52,169 bases of DNA from an uncultured Dokdonia sp. (GTDB lineage Bacteria; Bacteroidota; Bacteroidia; Flavobacteriales; Flavobacteriaceae): the NCBI RefSeq assembly GCF_937910895.1, contig NZ_CALEMI010000041.1:1-52169 (forward strand), read 5' to 3'. The notes below the pieces were generated by a model that made no database searches, was not told the origin of the DNA, and saw only the letters and a program-made list of their open reading frames with translations. Below are positions 1 through 52,169 of the stretch, piece after piece. The position numbers were made by a program, and so were the translations under genes. Within the stretch, counting starts at the first letter, position 1, and each line of letters begins with the position of its first letter.

Positions 1-153
1 CAAAGGTGTTGGGATATTGAGGCTATATTTGGAAATATCAAGCACAATATGAACTTTAAACGCTTTATGCTAAGAGGAATTGATAAAGTAGAAACCGAAA
101 TAGGACTCATCGCAATGGCACATAACCTGAAAAAAGTGACTCTAGCGATGTAA
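1..153 (+). CDS. IS1182-like transposase, C-terminal end (cut by window edge)
   Basis: An open frame enters from the left edge and ends with TAA at 151-153, giving 50 residues. It contains EAIFGNIKHNMNFKRF and GLIAMAHNLKK, which I recognise as the conserved C-terminal end of IS1182-family DDE transposases (typically VFGNIKHN...FLLRG...ALAHNLKK). The enzyme would cut and rejoin the ends of its own insertion sequence. Only the tail is visible, so I cannot say whether the element is intact. No terminal inverted repeat is obvious between 154 and 230. The frame is clean up to its stop, so there is no visible decay in this part. Confidence 0.75.
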   Translation, partial: QRCWDIEAIFGNIKHNMNFKRFMLRGIDKVETEIGLIAMAHNLKKVTLAM

Positions 154-230
154 GGATCCCTAACCATACTTTTAGCTCTTAACGAATAACTCAATAACTG
201 AGTTAAAAACTGAAAGAACCAAAATCTTCA

Positions 231-267
231 AAATACAAAAGACCGCCTAAATTGTTTTTAGACGGCC
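231..267 (-). terminator. Terminator of glnS
   Basis: A stem with G-U pairs is formed by 241-251 and 257-267. Read on the minus strand it is followed by a T-rich tract (complement of 231-240). It lies just past the glnS stop codon. Confidence 0.6.
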
Positions 268-316
268 TCTTTATTATATTATTCTTATAACACCTTCCTT
301 AGAAAGGAAACTGAAT

Positions 317-2350
317 CTATAGTTTACTAGCCGCCTCACGTAACAGCTCATTGCTATCTTCTTTGGCTTTCTCAACAAAGTCTTCGGCACCTGGAATGTC
401 TTTAAGTGATTTTGAATGCGCTTTCGCGAAAGCGTACAGACTCTCAATCCCCGCCATACGAGTACCTATCTTCTTTGCCGATGTATTAAAGAATCCTATC
501 ACCTCCTCTTCTGTTAAATCTAGAGCTAGTTTTTGGATACTCTCCATAGTCGCTAGACGTTTTTCTTCTGGAAGATTTGCTAGTTTTTTACCTAACTTAT
601 TGATTTGACTCAACGCTGAAGCTTGTTGCTGTGGAGCCACTTTTTGCGGTTGTGCATTGTTTTGCTGTGGCTTCGGTTTTTGTTTTGCCCAAGAGTCACG
701 CAATCCTACGGTGCGGTTAAATACTAATTTTTCTGGTGTACTGTCTATATCAACATTAAAATATCCCATACGCTGAAACTGAAAACGGTCTCCTATTTTG
801 GCATCTGCCAGAAAAGGCTCTAGGTATCCCGTAATCACTTTTAGAGAGTCAGGATTGACGTATTGCATAAAATCGGTGTCCTTGTCTCCATCTGGTGATT
901 CGTGGTTAAATAAACGATCATATAAGCGTATCTCTGCTGGAATCGCATGAGCGATAGATACCCAATGTAAAGTTCCTTTCACGTGTCGCTTAGAAGCCTC
1001 TGTATTGCTTCCTGATCTACTTTCAGGATCATAGGTACAATGAATTTCTGTGATGTTTCCGTTAGCATCTTTTACAACGCTTTCCCCTTTAATGATATAG
1101 GCATTTTTGAGACGTACTTCGTTTCCAAGCGTCAATCTGAAAAAATTTTTTCCAGCATCTTCTTTAAAATCTTCTCTTTCAATATACAACTCCCCACTAA
1201 AAGGTACTTGATGCTCTCCAGCATTTGAATCCTCAGGATTATTTTCGGCAACAACCATCTCTTCTTTACCTTTTGGATAATTGGTAATGATCAATTTTAC
1301 AGGATCCAATACCCCCATCACACGTGTTGCAGTCTTATTAAGATCTTCTCGAATATTGAATTCTAATAGAGAGACATCTATAATATTTTCTCGTTTGGCA
1401 ACACCCACAGTATCTATAAATTTACGAATAGCAGCGGGTGTATATCCTCTTCTACGTAATCCAGAAATCGTAGGCATACGCGGATCATCCCATCCAGAAA
1501 CGATATTTTCTTCTACAAGGCGTAATAACTTACGCTTACTCATAATTGTGTAGCTTAAGTTTAAGCGGGCAAATTCACGTTGTTTTGTACGTACGTCTTC
1601 TCCTGTATACACCTGATCCAAAAACCAATCATAGAGTTTTCTATGAGGCTTAAATTCAAGCGAACATAAACTGTGTGAGATTTGTTCTATATAGTCGCTC
1701 TCACCATGCGTCCAGTCGTACATGGGATAGATACACCAATCATTTCCTGTGCGATGATGTTCTTTATACATAATGCGATACATCATAGGATCTCGCATCA
1801 ACATATTGGGATCTTCCATATCAATTTTTGCACGCAATATATGTTCTCCAGCCTCAAACTCTCCATCTTTCATTCGGGTAAAAAGATCTAGGTTTTCTTC
1901 TACAGAACGATCGCGATAAGGACCTGCAACACCTGGTTGTGTTGGGGTTCCTTTTTGAGCCGCTATTTCTTCGCTCGTCTGACTGTCTACGTAGGCTTTT
2001 CCGTCTTTAATCATTTGGATTGCCCAGTCGTATAGCTTCTGAAAGTAATCACTAGAAAAACATACTTTATCCCATTGATACCCTAACCAAGCAACATCTT
2101 GTTTGATCGCATCTACATATTCCTGTTCTTCTTTGGCAGGATTGGTATCGTCAAAACGTAAGTTGACGGGAGCATTGTACTTCTCCCCTAGCCCAAAACT
2201 AATACAAATCGCCTTGCAATGCCCAATGTGTAAATATCCATTAGGTTCTGGTGGAAATCGAAATCGCAATTGGTCTTTTGTATACCCATTTGCCAGATCA
2301 TCTTCTATGATTTGCTCTAAAAAATTAAGTGGTTTTTGTGATTCTGTCAT
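317..2350 (-). CDS. glnS: Glutaminyl-tRNA synthetase with C-terminal extension
   Basis: Cytosolic class I aminoacyl-tRNA synthetase that charges tRNA-Gln with glutamine. The class I signature PNGYLHIGHCKA is near residue 40 and the KMSKS-type loop MSKRKL near 270; the anticodon-binding beta-barrels follow. At 677 aa it is much longer than E. coli GlnRS (about 550). The extra ~100 residues come after a Gln/Lys-rich linker (KPKPQQNNAQPQK) and are helical and charged, resembling the appended YqeY-like domain seen in some bacterial GlnRS; that assignment is tentative. A copy of the TTTCGCGAAA palindrome is read in frame as YAFAKAH near residue 641, inside this extension. The start MTESQKPLNFLEQ matches the usual N-terminus. 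It is followed by a terminator and seems to be transcribed alone. Confidence 0.95.
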   Translation of the reverse strand: MTESQKPLNFLEQIIEDDLANGYTKDQLRFRFPPEPNGYLHIGHCKAICISFGLGEKYNAPVNLRFDDTNPAKEEQEYVDAIKQDVAWLGYQWDKVCFSSDYFQKLYDWAIQMIKDGKAYVDSQTSEEIAAQKGTPTQPGVAGPYRDRSVEENLDLFTRMKDGEFEAGEHILRAKIDMEDPNMLMRDPMMYRIMYKEHHRTGNDWCIYPMYDWTHGESDYIEQISHSLCSLEFKPHRKLYDWFLDQVYTGEDVRTKQREFARLNLSYTIMSKRKLLRLVEENIVSGWDDPRMPTISGLRRRGYTPAAIRKFIDTVGVAKRENIIDVSLLEFNIREDLNKTATRVMGVLDPVKLIITNYPKGKEEMVVAENNPEDSNAGEHQVPFSGELYIEREDFKEDAGKNFFRLTLGNEVRLKNAYIIKGESVVKDANGNITEIHCTYDPESRSGSNTEASKRHVKGTLHWVSIAHAIPAEIRLYDRLFNHESPDGDKDTDFMQYVNPDSLKVITGYLEPFLADAKIGDRFQFQRMGYFNVDIDSTPEKLVFNRTVGLRDSWAKQKPKPQQNNAQPQKVAPQQQASALSQINKLGKKLANLPEEKRLATMESIQKLALDLTEEEVIGFFNTSAKKIGTRMAGIESLYAFAKAHSKSLKDIPGAEDFVEKAKEDSNELLREAASKL
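419..434. repeat. Iterated palindrome copy 1 (inside glnS)
   Basis: Exact CGCTTTCGCGAAAGCG, perfectly self-complementary. It lies inside the C-terminal extension of GlnRS and is translated as AFAKA. Confidence 0.9.
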
Positions 2351-2498
2351 CTCCCTAAAAATTGAAGACGTAAAATTACGGAAATTCCTGCTCTTGAAGT
2401 CAAAAAGAAATGATGGTGTTAAAAGCGCTATTGCCTTTAGGAAAGAATTAATTGTAACAAAGGTCTTATAACTGTTACTTATAAATAAACTACAACCT

Positions 2499-2711
2499 AT
2501 GAAACATTTAAATTATAGCTGTCCAAAATGCAATCATCGTGAATATACTGTTGGTCAAATGAGAGCTACTGGAGGTACATTGTCTAAAATATTTGATATA
2601 CAAACAGAAAAATACACCTCTGTTACATGTCAAAAATGCACGTTTACAGAGTTTTACAAATCAAAAACGAGTGCTATAAGTAATATCTTTGACTTGTTTG
2701 CTGGCGGATAA
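2499..2711 (+). CDS. Small zinc-ribbon protein (zinc_ribbon_13 / DUF2082-like)
   Basis: A 70-residue protein with two CxxC pairs, CPKC near residue 9 and CQKC near 47, which should form one zinc ribbon. The spacing and the motif TGGTLSKIFDIQ fit the family annotated as nucleic-acid-binding Zn-ribbon protein (zinc_ribbon_13, formerly DUF2082). The biological role of that family is not established. It stands alone, divergent from glnS, with no obvious TAnnTTTG promoter in the 148-nt gap. The short length and paired cysteines make it a real gene rather than a chance frame. Confidence 0.8.
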   Translation: MKHLNYSCPKCNHREYTVGQMRATGGTLSKIFDIQTEKYTSVTCQKCTFTEFYKSKTSAISNIFDLFAGG

Positions 2712-2716
2712 AATTA

Positions 2717-2732
2717 TGCTTTCGCAAAAGCG
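2717..2732. repeat. Degenerate copy of the iterated palindrome
   Basis: TGCTTTCGCAAAAGCG differs from the 16-bp consensus at two positions, so the centre is no longer self-complementary. It lies just after the zinc-ribbon gene. Confidence 0.6.
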
Positions 2733-2770
2733 TTTTACTAAAATCAAAAATCATTCTTTAATTTTTGAAG

Positions 2771-2778
2771 TAACTTTG
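2771..2778 (+). promoter_or_regulatory. Possible folB promoter -7 box
   Basis: TAACTTTG fits the Bacteroidota -7 consensus TAnnTTTG. It lies about 43 nt before the folB ATG. No good TTTG -33 element is seen at the usual spacing. Confidence 0.4.
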
Positions 2779-2795
2779 TATTGAATCAAAAAAAG

Positions 2796-2814
2796 ATTCC
2801 CGCCTGCTCGGGAA
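2796..2814. repeat. REP-like inverted repeat TTCCCGCCT...GGGAA
   Basis: A short hairpin (GATTCCCGCC / CGGGAA arms around TGCT) sits in the folB leader, ending 6 nt before the start codon. Related hairpins occur at 33694-33738 and 6101-6120. Confidence 0.55.
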
Positions 2815-2820
2815 ATAAAT

Positions 2821-3180
2821 ATGGGGAAAATTAGAGTCAGCAATATTAGAGTATATGCCTACCACGGATGCTTAACTGAAGAAAAAAAGATAGGATCTGA
2901 TTATCGTGTAGATGTTGAGGTAGATGCAGATTTATCTAAAAGTGCACAAACAGATCAGCTAGGAGATACGGTAGATTATGTGCTTCTTAATCATATTGTC
3001 AAAGAAGAAATGTCTATGTCTTCTCACCTTTTAGAAACGGTTTGTGAGCGTATTTTGAAGCGATTTATAGATCAGGAGCCTTTAATTAATCATGCCACAG
3101 TGATGGTTTCTAAACTAAATCCGCCGATTGGGGGTGATGTAGAAATGGTTACTGTAGAACGGAGTAAAAGTCGGGTATAG
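2821..3180 (+). CDS. folB: Dihydroneopterin aldolase
   Basis: Converts 7,8-dihydroneopterin to 6-hydroxymethyl-7,8-dihydropterin and glycolaldehyde in folate synthesis. The 119-aa length is normal for FolB. The N-terminal motif VYAYHGCLTEEKKIG (family form: GxxGCxxEE...G), the VDYV stretch, LLETVCERI and the C-terminal KLNPPIGGDVEMVTVE are all typical. The active enzyme is an octamer in the cytosol. It is a single-gene unit here, followed by an AT-rich spacer and the tRNA-Cys gene. Its leader carries a REP-like hairpin very close to the ATG, which could affect translation. Confidence 0.93.
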   Translation: MGKIRVSNIRVYAYHGCLTEEKKIGSDYRVDVEVDADLSKSAQTDQLGDTVDYVLLNHIVKEEMSMSSHLLETVCERILKRFIDQEPLINHATVMVSKLNPPIGGDVEMVTVERSKSRV

Positions 3181-3255
3181 GTAGTATGTAGTAAGTAGCG
3201 CTATAATTTTATTCTATATTCTTGATTCTATATTCTATACTCTTAAAAAATATAT

Positions 3256-3263
3256 TACATTTG
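3256..3263 (+). promoter_or_regulatory. Possible tRNA-Cys promoter -7 box
   Basis: TACATTTG matches TAnnTTTG and ends 16 nt before the tRNA 5' end. The -33 element is not clear. Confidence 0.45.
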
Positions 3264-3279
3264 TAATCACCTTAAAAAA

Positions 3280-3350
3280 GGTATCGTGGCCGAGTGGCTA
3301 GGCAGTGGTCTGCAACACCATCTACAGCGGTTCGAATCCGCTCGATACCT
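3280..3350 (+). tRNA. tRNA-Cys (anticodon GCA)
   Basis: The cloverleaf closes cleanly. The acceptor stem GGTATCG pairs with CGATACC, the D arm is GCC/GGC, the anticodon arm GTGGT/ACCAT encloses CTGCAAC (anticodon GCA), and the T arm AGCGG/CCGCT encloses TTCGAAT. The discriminator base is T, as expected for tRNA-Cys, and the length is 71 nt. CCA is not encoded and must be added after transcription. A strong terminator follows 10 nt downstream. Confidence 0.96.
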
Positions 3351-3360
3351 CAATAAAAAA

Positions 3361-3386
3361 GCAACTTCGTTTGAAGTTGCTTTTTT
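3361..3386 (+). terminator. Terminator after tRNA-Cys
   Basis: GCAACTT and AAGTTGC pair around CGTTTG and are followed by six T residues. Confidence 0.85.
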
Positions 3387-3394
3387 GGTTTTAC

Positions 3395-3413
3395 TCGATA
3401 ATCGAGAATTAAA
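3395..3413. repeat. TCGATAATCGAG repeat, left copy
   Basis: TCGATAATCGAGAATTAAA recurs at the right edge of the window (52151-52169) with one mismatch in 19. The core TCGAT-A-ATCGA is self-complementary. About 160 nt of GC-richer, hairpin-forming non-coding sequence follows up to the next gene, including AAGCTGC (3421-3427) pairing with GCAGCTT (3471-3477). It may belong to the same dispersed repeat. Confidence 0.55.
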
Positions 3414-3574
3414 TATGCCGAAGCTGCCTCAAAAGCAAATGGTTCTTTCCTTAAAATGCCTCGTGGGCTTGCAGCTTGCTCCGAAGTCGTTTACTAGATT
3501 TCACGAAAGTGAGAAAAAATTACCACGCAACCTTTCTAATATAAATACATCTTATCTGTAAACTACACATCATA

Positions 3575-3967
3575 ATGAACAAATACATAATTATTCTGTT
3601 TTCTTCTATTTTTATTTTTTGCAGATGTTCAATGCCTGATGATGGAGAGTTGCCTAATCAAGAAGAAGATTTTGCTATGTTACAAGAATTGTTTACAGAG
3701 TTTTCGACTATAGCAAATGCGTCATGCACAAATGCCGAAGTATGGGAATTTGTCGCTTACGGATCTAAAGCGTGTGGTGGTCCTCAAGGATATATTGCAT
3801 ATCCTACCACGATTGATGTAGAAGCTTTCTTAATTTTAGTTGAAAACTATACTACCGAAGAAGCTATCTATAATGCTACTTATGGTATTGTTTCTACCTG
3901 CGATTTTGCAGTACCACCTGTAAATGTGGTGTGCGAAAACGAAGCGGCAGTACTTATTTATGAATAG
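3575..3967 (+). CDS. Hypothetical lipoprotein
   Basis: A 130-residue protein with a hydrophobic N-terminus (YIIILFSSIFIF) followed by cysteines CRCSMPDD, consistent with a lipoprotein signal peptide. The mature part is acidic and holds about five more cysteines (ASCTNAEVW, KACGG, STCDF, VVCENE), which could form disulfides in the periplasm. I recognise no family. It converges on the LysE gene with only one base between the stop codons. The spacing and codon use look normal for the window. Confidence 0.7.
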   Translation: MNKYIIILFSSIFIFCRCSMPDDGELPNQEEDFAMLQELFTEFSTIANASCTNAEVWEFVAYGSKACGGPQGYIAYPTTIDVEAFLILVENYTTEEAIYNATYGIVSTCDFAVPPVNVVCENEAAVLIYE

Positions 3968-3968
3968 T

Positions 3969-4649
3969 CTACTCTCTACTATCCCGAAAGTTTTCAAGAC
4001 CTTTTTTGATATCCATTTTATCTTTTGGTAAAAAGCCTTTTATTGTAAGGATGAGTCCGCAGATAATTAAAATAAGCCCTAGCAATTTTTTTACTTTAAA
4101 GATACGTCTAGGTGTGAGGAATCTTTTCAATTGTTTGGCAAGTACAATCTTTCCTAAATCAACAACAAAATAGGTAGAAATCATAATTCCTAAAAAAGTA
4201 AACAGTCTCACAGGATCATTGTCTACTGTGGGTCCTACAACAATAATGACACCTAGCCAAATAACTAACACGCCTATATTGATAAAATTGAGAAAAAAAC
4301 CTTTGATAAAGAGTTGCAGGTTTCCGTGTTTTCCACTTTTTACTCTGGAAGGATCTAGCATATCTCGTGTGGGTCTTTTTAAATACATCATCAGACCGTA
4401 CACCATAAGTATAACACCACCAAAAACGTATAGTCCTGGTGCATTACTAAGATTTTCTAATAATTGATAACTACTTAAATAAGCGATCCCGATAAAGAAA
4501 ATATCGGCAGTAAAGACTCCTAAGTTAAAGGTGATAGCGGCTCTAAATCCTTTGGTAGCTGCTGTTTCAAGAAGTACAAAAAACACTGGACCGATCATAA
4601 ACGCTAGTATGAGACCAGAGGTAAGTGCAGCAGGAAAATCTTGAAACAT
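3969..4649 (-). CDS. LysE-family amino acid exporter
   Basis: A 226-aa inner-membrane protein with about six hydrophobic segments. The N-terminal FPAALTSGLILAFMIGPVFF corresponds to the LysE/RhtB signature (GxxxGPxxF), where the family exports amino acids or related solutes. FFLNFINIGVLVIWLGVI in the fourth segment is the Bacteroidota form of the second conserved region. The substrate cannot be read from sequence. The C-terminus is charged and cytosolic. It has its own promoter (4669-4699), so it is probably transcribed alone. Confidence 0.88.
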   Translation of the reverse strand: MFQDFPAALTSGLILAFMIGPVFFVLLETAATKGFRAAITFNLGVFTADIFFIGIAYLSSYQLLENLSNAPGLYVFGGVILMVYGLMMYLKRPTRDMLDPSRVKSGKHGNLQLFIKGFFLNFINIGVLVIWLGVIIVVGPTVDNDPVRLFTFLGIMISTYFVVDLGKIVLAKQLKRFLTPRRIFKVKKLLGLILIICGLILTIKGFLPKDKMDIKKGLENFRDSRE

Positions 4650-4668
4650 AGTGTTAAATCCTTTTACA

Positions 4669-4699
4669 CAAAGTTAGGGAATGCGTTTCAACCTCCAAA
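4669..4699 (-). promoter_or_regulatory. Bacteroidota-type promoter of the LysE gene
   Basis: Minus-strand TTTG (4699-4696), 19 nt, then TAACTTTG (4676-4669). This is a very good fit to the Bacteroidota sigma consensus TTTG-N19-TAnnTTTG. It predicts a leader of about 14 nt. Confidence 0.65.
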
Positions 4700-4804
4700 G
4701 AACTCTTTATTTTATCCTTTCGTTGAGTCATATACGCTATACAATGACAAATATATGCTTTCGTACTTCGAGGAGCTTAGTGTAAACTTTTAGGTTGTTT
4801 TATC

Positions 4805-4820
4805 CGCTTTCGCGAAAGCG
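4805..4820. repeat. Iterated palindrome copy 2 (intergenic)
   Basis: Exact CGCTTTCGCGAAAGCG, followed by TAC. It lies between the 5' end of the LysE gene and the terminator of the DUF2807 gene. Confidence 0.9.
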
Positions 4821-4830
4821 TACCAAGTAT

Positions 4831-4869
4831 CATAAAAAAATAAGGCATATACGAGATTGTATATGCCTT
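4831..4869 (-). terminator. Terminator of the DUF2807 gene
   Basis: AAGGCATATAC (4842-4852) pairs perfectly with GTATATGCCTT (4859-4869). On the minus strand it is followed by a run of seven T. Confidence 0.8.
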
Positions 4870-4892
4870 TATTCTTTTAAAATTTGTATGAT

Positions 4893-5567
4893 TTACATCA
4901 CTCTGATGCGTCCTCCAAAGGTTCTGCTTCGCTTTACTTCTGCTGGTTTGCCGTATACATCTACATCGCCTCCGGCACGTATGGTAATGTCTACTTTTTT
5001 AGAAGCATATACTTCTACTTCTCCCCCAGCCTGTACAAATACTTTAGCAAATTCTGTTTCAAAATCTCTGCCTTCATAGACACCCCCTGTATTCACTGTA
5101 ATATCTTGTGAGGTTGCAAGTCCTGAGGCTTCTATAATCCCTCCTGTTACGGCACGCATCTCAGCATTTCGTACTTTTAATCCTACTTTGATACGGGCGC
5201 CTTCCTGCATTTTGATTTCAATTTCGTCCTGCTCTATGAGTTCGTTAGAAGTAATTTCTGCGCCTTCATTACCATCAATCGTTTTTAGGTTGTTATAATA
5301 CACGTTGACAAACGTGTTATTTCCGTCAAAAATCAAATCAAATTCCATACGGATTTTTAATTTTCCATCTTTATTGATGACTTCTACCTGACTAGCGTCT
5401 GCTCCAGAAACGACTACTTTATTTTCTTCAGATTTGACGAGGTTAACGACAATACGGTCATATACTTTTACTTCTGTAAAATCATCTACATTTTTTGTGA
5501 TAGGGTCTTGTGCAAATGTAATGGCTGATATACTTACAGCAATTACGATTATTATGATCTTCTTCAT
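4893..5567 (-). CDS. Exported DUF2807 (GIN domain) protein
   Basis: A 224-aa protein with a type I signal peptide (MKKIIIIVIAVSISAITFAQ). The rest is a repetitive beta structure with rungs such as VKVYDRIVVNLVKSEE, GAEITSNE and AGGDVDVYGKPAEVK, typical of the DUF2807 'putative auto-transporter adhesin head GIN' family. These are secreted or periplasmic beta-helix proteins common in Bacteroidota, with unknown function. The end KRSRTFGGRIRVM is short and basic and is not a T9SS tail. It is a single gene with its own terminator. Confidence 0.85.
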   Translation of the reverse strand: MKKIIIIVIAVSISAITFAQDPITKNVDDFTEVKVYDRIVVNLVKSEENKVVVSGADASQVEVINKDGKLKIRMEFDLIFDGNNTFVNVYYNNLKTIDGNEGAEITSNELIEQDEIEIKMQEGARIKVGLKVRNAEMRAVTGGIIEASGLATSQDITVNTGGVYEGRDFETEFAKVFVQAGGEVEVYASKKVDITIRAGGDVDVYGKPAEVKRSRTFGGRIRVM

Positions 5568-5631
5568 TGTGTGCTTGTTTGGTATAGAGACAAGAGAGAC
5601 GCGAAAGTGTTACAGTTTTTAGAAAAAAAGG

Positions 5632-5656
5632 TTCCCACTAACCCCCAAGGGGGAAT
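5632..5656. repeat. CCCCCAAGGGGG inverted repeat, left copy
   Basis: ACTAACCCCCAAGGGGGAAT is itself a hairpin and is nearly the reverse complement of 5833-5854 (TTCCCCCTTTGGGGGTTAGG). The two copies flank about 175 bp. The 5568-5858 gap holds these repeats, a TATCTTTG box at 5733-5740 on the plus strand, and no supported gene. Confidence 0.6.
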
Positions 5657-5832
5657 ATTTTAGAACATAAAATAGAGTAGTGTTCTATTTTAGAGTACTA
5701 CGCTATTTTTACATGGTATGCGTATGAAATGATATCTTTGTAAAATATAGATGTTTTGTTACTCACACGTGCTCAGTATAAGCTTCTCTATCATATATTC
5801 CTTGAAAGCATTTTTCTAACAATAAAAAATAG

Positions 5833-5855
5833 TGTTCCCCCTTTGGGGGTTAGGA
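5833..5855. repeat. CCCCCTTTGGGGG inverted repeat, right copy
   Basis: Mirror copy of 5632-5656. It lies immediately past the stop codon of the small minus-strand gene at 5859-6026 and may act as its terminator hairpin. Confidence 0.6.
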
Positions 5856-5858
5856 GGA

Positions 5859-6026
5859 TTAATGTCGCTTCCCTTTCCATGTACCACCATAGGTATATCC
5901 TGAACCTGTACGGTGAATATTACAACAGGATTCACAAACAAAGACCCAAGCTTTAGACGTAGCTATTCGGACACGATAGGCTACTGTAATTTCTTTTTGG
6001 CAGGTATGACAAATTTTTGTTTTCAA
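5859..6026 (-). CDS. Small Cys-rich protein with TTG start (55 aa)
   Basis: A minus-strand frame of 55 codons begins with TTG (6026-6024), has a stop three codons upstream, and contains no ATG. The product begins MKTKICHTCQKEITVAYRVR and carries CHTC (residues 6-9), CESC plus a third adjacent Cys (residues 31-35) and a His at 38, then ends YTYGGTWKGKRH. The two CxxC pairs suggest a zinc-binding knuckle. I have the impression that similar short proteins ending in YGGTWKG occur in Flavobacteriaceae, but I cannot search for them. It sits between rnr and the GGGGG inverted repeat. Its size and rare start would hide it from many gene finders. Function unknown. Confidence 0.7.
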   Translation of the reverse strand: MKTKICHTCQKEITVAYRVRIATSKAWVFVCESCCNIHRTGSGYTYGGTWKGKRH

Positions 6027-6100
6027 GAAGTCTTAAATATCTTAAAAGATACTTTTACTTAATTAAGTTCTAAAAATATGAGGTTCCCTTGCTTTGTGAG

Positions 6101-6120
6101 ATTCCCTCCTTCGAGGGAAT
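6101..6120. repeat. Hairpin ATTCCCTCC-TTCGAGGGAAT
   Basis: Inverted repeat directly after the rnr stop codon. It may serve as a weak terminator or belong to the REP-like group with 2796-2814 and 33694-33738. Confidence 0.5.
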
Positions 6121-6124
6121 TAAA

Positions 6125-8320
6125 TTACTCCTTCACTCCTATTAAATGGAAATCTAGATGTTTTTTTACCAGATCAGCTTCTTTTACTTTGACAATCACT
6201 TCATCTCCTAAGGTGATTTGCGTTTTGGTACGTTGTCCTATAATCGAATAACTTTCTTGATCAAATTCATAATGATCTCCTTTGATATCGCGTAAGCGAA
6301 CCATGCCTTCACATTTATTAGAAATGATCTCTACATAGATTCCCCATTCTGTCACACCAGAAATAACGCCTAAAAATTCTTCATCCTTATGATCTTGCAT
6401 AAACTTGACTTGCATATATTTGATACTGTCACGTTCAGAACTAGTTGCTAGCTGCTCCATGGAGCTTGAATGCTTGCACTTTTCTTCATATTCTTCTTCA
6501 CTTGCCGACTTCCCACCATCTAAATAGTGTTGTAATAATCGGTGTACCATGACATCGGGATACCGACGGATGGGAGATGTGAAATGTGAATAATAATCGA
6601 AGGCGAGTCCGTAGTGTCCTATATTGTCTGTAGAGTACACGGCTTTTGACATGGTACGTATGGCAAGCGTGTCTACTAGGTTTTGTTCTTTCTTGCCTTG
6701 TACGTCTTCTAAAAGACTATTCAGCGAACTCGTGATGCTCTTACGATCTGTGAGATTAAGTTTATACCCAAACTTACCTACTACAGTTTCTAAAGCAGCT
6801 AATTTCTCATCATTGGGTTCATCGTGAATTCGATAGACAAAGGTATGTTTTGGTGTCTTTTTTCCTATAAATTCAGATACTTTACGATTGGCGAGTAGCA
6901 TAAATTCTTCAATCAGCTTATTGGCATCTTTTGAGGTTTTAAAAAATACGCCTGTTGGATTGGCATCTTTATCTAAATCAAATTTTACTTCTACTTTATC
7001 AAAAGAGATCGCACCATCTTTCATACGTTGTCTACGCATGATTTTGGCTAATCTGTCTAACTCTAAAGTAGCTTCAACAAGGGTATCATCTACTTTATAC
7101 GCTTTTCCAGTTAAGGATACTTCAGCTGGAATTACATTAGTTCTAGATTCAATGATCGCCTGCGCTTCTTCATAGGCAAAACGAGCATCGCTGTAGGTTA
7201 CGGTACGTCCGAACCATTGGTTATGTATTTTCGCGGAAGCGGGATTCATTTCAAACACAGCAGAAAACGTATATTTCTCTTCATGTGGTCGTAAGGAACA
7301 GGCGCCATTACTTAATATTTCTGGAAGCATCGGCACAACTCTATCTACGAGATAAACCGAGGTTGCACGTTCATAAGCTTCATCATCTAGAATGGTTCCA
7401 GGTATCAAATAGTGACTTACATCTGCAATGTGGATTCCTATTTCGTAATTGCCGTTTTCTAATTTTTTAAAGCTTAAGGCATCATCAAAATCTTTGGCAT
7501 CTTTAGGATCTATGGTAAACGTAAGCGTATCACGCATATCACGACGCTTAGCAATTTCCTCTTTTTTGATGGAAGTATCTATCTTATTAGCAAAGTCTTC
7601 AACCTCTTGAGGAAACTCGTATGGGAGTCCGTATTGTGCTAAAATAGAATGAATTTCGGTATTATGTTCGCCTGGTTTTCCAAGTACCTTAGTTACTTTT
7701 CCAAACGGAGAATCGGCTTTATCTGGCCAATCTTCTAATTTGACTACTACTTTATCGCCGTTTTCAGCTTTTCCAATTTTATTAAGGGGTACAAAGACAT
7801 CTGTGTACATCTTGTTCCCTTCTGAGGTATGTACAAAGGCAAACTTTTTCTGAATCTCAATCACGCCGACAAATTCATCGGTTTTACGTTGTAAGATTTT
7901 TACGATTTCACCTTCGTGTTTCTTATTACGGCGTTGTCTGTATACATATACTTCGACTTCATCACCGTTTAATGCTTTGTTTAAGTGATGTGGAGGAACG
8001 TAAATATCCTGTTCCATATCTTCTACCATTACATAGCCACCGCCTTTACCAGAAACATCTAGGATGCCAGTATGGTAATTGCGGTTAGGGATGAGTTGGT
8101 ATTTACCACGTTCAGGTTCTATAATCTGATCTTTGGCTTTTAATTGGGCTAATTTTTTGATCACCATATTCCGACTACTCGTATCATTTACGTCTAATTT
8201 TGCGCAAATTTGTTTGTAGTTGAATGTTTTATGGTGGTCTTCTTTAAGGATCTTCATGATCCTTTCTGTGAGGTTATTGATGGTTGCAGAACTGTTTCGT
8301 CTGCGTCTTTTTTTTGTCAT
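6125..8320 (-). CDS. rnr: Ribonuclease R
   Basis: Processive 3'-5' exoribonuclease of the RNase II/R family that degrades structured RNA in the cytosol. The 731-aa order is normal: a winged-helix domain (about 15-75), cold-shock domains with GYVMVEDMEQDIYVPP, the RNB domain with catalytic aspartates in TIDPKDAKDFDDALS (about 275-290), HFTSPIRRYPDVMVHRLL, and an S1 domain near the C-terminus (GVISGVTEWGIYVEI). The basic start MTKKRRRRNSS is typical. A weakly related TTTTCGCGGAAGCG sequence lies within it near 7228-7241. A TAGCTTTG box on the minus strand at 8486-8479 could be its promoter and would give a leader of about 150 nt. Confidence 0.95.
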   Translation of the reverse strand: MTKKRRRRNSSATINNLTERIMKILKEDHHKTFNYKQICAKLDVNDTSSRNMVIKKLAQLKAKDQIIEPERGKYQLIPNRNYHTGILDVSGKGGGYVMVEDMEQDIYVPPHHLNKALNGDEVEVYVYRQRRNKKHEGEIVKILQRKTDEFVGVIEIQKKFAFVHTSEGNKMYTDVFVPLNKIGKAENGDKVVVKLEDWPDKADSPFGKVTKVLGKPGEHNTEIHSILAQYGLPYEFPQEVEDFANKIDTSIKKEEIAKRRDMRDTLTFTIDPKDAKDFDDALSFKKLENGNYEIGIHIADVSHYLIPGTILDDEAYERATSVYLVDRVVPMLPEILSNGACSLRPHEEKYTFSAVFEMNPASAKIHNQWFGRTVTYSDARFAYEEAQAIIESRTNVIPAEVSLTGKAYKVDDTLVEATLELDRLAKIMRRQRMKDGAISFDKVEVKFDLDKDANPTGVFFKTSKDANKLIEEFMLLANRKVSEFIGKKTPKHTFVYRIHDEPNDEKLAALETVVGKFGYKLNLTDRKSITSSLNSLLEDVQGKKEQNLVDTLAIRTMSKAVYSTDNIGHYGLAFDYYSHFTSPIRRYPDVMVHRLLQHYLDGGKSASEEEYEEKCKHSSSMEQLATSSERDSIKYMQVKFMQDHKDEEFLGVISGVTEWGIYVEIISNKCEGMVRLRDIKGDHYEFDQESYSIIGQRTKTQITLGDEVIVKVKEADLVKKHLDFHLIGVKE

Positions 8321-8704
8321 TTAATTGTAATCATATTGTATTTCTATATAAAATAGAAATGTACTTATTTTTTGCTTAATGAATGTATGGTTATGCATGA
8401 GGAGAAGAATGCATTGATATCGTGAAGTTATTAAAAACTTGTATGAATTCATAGATACTAAATTCATTAAGATTGGTGCAAAGCTACGCTTTAAATATTA
8501 AATGATGTATTTAGATTATTATTTTAAGATTAAGAGACTGTTTTCTTAGTTTTATGAAAGAGAAAAGCGCACCTATTTTTAGACACGCTTTTGATTTTTT
8601 TAAAGTATTCGCTTTCGCGAAAGCGTACTTAGAATCTATAATTTTCATTGTTTGCCTAAAATCCTAAAGGATGGAATAAAAATTTCTTCAATTCGCCTAT
8701 GTTA
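8321..8704. other. 384-nt intergenic region upstream of rnr
   Basis: It holds the rnr leader, a possible minus-strand -7 box (8486-8479) and one exact iterated palindrome (8610-8625). Nothing else is supported. A 37-codon plus-strand frame at 8554-8667 runs through the palindrome but looks accidental. Confidence 0.6.
8610..8625. repeat. Iterated palindrome copy 3 (intergenic)
   Basis: Exact CGCTTTCGCGAAAGCG followed by TAC, about 80 nt past the stop of the beta-propeller gene. Confidence 0.9.
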
Positions 8705-10168
8705 TTACTCTATAATCAATTTTTTAGAAGCCATTCCTTCACTTGTAGTGACTTGAAGAATATAGATTCCTTTTGTAAATTGAGAAGTGTCTATGGTTGT
8801 ATTTTGTGTAACAAAAACACGTTGACCTAAAGTATTATAAAGTGTGATTTTTTGAAGTACTGCTGTGTGTTCTCTTGGCAATTCTATAGTTACTGTAGAA
8901 GGTGCAGGATTTGGAAAAAATGTAAAACGAGAGGTGGCAGATTCTTTAACAGATAGTATAAATTCGTTATTAAGATCAAATATACGTACTTCACCTTTCC
9001 CAGCTTTACTCAAATTAGAACCTACAGCTATAATAGTACCATCTGAAGAAAGACTCACACTAATACCAGCTTGATCTCCGGACATTTGACCATCTATATC
9101 ATTTCCAATTTGTTTCCAAACGTTATCTTCATTTTGAAAAATACGAGCATTGCCTGCAGCAAGTCCATTATCATTATTAAATCTTGCACCAATGGCAATT
9201 ATAGTACCATCTGAAGAGAGGCTTAGTCCTCTTCCAAACTGATCGCCTGGCATTTCTCCACTAATAGTATCTCCTATTTGTACCCAATTTTCTTCTTCTT
9301 CTTCTTTATAAATACTCACCAAACCTATATCTTCTTGCTCAGAATTCATCATCATAGAGGATACAGCAAGTATTTTACCATCACCAGATAAACTAATTTC
9401 CCTTCCATACTGATCGCCATCTATTTGACTGCTAATATCTTGACCTGTCTGAACCCAAAATCCTCCTTGATTCTTATATATTCGAACATGACCAGATAAA
9501 ATACCATTACCCAGATCAAAAGAGGTTCCTACTGCAATAACATTACCATTATCTGAAAGACTGACTGTAGTTCCTAAAACATTAACTCCAACAGCATTGT
9601 TAATAGTATTACCTATTCTATCCCACGTTCCTCCTTGATTTATATATACATCTACTTGACCAGAAACTGGAGAATTTGTATTGATATGATTTGCACCTAT
9701 TGCTACAATACGTCCATCACAGGAGAGGCTTACGCTTCTTCCAAAAAAGAATTGTGATGGGATACCATCAATATCTTGACCAACTTGAGTCCAAAATCCA
9801 CCATGGTTTTCATAGACACGTACATGACCTAAATTATTATTATTATTACTAGCTCCTATAGCTACAATGCTTCCATCACAAGAAAGACTTACACTGATTC
9901 CAGAAAGATCACCTATCGCTTCTCCATCTATATCTTGACCTATTTGGATCCAAGTACCATTAGAGTTTTCATAAACTCTTACGTGTCCAGAATTGGTACC
10001 ATTACCATCATTATCAAAAGCGCCTATAGCTACAATGTTTCCGTCTGAAGAAAGACTGATACTAGTTCCGGAAAGGTCACCTATCGCTTCTCCATCAATA
10101 TCTTCACCTATTTGGATTTGCCCAAAGGTCACAAAAGGAATTAAAATAAAAAGTAATGGAATTTTCAT
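8705..10168 (-). CDS. Secreted seven-repeat beta-propeller protein with T9SS tail
   Basis: The likely start is the ATG at 10168 (MKIPLLFILIPFVTFGQ), which gives a clean signal peptide; the frame is open further upstream but those residues look non-coding. The mature protein has seven repeats of 50-60 residues on the pattern Q(I/V)GxxIDGxxxGDxxGxxVSLSxDGxIxAIG...GxVRVYxN, so a seven-bladed beta-propeller related to FG-GAP/integrin-alpha repeats is likely. Aspartate-rich loops suggest calcium binding. From about residue 415 a type IX sorting domain follows (FTFFPNPAPSTVTIELP, then GIYILQV and KKLIIE). The protein is probably exported and held at the surface or released. Partner unknown. Confidence 0.88.
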   Translation of the reverse strand: MKIPLLFILIPFVTFGQIQIGEDIDGEAIGDLSGTSISLSSDGNIVAIGAFDNDGNGTNSGHVRVYENSNGTWIQIGQDIDGEAIGDLSGISVSLSCDGSIVAIGASNNNNNLGHVRVYENHGGFWTQVGQDIDGIPSQFFFGRSVSLSCDGRIVAIGANHINTNSPVSGQVDVYINQGGTWDRIGNTINNAVGVNVLGTTVSLSDNGNVIAVGTSFDLGNGILSGHVRIYKNQGGFWVQTGQDISSQIDGDQYGREISLSGDGKILAVSSMMMNSEQEDIGLVSIYKEEEEENWVQIGDTISGEMPGDQFGRGLSLSSDGTIIAIGARFNNDNGLAAGNARIFQNEDNVWKQIGNDIDGQMSGDQAGISVSLSSDGTIIAVGSNLSKAGKGEVRIFDLNNEFILSVKESATSRFTFFPNPAPSTVTIELPREHTAVLQKITLYNTLGQRVFVTQNTTIDTSQFTKGIYILQVTTSEGMASKKLIIE

Positions 10169-10352
10169 TTTACCATTATGTTTTTGTAAAGAACGGAAAT
10201 ATTTAGTATTAATAAAAAATTGTTCAACCAAATATCCAATTAACAATTCTATAATATGAATAATTTAAACAAAAAGAGATTAATTCTTAAAAAAAACTTA
10301 AATTTAGTGTAACATTAAGTAAAAAATTACGTCTCTATGAAGAGACTTTCTA

Positions 10353-10511
10353 ATGGCTTCTATAAAAAAACTAAATAAAACCACTATTCTTTTTATCCTA
10401 ATATTTGTATTAGGGCTTGTTGTTATTGGCATATATGTAAACAATTCTTTTAATGAATATGGTCATCATACCTCTACTACTACTACTCAAGTAGAAACTA
10501 TTGCTAGTTAA
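10353..10511 (+). CDS. Small single-span membrane protein (52 aa)
   Basis: A 52-codon frame from ATG at 10353 to TAA at 10511. The N-terminus is basic (MASIKKLNKTT), then there is one hydrophobic segment (ILFILIFVLGLVVIGIYV) and a polar tail with HHTSTTTTQVETIAS. The layout (positive-inside N-terminus, one helix, polar exterior) is that of a real small membrane peptide rather than a chance frame. It diverges from the beta-propeller gene. A short hairpin GTCTC-TATGA-AGAGAC lies just upstream of the start. I do not recognise a family. Confidence 0.5.
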   Translation: MASIKKLNKTTILFILIFVLGLVVIGIYVNNSFNEYGHHTSTTTTQVETIAS

Positions 10512-11172
10512 AAATCGAGTCGTACTTTTATTCTTTATATGTATTTTTTTCACTAAATAATCCTCGACCATAACCACGAGGTATTTAAAGAACCATCATT
10601 TTTTAAGTTTTAAATGAACTTTATTAGATTAGCTTAACTAGCTGTTTAAAATTTATTACTTCACACTATTTTATAATAGCATTTCACTATTAAAATCAGT
10701 TATCAACATAGTATATAATTACATTTTCTTTTTCTTTAATAAATTTAAAAAAAATGATGGTTATAATAGTGTGTGAATAGCGGTATAACTTTTAGATCAT
10801 TTTTTTTGATTTATCACTTACTATGAGTTGTTCACTATTTATGAGGTATAAAAAAAGAGTTAGATACCTTAAAATTAAGTGTTTTATGAATCGCTATTCA
10901 CAATTGTTAAAAACTCTAATTGACAACGTTTTGAAGACAACTATTTTTGTGAGTTATTAAATTTGAGTTTAAAATAGACTCATATAATTGATAAGAACTA
11001 ATCAAATAAAAAGTTGTGAGATTCTTATAGCCCCTGTATTGTAAAAAAAAGCATAGTATCCTATTTGAGTTATTACTAAATTTTAAAAGTTATTGACAAT
11101 AGCTATACACAGTTTATAAACAGGATATAGGTTTACTACTATCGTAAAAGATCATTGTTTATTAAAAGTGTA

Positions 11173-11192
11173 TACGCTTTCGCGAAAGCGTA
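11173..11192. repeat. Iterated palindrome copy 4 (full 20-bp form)
   Basis: Exact TACGCTTTCGCGAAAGCGTA, 24 nt before the rpiB -7 box. Confidence 0.92.
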
Positions 11193-11215
11193 CCCTACAA
11201 ACCTTATAGTTTATA

Positions 11216-11223
11216 TAAATTTG
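11216..11223 (+). promoter_or_regulatory. rpiB promoter -7 box
   Basis: TAAATTTG fits TAnnTTTG and ends 22 nt before the rpiB ATG. The region where -33 should lie is at the edge of the palindrome and has no TTTG. Confidence 0.5.
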
Positions 11224-11245
11224 CAGAAACAAATACGAGACACTC

Positions 11246-11677
11246 ATGAAAATTGCTATTGGAAACGATCACGCAGGTCCAGATTACAAACATGCTATTG
11301 TAGCGTATCTAGAAAGTCAAGGACACGAGGTGACTAATTACGGAACAGATACAACAGACAGTGTAGACTACCCAGATTTTGGACATTTGGTGGCCAAAGA
11401 TGTAGAAAATGGTGTTGTAGATTTTGGGATTGTTATTTGTGGAAGTGGCAATGGGATTGCGATGAGTGTAAACAAACACAAAAATGTACGCGCAGCACTT
11501 TGCTGGATAAAAGAAATAGCAGCATTAGCCAGACAACACAATGATGCTAACGTCATTAGTATTCCTGCGAGATATACGTCAAAAAATCAAGCAGTAGATA
11601 TGGTAAAAACTTTTTTAACTACTGATTTTGAAGGAGGTCGTCATCAACGACGTGTCGATAAAATATCACAGTGTTAA
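11246..11677 (+). CDS. rpiB: Ribose-5-phosphate isomerase B
   Basis: Interconverts ribose 5-phosphate and ribulose 5-phosphate in the pentose phosphate pathway. The 143-aa length is normal for RpiB. MKIAIGNDHAGPDYK is the N-terminal phosphate-binding motif, the catalytic base cysteine lies in VICGSGNGIAM, and the His and Arg residues in RQHNDANV and GRHQRRV bind substrate. The start is set by the family N-terminus. It is followed 29 nt later by an acetyltransferase on the same strand, so the two may form a short operon. Confidence 0.95.
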   Translation: MKIAIGNDHAGPDYKHAIVAYLESQGHEVTNYGTDTTDSVDYPDFGHLVAKDVENGVVDFGIVICGSGNGIAMSVNKHKNVRAALCWIKEIAALARQHNDANVISIPARYTSKNQAVDMVKTFLTTDFEGGRHQRRVDKISQC

Positions 11678-11706
11678 TTTTCTAAAAACCGCTTCACGGA
11701 TTAATT

Positions 11707-12165
11707 ATGAAAACCAAACCACTTCATTTTGAGGTAAAGTCTTATAATGAACTCACAACAGACGAGTTATATAATATGCTTCAATTACGTGCTGAAGTTT
11801 TTGTTGTTGAGCAAGACTGCGTGTATCAAGATATAGACGGTAAAGACAACATCGCTTTGCACGTACTAGGATATAAAGATAAAGAGCTAGTAGCGTATAC
11901 ACGTGTTTTTCCGCCAAATACCTATTTCGAATATGCGAGTATTGGTAGGGTAGTGGTACGCGCTTCAGAACGCAAACATAAATACGGATATGATGTAATG
12001 AAGGTATCTATAGAAGCTGTAGAAAAAGCCTATAAAACAACGACGATTAAAATTTCGGCACAAACGTATCTGAAATCATTTTACAATCATCTTGGATTTA
12101 AAGAAGTAGGCGAGGGGTATCTAGAAGATGGGATTCCTCATATAGGGATGATAAAAACCACTTAG
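11707..12165 (+). CDS. ElaA-type GNAT acetyltransferase
   Basis: A 152-aa GNAT-fold protein. LRAEVFVVEQDCVYQDIDGKD is close to the ElaA family signature (LR..VFVVEQ.C.Y.D.D..D), the core acetyl-CoA-binding region is IGRVVVRASERKHKYGYDVM, and the late strand is FYNHLGFKEVGEGYLEDGIPH. It should transfer acetyl groups from acetyl-CoA; the acceptor is unknown. It lies 29 nt after rpiB and converges on the sterol desaturase gene with a 6-nt gap. Confidence 0.88.
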   Translation: MKTKPLHFEVKSYNELTTDELYNMLQLRAEVFVVEQDCVYQDIDGKDNIALHVLGYKDKELVAYTRVFPPNTYFEYASIGRVVVRASERKHKYGYDVMKVSIEAVEKAYKTTTIKISAQTYLKSFYNHLGFKEVGEGYLEDGIPHIGMIKTT

Positions 12166-12171
12166 AACTCT

Positions 12172-12990
12172 TTATTCTTTATAGTTTACACTCTTATCAA
12201 AAGGGAGTTTTAATTGATATTTTAGCACATCTGTTTGTGTCTCATCAATGATATCTAATCCAAATCTTACTTTACTAGGATCATCGTATAAAAAGGTGCC
12301 AAATAAACGATCCCAAATAGAGAGAATATTTCCATAATTTGTATCCGTCCACGGTAGTTCTCTATGATGATGAAAACGATGCATTCCTGGTGTCACGATG
12401 ATATAACTTAATGCCCTGTCTATTCTTTTTGGAACATGAAAACTAGTGTGCGTCCAATACGTAAAAAAGATCGTAATAATCCGGTATAAAAGATAAAAAG
12501 AAATAGGCATTCCTGTGATGACCACGGCAAAAAGTGCGGCGAGTTCTCTCATGATAAAATCCATAGGATGATGTCTAGTACCAGAGGTGACATCCAGATG
12601 TGTATCACTATGATGTATGGTATGTAAGTGCCACAACCATTTATTTTTATGTAAAAAATAATGAACACCGTATTGAGCTATAAGATCTAGTAGTAATAAA
12701 GCAATACCAAGTTCTATCCATAAAGGCGCTTCAAACCAATGTAGTATTCCAAATTGTGCTTCTTGTCCCCATAAAAAAACACCTACTGTAGCGATTCCAA
12801 AAATAGTATTAATCACCATTGTAAAAGAAAGAAGTATCAGGTTTGTTTTAGCATGCTTCCATTTTTTATAGATAGCTTTTTGAAAAGGATAATAGCCTTC
12901 TAAGATCCAAAAAAGAGTGATTACCGCAACGAGCCAGATGAGTTTTTGCCAGATAGGCATTGTTTCAAAAAAATGAAGAAAAGCATCCAT
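12172..12990 (-). CDS. Sterol desaturase / fatty acid hydroxylase family protein
   Basis: A 272-aa integral membrane di-iron oxygenase of the fatty acid hydroxylase superfamily. The histidine clusters that bind the two irons are visible: HYFLHK, HLHTIHHSD, and HRFHHHRELP late in the protein. Four to five hydrophobic segments surround them. Such enzymes hydroxylate or desaturate lipids or carotenoids using O2; the substrate is not evident. Its ATG directly abuts the stop codon of the OmpA-domain gene, so translation is probably coupled within the CtpA-OmpA-desaturase operon. Confidence 0.88.
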   Translation of the reverse strand: MDAFLHFFETMPIWQKLIWLVAVITLFWILEGYYPFQKAIYKKWKHAKTNLILLSFTMVINTIFGIATVGVFLWGQEAQFGILHWFEAPLWIELGIALLLLDLIAQYGVHYFLHKNKWLWHLHTIHHSDTHLDVTSGTRHHPMDFIMRELAALFAVVITGMPISFYLLYRIITIFFTYWTHTSFHVPKRIDRALSYIIVTPGMHRFHHHRELPWTDTNYGNILSIWDRLFGTFLYDDPSKVRFGLDIIDETQTDVLKYQLKLPFDKSVNYKE

Positions 12991-13872
12991 TTACTTTTTC
13001 TTAGATTTCTTTACATAGGTTACAAGAATCTCGACACGTCTATCTAGGTTTGTGTCACCGCCTAAGGGATATTTACTTCCATATCCTTCATACCGCATCC
13101 TTTTTTTTGCTACGCCATTTTTAGATAAATAATCATATACAAATTTTGCGCGAGAGACAGAAAGATTACGTTTTCCTGTTCTTAGATCAATTGCATCACG
13201 ACCTCTGCCTACACAGCATACATGACCTTGTATTTTAAAAATGATATTATCATTTTCTTTAAGGAATTTTGCAAGTTCCCTTAAGCTTTTGTAAGAACTA
13301 CTTCGGATATAACTGTAATTGATTTTAAAAAGAATATTTTCTAGTAAAATACGATCTCCTTTCTCAATCGTATCTGTAAAAGATTTATATCGTTTTTCTA
13401 CAGCTGCGGTAACACGTTCTTTTTCAGAAGCTTCTTCTTCTGGTGTTACATTGCGAGGAGGGTCTTCTTTTATAGAAACAATGATCTCAACCTTACGATT
13501 GAGTTTACGTTGCACCTCGTTGGTAATATCATCGAGTCGAGTAAGTAATAATTCTCCTTTTCCATCAGAATTTTTAATGATGGTATCTGAGATTCCTTGT
13601 GCAGAAAAGATAGCTTTAATAGCATCTGCACGTTGTTGAGAGAGCTTATTATTATAGGCATCACTACCCCTGTCATCACAATATCCGTAAATAGAAATAT
13701 CTTCTATTTTGTCTTTTGGTAAGCTTGTAATAAAACGGTTGAGTTTTGCTATTTCTGAAGGTGTAATATCATATTGGTCTGTATCAAAAAAAGTTTCGTG
13801 TGACCGATCTACTTGCGCCACAGCGATTACCGTATACAATAAAAAGACAATATGTATATAAAAATGCTTAAT
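12991..13872 (-). CDS. Protein with two OmpA-type domains; apparent ATT start
   Basis: The first OmpA-like peptidoglycan-binding domain (FDTDQYDITPSEIAKL ... IYGYCDDRGSD) is N-terminal and a second one (YKSLRELAKFLKEND ... IQGHVCCVGRG ... EGYGSKYPLGGD) is C-terminal, with a charged linker between; there is no beta-barrel. It should be periplasmic and bind the cell wall. Start choice is odd: the first standard codon is TTG at 13839, which would cut the signal peptide in half. Reading from ATT at 13872, 4 nt after the upstream stop, gives MKHFYIHIVFLLYTVIAVAQ, a complete signal peptide, and 293 aa. I prefer ATT but it is unproven. Confidence 0.82.
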   Translation of the reverse strand: MKHFYIHIVFLLYTVIAVAQVDRSHETFFDTDQYDITPSEIAKLNRFITSLPKDKIEDISIYGYCDDRGSDAYNNKLSQQRADAIKAIFSAQGISDTIIKNSDGKGELLLTRLDDITNEVQRKLNRKVEIIVSIKEDPPRNVTPEEEASEKERVTAAVEKRYKSFTDTIEKGDRILLENILFKINYSYIRSSSYKSLRELAKFLKENDNIIFKIQGHVCCVGRGRDAIDLRTGKRNLSVSRAKFVYDYLSKNGVAKKRMRYEGYGSKYPLGGDTNLDRRVEILVTYVKKSKKK

Positions 13873-13876
13873 AGGC

Positions 13877-15499
13877 TTATTTTAAGGTGTTTTCATAACG
13901 CTTAGCATCATTTAAAATCGTAATTGCTTCGGCTATTTCTTTATTATTTGCTATTTGATATTCATACAATCCATCACGATAGAAATATCGTTTTACAATT
14001 TCGTCAACGAGTAAATTTTGAATCTCCTCTTGACGATCATCTAGTTCTTTATTTTTAGCTACCTCTATGGTTTTTTGTAACTGATTGTAAACAGATGCCA
14101 CTTCATTTTTTAAACCGTCTTTTTCTGCTTGTTCTAACGCTTTCGCGAAAGCGGTTTCCGTCTCCGTTTCAAATGTAAATTGCGTCTTTTTTAAGAATTT
14201 TTTAAAATCCTCATAATCGGCATCACCAAAACGAAACTCTTCTAGATTTGAATACTGATGCTTATAATAATAATCTGTTGCATATTCAAAAATAGCATTG
14301 TCGTTATTCAGCGCTTTTGTAATGGGGCTCATCTTAGCAGATGTTATTTCTACATCTGGAAAAACACCACCTCCATCAAATACTTTACGACCATTTCTTG
14401 TTTTAAACTCGTTATAATTTTGAGATGCTGTACGGACTGCATTTCCTTTCTCATCTCTATTCCAATAATCTAATGCTTGTATACAGCGACCACTTGGCGT
14501 GAAATAGCGAGAGATGGTTACTTTAAGTTGTGTGCCATACGTTAACGGTTTGGGACGTTGTACGAGTCCTTTTCCAAAACTACGAGCACCTATCACTACC
14601 GCACGATCATAATCCTGTAATCCTCCAGTCACAATCTCACTAGCTGAAGCACTACTCCCATTTATTAATATCGCCAAAGGAATCTCAGTATCTACAGGTT
14701 CTTCTTTTGTTTTATAGGTTTTATTATACTTCTTTACCACAGATTTTGTCGTTGTAATTACCTCTCCTTTAGGTAAGAATAAATTACAAATACGAATGGC
14801 TTCTACCAATAAACCACCTCCGTTTCCTCTAAGATCTAGAATAATATTGTCAGCGCCATCATTTTTGAGACTGATGAGCGCTTCTTTTACTTGAGCAGAG
14901 GCTTTTTTATTAAATTTAGTCAATACAATATATCCTGTATTGCCATTAATTAACTTATAAAAAGGGACAGCATCTACATCGACCTCAGCTCTTTTTATGG
15001 TCGCTTGTGCTGTTTTACCTTGTCGGATGTAGGTCACATTAAGGTCACTTCCAGGAGCTCCTTTTAATAAATCACCAGCATCTCCTTCAAAATCTGTTAG
15101 GGAGATATCTCCAATTTTTATAATCTGATCTCCAGCTTTTAGACCTGCTTTATCAGCAGGATATCCTTTACGAGGCTCTATGATCGTCATCACGTTATCC
15201 TTTGTACGTACGGAAGATCCAATACCAGAATAGTCCCCGCTTCTATTAATCTTTGCATCCTCTACTTCTTGCTCTGTCCAGTATTTTGTATACGGATCCA
15301 GATCGTTGAGCATCCCTTCTATTGCCGCATCCATAAGTTCTGCAGGATTGGTCTCATCTACATAATTCATGTTAAGTTCCTTAAAAAGAGTGGTGAAGAT
15401 TTCAATTTGCTTTGCAATCTCAAAGAAATCACTTTTAAAACTTACGGTTGTAAAAAGGATCACAACAGCAATAACGGAAATACTAATTTTCTTTTTCAT
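13877..15499 (-). CDS. C-terminal processing peptidase, S41 family
   Basis: A 540-aa periplasmic serine protease of the CtpA/Prc type. It has an N-terminal signal anchor (KISISVIAVVILFTTVSF), a PDZ domain (GIGSSVRTKDNVMTIIEP to GDQIIKIGDISL, about 75-165) and the S41 core with the catalytic Ser in NGSSASASEIV (about 282) and catalytic Lys in SFGKGLVQ (about 310). It would trim the C-termini of exported proteins. A palindrome copy is translated as TAFAKAL near residue 451 in the C-terminal helical part. It heads an operon with the OmpA-domain and desaturase genes (gaps 4 and 0 nt). Confidence 0.93.
   Translation of the reverse strand: MKKKISISVIAVVILFTTVSFKSDFFEIAKQIEIFTTLFKELNMNYVDETNPAELMDAAIEGMLNDLDPYTKYWTEQEVEDAKINRSGDYSGIGSSVRTKDNVMTIIEPRKGYPADKAGLKAGDQIIKIGDISLTDFEGDAGDLLKGAPGSDLNVTYIRQGKTAQATIKRAEVDVDAVPFYKLINGNTGYIVLTKFNKKASAQVKEALISLKNDGADNIILDLRGNGGGLLVEAIRICNLFLPKGEVITTTKSVVKKYNKTYKTKEEPVDTEIPLAILINGSSASASEIVTGGLQDYDRAVVIGARSFGKGLVQRPKPLTYGTQLKVTISRYFTPSGRCIQALDYWNRDEKGNAVRTASQNYNEFKTRNGRKVFDGGGVFPDVEITSAKMSPITKALNNDNAIFEYATDYYYKHQYSNLEEFRFGDADYEDFKKFLKKTQFTFETETETAFAKALEQAEKDGLKNEVASVYNQLQKTIEVAKNKELDDRQEEIQNLLVDEIVKRYFYRDGLYEYQIANNKEIAEAITILNDAKRYENTLK
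14138..14153. repeat. Iterated palindrome copy 5 (inside S41 peptidase gene)
   Basis: Exact CGCTTTCGCGAAAGCG; coding in the AFAKA frame. Confidence 0.9.
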
Positions 15500-15589
15500 A
15501 GATTCATTCTATCTTCTATATGACAAAGGATTACGTACATCATACACGTACGTATATGTAAAACCCAATATCGGTATTTATATTGTTTA

Positions 15590-15605
15590 CACTTTCGCGA
15601 AAGCG
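15590..15605. repeat. Iterated palindrome copy 6 (intergenic, one mismatch)
   Basis: CACTTTCGCGAAAGCG with intact 12-bp core at 15592-15603, ending 2 nt before the DUF4349 gene stop codon and upstream of the S41 peptidase gene. Confidence 0.85.
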
Positions 15606-15607
15606 TA

Positions 15608-16465
15608 CTATTTCTTCTTTCTTTTCTTGAGCCAACGACGAATCATAAAAATGCTAAGAGCCACTAAGATAATAAAAGGCCAGATGTGTAGCAACCCAAG
15701 GAAAAATTCTGAGACGTTGCTCCATCCATTTTTAAACGCATTAATCATTTTACGTCCATAAGATACGGTAACGCCTCTTTCTGAACTTATTTTATAATAA
15801 TAAATAGTGATGGTACTTTCTGAAACCTGACTCTGTAAGTATTTTAATCTTCCTTCTCGCGCTTCTATTTCCTCACGTATTTTTGATAGTTCGCGTTCTA
15901 TCTCCAGCATTTCTTTTACATTCTTGGCTTTAGAAAGTAGTTCTAAATAACGCTTTTCTAAAGTCCGTTTGGCTTTAAGACGAGCGTTGAGGTCTACAAA
16001 CTCTTCAGTAACATCACGTTGTGAAATCGTCTTTTCTTCAAAAAAAGAAACACCATCAGAGATGGCTGCAATGACAGTATCAAAGTTTTCTGAAGGGATT
16101 CTTACGGTGAGATTATGATATTGAGAATTGTAGTTTTTACCTGTATTATCACGTTGCACATATCCATTTACTTTTTGTACAGCAGCGAGTATTTTTTGAT
16201 GTGTTTTTTCAAGTTCTTGTGTCTCAAAACGAAGGTTCCCTGTTTTAATGATTTTTTGAGAAGTCGTTTGGCTAGGCGGAGGTGGTGTTTCTAAAGCAAC
16301 TTCTTCTGTAATTTCAGCTTCTTCATAATACACATCGTCAGCTTCTATAGAGGACATAAGTCCTAGAATACCATCAGAGTTTTTTGACTCCCAATTAGAA
16401 GTACCAGATTGTTCGCAAGAAACAAGGATAAAAAAACTAAGGGTGAGGAGTAGTAATCGCATCAT
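15608..16465 (-). CDS. DUF4349 lipoprotein
   Basis: A 285-aa lipoprotein (LLLLTLSFFILVSC lipobox) with the DUF4349 layout: a periplasmic domain (KIIKTGNLRFETQELEKTH, VRIPSENFDTVIAAIS), a long coiled coil (LKAKRTLEKRYLELL to EAREGRLKYLQSQV), and a C-terminal transmembrane helix (IWPFIILVALSIFMI) with a basic tail. Its role is unknown; the family is common in Bacteroidota and Firmicutes. Its start lies inside rnpA (29-nt overlap), so the two genes are translationally linked. Confidence 0.88.
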   Translation of the reverse strand: MMRLLLLTLSFFILVSCEQSGTSNWESKNSDGILGLMSSIEADDVYYEEAEITEEVALETPPPPSQTTSQKIIKTGNLRFETQELEKTHQKILAAVQKVNGYVQRDNTGKNYNSQYHNLTVRIPSENFDTVIAAISDGVSFFEEKTISQRDVTEEFVDLNARLKAKRTLEKRYLELLSKAKNVKEMLEIERELSKIREEIEAREGRLKYLQSQVSESTITIYYYKISSERGVTVSYGRKMINAFKNGWSNVSEFFLGLLHIWPFIILVALSIFMIRRWLKKRKKK

Positions 16466-16826
16466 TAAATCGTTTTAAGAGTTTGACCATGGTACGTTCC
16501 ATTTCTTGATAAGTAATGACGTCACGTCCTGTATAGATGATAAGTATAGCAAATGTAGTGCCTTTTGTGTCTATCATATTTTTATGAATCCGATATGCTT
16601 CTCGCATTAATCGTTTGATACGATTACGTGTGACTGCTAGCTTATGATTGCGCTTTGACACAGAGACACTTGCTTGTATTGTAATTTCTGGATAGGGGAG
16701 TGGGGTTTCTATAAAAACGATACGCAATGGAAAAGCTTTTACAGATTGCCCCTCAATAAAAAGAGCATCTATTATCTTTTTAGATGTAAGCTTTTCTTTT
16801 TTTGGAAATGTGTGCTGTTGTATCAT
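16437..16826 (-). CDS. rnpA: Ribonuclease P protein component
   Basis: Protein subunit that helps the RNase P RNA cut 5' leaders from pre-tRNAs. The 129-aa length and the motif VSKRNHKLAVTRNRIKRLMR are diagnostic (RNR box: R..R..IKR..RE). The N-terminus FPKKEKLTSKKIIDALF matches the family. The usual neighbours rpmH and dnaA are absent; here it sits upstream of the DUF4349 gene and, further on, an S41 peptidase. Confidence 0.94.
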   Translation of the reverse strand: MIQQHTFPKKEKLTSKKIIDALFIEGQSVKAFPLRIVFIETPLPYPEITIQASVSVSKRNHKLAVTRNRIKRLMREAYRIHKNMIDTKGTTFAILIIYTGRDVITYQEMERTMVKLLKRFNDAITTPHP

Positions 16827-16868
16827 TCAATATCGTACGTAGAGAAATATATTTTTTATAGCGTTTTA

Positions 16869-17348
16869 TTATCTAGGTAATTGAGCAGAGGTATCTAACG
16901 TAAGTGTTAGTTTATAGTACTTAGTAACACCATCTTGTACATAAGAAACTACAGCTTCATTTCCTGTTAATTCAAAAAGAGTTTGGATATTTTCTTGTTT
17001 AGGAGCCTCTTTTATTTCTGAAGTTCCTCCATAAACAGGCATTAAGACTTCCTTATTTTTTCCATTATCAATATAACCAGAATATAAACCAGCACCGTTT
17101 CCTACGAGAGACGCACTATATTTTTCAAAGTAAATACGATCAAGTTGTACGCTATCGTGAGTTGGATCTAATAATAGATTGATGGTATATCCAGCACCAC
17201 CGCCTTTTACTCCAGCGACCCATTTTGCATACGTAGCTTTTTTGAAAGTTAAGGCATCTTGTTTTTCAAATAGAGAATTTTTTTGCCCTCCACAGCTAGC
17301 AAGAATGATTATAGCAACCATAACAATAGGTGAAATAACTAGTTTCAT
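16869..17348 (-). CDS. Hypothetical lipoprotein
   Basis: The start at 17348 gives MKLVISPIVMVAIIILASCG, a clear lipoprotein signal with the lipidated Cys near residue 19; the longer open frame upstream is not needed. The mature 140 residues contain AKWVAGVKGGGAGYTINLLL and look like a small beta-rich domain with a C-terminal YYKLTLTLDTSAQLPR. I know no characterised family. It lies 42 nt upstream of rnpA on the same strand, so it may share its transcript. Periplasmic or outer-membrane location is inferred from the lipobox only. Confidence 0.72.
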   Translation of the reverse strand: MKLVISPIVMVAIIILASCGGQKNSLFEKQDALTFKKATYAKWVAGVKGGGAGYTINLLLDPTHDSVQLDRIYFEKYSASLVGNGAGLYSGYIDNGKNKEVLMPVYGGTSEIKEAPKQENIQTLFELTGNEAVVSYVQDGVTKYYKLTLTLDTSAQLPR

Positions 17349-17524
17349 GAGTTGTTTTTTATAGTTTATAGGGTTCAATTTTGATGCCACAAAACAAATG
17401 AAAAAATACAGTATAAATCTAGCTGAAATTATATAGTCTGACAAGCCTTACATATAGTATTAGCAACTCTCTTAAGAAGGATACTATATCAGAGATATAA
17501 AGAGTATTTATTTGTGAATTTCTA

Positions 17525-17938
17525 CTATACAGATGTATCTATAAATATTTCTGATAACTGATCAATAGTAACAGGTTTAATCAAAAAATCTTTAACTAAG
17601 TTAATTGATTTAGAACGTTCTATATCAGAGGGATTAATAGAAGAACTTACAATATATAAGGTAGCATTTTTTAACTCTGGGAAATTATATTCACTAAGAC
17701 TGTTAAGAAATTGCCATCCATTCATAATGGGCATATTTAAATCTAAAAGAATGACTTGAGGTATTTTGCGTTCTTCTAGCTTTTTAAGTGCGCCTACAAA
17801 ATAGTCTAACGCTTCTTTTCCGTTTTTAAATATGAGGAGATTTTTTACAAGGTTTTTCATATCGAGCACCTTGGTAATTAAGTTTACATACATATCATCA
17901 TCATCAATAATGCATGCGATTTCTATAGGATATTTCAT
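17525..17938 (-). CDS. Response regulator (receiver domain only)
   Basis: A 137-aa CheY-like receiver. Acidic pocket IIDDDD near residue 12, phospho-acceptor Asp in ILLDLNMPIMNGWQFL near 72, and the conserved Lys in FLIKPVT near 120. There is no output domain, so it acts by protein contact or in a phosphorelay. It lies 42 nt after the PAS histidine kinase on the same strand, which is its most likely phosphodonor. Confidence 0.92.
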   Translation of the reverse strand: MKYPIEIACIIDDDDMYVNLITKVLDMKNLVKNLLIFKNGKEALDYFVGALKKLEERKIPQVILLDLNMPIMNGWQFLNSLSEYNFPELKNATLYIVSSSINPSDIERSKSINLVKDFLIKPVTIDQLSEIFIDTSV

Positions 17939-17980
17939 TTTAAGGGGGTTAATGAAATTTATAATTTAATTTTTAGTTTT

Positions 17981-19123
17981 CTATAGTTGTACTGTAAATT
18001 TTGAGCCTTTTCCAACACGACTTTCTACTGTAATTTTCCCTCCTAAAGATTCTACTTGGCTTTTTGTGAGGAATAATCCTAATCCAGTAGCATCTTCATT
18101 ATTGTGGAAGGTTTTATACATCTGAAAAAGCTGACTTCCATGTTTTTCAAGGTCAATACCTAAGCCATTATCTTTTACGACAAGATAACTTTTATTATCT
18201 TCTTCGTATGTAAATATATTAATTTCTGGATCTCTATCCGGATGTTTGTATTTAATAGCATTTGTTATGAGGTTGTGTAATATACTTTCCAAGTAGGCAG
18301 AGACATAGGGAAACTCCTCTACTTCAGAGAATTCTGTATAATACACAACTTTATTTTGAAGACTTATCTGTCTAATAGAATCTATAACTCTTTTATAGAC
18401 CTGTTCTATATTGATAATTTCTTTTTCTTTATTTACATTGGTTTGAAGCGTTACGATCTCATTAAGATGTTTTAGAGTAACGTCAAGATTGGTAGCGATT
18501 TTTGAGAAATTATCAAAAAGTTCTTTTTGATCTTGGTTTAAATTTTTGGTTTCAAAAAGAGCCGTAGTGAGCTGTAAATTACTTACGTGTGACCTTAGAT
18601 TATGAGATACGATGTGTGCAAAATTATAAAGTCGCTTATTATGTCCTTCTATGATATCTAAAGAAGTTTCTATTTGAATTTCTTTTTTCTTTTCTTGATC
18701 TATACTTTGGAAGACTCCTCGTATACCAATGATTTCTCCTTTTTCATTTTTTACTGGTTTTCCATGTGCTTTTGCCCAAAAGACTTCTTTGGTATAAGTC
18801 ACCATTTTGATCTCTGCAGAAAACGAATCTCCTTGTGCACATGTAAAAAATAAATCAGTTGCTTTTTGTAGATGCTCTTCGGCATAAAATAAATAAGACT
18901 GACTTAGTGTAGGTATGTAAGTGTCAGGAACTTTTAATATTCTTCTAGCTTGCTTGTCAAAATAGCTTTTCTTATTTACAAAATCTACACTCCAACCACC
19001 AGCTTGTGTGAGGTTAGATATTTCTTCATAATAGAAATTACCTATAGCAAAAGGGTTTACCTTTTCCTCAGGAATACGTTTTTGCGAGGGACGTAAGTGT
19101 TTTTTAATAGATCTTAACTCCAT
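17981..19123 (-). CDS. PAS-domain histidine kinase (soluble)
   Basis: A 380-aa kinase without membrane segments. A PAS domain spans about 30-145 (GGWSVDFVNKKSYF ... GEIIGIRGVFQSIDQE). The phospho-His is in HIVSHNLRSHVSNLQ near residue 172, followed by the HATPase domain with the N box NLITNAIKYKHPD, G1 VKDNGLGIDL and G2 ATGLGLFLTKS. It should sense a cytosolic signal through PAS and phosphorylate the receiver encoded just downstream. The SHNLRS H box is typical of Bacteroidota kinases. Confidence 0.93.
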   Translation of the reverse strand: MELRSIKKHLRPSQKRIPEEKVNPFAIGNFYYEEISNLTQAGGWSVDFVNKKSYFDKQARRILKVPDTYIPTLSQSYLFYAEEHLQKATDLFFTCAQGDSFSAEIKMVTYTKEVFWAKAHGKPVKNEKGEIIGIRGVFQSIDQEKKKEIQIETSLDIIEGHNKRLYNFAHIVSHNLRSHVSNLQLTTALFETKNLNQDQKELFDNFSKIATNLDVTLKHLNEIVTLQTNVNKEKEIINIEQVYKRVIDSIRQISLQNKVVYYTEFSEVEEFPYVSAYLESILHNLITNAIKYKHPDRDPEINIFTYEEDNKSYLVVKDNGLGIDLEKHGSQLFQMYKTFHNNEDATGLGLFLTKSQVESLGGKITVESRVGKGSKFTVQL

Positions 19124-19209
19124 GACAATTCTGGATATTTAACAATCTAAGATAGTTTCTTTTTTTGTAAAAAATAGATTTTGTCGATAAATATGTGTTT
19201 TTTATCGGA

Positions 19210-19246
19210 TTTTTGATTGCTTTTTTGTAGAAAGGGTAATCAAAAA
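19210..19246. repeat. Inverted repeat TTTTTGATT...AATCAAAAA
   Basis: Nine-base arms (19210-19218, 19238-19246) separated by 19 nt, between the 5-FCL stop and the PAS kinase start. It may be a weak terminator of the rimK operon or an operator. Confidence 0.4.
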
Positions 19247-19295
19247 CAAAAAGTGTAAGTACTAAAATAAACAAATAATAAACACGTAAAACAAA

Positions 19296-19859
19296 CTAAT
19301 ATATATACCCCTTTGTCGTGGATAAACAATAGTCTAAGGGAATATCTGTTTCGTCTGTATAGATTTCTTCCATTTCTGGTTCAAAAAATGAAACCCCCGC
19401 TTTTACAACTTCTTTTTTACATTCAGACAAAAATCGGTCATAAAACCCTTTTCCATATCCTATTCTATTTCCTTTTATATCGTAAGCAAGTAAAGGTATA
19501 AAAACAACATCTATTTTTTTTGAGTCAATTTCAATACCGTCATCAGGTTCTGGAATACCATACTCATTGACAACAAATCGGGTAGCGTCTGTTAATAAAT
19601 AATGGTTCATAGTATTTGTTTTAAAATTGCTTTTAGAAACAACTACGTGTTTGTCTTTCCCTTGTAGAATATTCAAAATATAGGAAGTATCTACCTCTTT
19701 TTGTTTGACAATAGGTAAAAATATATGATAGTATTGATAGTCCCAGATATCTAACTCAAGAGCTTTATTAGCGATGTCAATACTTTTTTTATCTATAGCT
19801 TCTTGAGATAAATTTTTGCGAAGTTCTTTATATTTCTTCCTCAGCTTCCTCTTTTCCAT
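19296..19859 (-). CDS. 5-formyltetrahydrofolate cyclo-ligase
   Basis: Converts 5-formyl-THF to 5,10-methenyl-THF using ATP, in folate salvage. The start at 19859 (MEKRKLRKKYKELRKNLS) fits the family better than the longer open frame. The family signature is RIGYGKGFYDRFL near the C-terminus, preceded by VVFIPLLAYDIKGN; GIPEPDDG is the substrate loop. It is 187 aa, the normal size. It overlaps the end of the aspartoacylase-like gene by 32 nt and is the last gene of the rimK operon. Confidence 0.92.
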   Translation of the reverse strand: MEKRKLRKKYKELRKNLSQEAIDKKSIDIANKALELDIWDYQYYHIFLPIVKQKEVDTSYILNILQGKDKHVVVSKSNFKTNTMNHYLLTDATRFVVNEYGIPEPDDGIEIDSKKIDVVFIPLLAYDIKGNRIGYGKGFYDRFLSECKKEVVKAGVSFFEPEMEEIYTDETDIPLDYCLSTTKGYIY

Positions 19860-20832
19860 TTGTTTTATCTGTAGAAATATTAAAAATTGCATCTCCTTGA
19901 TACACTAGAGAAGCTTCGTTTACATTGATGACATAACCTTTATATGTTGCACTTACAGGATATCTAAATTTTCCATAAGGATCTGTAATGGTTGCAATAT
20001 GTTGGCCTTTTTCTATAAGTTCACCGCAAACTACTTTTACGTGTAATAAGCCACTATAATTTGCGCGTAACCATTGTGTAGATTCTACTAGAACAGAAGG
20101 TATATGAACTGGTGGTACTACAATATCTGTCCCTAACATTTCTAAGTGATGTAAAAAGCGAATGGTACCCTCTACTCCGCTTCTAGCAATTTCTTTGTCA
20201 CTCACTTTAGATTTTCCTCCTTCAAATAATAAAACAGGGATTCCTAATCTATCACAAGTAGCACGATATGATTTTGGAATTATTTTAGAATGTAATGTAA
20301 AAGGTGCATTAAAGACTTTTGCAAATCTTGCTGTTTCTTGATTTTGAGGATCTATGCGTATTTGTGCAGCATTAAATCGGCTGGCACCCCCTGTATGAAA
20401 ATCCAAACAGTAATCTGCAATAGGAAGAATTTTCTTAACAAACTGATACGCAAACCTACTGGCTAGTGACCCTCGTGGGTTTCCGGGAAATACTCGGTTT
20501 AAATCCCTCCCGTCAGGAAAGACACGTTTCATATCTAAAAAGCCAAATATATTAAGAACAGGGATACAAACAATGGTTCCTTTTTTAGGTTTATTAATAT
20601 TTTTTGAAATAAGTTGACGTACAATCTCTACACCATTTATTTCATCTCCATGTATGCCAGATGTTATTAATATGACAGGTCCTGGTTCTTTGGCTCGCTC
20701 TACAATAACAGGTATCTCAACAGATGAGGTTGTGTATAGCTTAGCGAGATTAAAATTAATAGTAACACTCTCCCCAGGAACAACCTGTTGTCCTAATAGC
20801 GTCAATATATTATCTGAATCTATAAATGCCAT
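19828..20832 (-). CDS. Succinylglutamate desuccinylase / aspartoacylase family protein
   Basis: A zinc-dependent deacylase of the AstE/AspA family. Zinc ligands are in SGIHGDEINGVEIV and the later His in LDFHTGGASRFN; the catalytic Glu is probably in VLLFEGGKS. A C-terminal beta domain (LLHVKVVCGELIEKGQHIA) resembles a biotinyl-lipoyl fold. I take ATG 20832 (MAFIDSDNILTLLGQQ), 8 nt past the rimK stop, rather than 20880, which would overlap rimK by 41 nt; this gives 334 aa. The true substrate is unknown. The position directly after a RimK-type ligase suggests it acts on the same amide-linked product. Confidence 0.88.
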   Translation of the reverse strand: MAFIDSDNILTLLGQQVVPGESVTINFNLAKLYTTSSVEIPVIVERAKEPGPVILITSGIHGDEINGVEIVRQLISKNINKPKKGTIVCIPVLNIFGFLDMKRVFPDGRDLNRVFPGNPRGSLASRFAYQFVKKILPIADYCLDFHTGGASRFNAAQIRIDPQNQETARFAKVFNAPFTLHSKIIPKSYRATCDRLGIPVLLFEGGKSKVSDKEIARSGVEGTIRFLHHLEMLGTDIVVPPVHIPSVLVESTQWLRANYSGLLHVKVVCGELIEKGQHIATITDPYGKFRYPVSATYKGYVINVNEASLVYQGDAIFNISTDKTNGKEEAEEEI

Positions 20833-20839
20833 GTACTTT

Positions 20840-21712
20840 CTATATATTTCGCTCAATATAGGAAATAATTTCTCCCGCAATATCTGTTCCTGTAGCTCTT
20901 TCTATTCCTTCTAGTCCAGGAGAGGAATTTACTTCAAGAATAAGAGGCCCTCTAGCACTTTGAAGCATATCAACTCCTGCAACGCCAAGCCCTATGGCTT
21001 TAACAGCTTTAATAGCCGCCTGTTGCTCTTCTTCAGAAAGAGTAATAATTTTTGCAGATCCTCCCCGATGTAGATTGGATCTAAACTCTCCTTCTTTTGC
21101 TTGACGCCTCATAGCGCCCACAATTTTACCATCAACGATAAATGCTCTTAAGTCGGCTCCTTTTGCTTCTCTAATATATTCCTGTACGATTACTCTAGCT
21201 TCAAGTCCGTTAAACGCTTCTATGACAGATTCGGCAGCATTTTCAGTTTCGGCAAGTACAACGCCTAACCCTTGTGTACCTTCTAATAGTTTTACAACAA
21301 GAGGAGCACCCCCCACATGACGTATCGCATCTTTTATATCTCTAGAATAATTTGTAAAAATAGTTTTAGGAAGCCCCAATTTAGAGCTAGAAAGCACCTG
21401 TAAACTGCGTAGCTTATCTCTGCTCATAATAAGAGATTCTGAAGTGGTTGTTGTAAAAGCACCCATCATTTGAAATTGTCTTACAACAGCAGTCCCATAA
21501 TATGTGATAGAAGCTCCTATACGAGGAATAATAGCTTCTGTAGTATGAAGATGTCTACCTTTATAATACACTGTTGGATTTTCTTTTTCAATAATAAGGT
21601 CACATTGCAATGGATCTACAACCTCTACACTATGACCTTTTTTTAATCCTGCCTCTAAAAGTCGTTTTGTCGAATATAGATGCGCATTGCAAGAAAGTAT
21701 TTTTAAATTCAT
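20840..21712 (-). CDS. rimK: RimK-type ATP-grasp ligase
   Basis: A 290-aa ATP-grasp enzyme close to RimK, which adds glutamates to the C-terminus of ribosomal protein S6. The N-terminal domain has VVDPLQCDLIIE and IIPRIGASITYYG; the ATP-grasp part has PLVVKLLEGTQGLGVVLAE, VIVQEYIREAKGADLRAFIV and the metal-binding end ILEVNSSPGLEGIE. It could glutamylate S6 or another protein or peptide. It is the first gene of a tight operon with a deacylase and 5-FCL. Confidence 0.9.
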   Translation of the reverse strand: MNLKILSCNAHLYSTKRLLEAGLKKGHSVEVVDPLQCDLIIEKENPTVYYKGRHLHTTEAIIPRIGASITYYGTAVVRQFQMMGAFTTTTSESLIMSRDKLRSLQVLSSSKLGLPKTIFTNYSRDIKDAIRHVGGAPLVVKLLEGTQGLGVVLAETENAAESVIEAFNGLEARVIVQEYIREAKGADLRAFIVDGKIVGAMRRQAKEGEFRSNLHRGGSAKIITLSEEEQQAAIKAVKAIGLGVAGVDMLQSARGPLILEVNSSPGLEGIERATGTDIAGEIISYIERNI

Positions 21713-21864
21713 ATAAGAGACATTTTAAAAATGTGATTGTAGATTCAGTATACAACGTTTACCAAAATCACTTTTGCAATTTACATATTTCTCATGAGTG
21801 TTTTTATGAAGTGCATCTAAGATGCTTTTCCAAATGTTTTAGCCTTTGAGAAAGGTTCTTTATG

Positions 21865-21880
21865 CGCTTTCGCGAAAGCG
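21865..21880. repeat. Iterated palindrome copy 7 (upstream of uvrC)
   Basis: Exact CGCTTTCGCGAAAGCG followed by TAC, 43 nt before the -7-like box of uvrC, in the gap between the divergent rimK and uvrC genes. Confidence 0.9.
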
Positions 21881-21923
21881 TACTTTTTATGCCTAACACT
21901 TAGTGTCTATCCATGAGAATCTA

Positions 21924-21931
21924 TATCTTTG
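21924..21931 (+). promoter_or_regulatory. -7-like box abutting uvrC start
   Basis: TATCTTTG matches TAnnTTTG but ends only 3 nt before the ATG at 21935. If used, transcription would begin at or inside the first codons. The TTG within it (21929) is not a likely start codon. Confidence 0.35.
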
Positions 21932-21934
21932 AGT

Positions 21935-23731
21935 ATGGCGCTTTCTCAACTCGATATACAATTAAAAACACTCCCTACAAGTCCTGGAATATACCAGTAT
22001 TATGACAGTGATAAAAAATTACTGTATGTAGGAAAAGCTAAGAATTTAAAGAAAAGAGTACTGTCTTATTTTAATAAAACCATTGATAACGGGAGAATCC
22101 GTACGATGGTAAAAAAAATACATGAAGTACGTCATATCGTGGTTGCTACAGAAACCGATGCATTGCTTCTAGAAAATAATTTGATTAAGAAATACCAACC
22201 TCGATATAATGTACTTCTTAAAGACGATAAAAGCTACCCTTGGATTTGTATTAAGAATGAACGTTTTCCAAGAGTATTTCCCACCCGTCGTTTGATCAAG
22301 GATGGAAGCGAGTATTACGGTCCTTATACGAGCATGAAAACGGTAAAGACCTTACTTGATCTTATTAAAAGCTTATATAAACTCAGAACCTGCAATTATG
22401 ATCTGTCTAAAGAAAAGATAGAAGCTGGAAAGTATAAAGTATGTCTAGAATATCATCTCGGGAATTGTGAAGGGGGCTGTGAAGGAAAGCAAACCGAAGA
22501 AGACTATCATAAGCATATAGAACACATACGACAGATTGTGCGTGGAGATTTTAAAACATCTTTACATCAGTTTAAAGATCAGATGCAAAAGCATGCTGCG
22601 GCGATGGAGTTTGAAGACGCGCAACGTATCAAGGAAAAACTAGACATACTCGAAAATTATCAATCTAAAAGTACGGTTGTAAATCCAAAAATTACCAATG
22701 TAGATGTGTTTTCTATTATTAGTGATGAAGGGTATGGCTATGTAAATTTCTTGCAATTATCACACGGAGCTATTATTAGATCCCACACATTAGAGCTTAA
22801 AAAACGTCTTGACGAGACCGATAAAGAATTGCTAGAATTAGGGATTATAGAAATTCAGCAGCGATTTGATTCTCAATCTAAGGAGATTTATGTTCCTTTT
22901 GAGGTTGAGTTGGGGGATACTGTAAAAGTAACCGTCCCTAAGTTGGGCGATAAAAAACGCATACTAGAACTTTCAGAACGCAACGCCAAGTATTACCGAA
23001 TGGAGCGTTTTAAACAAACAAAAATTGTAGATCCAGATCGCCATACCAACCGAATTATGGCACAGATGAAAGTCGATTTAAGATTGTCTGAAGAGCCTAG
23101 ACATATAGAATGTTTTGATAATTCTAATATTCAAGGAAGCAATCCTGTTGCTGCTTGTGTTGTCTTTAAAAATGGAAAACCTAGTAAAAAAGACTACCGT
23201 AAGTTCAACATAAAAACTGTAGATGGTCCCGATGATTTTGCAAGCATGGAAGAGGTGGTTTTTAGACGGTACAGAAGATTACTTGAAGAAGAAGAACCTT
23301 TACCACAACTCATTATTGTAGATGGAGGAAAAGGACAACTTTCAAGTGGTTTGAAAGCATTAGAGACATTGGGACTACGAGGCAAAGTAGCTATTGTTGG
23401 TATTGCAAAACGACTAGAAGAAATATACTACCCTGGAGATAGTATCCCGCTATATCTTGATAAAAAGAGCGAAAGCCTTAAAATTATTCAACAATTACGT
23501 AATGAAGCCCATCGCTTTGGAATCACATTTCACAGAAATAAAAGAAGCAACGCTGCGTTAGGAACAGAGCTAGAAACCATTTCTGGTATTGGAGAAAAAA
23601 CAATTGTTACATTATTGAAACACTATAGATCGGTATCTAAAATAAAAACCGCAAGTAAAAAGAGTCTTACAGAAGTTGTAGGAGATGCAAAAGCAACGAT
23701 TATTTACAATCATTACCACACAAAAGAATGA
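21935..23731 (+). CDS. uvrC: UvrABC nuclease subunit C
   Basis: Incises DNA on both sides of bulky lesions in nucleotide excision repair. The start MALSQLDIQLKTLPTSPGIY is the ATG at 21935. Domains run in the usual order: GIY-YIG nuclease (PGIYQYYDSDKKLLYVGKAK, about 15-95), UVR motif (MQKHAAAMEFEDAQRIKEKL, about 210-230), the RNase H-like 5' nuclease (HIECFDNSNIQGSNPVAACV and IVDGGKGQLSSG) and a C-terminal helix-hairpin-helix pair (ISGIGEKTIVTLLKHYRS). At 598 aa it is full length. Its TGA overlaps the ATG of the patatin gene (ATGA), so the two are translationally coupled. Confidence 0.96.
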   Translation: MALSQLDIQLKTLPTSPGIYQYYDSDKKLLYVGKAKNLKKRVLSYFNKTIDNGRIRTMVKKIHEVRHIVVATETDALLLENNLIKKYQPRYNVLLKDDKSYPWICIKNERFPRVFPTRRLIKDGSEYYGPYTSMKTVKTLLDLIKSLYKLRTCNYDLSKEKIEAGKYKVCLEYHLGNCEGGCEGKQTEEDYHKHIEHIRQIVRGDFKTSLHQFKDQMQKHAAAMEFEDAQRIKEKLDILENYQSKSTVVNPKITNVDVFSIISDEGYGYVNFLQLSHGAIIRSHTLELKKRLDETDKELLELGIIEIQQRFDSQSKEIYVPFEVELGDTVKVTVPKLGDKKRILELSERNAKYYRMERFKQTKIVDPDRHTNRIMAQMKVDLRLSEEPRHIECFDNSNIQGSNPVAACVVFKNGKPSKKDYRKFNIKTVDGPDDFASMEEVVFRRYRRLLEEEEPLPQLIIVDGGKGQLSSGLKALETLGLRGKVAIVGIAKRLEEIYYPGDSIPLYLDKKSESLKIIQQLRNEAHRFGITFHRNKRSNAALGTELETISGIGEKTIVTLLKHYRSVSKIKTASKKSLTEVVGDAKATIIYNHYHTKE

Positions 23732-25953
23732 AACTAACATGTACTTTTTTGCTATTTTTCTTCGCACTTTCTTTAGGCGCTCAGGTCACTGATGAGCAAG
23801 ATGTAAAAGTAGGTGTTGTCTTAAGTGGCGGCGGAGCCAAAGGACTTGCCCATGTGGGTGTTCTTAAAGTATTAGAAGAAGCGGGTGTACGAGTAGATTA
23901 CATCGCAGGAACAAGTATGGGAGCTATCGTAGGTGGGCTATACGCCTCAGGTTATAGCGCTAGGCAACTAGACTCTCTTTTTAGAGTGGTAGATTTTTCT
24001 ACCATTATTCAAGATGAATTGCCTCGGAAAGCAAAGACATTTTATGAAAAAGAAGCCTCAGAAAAGTATGCTATTTCTCTACCATTTGACAATTTTAAAC
24101 TTTCGCTTCCACAGTCCATTTCAAAAGGACAAAACACCTATAATTTATTAATGATACTGTTGGAACACGTAAGTGATACAGAAGATTTTACGCAACTACC
24201 AATTCCGTTTTTTTGTATAGCAACAGATATAGAAAAAGCAGAACAAGTGATACTTGACTCAGGATTTTTACCAGAAGCTATGAGTGCAAGCGGGGCTTTA
24301 CCCACCTTATTTAAACCCGTCACTTTAGGAGATCGGATTCTCATAGATGGAGGTGTGGTGAATAATTATCCTGTAGATGAACTTAGGGCAAAAGGGGTAG
24401 ATATTATTATAGGAGTTGATGTACAGGATGGACTTCGTAAAAGGGATCAACTTACGACCGCTCCTGAAATATTCTTACAGATTAATAATTACCGTACTAT
24501 AAAAGAAATGAAGGGAAAACGTGATAGCACAGATGTGTATATACGTCCTGATGTAGCAGATTTTACGGTTGTTGACTTTAACGAAAAGAATACCATTATT
24601 GATAGAGGAGAAGCAGAAGCATTAAAACAGTTTGATGCGTTAAAAGAAATTGCTATGAGGCAACGTACGCTTTCGCGAAAGCGTATACAACCCAAACAAA
24701 AAGATAGTATTAGAATAGATGCTGTCGTTATAAACGGAAATAAAGATTATACCCGATCTTATATTTTAGGAAAATTACAGATTGACCCTCCTGTTACGTT
24801 AGATTATGAAAAGTTTAGTAATGGGATTAACAACCTTTCTGCTACAGAAAATTTTGATCGTATAGGATATCATTTTCAATCAATCTCTGAAGGGACGTTA
24901 TTAAAATTTGATCTTCAAGAATCTAAAAGCAAACAATCTATAGGTTTAGGAATTCATTATGACGATTTGTATCGCAGTGCAGCACTGGTTAATTATACCA
25001 GAAAACGACTACTCTTTGATAACGACATTGCTACGTTTGATCTCATCGTAGGGGATAATATACGATATGCCTTTAATTATTATATAGATAAGGGATATTA
25101 TTGGAGTGTTGGACTAAGATCTACTTACAATACCTTTGAAAAAGGAGTAAGTGCTCGGCTTGTAGAACAAGTCGGTAATATTGATCTAGAAGGGATTAAT
25201 AGTGTTACCTTAGATTATCAAGATCTGACTAACCAGTTGTATTTACAAACCCTTTTTGTAAAGCAATTTTCTTTGGATTTGGGAGTACAACATAAATTTC
25301 TTGACGTAGAAACCGAAACCGTTAATGACGGTGACGATATTCCTGGTTTTGTTTTTGAAAAAAGCAACTTATTTGGAGCTTATGGTCAATTAAAATTTGA
25401 CTCATTGGACAATAGATATTTTCCTCAATCAGGATTTTATTTTGACGGTGATTTTGATTTGATTTTGTTTTCTTCAAATTTCAATGCTAATTTTACTGAG
25501 TTTTCTATAGCAAATGCTTATTTTCTTTATGCAGCAAGTATTACTCAAAAATGGACTTTTCTCACAGAAATAAGCGGTGGATTTAAGTTAGGAGGAGAAG
25601 ATGTACGGTCTTTAGATTTTTTTCTAGGTGGATATGGTAATAAAAAGATTAATAATCTCGTTCCTTTTTATGGATATGATTTTATAAGTATAGCAGGAGA
25701 TGGTTATGTAAAAGCAGGGTTTTCTGTAGACTATGAATTTGCTAAAAAAAATCATTTGAACGCAGGAGTAAATATTGCTAATGCGGGTTATGATCTCTTT
25801 TCTTCTGAAGAATGGCTTACGAGTCCAGACTTTACAGGCTATGCATTAGGATATGGAATGGATACCTTTTTAGGCCCTCTCGAATTGAAGTACACATATA
25901 GCCCTGAAATAAAAACGGGAGAATGGTTTATTGCTATTGGCTTTAAGTTTTAA
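23728..25953 (+). CDS. Patatin-like phospholipase with POTRA and BamA-type barrel
   Basis: A 741-aa outer-membrane protein of the PlpD type. After a signal peptide (LLFFFALSLGAQ) comes a patatin domain with oxyanion loop LSGGGAKGLAHVG, nucleophile elbow GTSMGAIVG (Ser near 62) and the catalytic Asp in DGGVVNNYP near 208. One POTRA-like domain (IRIDAVVINGNKDYTRSYIL) leads into a 16-strand-type barrel (surface antigen/BamA family) from about 390 to the end, which finishes with FIAIGFKF. It should hydrolyse lipids and export or display the patatin domain. A palindrome copy encodes TLSRKRI at the linker near residue 315. It is coupled to uvrC by a 4-nt overlap, with no obvious functional link. 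Confidence 0.93.
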   Translation: MKLTCTFLLFFFALSLGAQVTDEQDVKVGVVLSGGGAKGLAHVGVLKVLEEAGVRVDYIAGTSMGAIVGGLYASGYSARQLDSLFRVVDFSTIIQDELPRKAKTFYEKEASEKYAISLPFDNFKLSLPQSISKGQNTYNLLMILLEHVSDTEDFTQLPIPFFCIATDIEKAEQVILDSGFLPEAMSASGALPTLFKPVTLGDRILIDGGVVNNYPVDELRAKGVDIIIGVDVQDGLRKRDQLTTAPEIFLQINNYRTIKEMKGKRDSTDVYIRPDVADFTVVDFNEKNTIIDRGEAEALKQFDALKEIAMRQRTLSRKRIQPKQKDSIRIDAVVINGNKDYTRSYILGKLQIDPPVTLDYEKFSNGINNLSATENFDRIGYHFQSISEGTLLKFDLQESKSKQSIGLGIHYDDLYRSAALVNYTRKRLLFDNDIATFDLIVGDNIRYAFNYYIDKGYYWSVGLRSTYNTFEKGVSARLVEQVGNIDLEGINSVTLDYQDLTNQLYLQTLFVKQFSLDLGVQHKFLDVETETVNDGDDIPGFVFEKSNLFGAYGQLKFDSLDNRYFPQSGFYFDGDFDLILFSSNFNANFTEFSIANAYFLYAASITQKWTFLTEISGGFKLGGEDVRSLDFFLGGYGNKKINNLVPFYGYDFISIAGDGYVKAGFSVDYEFAKKNHLNAGVNIANAGYDLFSSEEWLTSPDFTGYALGYGMDTFLGPLELKYTYSPEIKTGEWFIAIGFKF
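24666..24685. repeat. Iterated palindrome copy 8 (full 20-bp form, inside patatin gene)
   Basis: Exact TACGCTTTCGCGAAAGCGTA, read in the LSRK frame, at the linker between the patatin and POTRA domains. Confidence 0.92.
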
Positions 25954-25978
25954 CTAAAAGCGATATCGCTTTAGTTAA
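25951..25978 (+). terminator. Hairpin at the end of the patatin gene
   Basis: TAACTAAAAGCGAT pairs with ATCGCTTTAGTTA with one bulge; the inner 16 bp (25957-25972) is a perfect palindrome. It overlaps the stop codon and is followed by an AT-rich tract. The word TTTAACTAAAA is repeated at about 25998 and 26054. Confidence 0.5.
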
Positions 25979-26075
25979 AATTTTGAATAATTATCAATTT
26001 TTTAACTAAAAAGATTAAAATAATGGCACGCTAAATGTGTTTCATAATAAAATGTTTAACTAAAACCTATTTATT

Positions 26076-26885
26076 ATGAAAATTATCATCACAGCGATCG
26101 CCACAGCTACTATTTTACTTACCAGTTGCACAAACAAGGAGAAAAAAATTACAACAAACTTTGAAACGAATCCTTTAGAAACAAAAAACGAAGTTACTTC
26201 TCAAGAATCACTATTAGCACAATTAGATACTTCTCTTGAGGCTCCTGTCGCCTCTGTATTTTATGTAAATGCTACAAGTGGACTTTCATTAAGATCTGGC
26301 ACCAATTTACGCTCGAAAAAGATATTGACACTCCCTTACGGGGCACAAGTAAAACACCTTAGTTCTCCTGCACATACAACAATGACTGTCTCAGGGATTA
26401 CAGGTAATATGATTGAAGTAGTATACCAAGGTGCTGTAGGCTTTGTTTTTGATGGATATCTTACACGTCTGGCACCTCCACAAGATGGAGAATCTGTAGA
26501 AGGATATGCAAAGCGTATTTCTACAAAAGATCATGCAGTACAAGTTACTAAGACTAAAAACCCTAAAGGTGAGGGATACGGTATGACAACACGTATAGAA
26601 CTACCTACATCTAACTGGACAGAAGCGTATAGAATTACCAAAGAACTGTTTGATTTACCTAAAAGCTTACAACTAGATCTTATATCAAAAAAAGAATCTG
26701 AAGTTATATCTAATAGTAATAAGAGAGAAAAAACATTTAAAGACGAAATTGCCGTCAATAGAGACACAGCATCAGAAATTACATCTATAGTTTACACCTA
26801 TCAATTAAGAGATTATACGAGAAGTGTTACTATTGTAAAAGACAAAAATGGATTTATTGTAGATGAGGTAGAAACTTCAAAATAG
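26076..26885 (+). CDS. SH3-domain lipoprotein
   Basis: A 269-aa lipoprotein (ITAIATATILLTSC lipobox). Residues about 60-130 form a bacterial SH3 domain (FYVNATSGLSLRSGTNLRSK, then VGFVFDGYLTRL), a fold that binds cell-wall peptides in other proteins. The C-terminal half (VEGYAKRI... to SVTIVKDKNGFIVDEVE) is a separate alpha/beta region I do not recognise. It is likely anchored in a membrane facing the periplasm. It is a single gene ending in a strong shared terminator. Confidence 0.85.
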   Translation: MKIIITAIATATILLTSCTNKEKKITTNFETNPLETKNEVTSQESLLAQLDTSLEAPVASVFYVNATSGLSLRSGTNLRSKKILTLPYGAQVKHLSSPAHTTMTVSGITGNMIEVVYQGAVGFVFDGYLTRLAPPQDGESVEGYAKRISTKDHAVQVTKTKNPKGEGYGMTTRIELPTSNWTEAYRITKELFDLPKSLQLDLISKKESEVISNSNKREKTFKDEIAVNRDTASEITSIVYTYQLRDYTRSVTIVKDKNGFIVDEVETSK

Positions 26886-26904
26886 GTCAATTCATTTGAT
26901 GGTA

Positions 26905-26936
26905 TAAAAAAAGCGTTCAAAATGAACGCTTTTTTG
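26905..26936. terminator. Bidirectional terminator between SH3 lipoprotein gene and pyk
   Basis: AAAAAAGCGTTCA and TGAACGCTTTTTT pair perfectly around AAA, with A and T runs on both sides, between convergent genes. Confidence 0.9.
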
Positions 26937-26959
26937 TTTTGCACCTATAAAATAGGGAC

Positions 26960-28387
26960 TTATACTTCAGAAACACGTAATGTGTTTACCATTCCTTTAT
27001 CTATAATAGGCATAGCAGCTAGATTAATAAGCATATCTCCTTTTTTTACAAACCCCATATCAAACGCCATTTTATTTACATCTTCTACGGTTTCATCGGT
27101 ACTTACATATTTGTCATAAAAAATAGCTTTAACTCCCCATAAAAGGCTGAGTTGTGTTAAGATACGTTTATTTGATGTAAACACTAAAATATGTGATTTT
27201 GGTCTCCAAGCAGATATTTGAAAGGCAGTATACCCACTATTTGTTAGGGTTGAGATGGCTTTTGCGTTTATCTCATTTGCCATGTGTGCCGCGTGATAAC
27301 AGATAGCTTTTGTAATATATCTTTTGGTACGAATATGTGGAGGGTCCTGAGGTACCTGAATAAGATCAGAATCTTCAACATTTTTAAGAATGGATGCCAT
27401 TTTTTGAATGACTTGCACAGGATATTGTCCTACAGAGGTTTCTCCACTAAGCATTACAGCATCAGCACCATCCATTACAGAGTTTGCTACATCATTTACT
27501 TCTGCACGAGTAGGGGTAAGACTAGAAATCATAGTCTCCATCATTTGAGTAGCAATAATCACTGGAATACGTGCTTTTTTAGCTCTTAGTACAAGTTTTT
27601 TCTGAATAAGAGGGACTTCTTCAGCAGGAATCTCTACACCTAAATCTCCACGAGCAACCATCAATCCGTCACAATAAGCAACAATTGTATCTATATTTTC
27701 TACAGCTTCAGGTTTTTCAATTTTTGCTATAATTGGGATTTTATGATCCGAATGTTCATCTATTATTGCCTGAAGTTGTTTTAAATCATCAGCATGACGT
27801 ACAAAAGAAAGTGCCATCCAATCTACTTTTTGACTAATAGCAAAAATGGCATCTTTTACATCTTTTTCGGTTAATGCTGGTAAAGAAATATTTGTATTAG
27901 GAAGATTCACCCCCTTTTTTGAGCGTAGTGGACCTCCTTGAATAACTTTGGCTTCTACTTCATATTTGCCATCAGTTTTTAGAACCTCAAACATAAGTTT
28001 ACCATCGTCTAGTAAAATACGTTCTCCTTTTTTCACATCTTTAGGAAACCTCTTATAGTTCATATAAACTCTATCTTTGGTTCCTTCAAATTCTTCTTTT
28101 GTAGAAAATATAATTTTATGACCAGGTTTTACAACAACCTCTTCCTTCATACGCCCTACTCTTAGTTTTGGACCTTGGAGATCTGCAAGAATAGAAGTAT
28201 TATACTTGTATTTTTCACTTAATGTCCTGATCATCTCAATGCGTTCTTTTACATCTTCATAATCTGCATGCGAAAAATTAATTCTAAACACATCAACCCC
28301 TTCTTTCATCATTTTTAGGAGTATCTCTTTAGTACTTGTTGCTGGACCTAGGGTTGCAACAATTTTGGTTTTTTTTCTAGTTGGCAT
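26960..28387 (-). CDS. pyk: Pyruvate kinase
   Basis: Converts phosphoenolpyruvate and ADP to pyruvate and ATP, the last step of glycolysis. At 475 aa it is a standard type. Visible motifs are KTKIVATLGPAT at the N-terminus, INFSHADYEDV, the catalytic-Lys signature PIIAKIEKPEAVENID, LMVARGDLGVEIP, and ATQMMETM with PTRAEVNDVANSVMDGADAVM. The ATG shares one base with the stop codon of the upstream IPExxxVDY gene (TAATG), so the pair is coupled, as is common in Flavobacteriaceae. Confidence 0.96.
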   Translation of the reverse strand: MPTRKKTKIVATLGPATSTKEILLKMMKEGVDVFRINFSHADYEDVKERIEMIRTLSEKYKYNTSILADLQGPKLRVGRMKEEVVVKPGHKIIFSTKEEFEGTKDRVYMNYKRFPKDVKKGERILLDDGKLMFEVLKTDGKYEVEAKVIQGGPLRSKKGVNLPNTNISLPALTEKDVKDAIFAISQKVDWMALSFVRHADDLKQLQAIIDEHSDHKIPIIAKIEKPEAVENIDTIVAYCDGLMVARGDLGVEIPAEEVPLIQKKLVLRAKKARIPVIIATQMMETMISSLTPTRAEVNDVANSVMDGADAVMLSGETSVGQYPVQVIQKMASILKNVEDSDLIQVPQDPPHIRTKRYITKAICYHAAHMANEINAKAISTLTNSGYTAFQISAWRPKSHILVFTSNKRILTQLSLLWGVKAIFYDKYVSTDETVEDVNKMAFDMGFVKKGDMLINLAAMPIIDKGMVNTLRVSEV

Positions 28388-28872
28388 TATTCAAAAATTA
28401 AGTTTTCTTTTGTTTTAAGTTGATTTATATCAACTGTATATGCGGTTACAATTTGTTGTATTTGATTAAGTGCTTTTAATGTTTTGGTTTGGACAAAACC
28501 ACTTCCTTCTTCACTTATTTTTAATAAATAATCTACACGAGGTAAATCTTCTAAAAAGTAACGTATTTCTGTAGACGTTTTAGACTCAAATAGACTAGAA
28601 AGAGTGTCATCACGTTCTTTTGTTATTTTTGTAAGATTACTAAAAAGATGATAAGTTGCATATTGTTGCTCATTGTGATACTCATACAAAGGGAATTTTG
28701 CAGATATGACATCGTGGCTTATTGTTAAATCATTCCTACTTCTTTTAAGTCTAAGTTTTAGATGTCTATTAAGCAAATAAGCAAGGTAATAAGATTCTAT
28801 AGCTCCGTGTATAGCAATAAGCGTAAAGTCATACCCAAAATCATCTTCTAATACTAGTTTGAATGTACCCAT
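28387..28872 (-). CDS. IPExxxVDY family protein
   Basis: A 161-aa protein found next to pyk in many Bacteroidota. The start at 28872 (MGTFKLVLEDDFGYDFTLIA) fits the family; the open frame extends 13 codons upstream without need. The name motif is degenerate: the usual IPExxxVDY is here LEDLPRVDYLLKI. The function is unknown. It is separated from rnc by a histidine kinase gene, whereas in relatives I recall it follows rnc directly. Translationally coupled to pyk. A near-match -7 box, TATCTTTA, lies in the 117-nt gap upstream. Confidence 0.85.
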   Translation of the reverse strand: MGTFKLVLEDDFGYDFTLIAIHGAIESYYLAYLLNRHLKLRLKRSRNDLTISHDVISAKFPLYEYHNEQQYATYHLFSNLTKITKERDDTLSSLFESKTSTEIRYFLEDLPRVDYLLKISEEGSGFVQTKTLKALNQIQQIVTAYTVDINQLKTKENLIFE

Positions 28873-28989
28873 ATCGTGACTACGAAATTTAAAGATACAT
28901 AAAACTAACATTATTGTGTGTGGATATATAAGACAATCTTATATAAAAAGATACGCAAACGTTTGAATAATGAAATTGGTTAGAAAATT

Positions 28990-30621
28990 TTATAAGGGAA
29001 GCGTAAAAGAAGCTATAGTTCCTTTGTTTTGTATACTTTCTATAGATAAATTTCCATTATGAATTTCGATAAACTGTTTTGATAGAATTAAACCCAATCC
29101 AGATCCTTTTTCACGTAAAGTTCCTATCTGAGTCGTTACTTTAGTTACATCAAAAAGAGAATCGACATACTTTTCAGGGATACCGATTCCATTGTCTTCA
29201 ATACTAAAAGATAAAAACGTATTTATTTTATTTAGTTCGACAACTATAATTCCGTTATTATGAGAATATTTAATTGCATTAGATAATAGATTACGTATCA
29301 CAGTAGCGATCATGTTTTTATCGGCCATCACTTTGATATTAGTACTAGCTTCTATAATAATGTTTATATTTTTTTTAATAGATTGTTGTTTTTGAATCTT
29401 TATTTGATCTTTTACAAGAGCAAGAATATCTATTCTTTGTGGTTCGTAGTGAATTTTACCGGTTTGTATTTTTGACCACTTTAATAAATTATCTAAAAGA
29501 GAGAGGCTATTTTTACTAGAATCCCCTAAGGCATCTATGATTTGTATTGTTTGATTATTTTGGTTCTGCTCTTCTTTTAAAAGATCTAAAAAATTAATAA
29601 CAGACGAGAGTGGGCTTCTAAGGTCGTGAGCTATAATTGTAAAGAACTTATTCTTTGTCGCAATGACTTCGGATAATTCCTTTTTTTGTTTAGCTATTAT
29701 TCTGTTTTTATGCTTATAGATATATAATTGTATAATGATAAATAACATAAAACTTAAAAGCAGTATATACCATAATATCATCATAAGTAATACTGCTGGG
29801 TTCCTTTTGTAAGGTTCTTTGTAGGCTGTCTCTATGATAAACGTTTTATTAAAAAAGGGAATATGGGAATTTATAAAATAGTTGTCTTGTACTTCGAAGT
29901 TTCTCCAATATTGTAAATCTTCTTGAGTATTGTATATTTTTTTACCATCATAAACGCGTTCTCTGTCAAACTCGATACCTGTAGATGTTTTAAACCTAAA
30001 AACAAACTGAGAAGTATCTATATTACTATACACACGATCTATAATAGGCTTAAAATCCTTTATAATAGAAAAATAACCAACACACTCCTTTAGATTATTC
30101 TCAGCGATAAACCCAATAGGTAATCCTACACGCCCTTCTACTATATTATATGGATTAAAAGCTACATAATCATTAGCTTTTAGCTGTTTATCCATCAACT
30201 CAACCGATTTTTTATCTATAAGGTTTATAATTGATCTACCAATAAGCTTACTTGGATCAATTTGATCTTTAGTAAAAGAGTATTTAAAAACATGTGTTGT
30301 ATCTACATAAGAAATAATGTAACTATCATCTATTGGGAGACTAGATAATTGATAGTTTATAAATTGATAAAGTTTTTGTTGCGATGGGAATTCATTAGAG
30401 ATCTTAATATAAGAACGTATACCAGACATGAGCGTTGCATAATTATTAAGCGCATTTTGAAAGTCTGAAGCTGTTTTTTTATTTAACTTCTCTAAGCGTA
30501 TTTGTCTGTTTTCTTTCTCTTTTTCAGTAATGTAAGAATCTGCCCCAAAAACTAGGATACCACTTACAATAGCAAAGAGCACAAAAATAGAATAATATTT
30601 TTTTGGTAAACGAAAATACAT
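28990..30621 (-). CDS. Membrane histidine kinase with CHASE-like sensor
   Basis: A 543-aa kinase. TM1 is near residues 10-28 (SIFVLFAIVSGILVFGA), followed by a periplasmic sensor of about 240 residues whose start (FQNALNNYATLMSGIRSYI) and overall layout resemble CHASE domains. TM2 is near 275-300. The phospho-His is in IAHDLRSPLSSVINFL near 330. The ATPase domain has NLLSNAIKYSHNNG, EDNGIGIPEKY and GSGLGLILSKQF. No receiver is fused and no response regulator gene is adjacent, so its partner is elsewhere. It sits between rnc and the IPExxxVDY gene with its own candidate promoter, so it looks like an insertion into a conserved gene cluster. Confidence 0.92.
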   Translation of the reverse strand: MYFRLPKKYYSIFVLFAIVSGILVFGADSYITEKEKENRQIRLEKLNKKTASDFQNALNNYATLMSGIRSYIKISNEFPSQQKLYQFINYQLSSLPIDDSYIISYVDTTHVFKYSFTKDQIDPSKLIGRSIINLIDKKSVELMDKQLKANDYVAFNPYNIVEGRVGLPIGFIAENNLKECVGYFSIIKDFKPIIDRVYSNIDTSQFVFRFKTSTGIEFDRERVYDGKKIYNTQEDLQYWRNFEVQDNYFINSHIPFFNKTFIIETAYKEPYKRNPAVLLMMILWYILLLSFMLFIIIQLYIYKHKNRIIAKQKKELSEVIATKNKFFTIIAHDLRSPLSSVINFLDLLKEEQNQNNQTIQIIDALGDSSKNSLSLLDNLLKWSKIQTGKIHYEPQRIDILALVKDQIKIQKQQSIKKNINIIIEASTNIKVMADKNMIATVIRNLLSNAIKYSHNNGIIVVELNKINTFLSFSIEDNGIGIPEKYVDSLFDVTKVTTQIGTLREKGSGLGLILSKQFIEIHNGNLSIESIQNKGTIASFTLPL

Positions 30622-30646
30622 ATAGAGTTAGAGACCTGTTGAGTAA

Positions 30647-30654
30647 CAAATGTA
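30647..30654 (-). promoter_or_regulatory. Possible promoter of the CHASE-like kinase gene
   Basis: Minus-strand TACATTTG fits TAnnTTTG and lies 26 nt before the kinase ATG, in the 55-nt gap after rnc. A TTTG at 30671-30668 is closer than the usual 19 nt. Confidence 0.4.
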
Positions 30655-30676
30655 AATAAAATCTTAACAAATATGT

Positions 30677-31414
30677 TTATTTACTCTCTATTTGTCGTTG
30701 AAATACATAAAAAGATCGCTTAGATGCTATTTCTTCAGCTTTTTTCTTGGACGTTGCTCTTGCTTTTGCTACAATTTTATCATCAATAAAAAGTCTAACA
30801 GCAAAATGTTTTACGGTATCTTTTCCAGTATCTTCAAAAGTATCGAACTTAAAAGTCTTTTTTTCTTTTTGACACCATTCAATTAATACACTCTTATAAC
30901 TTATGATACGCCCCTCAAGCTTTTCAATATCGACATAAGGTTCTATAACTCGCTTATAAATAAACTTTTTACAATAGGTATATCCTCGATCTAAATAAAT
31001 AGCACCAATAAGTGCTTCAAAAAGGTTTCCGTGTATGTTTGCTCCAAAGTTTTCTTTTGGAATGTTGGCTTTTATGTAACGTAATAAATTGAGTTCGTTA
31101 CCTAACTCGTTTAAGTGTTTTCTACTTACAACTTTTGAGCGCATCTTTGTAAGATAGCCTTCATTACCCCCTTGTACAGCTTCAAAAAGATGTGCTGCAA
31201 TAACAGCTCCCAGCATAGCATCTCCCAGAAATTCTAAGCGCTCATAATTTAAGGGGTTACCATCTTCCTTTTTAAGTCCTAATGATCGATGGGTAAAAGC
31301 CTTTTCGTAATGACTTATATCTTTAGGTTTAAACCCTAAAATACTTCGCATACGCATAAAAAAAATCCCGTTCGTATCTGAACGGGAAGAAAATATTTTT
31401 TTTATGGCGCTCAT
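30677..31414 (-). CDS. rnc: Ribonuclease III
   Basis: Double-strand RNA endonuclease for rRNA and mRNA maturation. The start at 31414 (MSAIKKIFSSRSDTNG), 5 nt past the fabF stop, is preferred to the upstream open frame that would overlap fabF. The signature NYERLEFLGDAMLGAVIAAH lies near residue 60, the second catalytic site GNLFEALIGAIYLDRGY near 120, and a dsRNA-binding domain (YKSVLIEWCQKEKK to KARATSKKKAEEIASKRSF) is C-terminal. Length 245 aa is normal. Third gene of the acpP-fabF-rnc unit. Confidence 0.95.
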   Translation of the reverse strand: MSAIKKIFSSRSDTNGIFFMRMRSILGFKPKDISHYEKAFTHRSLGLKKEDGNPLNYERLEFLGDAMLGAVIAAHLFEAVQGGNEGYLTKMRSKVVSRKHLNELGNELNLLRYIKANIPKENFGANIHGNLFEALIGAIYLDRGYTYCKKFIYKRVIEPYVDIEKLEGRIISYKSVLIEWCQKEKKTFKFDTFEDTGKDTVKHFAVRLFIDDKIVAKARATSKKKAEEIASKRSFYVFQRQIESK

Positions 31415-31418
31415 AGTA

Positions 31419-32672
31419 TTAAGCGTCAATTTTTTTAAATAGCACACAAGCATTATGACCTCCAAAACCGAAGGTATTACTCATGGCAACATTGATTTCT
31501 TTAGGTTGTGCCTCATTTAAGGTAAGATTAAATGAAGAATCAATATGTTCATCTACAACACTATGGTTAATGGTAGGAGGCACCATGCTATACTTCATAG
31601 CAAGAATAGAAGCAATGGCTTCTATAGCCCCAGCAGCACCTAGTAGATGCCCTGTCATAGATTTTGTAGAATTGATATTAATATTCTTTGCGTGATCTCC
31701 AAAAACTTTAGATATCGCTTTCAATTCAGCAACATCTCCTAGGGGAGTAGACGTTCCATGCGTATTAATATGATCTACATCTTCTGGTTTCATTCCAGCG
31801 TCATTAAGACAATTATGCATGACTCTTTCTACACCAATTCCATCTGGATGAGGCGCCGTCATATGATATGCATCACTAGACATACCTCCACCTATAACTT
31901 CTGCATAGATATGAGCTCCTCTAGCTTTTGCATGCTCGTACTCTTCTAGTATTAATGCACCAGCACCTTCTCCTAAAACAAATCCATCACGGGTTGCATC
32001 AAATGGTCTTGAGGCTGTTTGTGGGTCTTCATTTCTAGTAGATAAGGCATGCATCGCATTAAATCCTCCCACACCTGCTTTTGTAACAGCAGCTTCACTA
32101 CCTCCTGTTACAATAATATCACAATGCCCTAAACGTATATAGTTCATAGCATCTATCATTGCGTTTGCAGAAGAAGCACAAGCAGAGACCGTTGTATAAT
32201 TAGGTCCCATAAAGCCATGCTTGATAGAGATATTACCAGGAGCAATATCTGCAATCATTTTAGGAATGAAAAAAGGATTAAATCTAGGAGTACCATCTCC
32301 TTCGGCAAAATTGATAACTTCATCTTGAAAAGTCTCTAGGCCACCTATTCCAGCACCCCAGATGACACCCACTCTGAATTTATCAACTTTTTCTAAGTCA
32401 ATACCAGCATCATTGATGGCTTCGTCTGAAGCCACCAATGCGTACTGGGCAAATCTGTCTAACTTTCTAGCTTCTTTACGGTCAAAATGGTCTAGAGCGT
32501 TAAAGTTTTTAAGTTCACAAGCAAATTTTGTCTTGAACTTTTCGGCATCAAAATAGGTAATAGGAGCACATCCACTTTTTCCTGAAGATAGTCCATCCCA
32601 GTATTCTTGAATATTATTTCCTATCGGTGTAAGTGCACCAAGTCCAGTAACTACTACTCGCTTTAACTCCAT
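31419..32672 (-). CDS. fabF: 3-oxoacyl-[ACP] synthase II
   Basis: Condenses malonyl-ACP with acyl-ACP in fatty acid elongation. The 417-aa protein has the start VVVTGLGALTPIG, the active-site Cys in TTVSACASSANAM near 165, and the two catalytic His regions NTHGTSTPLGD (about 304) and KSMTGHLLGAAGA (about 340), giving the Cys-His-His triad. The C-terminus is NTFGFGGHNACVLF. It follows acpP by 11 nt, the usual arrangement. Confidence 0.96.
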   Translation of the reverse strand: MELKRVVVTGLGALTPIGNNIQEYWDGLSSGKSGCAPITYFDAEKFKTKFACELKNFNALDHFDRKEARKLDRFAQYALVASDEAINDAGIDLEKVDKFRVGVIWGAGIGGLETFQDEVINFAEGDGTPRFNPFFIPKMIADIAPGNISIKHGFMGPNYTTVSACASSANAMIDAMNYIRLGHCDIIVTGGSEAAVTKAGVGGFNAMHALSTRNEDPQTASRPFDATRDGFVLGEGAGALILEEYEHAKARGAHIYAEVIGGGMSSDAYHMTAPHPDGIGVERVMHNCLNDAGMKPEDVDHINTHGTSTPLGDVAELKAISKVFGDHAKNININSTKSMTGHLLGAAGAIEAIASILAMKYSMVPPTINHSVVDEHIDSSFNLTLNEAQPKEINVAMSNTFGFGGHNACVLFKKIDA

Positions 32673-32683
32673 AAGTTTAAGAC

Positions 32684-32917
32684 TTATTTTGCGTCCTCTA
32701 TATATGAAATTGCTTGACCTACCGTAGCAATATTTTCTGCTTGATCGTCCGGAATTTGAATATCAAATTCTTTTTCAAACTCCATAATAAGTTCAACAGT
32801 GTCTAGTGAATCGGCACCCAAATCATTAGTGAAGCTAGCTTCGGTTACAACTTCGTTCTCATCTACGCCTAATTTGTCTACGATGATCGCCTTTACTCTT
32901 GATGCAATGTCTGACAT
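32684..32917 (-). CDS. acpP: Acyl carrier protein
   Basis: A 77-aa acidic helical protein that carries fatty acyl intermediates. The phosphopantetheine Ser lies in [15 protein letters not shown] (Ser near residue 38). Other typical parts are [16 protein letters not shown] and IQIPDDQAE. It heads the acpP-fabF-rnc unit. A 44-bp nested inverted repeat just upstream (32944-32987) is a candidate control site. Confidence 0.97.
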
Positions 32918-32943
32918 AATTTCTAAATTTAATTTTTAATTAA

Positions 32944-32987
32944 GTGGCAAAAATAACAAACCTTTATGGTTTGAACACTATTGCCAC
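32944..32987. promoter_or_regulatory. Nested inverted repeat between acpP and purN
   Basis: Outer arms GTGGCAA (32944-32950) and TTGCCAC (32981-32987), inner arms CAAACC (32957-32962) and GGTTTG (32968-32973), all with nearly the same centre. Minus-strand TATTTTTG boxes at 32955-32948 and 32994-32987 overlap the outer arms. It could be an operator for acpP-fabF (or purN) or a leader hairpin. Confidence 0.55.
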
Positions 32988-33096
32988 AAAAATATGAAGG
33001 TAATTTACGCAAATATTAAATAATTTCTCTAATAAAAACCTCCAAATTGTTAATAATAATCGTTTGTTTTGCACATTATAACAGGATCATAAATAT

Positions 33097-33690
33097 ATGA
33101 AACGTATTGTAATTTTTGCTTCGGGCAACGGTACAAATGCCCAGCGTATTATCGATCATTTTAAGGGTAGTACGGATGCTCAAGTTGTGCAGGTGCTCAG
33201 TAACAACAAGGATGCCAAAGTTTTAGAGCGAGCAAATAAGAGTCAGATAAGTGCTATTAGCTTCAATAGAACTGCACTCTATTATACAGATCATATTGCA
33301 CATCTTTTGCAAGTAATCCAACCTGATTTAATTGTATTGGCAGGGTTTTTATGGCTCTTTCCAGAAAAAATAATTAATTTATTTCCTGACCAAATTATAA
33401 ATATTCATCCAGCATTATTACCTGATTTTGGTGGAAAAGGGATGTATGGAAAGCATGTACATGAGGCAGTGTACGCTTTCGCGAAAGCGCATAAAGAACA
33501 AAAAACCTACACAGGGATTACTATACATAAGGTGACACCAGAATATGATAAGGGGATGTATGTTTTTCAAGAAAAAGTAGAAGTAACGCAAGAAGATACC
33601 CCAGAAACGATAGCACAGAAAGTACATAAACTAGAATATGAGTACTTTCCCGTTGTGATTGAGAAACTGTTGTTTGATACTAAATTATGA
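33097..33690 (+). CDS. purN: Phosphoribosylglycinamide formyltransferase
   Basis: Transfers a formyl group from 10-formyl-THF to GAR in purine synthesis. The 197-aa protein begins RIVIFASGNGTNAQRIIDHF (substrate-binding loop) and has the catalytic stretch NIHPALLPDFGGKGMYG (Asn and His near 106-108) and the folate-loop Asp in TPEYDKGMYVF. A palindrome copy is read in frame as VYAFAKAH near residue 128, in a surface loop that is shorter in the E. coli enzyme; it adds about seven residues there. It is divergent from acpP. Confidence 0.94.
   Translation: MKRIVIFASGNGTNAQRIIDHFKGSTDAQVVQVLSNNKDAKVLERANKSQISAISFNRTALYYTDHIAHLLQVIQPDLIVLAGFLWLFPEKIINLFPDQIINIHPALLPDFGGKGMYGKHVHEAVYAFAKAHKEQKTYTGITIHKVTPEYDKGMYVFQEKVEVTQEDTPETIAQKVHKLEYEYFPVVIEKLLFDTKL
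33474..33489. repeat. Iterated palindrome copy 9 (inside purN)
   Basis: Exact CGCTTTCGCGAAAGCG preceded by TA; coding in the AFAKA frame. Confidence 0.9.
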
Positions 33691-33693
33691 TGA

Positions 33694-33738
33694 GATTTCC
33701 GCCTTCGCGGAAATGAAAAGATACCGCCTGCGCGGGCA
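33694..33738. repeat. Two REP-like hairpins before the RNase H gene
   Basis: ATTTCCGCCTTCGCGGAAAT (33694-33713) and CCGCCTGCGCGGGC (about 33724-33737) lie side by side between purN and the RNase H start at 33744. They belong to the same group as 2796-2814, which also directly precedes a start codon. Confidence 0.55.
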
Positions 33739-33743
33739 GCACC

Positions 33744-34382
33744 ATGAGTAAGAAAAAAGAAAAATTTTATGTAGTCTGGCAAGGCAAGAAACCAGGTATT
33801 TATCTTACTTGGAAAGATTGTAAGGCGATGATAGATGGATATGCAGGAGCGCAGTATAAATCTTTCTCTACGTTTGCAGAGGCAAAAATAGCTTATAATA
33901 AAGACTATGCAGATGTAAAAGGATCTTCTAAAAAAAAGAAAGTGCTTACTACTCAAGAAAAGGAAAAATATGGAGAACCTAACTTATATTCTATAGCTGT
34001 AGATGCAGCAAGTTCTGGAAATCCAGGAGTGATGGAGTATAGAGGTGTAGATACCCAAACAGTAAAACAACTTTTTCATCAAGGTCCTTTTAAGCAAGGC
34101 ACTAATAATATAGGAGAGTTTTTAGCATTGGTCCACGGGCTTGCATATCTCAAGAAAATAGGAAGCGATCGTATTATTTATTCTGATTCACGTATTGCAA
34201 TAGGATGGGTAAAAAAGAAAGCCTGTAATACAAAGCTTCAAGAAACGTCCCGAAATAAGGATGTGTATGATCTTATACGTCGAGCCGAAAAGTGGCTTAA
34301 AACAAATACGTACACAACTCCTATTGTAAAATGGGAAACAAAGGCGTGGGGAGAGATCCCTGCAGATTTTGGAAGAAAGTAG
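33744..34382 (+). CDS. Viroplasmin-domain ribonuclease H
   Basis: A 212-aa protein with an N-terminal viroplasmin (RNase H1 N-terminal, hybrid-binding) domain, FYVVWQGKKPGIYLTWKDCK ... YKSFSTFAEAKIAY, and a C-terminal RNase HI domain. The carboxylates are in IAVDAASSGNPG (Asp), NNIGEFLALVHG (Glu), YSDSRIAIGWV (Asp) and near the end IPADFGRK (Asp). It should remove RNA from RNA-DNA hybrids. The layout is typical for RNase H of Bacteroidota. Its leader holds two REP-like hairpins. Confidence 0.92.
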   Translation: MSKKKEKFYVVWQGKKPGIYLTWKDCKAMIDGYAGAQYKSFSTFAEAKIAYNKDYADVKGSSKKKKVLTTQEKEKYGEPNLYSIAVDAASSGNPGVMEYRGVDTQTVKQLFHQGPFKQGTNNIGEFLALVHGLAYLKKIGSDRIIYSDSRIAIGWVKKKACNTKLQETSRNKDVYDLIRRAEKWLKTNTYTTPIVKWETKAWGEIPADFGRK

Positions 34383-34493
34383 TTTTTTAAAGGATATTAA
34401 TGCTGTAAGTTTTTTTGGTTTTTTCTACTAATGCCAACGATGAAAATACAATTATGAGAATGACACAACAAATTTCTTTTTCAGAAATAAAAG

Positions 34494-34530
34494 GACTCAA
34501 AATTGAGACTCGATTTTGAGTCTTTTCTTT
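34494..34530 (+). terminator. Terminator before the PfkB kinase gene
   Basis: GACTCAAAAT pairs with ATTTTGAGTC around nine bases, followed by a T-rich run. Confidence 0.8.
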
Positions 34531-34543
34531 TTTTTAAAAACGA

Positions 34544-34551
34544 TATCTTTG
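34544..34551 (+). promoter_or_regulatory. Promoter -7 box of the PfkB kinase gene
   Basis: TATCTTTG fits TAnnTTTG; the ATG is 13 nt further on, so the leader would be only about 7 nt. Confidence 0.5.
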
Positions 34552-34563
34552 CAAAAAAAATAG

Positions 34564-35487
34564 ATGAGTAAATTAGTTATTGTTGGGACGTGCGCATTTG
34601 ATGCTATCGAAACTCCTTTTGGTAAAACAGATAAAATTTTAGGTGGTGCTGCTACATATATAGGTCTTGCTGCCTCTCAATTTAAAGTAGACTCATCTAT
34701 CGTATCTATAGTAGGAGAGGATTTTCCTCAAGAATATTTAGACTTGTTGACAAGTAGAAATATTAATGTAGAAGGACTCGAAATAGTAAAGGGAGGAAAA
34801 ACCTTTTTCTGGAGTGGTAAATATCACAATGATATGAACACACGCGATACCCTTGCAACAGAATTAAATACACTAGCAGATTTTAATCCAAAGGTGCCTC
34901 CTGCATATCAAGATGCAGAGATTGTGATGTTAGGTAATTTACAGCCTACCGTACAATTGAGTGTAATAGAGCAGATGAGTGATCCTAAGTTGGTTATTCT
35001 AGACACGATGAATTTCTGGATGGATATTGCACTAGAGGAACTTATGACCACACTAAAAAAAGTTGATGTCATTACTATAAATGATGAAGAAGCCCGTCAA
35101 TTAAGTGGGGAATACTCATTAGTCGCTGCAGCAAGAAAAATACACGAGATGGGACCTCAGTATGTAGTAATTAAAAAAGGAGAACACGGCGCATTACTTT
35201 TTCATAATGATGAAATCTTTTTTGCACCTGCGTTACCACTAGAAGAAGTTTTTGATCCAACGGGAGCTGGAGATACCTTTGCTGGTGGATTTGCAGGGTT
35301 TTTAGCAAGCAGTAGAGACATCACGTTTGAAAATATGAAACAGGCACTGATTTATGGATCTTGCCTTGCTTCATTTACCGTCGAAAAATTTGGAACAGAA
35401 CGGCTGGAAAACGTAACTGCCGAAGAAATAAGAAAACGCTTGCAAGAGTTTAAACAACTTACGCAGTTTGAAATAGAACTTAATTAA
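34564..35487 (+). CDS. PfkB-family sugar kinase
   Basis: A 307-aa ribokinase-like enzyme. It has the N-terminal LVIVGTCAFDAIETPFG, GGAATYIGLAASQF (substrate GG motif), VITINDEEARQLSG, and the ATP and catalytic-base motif FDPTGAGDTFAGGFAGFL near residue 235-250. It phosphorylates a sugar or nucleoside that cannot be named from sequence. It lies 61 nt upstream of a phosphoribosyl-amidotransferase, suggesting a role in ribose or nucleoside supply. The two are probably co-transcribed. Confidence 0.9.
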   Translation: MSKLVIVGTCAFDAIETPFGKTDKILGGAATYIGLAASQFKVDSSIVSIVGEDFPQEYLDLLTSRNINVEGLEIVKGGKTFFWSGKYHNDMNTRDTLATELNTLADFNPKVPPAYQDAEIVMLGNLQPTVQLSVIEQMSDPKLVILDTMNFWMDIALEELMTTLKKVDVITINDEEARQLSGEYSLVAAARKIHEMGPQYVVIKKGEHGALLFHNDEIFFAPALPLEEVFDPTGAGDTFAGGFAGFLASSRDITFENMKQALIYGSCLASFTVEKFGTERLENVTAEEIRKRLQEFKQLTQFEIELN

Positions 35488-35548
35488 TATAAATACGCTC
35501 CAAAATTTGGGGCGTATTTGCTTTTACGATAAAGTAAAGTAACCTACT

Positions 35549-37447
35549 ATGAGTGACGCAATAAAGCATGAATGTGGAATCGCCCTTATACGATTAAAAA
35601 AACCACTTACATTTTATAAAGAGAAGTATGGCACTGCTTTTTATGGAGTAAATAAAATGTATCTAATGATGGAAAAACAGCATAACCGTGGTCAAGACGG
35701 TGCTGGATTTGCAAGTATTAAATTAGATATGGCACCTGGAGAACGTTATATTTCTAGACAGCGCTCTACGGCTCAACAACCAATACAGGATATTTTTGCA
35801 CAAATCAATGGTCGAATTAATGAAGTAATGACCGAAAACCCCGATCGAAAAGATGATGTTGAGTGGCAAAAAAGAAATGTTCCCTATGTAGGAGAAGTTC
35901 TTTTAGGACACGTACGATACGGAACCTTTGGTAAAAACAGCGTGGAGAGTGTACATCCTTTTTTAAGACAAAATAACTGGATGCACCGTAACCTTATTGT
36001 TGCGGGTAATTTTAATATGACCAATGTAAGTACGCTTTTTAATAAACTTGTTTCATTAGGACAACACCCCAAAGAGCAGGCAGATACGATCACTGTCATG
36101 GAAAAAATAGGACATTTTCTAGATGATGAGGTAGCAAAATTGTACAAGAAATTAAAAAAAGAAGGATATAATAAGCAACAAGCTTCTCCTCAAATTGCTG
36201 AACGTCTTAAGGTTGAAAAAATCTTAAAAAGAGCTTCCAAAGATTGGGACGGAGGCTATGCGATGGTAGGTCTTTTAGGTCACGGAGATGCCTTTGTATT
36301 AAGAGATCCAGCAGGTATTCGCCCAGTATATTATTATGAAGATGATGAGGTTGCGGTTGTTGCTAGTGAGCGCCCTGTAATTCAAACAGCCTTTAATGTT
36401 GATTTTGAAAGGGTAAAAGAACTAGATCCAGGTAGTGCACTTATTGTAAAGAAAAATGGACACCTAAGCATTGAAAAAGTAATAAAACCGCTTACGCGAA
36501 AAGCATGCTCGTTTGAACGTATTTATTTTTCAAGAGGTAGTGATGCTGAGATTTATAGAGAACGTAAATTGTTAGGAAGATTATTAATGCCAGAGGTACT
36601 TAAAAGTATAGATCATGATACCAAAAATACAGTATTCAGCTTTATACCAAACACGGCTGAAACCTCTTTTTATGGACTTGTAGAAGCAGCACAAGATGAG
36701 CTAAACAAACAAAAAGGGGCAGAAATACTAGCATCAAAAGAAAATCTAGATCAAGAATCCATAGAACGTATCCTTTCGCGAAAGCTAAGAACAGAAAAAA
36801 TAGCGATAAAAGATGCAAAACTCAGAACGTTTATAACAGAAGACAGCAGTCGTGACGATCTGGTTGCTCACGTATATGATGTTACGTATGGGGTTATTCA
36901 ACCTGAAGATAAACTTGTTATTATAGACGATAGTATTGTACGCGGCACAACACTTAAAAAGAGTATTATAAAAATGATGGCGCGCCTTAATCCTAAAAAG
37001 ATTGTTGTTGTTTCATCTGCACCACAAATACGGTATCCAGATTGCTACGGTATTGATATGGCAAAACTAGAGGATTTTATAGCTTTTAGAGCCGCGATAG
37101 CACTTCTTAAAGAAAATGGGAAAGAGAATGTTATTACTGAAGTGTATGAAAAGTGTAAAACACAAATAAATTTTAAAGATAAAAATGTTCAAAATTTTGT
37201 AAAAGAGATTTATGAGCCCTTTACAGATAAAGAAATCTCTTTAAAAATTTCAGAATTATTAAGTGACGAAACAGTAAAACCAGAAGTCGAAATTATTTAC
37301 CAAACAGTAGAAAACCTCCATAAAGCATGTCCTAAAAATTTAGGAGATTGGTATTTTACGGGTAATTATCCAACAAACGGAGGAAACCGTGTTGTCAACC
37401 GTGCTTTTATAAACTATATGGAAGGAAATAGTGCTAGAGCCTATTAG
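35549..37447 (+). CDS. Amidophosphoribosyltransferase-like protein, long form
   Basis: A 632-aa class II glutamine amidotransferase joined to a phosphoribosyltransferase, as in PurF. The nucleophile Cys is at residue 9 (MSDAIKHECGIALI), implying removal of an eight-residue propeptide. NRGQDGAGFASI and HVRYGTFGKNSVESVHPF fit the glutaminase domain; VIIDDSIVRGTTLKKSI (about 459-475) is the PRPP-binding loop and RYPDCYGIDM follows. It is longer than typical PurF (about 470-510) with inserted helical segments and a C-terminal extra part ending NRAFINYMEGNSARAY. A palindrome core is read as LSRKL near residue 410, in one insert. I leave the symbol blank because a canonical purF may lie elsewhere. 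Confidence 0.88.
   Translation: MSDAIKHECGIALIRLKKPLTFYKEKYGTAFYGVNKMYLMMEKQHNRGQDGAGFASIKLDMAPGERYISRQRSTAQQPIQDIFAQINGRINEVMTENPDRKDDVEWQKRNVPYVGEVLLGHVRYGTFGKNSVESVHPFLRQNNWMHRNLIVAGNFNMTNVSTLFNKLVSLGQHPKEQADTITVMEKIGHFLDDEVAKLYKKLKKEGYNKQQASPQIAERLKVEKILKRASKDWDGGYAMVGLLGHGDAFVLRDPAGIRPVYYYEDDEVAVVASERPVIQTAFNVDFERVKELDPGSALIVKKNGHLSIEKVIKPLTRKACSFERIYFSRGSDAEIYRERKLLGRLLMPEVLKSIDHDTKNTVFSFIPNTAETSFYGLVEAAQDELNKQKGAEILASKENLDQESIERILSRKLRTEKIAIKDAKLRTFITEDSSRDDLVAHVYDVTYGVIQPEDKLVIIDDSIVRGTTLKKSIIKMMARLNPKKIVVVSSAPQIRYPDCYGIDMAKLEDFIAFRAAIALLKENGKENVITEVYEKCKTQINFKDKNVQNFVKEIYEPFTDKEISLKISELLSDETVKPEVEIIYQTVENLHKACPKNLGDWYFTGNYPTNGGNRVVNRAFINYMEGNSARAY
36771..36786. repeat. Iterated palindrome copy 10 (core only)
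   Basis: The 12-bp core CTTTCGCGAAAG (36773-36784) is intact; the outer bases have diverged (three mismatches in 16). Read in the LSRK frame within the amidophosphoribosyltransferase gene. Confidence 0.8.
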
Positions 37448-37483
37448 ATTGATCATAAGTAAATCACAAATCATACATTTTTT

Positions 37484-37520
37484 GTGTAGTTGGTCTAAAA
37501 ATCGTGTAGTTGGTCTAAAA
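37484..37520. repeat. Tandem pair of GTGTAGTTGGTCTAAAA
   Basis: The 17-bp word occurs at 37484-37500 and again at 37504-37520, period 20 bp, in the gap after the amidophosphoribosyltransferase gene. Confidence 0.75.
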
Positions 37521-37600
37521 GATGTTGCTCGGTTGTAAATCAGTGCTATATTAGCAAAGCCATAGCATAAGTAGGTTAAGTTCATGGTAGATTTGGGGCA

Positions 37601-37628
37601 AAAAAAGGTGGAACTTTCCGCCTTTTTT
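37601..37628 (+). terminator. Terminator before the CNNM gene
   Basis: AAAAAAGGTGGAA and TTCCGCCTTTTTTT pair with one wobble around CT, ending in a T run. Confidence 0.75.
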
Positions 37629-37729
37629 TATGCGCTAAAGTCAAATGTTTCAAAGAAGCAATCCAGCCAGGTTTCATCGAGTAAGTTCGCTACAATTTCT
37701 ATACCTTTACACAAACAGCTTATTAAACT

Positions 37730-38821
37730 ATGAGTCAACTCTTTTTCTGGGCAACCGTTTCTATTTTCTTTTCTTTTTTGTGCTCTATATTGGAAGCAGT
37801 ACTATTAAGCATATCTCCTACATTCATTAATATTAAAAAGAATGAAGGAAAAGGATATGCGTCACGACTTGAAGAATTAAAAAAGGATGTAGATAAGCCT
37901 CTTATTGCCATACTTACCTTAAATACATTAGCACATACTGTAGGCGCGATGATGGTAGGGAAAGTCGCTGCCGATTTGTATCCTAATTTTGAATTTTTAA
38001 GCATCAATTTTGTAGGATTTGTTTCTGGAATCATGACATTTCTTATACTTGTAGCCTCAGAGATCATACCCAAAACGATAGGAGCAACCTACTGGAAACA
38101 GCTAGCAAACTTTACTGCAAAAGCACTTAGGGTGCTTATTTTTCCACTTAAGTGGACAGGGATTCTTTGGTTGTTACAACGCACGACAAAACTTGTTGGA
38201 GGTAAAGGACATGGTGCAAGTATTTTAAGTAGAGAAGACTTTACTGCTATGGCTCAAATGGCTAGTGAAGAAGGTGTTTTTGAAGAATCAGAGAGTAAGA
38301 TTTTAACGAATTTACTTTCGTTTAAAGATGTGCTTACAAAAGATGTCATGACGCCACGTACAGTCATGAAAACAGCTTCATCTAAAATGACAGTAAGTGA
38401 ATTTTTTAAAGAGAACCAAGAATTACGCTTTTCCAGAATCCCAGTTTACGATAAAAACATAGATGATATTACAGGAATTGTTTTAAAAAATGAAGTCTAT
38501 AGAGAAATGGCACTTGATAATCATCAAAAAACACTAGAAGAGTTACAACGCCCAATTATAATTACAAATCGTGATTTACCTATTCCAGATCTTTTTGAAG
38601 AACTTATCTCTACAAAAAATCATATTACATTGGTGGTTGATGAATACGGAAGTACAAGAGGTTTGGTCACCATGGAAGATGTTATTGAAACGTTATTAGG
38701 ACTTGAGATTATGGATGAAAGTGACCGTGTAGCAGATTTACAGACACTAGCTAGAAAAAATTGGGAAAAAAGAGCAAAAGAGCTAGGGTTATTCGATGAA
38801 AATACATTATCAGATGACTAA
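37730..38821 (+). CDS. CNNM/CorC-family membrane protein with CBS pair
   Basis: A 363-aa protein with an N-terminal DUF21 (CNNM) membrane domain of about four helices (FFSFLCSILEAVLLSISP, TLNTLAHTVGAMMVG, ILVASEIIPKTIGATYW) and a cytosolic CBS pair (VMTPRTVMKTASSKMTV ... RFSRIPVYDKN; NHITLVVDEYGSTRGLVTME). The family handles Mg2+ or Co2+ efflux or homeostasis; related GldE proteins in this phylum support gliding. The C-terminal CorC-type domain is missing or very short, as the protein stops soon after the second CBS. It overlaps the next gene by 8 nt. Confidence 0.9.
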   Translation: MSQLFFWATVSIFFSFLCSILEAVLLSISPTFINIKKNEGKGYASRLEELKKDVDKPLIAILTLNTLAHTVGAMMVGKVAADLYPNFEFLSINFVGFVSGIMTFLILVASEIIPKTIGATYWKQLANFTAKALRVLIFPLKWTGILWLLQRTTKLVGGKGHGASILSREDFTAMAQMASEEGVFEESESKILTNLLSFKDVLTKDVMTPRTVMKTASSKMTVSEFFKENQELRFSRIPVYDKNIDDITGIVLKNEVYREMALDNHQKTLEELQRPIIITNRDLPIPDLFEELISTKNHITLVVDEYGSTRGLVTMEDVIETLLGLEIMDESDRVADLQTLARKNWEKRAKELGLFDENTLSDD

Positions 38822-39332
38822 AACACTATTTGTATTACTTTCTTTAGTAATGACCGTTATGCATGGACAACAAGACAATGCAAAAGATGCTTTTCTTGAA
38901 AAATGGAATAACTCTAGAGACTATTTAATTGCTATTGCAGAGGCAATGCCAGAAGATAAGTATTTTTATGCTCCAACAGAAAGAGAGATGAATTTTGGAG
39001 CCCAACTCCTACACATGAGAGGTAATATGCTTTGGTTAGGAAACACCTATTTTTCTTCAAAGGCATTTGATAGGAAATCACTTTCTCAAAACATACCATT
39101 GGGCAAACAAGAGATCATTAATGCGTTAAGAAAATCTTTTGATGAAGTATATAGACTTGTAGATAAAACCCCTTTAGAAGAGTTAAAAACAACAGTAAGC
39201 TTTTTTGCAGGACCTAAATCTAAACTTCAAATATTAAATTTACTTCAGGATCATCTTACACACCATAGAGGACAAGTTGTCGTATATCTTAATCTAAATA
39301 ATATCGTACCCCCAGACTACAGTGGTTGGTAA
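38814..39332 (+). CDS. Exported DinB-family protein
   Basis: The start at 38814 (MTKTLFVLLSLVMTVMHGQ) provides a signal peptide; the first 6 codons of the longer frame do not. The mature part is a DinB four-helix bundle: DYLIAIAEAMPEDKYFYAPT, LLHMRGNMLWLGN and HLTHHRGQVVVYLN. The His residues in the first and third helices are the usual metal ligands. DinB-like proteins are often thiol transferases or of unknown role in the cytosol; this one should be periplasmic. It overlaps the CNNM gene end by 8 nt, so it is in the same operon. It converges on the hybrid kinase gene. Confidence 0.87.
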   Translation: MTKTLFVLLSLVMTVMHGQQDNAKDAFLEKWNNSRDYLIAIAEAMPEDKYFYAPTEREMNFGAQLLHMRGNMLWLGNTYFSSKAFDRKSLSQNIPLGKQEIINALRKSFDEVYRLVDKTPLEELKTTVSFFAGPKSKLQILNLLQDHLTHHRGQVVVYLNLNNIVPPDYSGW

Positions 39333-39338
39333 GTAAAT

Positions 39339-41558
39339 TTAGGTTTTAGACTTCGTAAATGCATTGTTTAAATTACGCAATATCGTAGTTAAAAACTGAG
39401 AGATATCATAAGGCTTTAATATGATGTCATTCATTCCTGAATTCATAATAGTGGCTCTCATTTCATCTAGCTCTACAGCCGTAAGTGCTACAATAGGGAC
39501 ATCGGGATTAAATTTTCTAATGGCTTTTGTAGCTTGGACACCATCTACCTTAGGCATGTGTATATCCATAAGAATAAGATCATAATTATTTTCTTTTACT
39601 AGAGCAATAGCTTGCTCACCATCATCGGCAAGAGAACATTTAAACTGACGTTTTTCAAGAATTTTTTGAGTAATCTTTTGGTTAATACGATTATCATCTA
39701 CTACGAGGATATGGACATTCTCAAAAATATGGATCGCGTCTCCTTCTTCATAATTTTGTTTTTCCTCTTTTTTCTCATCAGCTACATTAGCTTCCAGATT
39801 TATAGTAAATGTAAATGTTGAGCCTTTACCCATTTCACTCTCTACCATTATTTCACTATCATATAATGCTAAAAGTTTTTTTACGATAGGTAGTCCAAGC
39901 CCTGTTCCTTGATAGTTATAATTACGGTTTTCTACTTGAGAGAATTCTTCAAAAATTGTTTTTTGTTTACTTAAAGGAATACCAATACCATCATCCTTAA
40001 CGATAAACCTTGTTTTATATAATCCTTCTTTAGTTTTCTCTATCAGATCAATCGAGACCCAGATATTTCCATCTTCATTAAATTTTATAGCATTTCCAAT
40101 AAGATTCATAAGTATTTGGGAAAGCCTTACATAATCTCCAATTTGTTTATCAGGGAGATTTTCATCAATATGTAAATGAATTTTATTATTATTTTGCTCT
40201 AAGCTAAACTCAAAAGAGCGTATAATACTTTTTGCAAGACTAGATAATCGATATGATGTTTTTTCTAATGTAATCCCATTGGCATCCATCTTATTGATAA
40301 GAAGAACATCATTGATAAGCGCTAGTAAATAATCTGCCGAAAATTTTAAGGACTTAAGATCTTCCTTATTTTTGCTTGTAGTATCTTCTAGTAGTATAGA
40401 AGAAAGTCCAATGACCCCATATAATGGCGTACGCAACTCATGACTAACAGTAGAAAAAAATTGCGTTTTAAGTTTTGATAAGCGCTCAGCATTATCCTTA
40501 GCAGCCATCAACTGATTATTTTTTTCGTGTAAACGTTTAATATATTTTTTTCTGGATTTAAAAGCAAAAATGATAGCTATAAGAGCAATCAGTAGGATAA
40601 GAGATGCAATGATAAAAATATTACGTAAATCTTTAGATTTTTCAATAAGCTTATCATTTATAAGTTGCTCCTTCCTAGCAGAATCAATAGTACGCTCATA
40701 TTCTTTAATATTAAAACGAGTATTAGCGGCTTGAATCTCTCTTAATTTATCAGCCTTAAACTTTTTTTCATCGAGTACTTTCGCTTTTTTTAATAGCCCA
40801 TAAGCTTTCTCATAATCTTCTTGTATTTCAACAAGATTACCATAGTATTTATAAAATTCTAAAGCTTCAGATGGGAATTTTTCTTTTTCAAGAACTTTTT
40901 CCACTTCTATAAATGCTTCTTCAGCTAACGCATAATTCCCTTTTTGTGTATGATATCTACCAAACAGTAATTTTAAACCAACAATATCTCTAGGATATAA
41001 GGTATCTCTTTTAAATAAATTTTCAACTTGGAGAAGATAAGGAATAGCTTCATCTGCTAAATTTTCGTCTATGTACGTCCAAGCAATGTTTAAAAGAGGC
41101 GTGATGTTCTCAAGCTCATATCCCTGAATCGTATTGATCTCAATACTCTTTTTATAATAATCAATACCTTTTTGATAATTTTGTTTTTCGTCAGACTCTA
41201 CGTTTCCTAAATTTATATATGCCCAAGAAAGTAAAGAATCCATTTTTTCTTCCTGTAAAATAGAAAGCGCTTTCTCATAATTCAATCTCGCTTGGAGCGT
41301 ATCTTTCATTTCTGTGTTGACAGAACCCATCAAGTCATAGCCCATAAAAGTATAATACGCGTTATTCTGATCTTTTCCTTCAGAGATAATTTGAGTAGCA
41401 ATCTCAATAGCATTTGTATACTCTAAATCATCTAAAATAGCGTACGCTCGATCACTTAAACGCTCAATACTATCTTTAGAAATAGGGGTTTGTTGTGCGT
41501 AAAATGAGTAACTAACACAAAGACAAAAGAAGAAGCTATAATAGAATTTACACTTCAT
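39339..41558 (-). CDS. TPR-sensor hybrid histidine kinase
   Basis: From ATG 41558 (MKCKFYYSFFFCLCVSYSFYAQ, signal peptide) the protein is 739 aa. A periplasmic sensor of tandem TPR repeats (AIEIATQIISEGKDQNNAYY, AYINLGNVESDEK, GIDYYKKSIEINT, ALEFYKYYGNLVE) reaches about residue 290. One TM helix follows (FIIASLILLIALIAIIFAF, about 313-331), then a short coiled coil, HisKA with VSHELRTPLYGVIGLS (His near 372), HATPase (NLIGNAIKFNEDGN, KDDGIGIPLSKQ, GTGLGLPIVKK) and a fused receiver with the acceptor Asp in DLILMDIHMPKVDG near 664. With no DNA-binding domain, it must pass the signal through a phosphotransfer protein elsewhere. Confidence 0.93.
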   Translation of the reverse strand: MKCKFYYSFFFCLCVSYSFYAQQTPISKDSIERLSDRAYAILDDLEYTNAIEIATQIISEGKDQNNAYYTFMGYDLMGSVNTEMKDTLQARLNYEKALSILQEEKMDSLLSWAYINLGNVESDEKQNYQKGIDYYKKSIEINTIQGYELENITPLLNIAWTYIDENLADEAIPYLLQVENLFKRDTLYPRDIVGLKLLFGRYHTQKGNYALAEEAFIEVEKVLEKEKFPSEALEFYKYYGNLVEIQEDYEKAYGLLKKAKVLDEKKFKADKLREIQAANTRFNIKEYERTIDSARKEQLINDKLIEKSKDLRNIFIIASLILLIALIAIIFAFKSRKKYIKRLHEKNNQLMAAKDNAERLSKLKTQFFSTVSHELRTPLYGVIGLSSILLEDTTSKNKEDLKSLKFSADYLLALINDVLLINKMDANGITLEKTSYRLSSLAKSIIRSFEFSLEQNNNKIHLHIDENLPDKQIGDYVRLSQILMNLIGNAIKFNEDGNIWVSIDLIEKTKEGLYKTRFIVKDDGIGIPLSKQKTIFEEFSQVENRNYNYQGTGLGLPIVKKLLALYDSEIMVESEMGKGSTFTFTINLEANVADEKKEEKQNYEEGDAIHIFENVHILVVDDNRINQKITQKILEKRQFKCSLADDGEQAIALVKENNYDLILMDIHMPKVDGVQATKAIRKFNPDVPIVALTAVELDEMRATIMNSGMNDIILKPYDISQFLTTILRNLNNAFTKSKT

Positions 41559-41582
41559 ATATGTATGATTATGGGGCTGTGA

Positions 41583-41613
41583 CAAAATTACTTATAAACA
41601 ATAGGATACACAA
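41583..41613 (-). promoter_or_regulatory. Promoter of the hybrid kinase gene
   Basis: Minus-strand TTG (41613-41611), 20 nt, then TAATTTTG (41590-41583), a good fit to the Bacteroidota consensus. Predicted leader about 19 nt. Confidence 0.55.
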
Positions 41614-41670
41614 GAATAGATTTACCTCTCAAAAAACATATACTTTTTAACGAAATCCATACCTTTATAT

Positions 41671-42147
41671 ATGCACAAGGTATACATAAAGAGTCCATTA
41701 GGAACTTTGGAAATCGAAGGAGACAATCAAGGCATAGTAGCCATTACTTTTTTAGATCAAGAAGTAACCCCAACAGCTACGATACCTGAAATTTTACAAG
41801 AAGTCGTAAAACAACTTGATGAGTATTTCACAAAAAAAAGGACTGTTTTTGAGTTAAAACTAAATCCTCAAGGAACTAATTTTCAAACCCAGGTTTGGCG
41901 TACATTACAAACGGTTCCTTTTGGAAAAACAGCCTCCTATTTAGACATGGCAAAAATGCTTGGAGATTCCAAAGTGATTCGCGCAGCAGCAAGTGCAAAC
42001 GGTAAAAACCCTATAGCGGTTGTTATTCCGTGTCATCGAGTGATAGGAAGTGATGGCTCACTAACGGGATATGCAGGAGGCTTACATCGTAAAAAATGGT
42101 TGTTAGAACACGAGAGTCCTGTACGACAAGGCTCTCTTTTTAATTAA
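41671..42147 (+). CDS. ogt: Methylated-DNA--protein-cysteine methyltransferase
   Basis: A 158-aa suicide repair protein that removes methyl groups from O6-methylguanine. The acceptor Cys is in VVIPCHRVIGSDGSLTGYAG, preceded by the DNA-binding helix (FGKTASYLDMAKMLGDSKVI with the Arg finger region RAAASANGKNPI). The N-terminal domain is short, as in Ogt-type enzymes without an Ada regulatory domain. It is divergent from the hybrid kinase gene. A near-match -7 box (TACCTTTA) precedes the ATG. Confidence 0.94.
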   Translation: MHKVYIKSPLGTLEIEGDNQGIVAITFLDQEVTPTATIPEILQEVVKQLDEYFTKKRTVFELKLNPQGTNFQTQVWRTLQTVPFGKTASYLDMAKMLGDSKVIRAAASANGKNPIAVVIPCHRVIGSDGSLTGYAGGLHRKKWLLEHESPVRQGSLFN

Positions 42148-42186
42148 AAAATCAATGCTAGTATTTAAATACAATATTTCGCTGTT

Positions 42187-43353
42187 ATGAAGTACATAAA
42201 GAAGTTTTTAAAAGGATTCATTAGTATTATCCTCCTCCTTGTTATTATTGCTTATTTAACAGATTACGAGTACATTTTAAAAGGAGTTCGAGTGGTGTAT
42301 ATGACAGGACATGTAACAGCCTACATAGACGATTATTCTCATTTTGAAAATGAAGAAATAGCAAATGGCACAGCCCAACCATGGCCATTACACAAAGCAT
42401 ACAATACTACCAAGGCGACTTCTCAGCTACAAGAAACACACAATAAACTAGGAACTGTTGCTTTTCTTATCATAAAAAATGATAGTATCTGGTATGAAGA
42501 CTATGCAGAAGAAGATGGAACAACGTATGGTCCCACGTCAAAAACAAATTCATTTTCCATGGCAAAAAGCATCACAAGCGCCTTATTAGGAAAAGCCATT
42601 CAAGATGGATATATAAAAAGCTTAGACCAGCCTTTAGGAGATTTTTTTGAGCAATATAACACCAGTGCTACCACGGTAGGAGACCTATCTTCTATGGCAT
42701 CTGGGTTAGATTGGGAAGAAAGCTATACAAGCCCATTTAGTGTAACCGCAAGAGCCTATTATGATGACGATCTCGCCGAGACCATTCTCAATCAAAAAGT
42801 AACAGAAACTCCCGGAGTATCCTTTAAATACCTAAGCGGTAACACACAATTATTAGGGATGGTTATAGAAAAAGCGACAGGAAAAAAACTAGCAAACTAC
42901 GTATCTGAAAGTTTTTGGAAACCACTGGGCATGGAGCAATCGGCGCTTTGGCAAGTAGACGATGAAGACAATAGACTTGCAAAAACATACTGCTGTATTG
43001 CAAGCAATGCTAGAGATTTTGCAAAATTTGGAAAACTCTATAAAGACCAAGGCAAATGGAATGGAGAACCGCTTCTAGACGCCGCTTTTGTCTCAAAATC
43101 AATACAACCTAGATTTCCAGAAGACGATATGTATGGCTATGGTTTCTGGCTTAGCAATCACAGAAATAAAGACATATTTGTGATGCGAGGCATCTTAGGT
43201 CAGTATGTAATTACCATTCCAGAAGACAATCTTATTATTGTGAGATTAGGTCATAAAAGAGGGAACTTTGTGCCAGGTGCTTCCTTTACAGAAGATTTTT
43301 TTATCTATGTAGATGAGGCGTATGCGATGCTTACTAATTCTTCAAAATCGTAA
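42187..43353 (+). CDS. Serine hydrolase, class C beta-lactamase family
   Basis: A 388-aa protein with an N-terminal membrane anchor or signal (FLKGFISIILLLVIIAYL). The nucleophile motif SxxK is SMAKS (near residue 127), within TNSFSMAKSITSALLGKAI. The second motif region is KYLSGNTQLLGMVIEKATGK, resembling 6-aminohexanoate-dimer hydrolase-type members of the family. YGYGFWLSNHRN is near the C-terminus. It should act as an esterase or amidase in the periplasm; substrate unknown. It may be co-transcribed with ogt (39-nt gap). Confidence 0.88.
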   Translation: MKYIKKFLKGFISIILLLVIIAYLTDYEYILKGVRVVYMTGHVTAYIDDYSHFENEEIANGTAQPWPLHKAYNTTKATSQLQETHNKLGTVAFLIIKNDSIWYEDYAEEDGTTYGPTSKTNSFSMAKSITSALLGKAIQDGYIKSLDQPLGDFFEQYNTSATTVGDLSSMASGLDWEESYTSPFSVTARAYYDDDLAETILNQKVTETPGVSFKYLSGNTQLLGMVIEKATGKKLANYVSESFWKPLGMEQSALWQVDDEDNRLAKTYCCIASNARDFAKFGKLYKDQGKWNGEPLLDAAFVSKSIQPRFPEDDMYGYGFWLSNHRNKDIFVMRGILGQYVITIPEDNLIIVRLGHKRGNFVPGASFTEDFFIYVDEAYAMLTNSSKS

Positions 43354-43375
43354 ACGACCACTCTCTATTTATTGG

Positions 43376-43481
43376 GCGTGACCTTTATCCTGAAACAAGT
43401 TCAGGAATTAGGTCAGGCTTTCCGCTACAATTCCTCCCACACAAAAGTGTGGTGCGGGATTTTCACTACAATCCTTCACGC
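43376..43481. repeat. Branched structured intergenic element (about 106 nt)
   Basis: GCGTGA at 43376-43381 can pair with TCACGC at 43476-43481, closing the element. Inside are a hairpin TGACCT-TTA-TCCTGAA / TTCAGGA-ATT-AGGTCA (43379-43415) and a second one CCCACAC-AAAA-GTGTGG (about 43436-43452). From memory it resembles a non-coding repeat seen between genes of many Flavobacteriaceae. Only one copy is in this window. Confidence 0.5.
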
Positions 43482-43554
43482 AAAAAAAATCTAAAATCGT
43501 ATCTATGAGTGATATATAAAAACACTTTCTTATTTTAGAACTTTAAATAAAACG

Positions 43555-44268
43555 ATGATATCAAAGTTAAAACTTGAAAATATTCTCTTTTTAGATATCG
43601 AAACAGTGCCTCAAGCCATTAGTTTTGATACGCTAGATGATACGACAAAAGCGCTTTATGCAGATAAAACTAAATATCTACGTAAAGAGGAGTTTACACC
43701 AGAAGACTATTATGAACGTGCAGGGATTTGGGCAGAATTTGGAAAAATAGTATGTATCTCTGTCGGTTATTTTAAAATAACAGGAGATAACAGATCCTTT
43801 AGAACCACTTCTTTCCATGGAGATGAGCAAACGCTTCTTGTAGAATTTAAAAACCTATTAGAAACACACTTTAATAGAACCAACCATCTATTATGTGCAC
43901 ACAACGGGAAAGAATTTGATTTTCCATACATAGCAAGACGTATGATCATACATGGGATTGAACTCCCTTACAAATTGAATTTGTTTGGAAAAAAACCGTG
44001 GGAAGTACCTCATCTTGATACGCTCGATTTATGGAAGTTTGGAGATTACAAACATTACACATCACTCAAGTTACTCACTCATATTTTAGGCATTCCTTCA
44101 CCAAAAGACGATATCGATGGAAGTGAGGTTAGAGATGTATATTATGAAGAAGGAGATATCGACAGAATTATTGTTTACTGTGAAAAAGACACACTAGCAG
44201 TTGCTCAGATTCTGCTTAGATTACGTAATGAAGAATTACTAGAGCCACACGAGGTTATTTCCGTTTGA
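43555..44268 (+). CDS. PolB-like 3'-5' exonuclease
   Basis: A 237-aa DEDD-type exonuclease without a polymerase domain (predicted PolB-like 3'-5' exonuclease family). Exo I is LFLDIETVPQ (Asp and Glu near 13-15), Exo II is CAHNGKEFDFPYIARRM, and Exo III is VYCEKDTLAVAQILL. It should trim DNA or RNA 3' ends in the cytosol. It is a lone gene between the structured element and a bidirectional terminator. No partner can be inferred from the neighbours. Confidence 0.9.
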   Translation: MISKLKLENILFLDIETVPQAISFDTLDDTTKALYADKTKYLRKEEFTPEDYYERAGIWAEFGKIVCISVGYFKITGDNRSFRTTSFHGDEQTLLVEFKNLLETHFNRTNHLLCAHNGKEFDFPYIARRMIIHGIELPYKLNLFGKKPWEVPHLDTLDLWKFGDYKHYTSLKLLTHILGIPSPKDDIDGSEVRDVYYEEGDIDRIIVYCEKDTLAVAQILLRLRNEELLEPHEVISV

Positions 44269-44300
44269 TAAAAGCGATCAATTCTAATATGTATAAAACA

Positions 44301-44329
44301 AAAACCCCGGTCAACGACCGGGATTTTCT
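44301..44329. terminator. Bidirectional terminator between exonuclease and M36 peptidase genes
   Basis: CCCGGTC (44306-44312) pairs with GACCGGG (44316-44322) around AAC, flanked by an A-run and a T-run. Confidence 0.88.
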
Positions 44330-44364
44330 ATTCATAATAAAATGGTTAGTGTCAAAGAATATGA

Positions 44365-47300
44365 CTATTTTTTAATGAACCTTTTGATCATGGTATTACC
44401 ATTTACCTCTATTTCTAGAACATAAACGCCAGCATCAAGGTTTGACACATCTACAGTTTCTGTAAATGCTCCTTTACGTACAACTTGCCCTAACATATTA
44501 TATATGGTGAGTGTTTGTGCATCTGCACCTGTTACTTGTACATTAAGTTGTCCTCTAGTCACTGGATTAGGGAAGATTGAGAAGTCAAATACTGTGTTTT
44601 CAGAAATCTCATTTCCTGCTGGAGTTTGCCCAAAATTAGCTGAACTACTCACATTTACGATATAATCTTCTACTTCTCCATAAGTAAAGCTTTCACAAGC
44701 TGTAGGCGCTGCGTTATACTTCATGGATACTCTCATACGAGTAGGTCCTTGCGCTGCTCCTGCTGGCACAGTGATGGTACCTGTGATAGGAGTTGCTTGT
44801 GTGGGTGCTCTTGAGAATGCGGTTTCTCCTGTATCTGCAAAGTCACCATCTCTATTCCAATCTATAAATACAGCATACGCTTCATTATACACGGTACTTG
44901 TCCAAGTAGGCGTAATAGTGATAGAAGCACTTCCACTTAAATTAGTAGACAGGTTTGTAAAATCTTGGTATCCACCAGCACCTGTTCCAGAAGCATTATT
45001 AATACTTCCTATCTGTACTCGACTGATATATTCATCGTTTGTATTTTGTCCATTAGACGCACAATATCCTGAAGGTGGGTTAGGATCATTTCCTCCCCCT
45101 GCGACAAGACGTGTATTATCTATGGCAACATCCGACTGCCAAGTACCTCCAGTAATACGGTTGAAACGCAATTGAATTGCACCTCCCACATAAGCTGCAA
45201 GATCTATAGTCACGTTATTCCATTGGTTTCCTTGGTTTCCTGTTTGACTCCAAAGACTTGTCCAAGAAGTTGCGTTGTCTGTACTTACTTCGAGCGCTAT
45301 ATTTCCTCCATCAGTAGATCCAAACATGTGGTAATCAAAGATAAAAGAAGCATCTGTTTCTGCACTTAAGTCAAAACAAGGTGAGTTAATAATAGCGCGT
45401 TTGTTAGGGAATCCAGTTCCGTTACCTGATGCTTCTACATATAGATAGAAAGAACCGTTAGATCCAGAAGTAGGTCCTGTTCCGCTAGAAGGTGTTCCTG
45501 CCGAGTCACGCGTCCAGTTAAGATCGTCTCCACTTGCTTGTGACCATAAGCCTAAGTTAGCTTCAAAGCTTTCGCCGTAAGGCAAGGAGTTAACGCCTCC
45601 CGTACATCCTCCAGAAGGAGGAGGTGTTGTACTAGTTGTTGCAGAGACTGCATTGCTATTTGCAGATACATTACCAGCAGCATCTTTCGCTCTAACAGAG
45701 AATTGATAGGTAGTTCCTTCTGCAAGTCCAGTTACATTCGCTGTTGTTGCGGTTACTTCTCCTAAGTTATTCGCTCCTTGGAATACATCATAAGCGGTTA
45801 CGCCTACATTATCAGTAGAAGCCGTCCACGAAAGAGCTACCGAGCTAGTTGTGACACCTGTTACCGATAAGTTTGTCGGTACGGTAGGTGCTTGCGTATC
45901 TCCTGCTTGTGCTCCTGAAATACCAAAAGCATCGATAGCGATATCTCCAGCCCAAGAGGTGTTAGTTGTTGCTTTAAAGCGCAATTGCACAGTATTTCCG
46001 CTATAGGCAGCAAGACTTACATCCTGATTTACCCAAGCGGCACCTTGATCTCCTGTTTGCGACCATATTTCTGTCCAAGTGTTTTCTCCATCTAATCTTG
46101 CTTCAAGTCTTACAGTTCCTACAGAAGTACCTGTCATTTGATAATGGAAATTAGCTGTTGGAGAACTTACTCCTGCTAAGTTGAAACAAGGAGAGTTTAA
46201 GATAGTTGTTTTTCCTCCGAAGTTAGGATCAGAAGCTTCTACGTATACATAGTATGATCCTTGAAACGCTGCGGTAGGTCCTGTTCCAGTAGACGGTGTT
46301 CCACCAGTTCTTAGTGTCCAATCAAAATCATCACCTGATCCTTGTGACCAAGCACCTAAGGTGTTTTCAAAACCTTCATTGTATGGGAAACTAGCTACCG
46401 TAGAATCACACGTTGCTGGTGGTGGTGGACCAGAACATCCGCTTACAAAAGAAGCCGTTTGATCTGTATTTGTATTTGTACCTCCATTGGTGTTTTCAAC
46501 AGCATCAACTCCTACACCTCTTCTTGCAAAAGCATCCCAGATTAAACAGTTATACTGTCCTCCATAAAGGTCTTGATCTGCTTGAAGAATACCATCACGT
46601 CCAGAAACATATCCTGGATTATTAGCGGTGTTTTTAAGTCCTTCTGTAACAAGAGCCATGGCAATGTTATTTCCTCCTGTTCCTGTGTATTGATTATTGT
46701 CATATCCTTCAAGATCAATTAGATCCCAAGTCATATCCCATAATATAGTAGCAAATCCATATCCTACTCCGTGAGGAACAACCAGACTTGACACATCATT
46801 GTAATCTGTACCGTTTACAGCTAAATCTGTAGAATATCTGGTTGGACGAATTCCAGGGCCATCGGTAGCTTGTCCAATAGCATAGGTGCCCACGCCTCTT
46901 GCCGTATTTCTATCGTCACCTGGACGAATTGTCATGACTAAACCAAACCAGTCAGACCATCCTTCTCCCATTTGTTCGGATCCTCCTAAAGCATTTGTTC
47001 CTGGACCTCCTACAAGACGTGTAGAAATACCATGACCATACTCGTGCGCAATGATTACATTATCTAAATCTCCATCTCTTGTTGGGTTTGTAAATAAGAA
47101 CATTTGCATTCTCGGATTTTGACCATCTGGAGGTGTACCGAAGTTAGCATTATTTGTTCCACTACCATCTTGCGCATCTGCATTTACAGAATCACTTCCA
47201 GCACCTCCGTTTCCATAGTTATTTTCTTGAAAGTTTCCAGAAGCTTCGTTGAATCCGTATTGGTACCAAACATCATGCATGATATTATTCCAGTAGAATA

Positions 47301-48339
47301 AGTTAGTTGTTGCAGCAGGCAAGAATGTAGATGGCGCATTGTTTAAATTTAAAGGAAAATCAAAATTTAATCCGCTACCTCCATTAGGGCGTGTTCCTGA
47401 ACCATTGTTACCGTTTGTATCTTCTTGGGCTAGGACATTGTTACCTACGGTGGTTGTGAATTCTGCACCAGCAGCACCATTTGTATCATGCCATCCAAAA
47501 GGAGATGCAGTTGCATTAGCAGGGTCTGTTACAATAGTACGATTTCCATGATTAGGACTTTCTATTCCTAATGGATATACATTGTAAGATCCTCCTCCTA
47601 CTAAAGTTGCATCTACAGATGTCATTGTATATGCTATAGGTCCCATCTCAACAGTTTCTTCTGTTGAAGCGCTTTCATGACCATGCTCAGCATGATCTGG
47701 CGTTCCAAAACTACAAGAAACAACCCAGTCTTCTGTTTTTAAAATAGTTCCTGAAGTAGCATCTACATGAATATTCCACCAATGTTGTCCGTCTAATGGA
47801 GAAATAGAAACTCTCCAAGTTAAAGACAAAGCTCCATCTTGATATAGATATACTTTTTCTACTTGAATAGGTTCAATGCTCACCCCAGAGTTCTCATATA
47901 CAAATACGCCTTTCGACTTTTGAGTTGAATTCAGGTTTGAGGGTGCTGAGATTCGGTGTGCATTAATAACAGTCATAATAGCACTTTCTGGTGTCATTGA
48001 AGTCTGTGTAATGCTAGCTTTTGCTCCTAAGTCATTTATAAATTGATTGATTTCCCAAGTTACTTTACCATTCGTAACCGTTAATTTATACCTACCATTT
48101 TCAATAGGTATTCCTTGATACATCTGTTGCACATATACGTGTTGTACTTGTGGGTTTAAAGATGGAACAACATCTGTGACTCTCCATTCAGAAGCATCCT
48201 GAGACGAAAAGCCAACTTCAGACTTTTCCGCATGTTTGCTCAGATAGCTCTGGACAATCCCGTCCATATTCTGTGCAATTGCAGTGAATCCTAGCAGAAA
48301 AGCTACTAAGAAAAGTGTGTACATTTTCTTCATAATCAT
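44365..48339 (-). CDS. Secreted M36 fungalysin metallopeptidase with T9SS tail
   Basis: A 1324-aa exported zinc protease. Signal peptide (MYTLFLVAFLLGFTAIAQ); propeptide with FTP-like region to about 210; the M36 catalytic domain carries HEYGHGIS (zinc ligands near 430-434) and GEGWSDWFGLVM. Then follow MAM-like domain 1 (about 646-815), a fibronectin III domain (about 816-910), MAM-like domain 2 (912-1090), a GEVED domain (GYCASNGQNTNDEY to ESFTYGEVEDYIVNV, 1090-1226), and a T9SS sorting domain (FSIFPNPVTRGQLNVQV ... KRFIKK). It probably digests environmental protein. ATG at 48333 is an equally good start. The tail is strikingly like that of the upstream subtilase. Confidence 0.94.
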   Translation of the reverse strand: MIMKKMYTLFLVAFLLGFTAIAQNMDGIVQSYLSKHAEKSEVGFSSQDASEWRVTDVVPSLNPQVQHVYVQQMYQGIPIENGRYKLTVTNGKVTWEINQFINDLGAKASITQTSMTPESAIMTVINAHRISAPSNLNSTQKSKGVFVYENSGVSIEPIQVEKVYLYQDGALSLTWRVSISPLDGQHWWNIHVDATSGTILKTEDWVVSCSFGTPDHAEHGHESASTEETVEMGPIAYTMTSVDATLVGGGSYNVYPLGIESPNHGNRTIVTDPANATASPFGWHDTNGAAGAEFTTTVGNNVLAQEDTNGNNGSGTRPNGGSGLNFDFPLNLNNAPSTFLPAATTNLFYWNNIMHDVWYQYGFNEASGNFQENNYGNGGAGSDSVNADAQDGSGTNNANFGTPPDGQNPRMQMFLFTNPTRDGDLDNVIIAHEYGHGISTRLVGGPGTNALGGSEQMGEGWSDWFGLVMTIRPGDDRNTARGVGTYAIGQATDGPGIRPTRYSTDLAVNGTDYNDVSSLVVPHGVGYGFATILWDMTWDLIDLEGYDNNQYTGTGGNNIAMALVTEGLKNTANNPGYVSGRDGILQADQDLYGGQYNCLIWDAFARRGVGVDAVENTNGGTNTNTDQTASFVSGCSGPPPPATCDSTVASFPYNEGFENTLGAWSQGSGDDFDWTLRTGGTPSTGTGPTAAFQGSYYVYVEASDPNFGGKTTILNSPCFNLAGVSSPTANFHYQMTGTSVGTVRLEARLDGENTWTEIWSQTGDQGAAWVNQDVSLAAYSGNTVQLRFKATTNTSWAGDIAIDAFGISGAQAGDTQAPTVPTNLSVTGVTTSSVALSWTASTDNVGVTAYDVFQGANNLGEVTATTANVTGLAEGTTYQFSVRAKDAAGNVSANSNAVSATTSTTPPPSGGCTGGVNSLPYGESFEANLGLWSQASGDDLNWTRDSAGTPSSGTGPTSGSNGSFYLYVEASGNGTGFPNKRAIINSPCFDLSAETDASFIFDYHMFGSTDGGNIALEVSTDNATSWTSLWSQTGNQGNQWNNVTIDLAAYVGGAIQLRFNRITGGTWQSDVAIDNTRLVAGGGNDPNPPSGYCASNGQNTNDEYISRVQIGSINNASGTGAGGYQDFTNLSTNLSGSASITITPTWTSTVYNEAYAVFIDWNRDGDFADTGETAFSRAPTQATPITGTITVPAGAAQGPTRMRVSMKYNAAPTACESFTYGEVEDYIVNVSSSANFGQTPAGNEISENTVFDFSIFPNPVTRGQLNVQVTGADAQTLTIYNMLGQVVRKGAFTETVDVSNLDAGVYVLEIEVNGNTMIKRFIKK

Positions 48340-48536
48340 TAATAATTTATTAGTTAATTAGGAACTTGTTTGAAAAAAACTCAATTTTTTGTCTAAAAAC
48401 GCGATAATCTTTCAATAAATGAAATTTAATCGATGAAAAGCACAATTTTTTTTAAGATTTCTTTAAGATTTAATTTTTTACCAAAAAGGTTAAACAAAAA
48501 CCCACTAATTCTATAGAGTTTATGAAAAAAAGATAT

Positions 48537-48600
48537 TGTAAAAACAAAAGCCCCGATATTATAAAATATCGAGGCTTTTTAACACTTCGTTTAAAGTGTT
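48537..48600 (-). terminator. Double-hairpin terminator after the subtilase gene
   Basis: Two stems follow the subtilase stop on the minus strand. AACACTT/AAGTGTT (48581-48600) comes first, then AAAAGCC...CGATATT/AATATCG-AGGCTTTT (about 48547-48579) followed by a T-rich tract. It separates the two tandem peptidase genes. Confidence 0.75.
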
Positions 48601-48609
48601 CAAGTAGTA

Positions 48610-51600
48610 TTACTTTTTAATAAATCGCTTAGCCTGTGTTTCACCACCTGTCGCAATTTCTATAATATACATTCCAGCTTTGAGTCTAGATATATCTAGG
48701 GTATTACTAAAGGCTCCTTTATTTACAACTTGACCTAGCATATTGTAGATAGTATAGTTCTCTACATCTGCTCCTACAACTTGAATTGAAAGTTGCCCTC
48801 TTGTTACAGGATTAGGATATACGCTAAATTCAAATGTAGTATTTGAACTTATGTCAAAAGCATTAGATGTGTTAGTTCCATCTGAGAATGCACTACTAGA
48901 AGCATCTATATTCACAATATAATCTTCTACCTCTCCATACTGGAAGCTTTCACAAGCAGTAGGTATTCCGTTATATTTCATAGATACTCTCATACGTGTA
49001 GCTCCTAAAGCTGCTCCCGAAGGAACATTAAATGTACCCGTAATAGGAGTCGCTGTTGTTATACTTCTCGTATATACTGTCTCACCAGCATCTCCAAAAT
49101 CACCATCACGGTTCCAATCTACAAATACAGCATATCCTTCATTGTAAACAGTTCCAGTCCAAAGCGGTGTAATCGTAATCGTATTATTTGCAATTAGTAC
49201 TGTAGAAAGGTTTGTAAAATCACCATATCCACCAGCAGAAGCACCTGTACTATTATCAATACTTCCTATTTGTACTCTTTGAATATACTCATCATTTGTA
49301 TTATTTCCATTTGAAGAGCAGTATCCCGTTGGAGGAATTTGATTTGATCCAGCCGCTAATGTTGTCGCATTTACAGGAGTACTAATTGCAGAAACATTTC
49401 CAGCGGCATCTTTTGCACTTACAGAAAACGCATATGTTGTTTCTACGGTCAATCCAGATACATTTGTTGAGTTTGTTGTTGTCGTATTATAAAGAACACC
49501 ATCTAAATATACCTCGTATTCTGTAACACCTACATTATCTGTAGATGCGTTCCAAGTTAGGTTTAGTGACGTCTCTCCAATATTTGAAGCACTTACATTC
49601 ACAGGTGTAGAGGGCGCCACCGTGTCTATAAATGTTCCTTCAGATATTTTTAAATCATCTATAGCAATATCCCCTTGCCAAGAACTTCCAGAAGTTCCAT
49701 TAAATCGTAATGTAACAGTTCCTCCTACGTAGGCATCAAGATTTACAATAGCGTCAAGCCAGTTTGCTCCTTGATTTCCAGATTTAGACCATACTTCAGT
49801 CCAAGTGATACCGCTATTAGTACTTGCTTCTAAGCGAATCGTACCTACGGCACTTCCAGTCATTTGATATTTAAACGTAGCTTGTGCTTCCGTCATTCCG
49901 GTAAAGTCTAAACATGGAGAGTTTAAAATAGCCACTTTTGCTGGGCTATTAGGATTTGAAGTCTCCATATATATATAATGAGATCCTTCTGCTGCTCCTG
50001 TAGGTCCTGTTCCGTTAGAAGGTGTACCTCCAGTTCTTACTGTCCAATTAAAATCGTCATTAGTTTCTTGTGACCATTGTCCAATAGTATTGTTGAATCC
50101 TTGAGTATATGGAAAAGCAGTTACTTGTGCTGTACAGTCATTTTCTGGTATGACAGGTGTATCTATTGTCGTTACAATAAGGGTGTAATTTTGACTTCCG
50201 GAGAATAAACTTCCTTTATGAGTTACTGTAATTGTATACGTTCCATCAGCATCTTCAACATCTATACGCTCATAAGGATCTACTACATTATCTTGTTTTG
50301 CATTAGAATCAACGCCTGTTAATCTCCAAGGCAAGAATGTGTCTGTATTTTGAGTTACACGGATGTCAAGGTCATTAATAAGTACTGGGGTAGGATCATT
50401 TGTTCCTGTTACTGGAGTTCCTGGTGCATCAGTCCAAGAGATAGATGCTTGTAGGATTTTACCAGCAGGTACTGTAGTTTGGATTTGATAAGAACCTCCA
50501 TCGGTTAATGTGCGTTCATCAATGATTGTAGTTGTTCCGTTGGCAGTAACGGTTTCTGCCATTCTTTTTGCATTTAATAATCCCCAACCGAAGATTGCGT
50601 CAGGACCAATAGCTCCTGCATCATCTGCCGTATGTAAAGCAAGACCTTTTAATGTGGCCGCTTTCGCGAAAGCGCCATTTACATCATTATAATGTTGTTG
50701 TATTAATAATAAAGAACCCATTACATTAGGAGCTGCCATAGACGTTCCTGTAATTGAGTTATAGGCAGTATCACTATTTTGGTAGGTAGAGTAAACAGCA
50801 GTTCCATTACCAGCGATATCTGGCTTAATACGAAAATCATCTGTAGGTCCTTCACTACTTCCACTATTAATATTTACACTGATTAAAGAACCATCTGCTG
50901 CAATACTAGCATCTTGAGCATTTGCAACCACCAAGTTATTTTTTGTTATCGCTTTTCCAGTAAGTTTGTCATAAGCAGCATTACCTTCTAAGGGAGCGCC
51001 ATTGTATGTATTTATATTTCCTTCATTACCAGCAGCAGCCACCATAAGATAAAATGGTGCGTTATACATAATTTGATCCCAGCTTTGAGATTCGCTTGAA
51101 TACGATCCAAACCATTGGTCAGGAATATTTGTTCCTAATAACCCATAAGAGTGATTAGAAATAAGCATACCGTTACTAGCGGCAGCAGTTGCTTCGGCAA
51201 CATCGTCATTCCAACGGTATCCGCTTACTTGCGCATACGGAGCCATTCCTTTTGCATTTGCGTTAACTCCAGATGCCATCACTGTTCCAGTAACGTGTGC
51301 AGAGTGATAATTAAGTTGTAACCCTTCACTTGCTATATCTTGTACCGTATAACGATCTGTTCCTCCAGCACCATCATATTCTTGATGAGAAGCTCTTGCG
51401 TGGCCACCATCCCATACATAAGCTGTCATATTTTGACCCATTAAGTTTAATCCTAATGAACCTCCAGCATTAATATGAGTGGTTCTGGTAGAGATTGCAG
51501 CATCTGCATTAAAAGTGCTGTAGTAAATAGGAGTTCCATCTGGAAGGATCCGTTGTAGTTCTGTAGTTCCTCCGTTTTCCAATTTTAATTGTGTCGGAAT

Positions 51601-51798
51601 TCCTCTTTGAGCAGCTTGTTGCTTTGCAAATTGGCGTTGTTGAGTGCTTACTTGCAAAAACTGTTGTTCTAATTGAGCAAGACGTTCCTGATTGTTTTCT
51701 TTGGTAATTTGTGAGATTTGATCTGGAGTTTGCGCATACATTTGTGTTGCACATAATGCCAAACCTAGAGATAAACCTCTTAGGTAATTTGTTTTCAT
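48610..51798 (-). CDS. Secreted S8 subtilisin-like peptidase with T9SS tail
   Basis: A 1062-aa exported serine protease. Signal peptide (GLSLGLALCATQMYAQ); no classical I9 propeptide is evident. The catalytic triad is visible: Asp in AYVWDGGHARASH (near 128), His in LNYHSAHVTGTVMASG (near 164), Ser in SITGTSMAAPNVMGSL (near 352). A proprotein-convertase P-like beta domain follows (about 420-545), then a MAM-like domain (552-722), fibronectin III (725-815), GEVED (822-965) and a T9SS sorting domain (FSVYPNPVTRGQLSIQV ... KRFIKK). A palindrome copy is read as GAFAKAATLKGLALHTA near 377, inside the catalytic domain. Likely surface-bound or released for protein degradation. Confidence 0.95.
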   Translation of the reverse strand: MKTNYLRGLSLGLALCATQMYAQTPDQISQITKENNQERLAQLEQQFLQVSTQQRQFAKQQAAQRGIPTQLKLENGGTTELQRILPDGTPIYYSTFNADAAISTRTTHINAGGSLGLNLMGQNMTAYVWDGGHARASHQEYDGAGGTDRYTVQDIASEGLQLNYHSAHVTGTVMASGVNANAKGMAPYAQVSGYRWNDDVAEATAAASNGMLISNHSYGLLGTNIPDQWFGSYSSESQSWDQIMYNAPFYLMVAAAGNEGNINTYNGAPLEGNAAYDKLTGKAITKNNLVVANAQDASIAADGSLISVNINSGSSEGPTDDFRIKPDIAGNGTAVYSTYQNSDTAYNSITGTSMAAPNVMGSLLLIQQHYNDVNGAFAKAATLKGLALHTADDAGAIGPDAIFGWGLLNAKRMAETVTANGTTTIIDERTLTDGGSYQIQTTVPAGKILQASISWTDAPGTPVTGTNDPTPVLINDLDIRVTQNTDTFLPWRLTGVDSNAKQDNVVDPYERIDVEDADGTYTITVTHKGSLFSGSQNYTLIVTTIDTPVIPENDCTAQVTAFPYTQGFNNTIGQWSQETNDDFNWTVRTGGTPSNGTGPTGAAEGSHYIYMETSNPNSPAKVAILNSPCLDFTGMTEAQATFKYQMTGSAVGTIRLEASTNSGITWTEVWSKSGNQGANWLDAIVNLDAYVGGTVTLRFNGTSGSSWQGDIAIDDLKISEGTFIDTVAPSTPVNVSASNIGETSLNLTWNASTDNVGVTEYEVYLDGVLYNTTTTNSTNVSGLTVETTYAFSVSAKDAAGNVSAISTPVNATTLAAGSNQIPPTGYCSSNGNNTNDEYIQRVQIGSIDNSTGASAGGYGDFTNLSTVLIANNTITITPLWTGTVYNEGYAVFVDWNRDGDFGDAGETVYTRSITTATPITGTFNVPSGAALGATRMRVSMKYNGIPTACESFQYGEVEDYIVNIDASSSAFSDGTNTSNAFDISSNTTFEFSVYPNPVTRGQLSIQVVGADVENYTIYNMLGQVVNKGAFSNTLDISRLKAGMYIIEIATGGETQAKRFIKK
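50659..50674. repeat. Iterated palindrome copy 11 (inside subtilase gene)
   Basis: Exact CGCTTTCGCGAAAGCG; coding in the AFAKA frame, about 25 residues after the catalytic Ser. Confidence 0.9.
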
Positions 51799-52089
51799 GG
51801 TTGTTGTTGTTTTTATGTTTTGGGGTAAGTAACTACGTTACAATGTTTTTACTACGGTGGCGAAAATCAATTAAAAAATCAGAAACAAAAAAACTTTTCG
51901 ATCAAATGCTTAAAAATCACTTTTATGGGTAAGTATGTGTACGTTTTTATCGATGAAATACCATGAGGAATTGCCGTTTTGGGTAAAAAACAATAACCTA
52001 TATAAGGTTTTGCCTCAAAATGAGAAGACTATGATAGGAGTATGCGTGTTGTATGAAAAGAAGTAAGAAGTGTTTTATTTGAAAAATAA

Positions 52090-52105
52090 TGCTTTCGCGA
52101 AAGCG
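52090..52105. repeat. Iterated palindrome copy 12 (intergenic)
   Basis: GCTTTCGCGAAAGCG at 52091-52105, one mismatch (T for C) at the first base of the 16-bp consensus. Confidence 0.87.
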
Positions 52106-52150
52106 AATATAAGAAGACACTATATTTTAAAGTTAAAGAGCGTGCTTTAT

Positions 52151-52169
52151 TCGATAATCGAGATTTAAA
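52151..52169. repeat. TCGATAATCGAG repeat, right copy (cut by window edge)
   Basis: TCGATAATCGAGATTTAAA matches 3395-3413 at 18 of 19 positions and probably continues past the edge. Confidence 0.5.

Follow-up and report, generated by a model that had tools for sequence, protein, structure and literature searches.

A long, evenly spaced palindrome in Dokdonia that looks like a genome-wide recognition site

The word CTTTCGCGAAAG occurs 922 times in the genome of an uncultured Dokdonia sp. (4,809,286 bases), against a single occurrence of the reversed word, and the palindrome looks like a genome-wide recognition site. At the centre of the element is the 14-bp palindrome GCTTTCGCGAAAGC; the bases further out are graded, and an arm some 18 nt long lies on either side. 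Base substitutions account for most gains and losses of the element, which is conserved between species. The sites lie a few kilobases apart and their spacing is over-regular. Such a combination of length, exactness, frequency and even spacing is unusual among the bacterial motifs known to us, and any reading of the palindrome points to sequence-specific DNA recognition in Flavobacteriaceae, be it self-recognition in repair or sequence-specific uptake.

Abundance and taxonomic range

The starting point was a window of 52,169 nucleotides (the whole stretch of DNA that was analysed) in which an earlier note had listed 12 copies of a 12-bp core. Every one of them is found where it had been placed; the 16-mer is exact in nine and the 20-mer complete in two (at 11177 and 24670), as the note said, and a thirteenth, degenerate copy can be added (Table 1). 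None appears in 100 dinucleotide shuffles of the window. Markov models of order 1–5 predict 0.0005–0.0022 copies in the window when the sites are masked; when they are not, orders 1–4 predict 0.001–0.009 copies and order 5, which contains half of the motif, predicts 0.51.

The palindrome occurs far beyond the window. All 18 Dokdonia genomes contain CTTTCGCGAAAG, with 383–937 copies per genome, and the genome-wide count is far above the Markov expectation (fewer than 0.2 copies, with the sites masked, for the window and three sampled genomes). The earlier observation is confirmed, and it reaches far past the window. Among 299 Flavobacteriaceae genomes, only five have hundreds of copies; they belong to three genera, Dokdonia and two others. 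A search of 20 kb from each of 20 other genera gave no palindromic 10-mer with more than three copies. Neither the palindrome nor the 12-mer core was found in the literature searched, and none of the papers containing the 10-mer TTTCGCGAAA is about Bacteroidota, judging by their titles.

Table 1. Copies of the palindrome in the window
Positions	Location	Remarks
417..436	In class I tRNA synthetase (E and Q type) gene, ORF 317-2350 (-)	
2717..2732		Degenerate, two mismatches to the 16-mer; aligned copy in G312 intact
4803..4822	Intergenic, ORF 3969-4649 / ORF 4893-5567	
8608..8627	Intergenic, ORF 6125-8320 (RNB domain) / ORF 8705-10246	
11173..11192	Intergenic, ORF 8705-10246 / ORF 11246-11677	Full 20-mer
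14136..14155	In S41 peptidase gene	Peptide TAFAKAL
15588..15607	Between ORFs 13877-15499 and 15608-16465	One outer mismatch
21863..21882	Intergenic, upstream of UvrC gene	Kept in D. pacifica (L002) and L003
24666..24685	In patatin/Omp85 gene	Full 20-mer; peptide RTLSRKR; kept in L001, L002 and L003
33472..33491	In formyl transferase gene	Peptide VYAFAKAH
36773..36784	In conserved peptide LSRK	Bare 12-mer without outer bases
50657..50676	In subtilase (S8) gene with C-terminal sorting domain	Peptide GAFAKAA
52088..52107	Upstream of S8 ORF (48610-51798, -)	One outer mismatch

Structure of the element

The element is longer than the 12-mer, and the earlier statement that no flanking DNA is conserved is wrong: over some 18 nt to either side, the base composition is strongly skewed. 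On either strand, C is avoided in the 5′ arm and G in the 3′ arm, and the C avoidance of the 5′ arms is about equal in the sense and antisense orientations. The arms are weak in G190. The outer bases differ by lineage, like dialects. Exact copies of the 16-mer outnumber near copies (83, 28, 12, 19 and 31 sites with zero to four mismatches), and 23 of the 28 one-base deviations are at the ends.

The outer bases of the two half-sites vary nearly independently (116 sites), with weak symmetry at positions 9 (p 0.02) and 8 (p 0.06). This suggests that the palindrome is probably read on duplex DNA by a putative dimeric protein, for which the exact 20-bp palindrome could be used as bait. An RNA hairpin or terminator is rejected on the near independence of the outer bases and because the arms of a site are not complementary to each other (676 matches, compared to 712 ± 20 after shuffling), are about equal in the two orientations relative to genes and, on the 3′ side, are rich in A and C with no run of T.

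Ten periods were tested in the arms; in the Dokdonia genome G299, 3 nt comes out strongest for T, for A and for T+G (p 0.009–0.024 by permutation of columns). At the intergenic sites of G242, from genus g11, the 3-nt period has p 0.06–0.12 and is surpassed by period 2 for A and for T+G; the periodicity is mixed in G190.

Gain, loss and conservation

Orthologues were compared in both directions and among related genomes, and the comparisons are not independent; the site is identical in 262 of 325 of them, compared to 45.6 expected from alignment identity. Of the 63 other comparisons, 56 are ungapped in the core and differ by substitutions, the letters having been inspected only above 74% identity. 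This ungapped share is an upper estimate, because an insertion could cut an alignment near the site and 371 partial alignments were excluded; the PurN alignments to other genera, for example, end near the site. The palindrome is thus not visibly an insertion, and the proposal that it is a point-like motif under selection rather than a transposon is supported.

Conservation varies from site to site in the window. The S41 peptidase site lies in a 51-base match around a copy in G010 and G242 (genus g11), and the same peptide is encoded in Dokdonia G314, where the site is lacking. The formyl transferase site is intact in L001, L002 and G206 (L012) and has one mutation in L003. The 12-mer at 36773, which may not be a full element, is altered in L001 and L002 and intact in L003 and G206. 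Between lineages the sites are mostly at different places: of the Dokdonia/g11 genes that could be tested, 2 of 19 and 0 of 13 share the position of a site, counting orthologues that span the site and have at least 40% identity.

Spacing and genomic placement

Compared to a null that preserves the coding and intergenic shares, gaps shorter than 1 kb are rare: 7 of 176 in G299 (54 expected), 2 of 116 in G242 (28 expected) and none of 78 in G190 (11 expected). Gaps longer than 10 kb are absent from G242, whose spacing is very regular (CV 0.44; 9.7 such gaps expected), and number three in G299 (12.0 expected); G190 has as many as chance predicts (15, compared to 16.6). The long gaps inspected for genes (three of the five above 9 kb in G299:1-580,000 and one of the four above 14 kb in G190:1-280,000) contain giant ORFs of 2,939–5,060 amino acids.

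Intergenic DNA holds 99 of 178 sites in G299, where it makes up 10.2% of the DNA, and 52 of 119 in G242 (12.0%), compared to only 13 of 81 in G190 (10.6%). A 67-site subset shows no positional bias along G299 (KS p 0.33).

Phage-like contigs and mobile islands

The palindrome is also present on phage-like contigs and mobile islands. Contigs of a viral collection with less than 50% GC carry 37 distinct sites, with a C frequency of 0.11 in the arms compared to 0.19 further out (contigs above 50% GC and repeated contexts were excluded). The values are the same for 50 partly homologous sites on islands, which were chosen because they hold copies, so that the conservation of their sites is biased upwards. 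No copy is present in two named related phages that infect other hosts. The palindrome may mark DNA that originates in a motif-rich host.

Possible functions

The favoured reading, held tentatively, is that the palindrome is an intracellular site marking the cell's own DNA, read from both sides and Chi-like in its working. The putative dimeric protein would read the palindrome in its double-stranded form, and the T/G-rich 5′ arms would be used by something that works on one of the strands next to the core. On meeting the palindrome from either side, a machine that processes breaks or degrades DNA would treat the DNA as own and pass the strand rich in T and G on to a filament of the RecA type; this two-way action is the least sure step. 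Any DNA resident in these cells would then gain from one site per few kilobases. A fuller version, which is more doubtful, is that a dedicated dimeric reader and its sites make up a self-recognition system that can be transferred and that the hosts' phages and islands have adapted to, the T/G-rich triplet arms holding a RecA-family filament on either strand.

The known Chi sites of RecBCD and AddAB are non-palindromic and only 5–8 nt long, whereas the Dokdonia element is a palindrome of 14–20 bp, hence readable from both sides. Both occur about once per 4–5 kb, taking the density of Chi in E. coli, and a stretch rich in T and G on the 5′ side of the site is suited to RecA filaments. PMC3763553 indicates that RecA, which covers three nucleotides per monomer, prefers TGG repeats or TG-rich DNA. 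According to the same paper, nucleation is no better on TG-rich or Chi DNA and only dissociation is slower, on TGG repeats; the arms would thus stabilise the filament rather than start it.

For the Chi-like reading count the over-regular spacing, the giant ORFs in long gaps, the C-poor 5′ arms with their 3-nt period in G299, the arms on viral contigs and islands, the near-independent half-sites and the two phages without a copy. Counted against it are the periodicity in G242 and G190, the weak arms of G190 and its long gaps, which are as expected. RecC is found in 0 of 35 genomes, and is rejected as a partner since it does not track the motif; AddB-like nuclease domains are found in 16 of 16, motif-poor ones included. 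No break-processing enzyme therefore tracks the site.

A palindromic DNA-uptake sequence is about as likely as the Chi-like site. Competent cells would prefer DNA that carries it, and recombination after uptake would spread sites through the genome and long-resident mobile DNA; carriage on islands is predicted by this reading too. The known uptake sequences DUS (Neisseriaceae) and USS (Pasteurellaceae) share with the Dokdonia element near-perfect copies, even spacing, lineage dialects and carriage on islands from other hosts. Gain and loss by substitution, the excess of exact over near copies and the mostly different places per lineage also fit uptake. However, the uptake sequences known to us are oriented and non-palindromic; the Dokdonia element is a perfect palindrome with strand-symmetric arms and is found on phage-like contigs too. 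PMC1939737 cites significant even spacing for uptake sequences, but describes it as less even than compaction would need, which sits poorly with the regularity of G242. Two other papers mention Neisseriaceae islands with an alien uptake dialect (PMC7371117) and a preference for own DNA in Riemerella columbina, also of the Flavobacteriaceae (PMC7965970). No described uptake sequence in Flavobacteriaceae was found in the literature searched.

It is rather unlikely that the palindrome is the binding site of a chromosome-organising protein, which would anchor or compact the DNA every few kilobases. This would agree with the over-regular spacing, the near-independent half-sites and the intergenic excess in two of three genomes (G299 and G242, not G190). 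SlmA, Noc, parS and matS sites are likewise long palindromes that suit binding by a dimer, but they are fewer and tied to chromosome regions, whereas the Dokdonia element has hundreds of copies with no regional bias in the tested subset of G299. A chromosome organiser also leaves the strand-skewed arms unexplained, and phages would presumably have little need of its site. An extra ParB-family protein does not accompany the site: nine of ten motif-rich genomes have one ParB_N match and G300 has two, compared to two or three in 7 of 14 motif-poor genomes. An extra ParB is thus rejected as the partner.

A sequence made and maintained by DNA methylation and repair, like HIP1, is improbable. The palindrome resembles HIP1 and the alternate HIPs of cyanobacteria in far exceeding Markov expectation genome-wide, at hundreds of places in and between genes, and in being lineage-specific; its deviations also concentrate at the ends, as they do for HIP1 (PMC4390886). 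However, the selected unit is 14–20 bp plus skewed arms, with a core of 14 bp compared to 8 bp in HIP1. The usual methylation sites are shorter than 14–20 bp. The C5 methyltransferase domain is absent in four of seven Dokdonia genomes, G242 and G190, yet present in G010 and several motif-poor genomes; none is common to the motif-rich genomes tested, and its presence does not track the motif, so it is rejected as the partner. The HIP1 or methylation role suggested earlier is so far unsupported for the C5 type.

Despite the many copies and the intergenic excess in two genomes, a short REP- or RAYT-type mobile palindrome is largely contradicted and scarcely credible, as the ungapped orthologues (56 of 63, with alignments that end near the site among the 371 partial ones set aside) speak against copying by insertion and the spacing is over-regular, with few degenerate copies.

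A site of the replication origin or terminus, an early idea drawn from clustered copies in motif-poor genomes, was abandoned; several of these clusters contain genes that look, by eye, like metal efflux, Fur, TolC and P-type ATPase genes.

Distribution of the motif

The palindromic motif occurs 922 times in the 4.81 Mb genome of the window, where the word read backwards occurs once. The window belongs to Dokdonia, the genus whose records give the closest relatives of one of its proteins. All 18 Dokdonia genomes carry the motif, with 383–937 copies each, and the copy number does not simply rise with genome size (genomes of 3.3, 4.81 and 5.5 Mb have 921, 922 and 933 copies). At least one copy was found in 78 of 299 genomes of the family and hundreds in only five, from three genera: Dokdonia (922 and 917), g11 (586 and 685) and g191 (445). 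The next highest count is 21. In the phylum, the 14-mer form was detected in 22 of 395 genomes and exceeds six copies only in the window's own genome, the sample containing neither g11 nor g191. A FabF tree of 11 genomes places g11 apart from Dokdonia; the g11 FabF is 78% identical to that of the window, compared to 87–92% for five genomes from four motif-poor genera. Because the inner forks of this tree are largely unresolved and g11 forms a long branch, a patchy distribution of the motif across the genera is likely rather than proven.

Anatomy of the element

An earlier note had reported 12 copies of the core in the window, nine of them matching the 16-mer; all 12 were found where it had placed them, and nine do form the 16-mer. 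There is an additional degenerate copy (see the table). The core is absent from every shuffled version of the window. Markov models of order 1 to 5 predict 0.0005–0.0022 copies when the sites are masked, and the unmasked order 5 model predicts 0.51. The 12 occurrences of TTCGCGAA in the window all sit inside the full 12-mer; other genomes are less strict (178/197 in G299, a Dokdonia, 119/121 in G242 from g11 and 81/122 in G190 from g191).

Compiled from 178, 119 and 81 sites of these three genomes, the element consists of a core, GCTTTCGCGAAAGC, with graded bases outside it. The outer bases are TACG in Dokdonia, while TCCG or TTCG are commoner in g11. The outer half-sites are nearly independent, which argues for a motif read by a dimer on duplex DNA. 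On either strand of the G299 sites, C makes up 2–15% per position of the 5' arm from −11 to −28 (at most 10% at 14 of the 18, about 15% further out), and G and T are raised. The bias is the same in G242 and weak in G190, and differs little between coding and intergenic sites or between the sense and antisense strands. Positions −11, −14, −17 and −20 favour T/G. Of the ten periods tried in G299, 3 nt gives the strongest signal for T, A and T+G (p 0.009–0.024). This signal is weaker in G242 (p 0.06–0.12 intergenic, 0.006–0.06 coding), whose intergenic sites show a stronger period of 2 for A and T+G, and the G190 arms are mixed. The triplet pattern is suggestive.

Upkeep and spacing of the sites

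Orthologous comparisons between Dokdonia genomes, excluding 371 partial alignments, gave 262 identical sites out of 325, against 45.6 expected from the mean alignment identity of 79%; the core is ungapped in 56 of the other 63. Translated by eye, one gene reads HAFAKAL where the site is present and EAYAQEL where it is missing, and another keeps the peptide AFAKA through other codons. In 503 kb of Dokdonia DNA, the 16-mer occurs 83 times exactly and 28, 12, 19 and 31 times with one to four mismatches, the outermost base being altered in 23 of the 28. The corresponding counts for the control CGCAAAGCGCTTTGCG are 0, 0, 0, 2 and 10; controls sharing most motif bases recount the same sites and are an unfair baseline. 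Sites in coding genes lie mostly at different places between genera (same place in 2/19 and 0/13 for Dokdonia and g11, 6/19 and 5/17 for Dokdonia and g191), and the genomes were thus filled largely independently.

The first 100 sites of G299 are spaced more evenly than random (gap CV 0.77 versus 0.99, p 0.003), with 6 gaps below 1 kb for 23.5 expected. Under a null that keeps the coding and intergenic shares, such gaps number 7/176 in G299 (54 expected), 2/116 in G242 (28 expected) and 0/78 in G190 (11 expected). G242 has a gap CV of 0.44 and no gap above 10 kb; G190 lacks short gaps and has as many above 10 kb as expected (15 versus 16.6). Giant ORFs lie in all four long gaps examined for genes (three of the five over 9 kb in G299:1-580,000, one of the four over 14 kb in G190:1-280,000). 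Each giant ORF in the table adjoins a 318-aa ORF, and the first 70 residues of these two are identical. No positional bias along G299 was seen in a 67-site subset (KS p 0.33).

Islands and phage-like contigs

The few copies of motif-poor genomes are clustered in several and scattered in G144 and G042. In G076, all 19 lie inside 78 kb of a single contig. Several genera share copies paired at a distance of 933 bp, in one 405-aa gene read by eye as TolC-type. In these islands, which were chosen for holding copies, sites are often intact despite 70–87% identity and others have decayed; all four of the other islands that could be aligned keep the site of a Fur-like gene intact. The islands probably resided for a while in hosts rich in the motif. 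Several hosts also have a 598–616-aa ORF with a ParB_N domain 2–32 kb from island copies. Two stretches are 100% identical between G201 and G189, of different genera, and are best read as a very recent transfer.

In IMG/VR, 41 stretches contain the 16-mer, those above 50% GC probably by chance. Several motif-bearing contigs look phage-like: one terminase-like protein shares 54.5% identity with its counterpart in a Winogradskyella phage, and one capsid protein 45.1% with its counterpart in a Cellulophaga phage. Neither named phage contains the motif.

Possible role

Copies at intervals of a few kilobases on resident DNA, and on phage-like contigs too, fit a self-recognition site. The symmetric arms and their strand bias suggest that the 5' arm of each strand would act as a single strand. 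One study (PMC3763553) describes a RecA preference for TGG repeats, with a unit of three nucleotides and nucleation no better on such DNA; this preference and unit make a Chi-like role attractive. A DNA-uptake sequence would also account for the drive, the dialects and the islands, given that alien uptake dialects occur on islands of Neisseriaceae (PMC7371117). Phage carriage and the strict spacing in g11 lean towards a site that works inside the cell. No partner was found among the RecC, AddB-like, C5 methyltransferase and ParB families. At the edge of the window, the matches of the first stretch in the table mark it as a repeat.

Coordinates of the features discussed
Feature	Location	Remarks
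Edge repeat	window 1-273	98% match to another contig of its own genome; three places in G311 at 85–87%
Degenerate copy	window 2717-2732	
Island-like regions	G076:C3:30001-110000 (L021-L024); L027-L037	genes reading as metal efflux; common to several family genera; bear the motif in hosts otherwise nearly without it
312-base stretches, G201 and G189 islands	L028 642 and 1325; L029 4335 and 5018	
Two giant ORFs	G299:C1:287411-320307 (L177-L179)	4,431 and 5,060 aa; no motif copy
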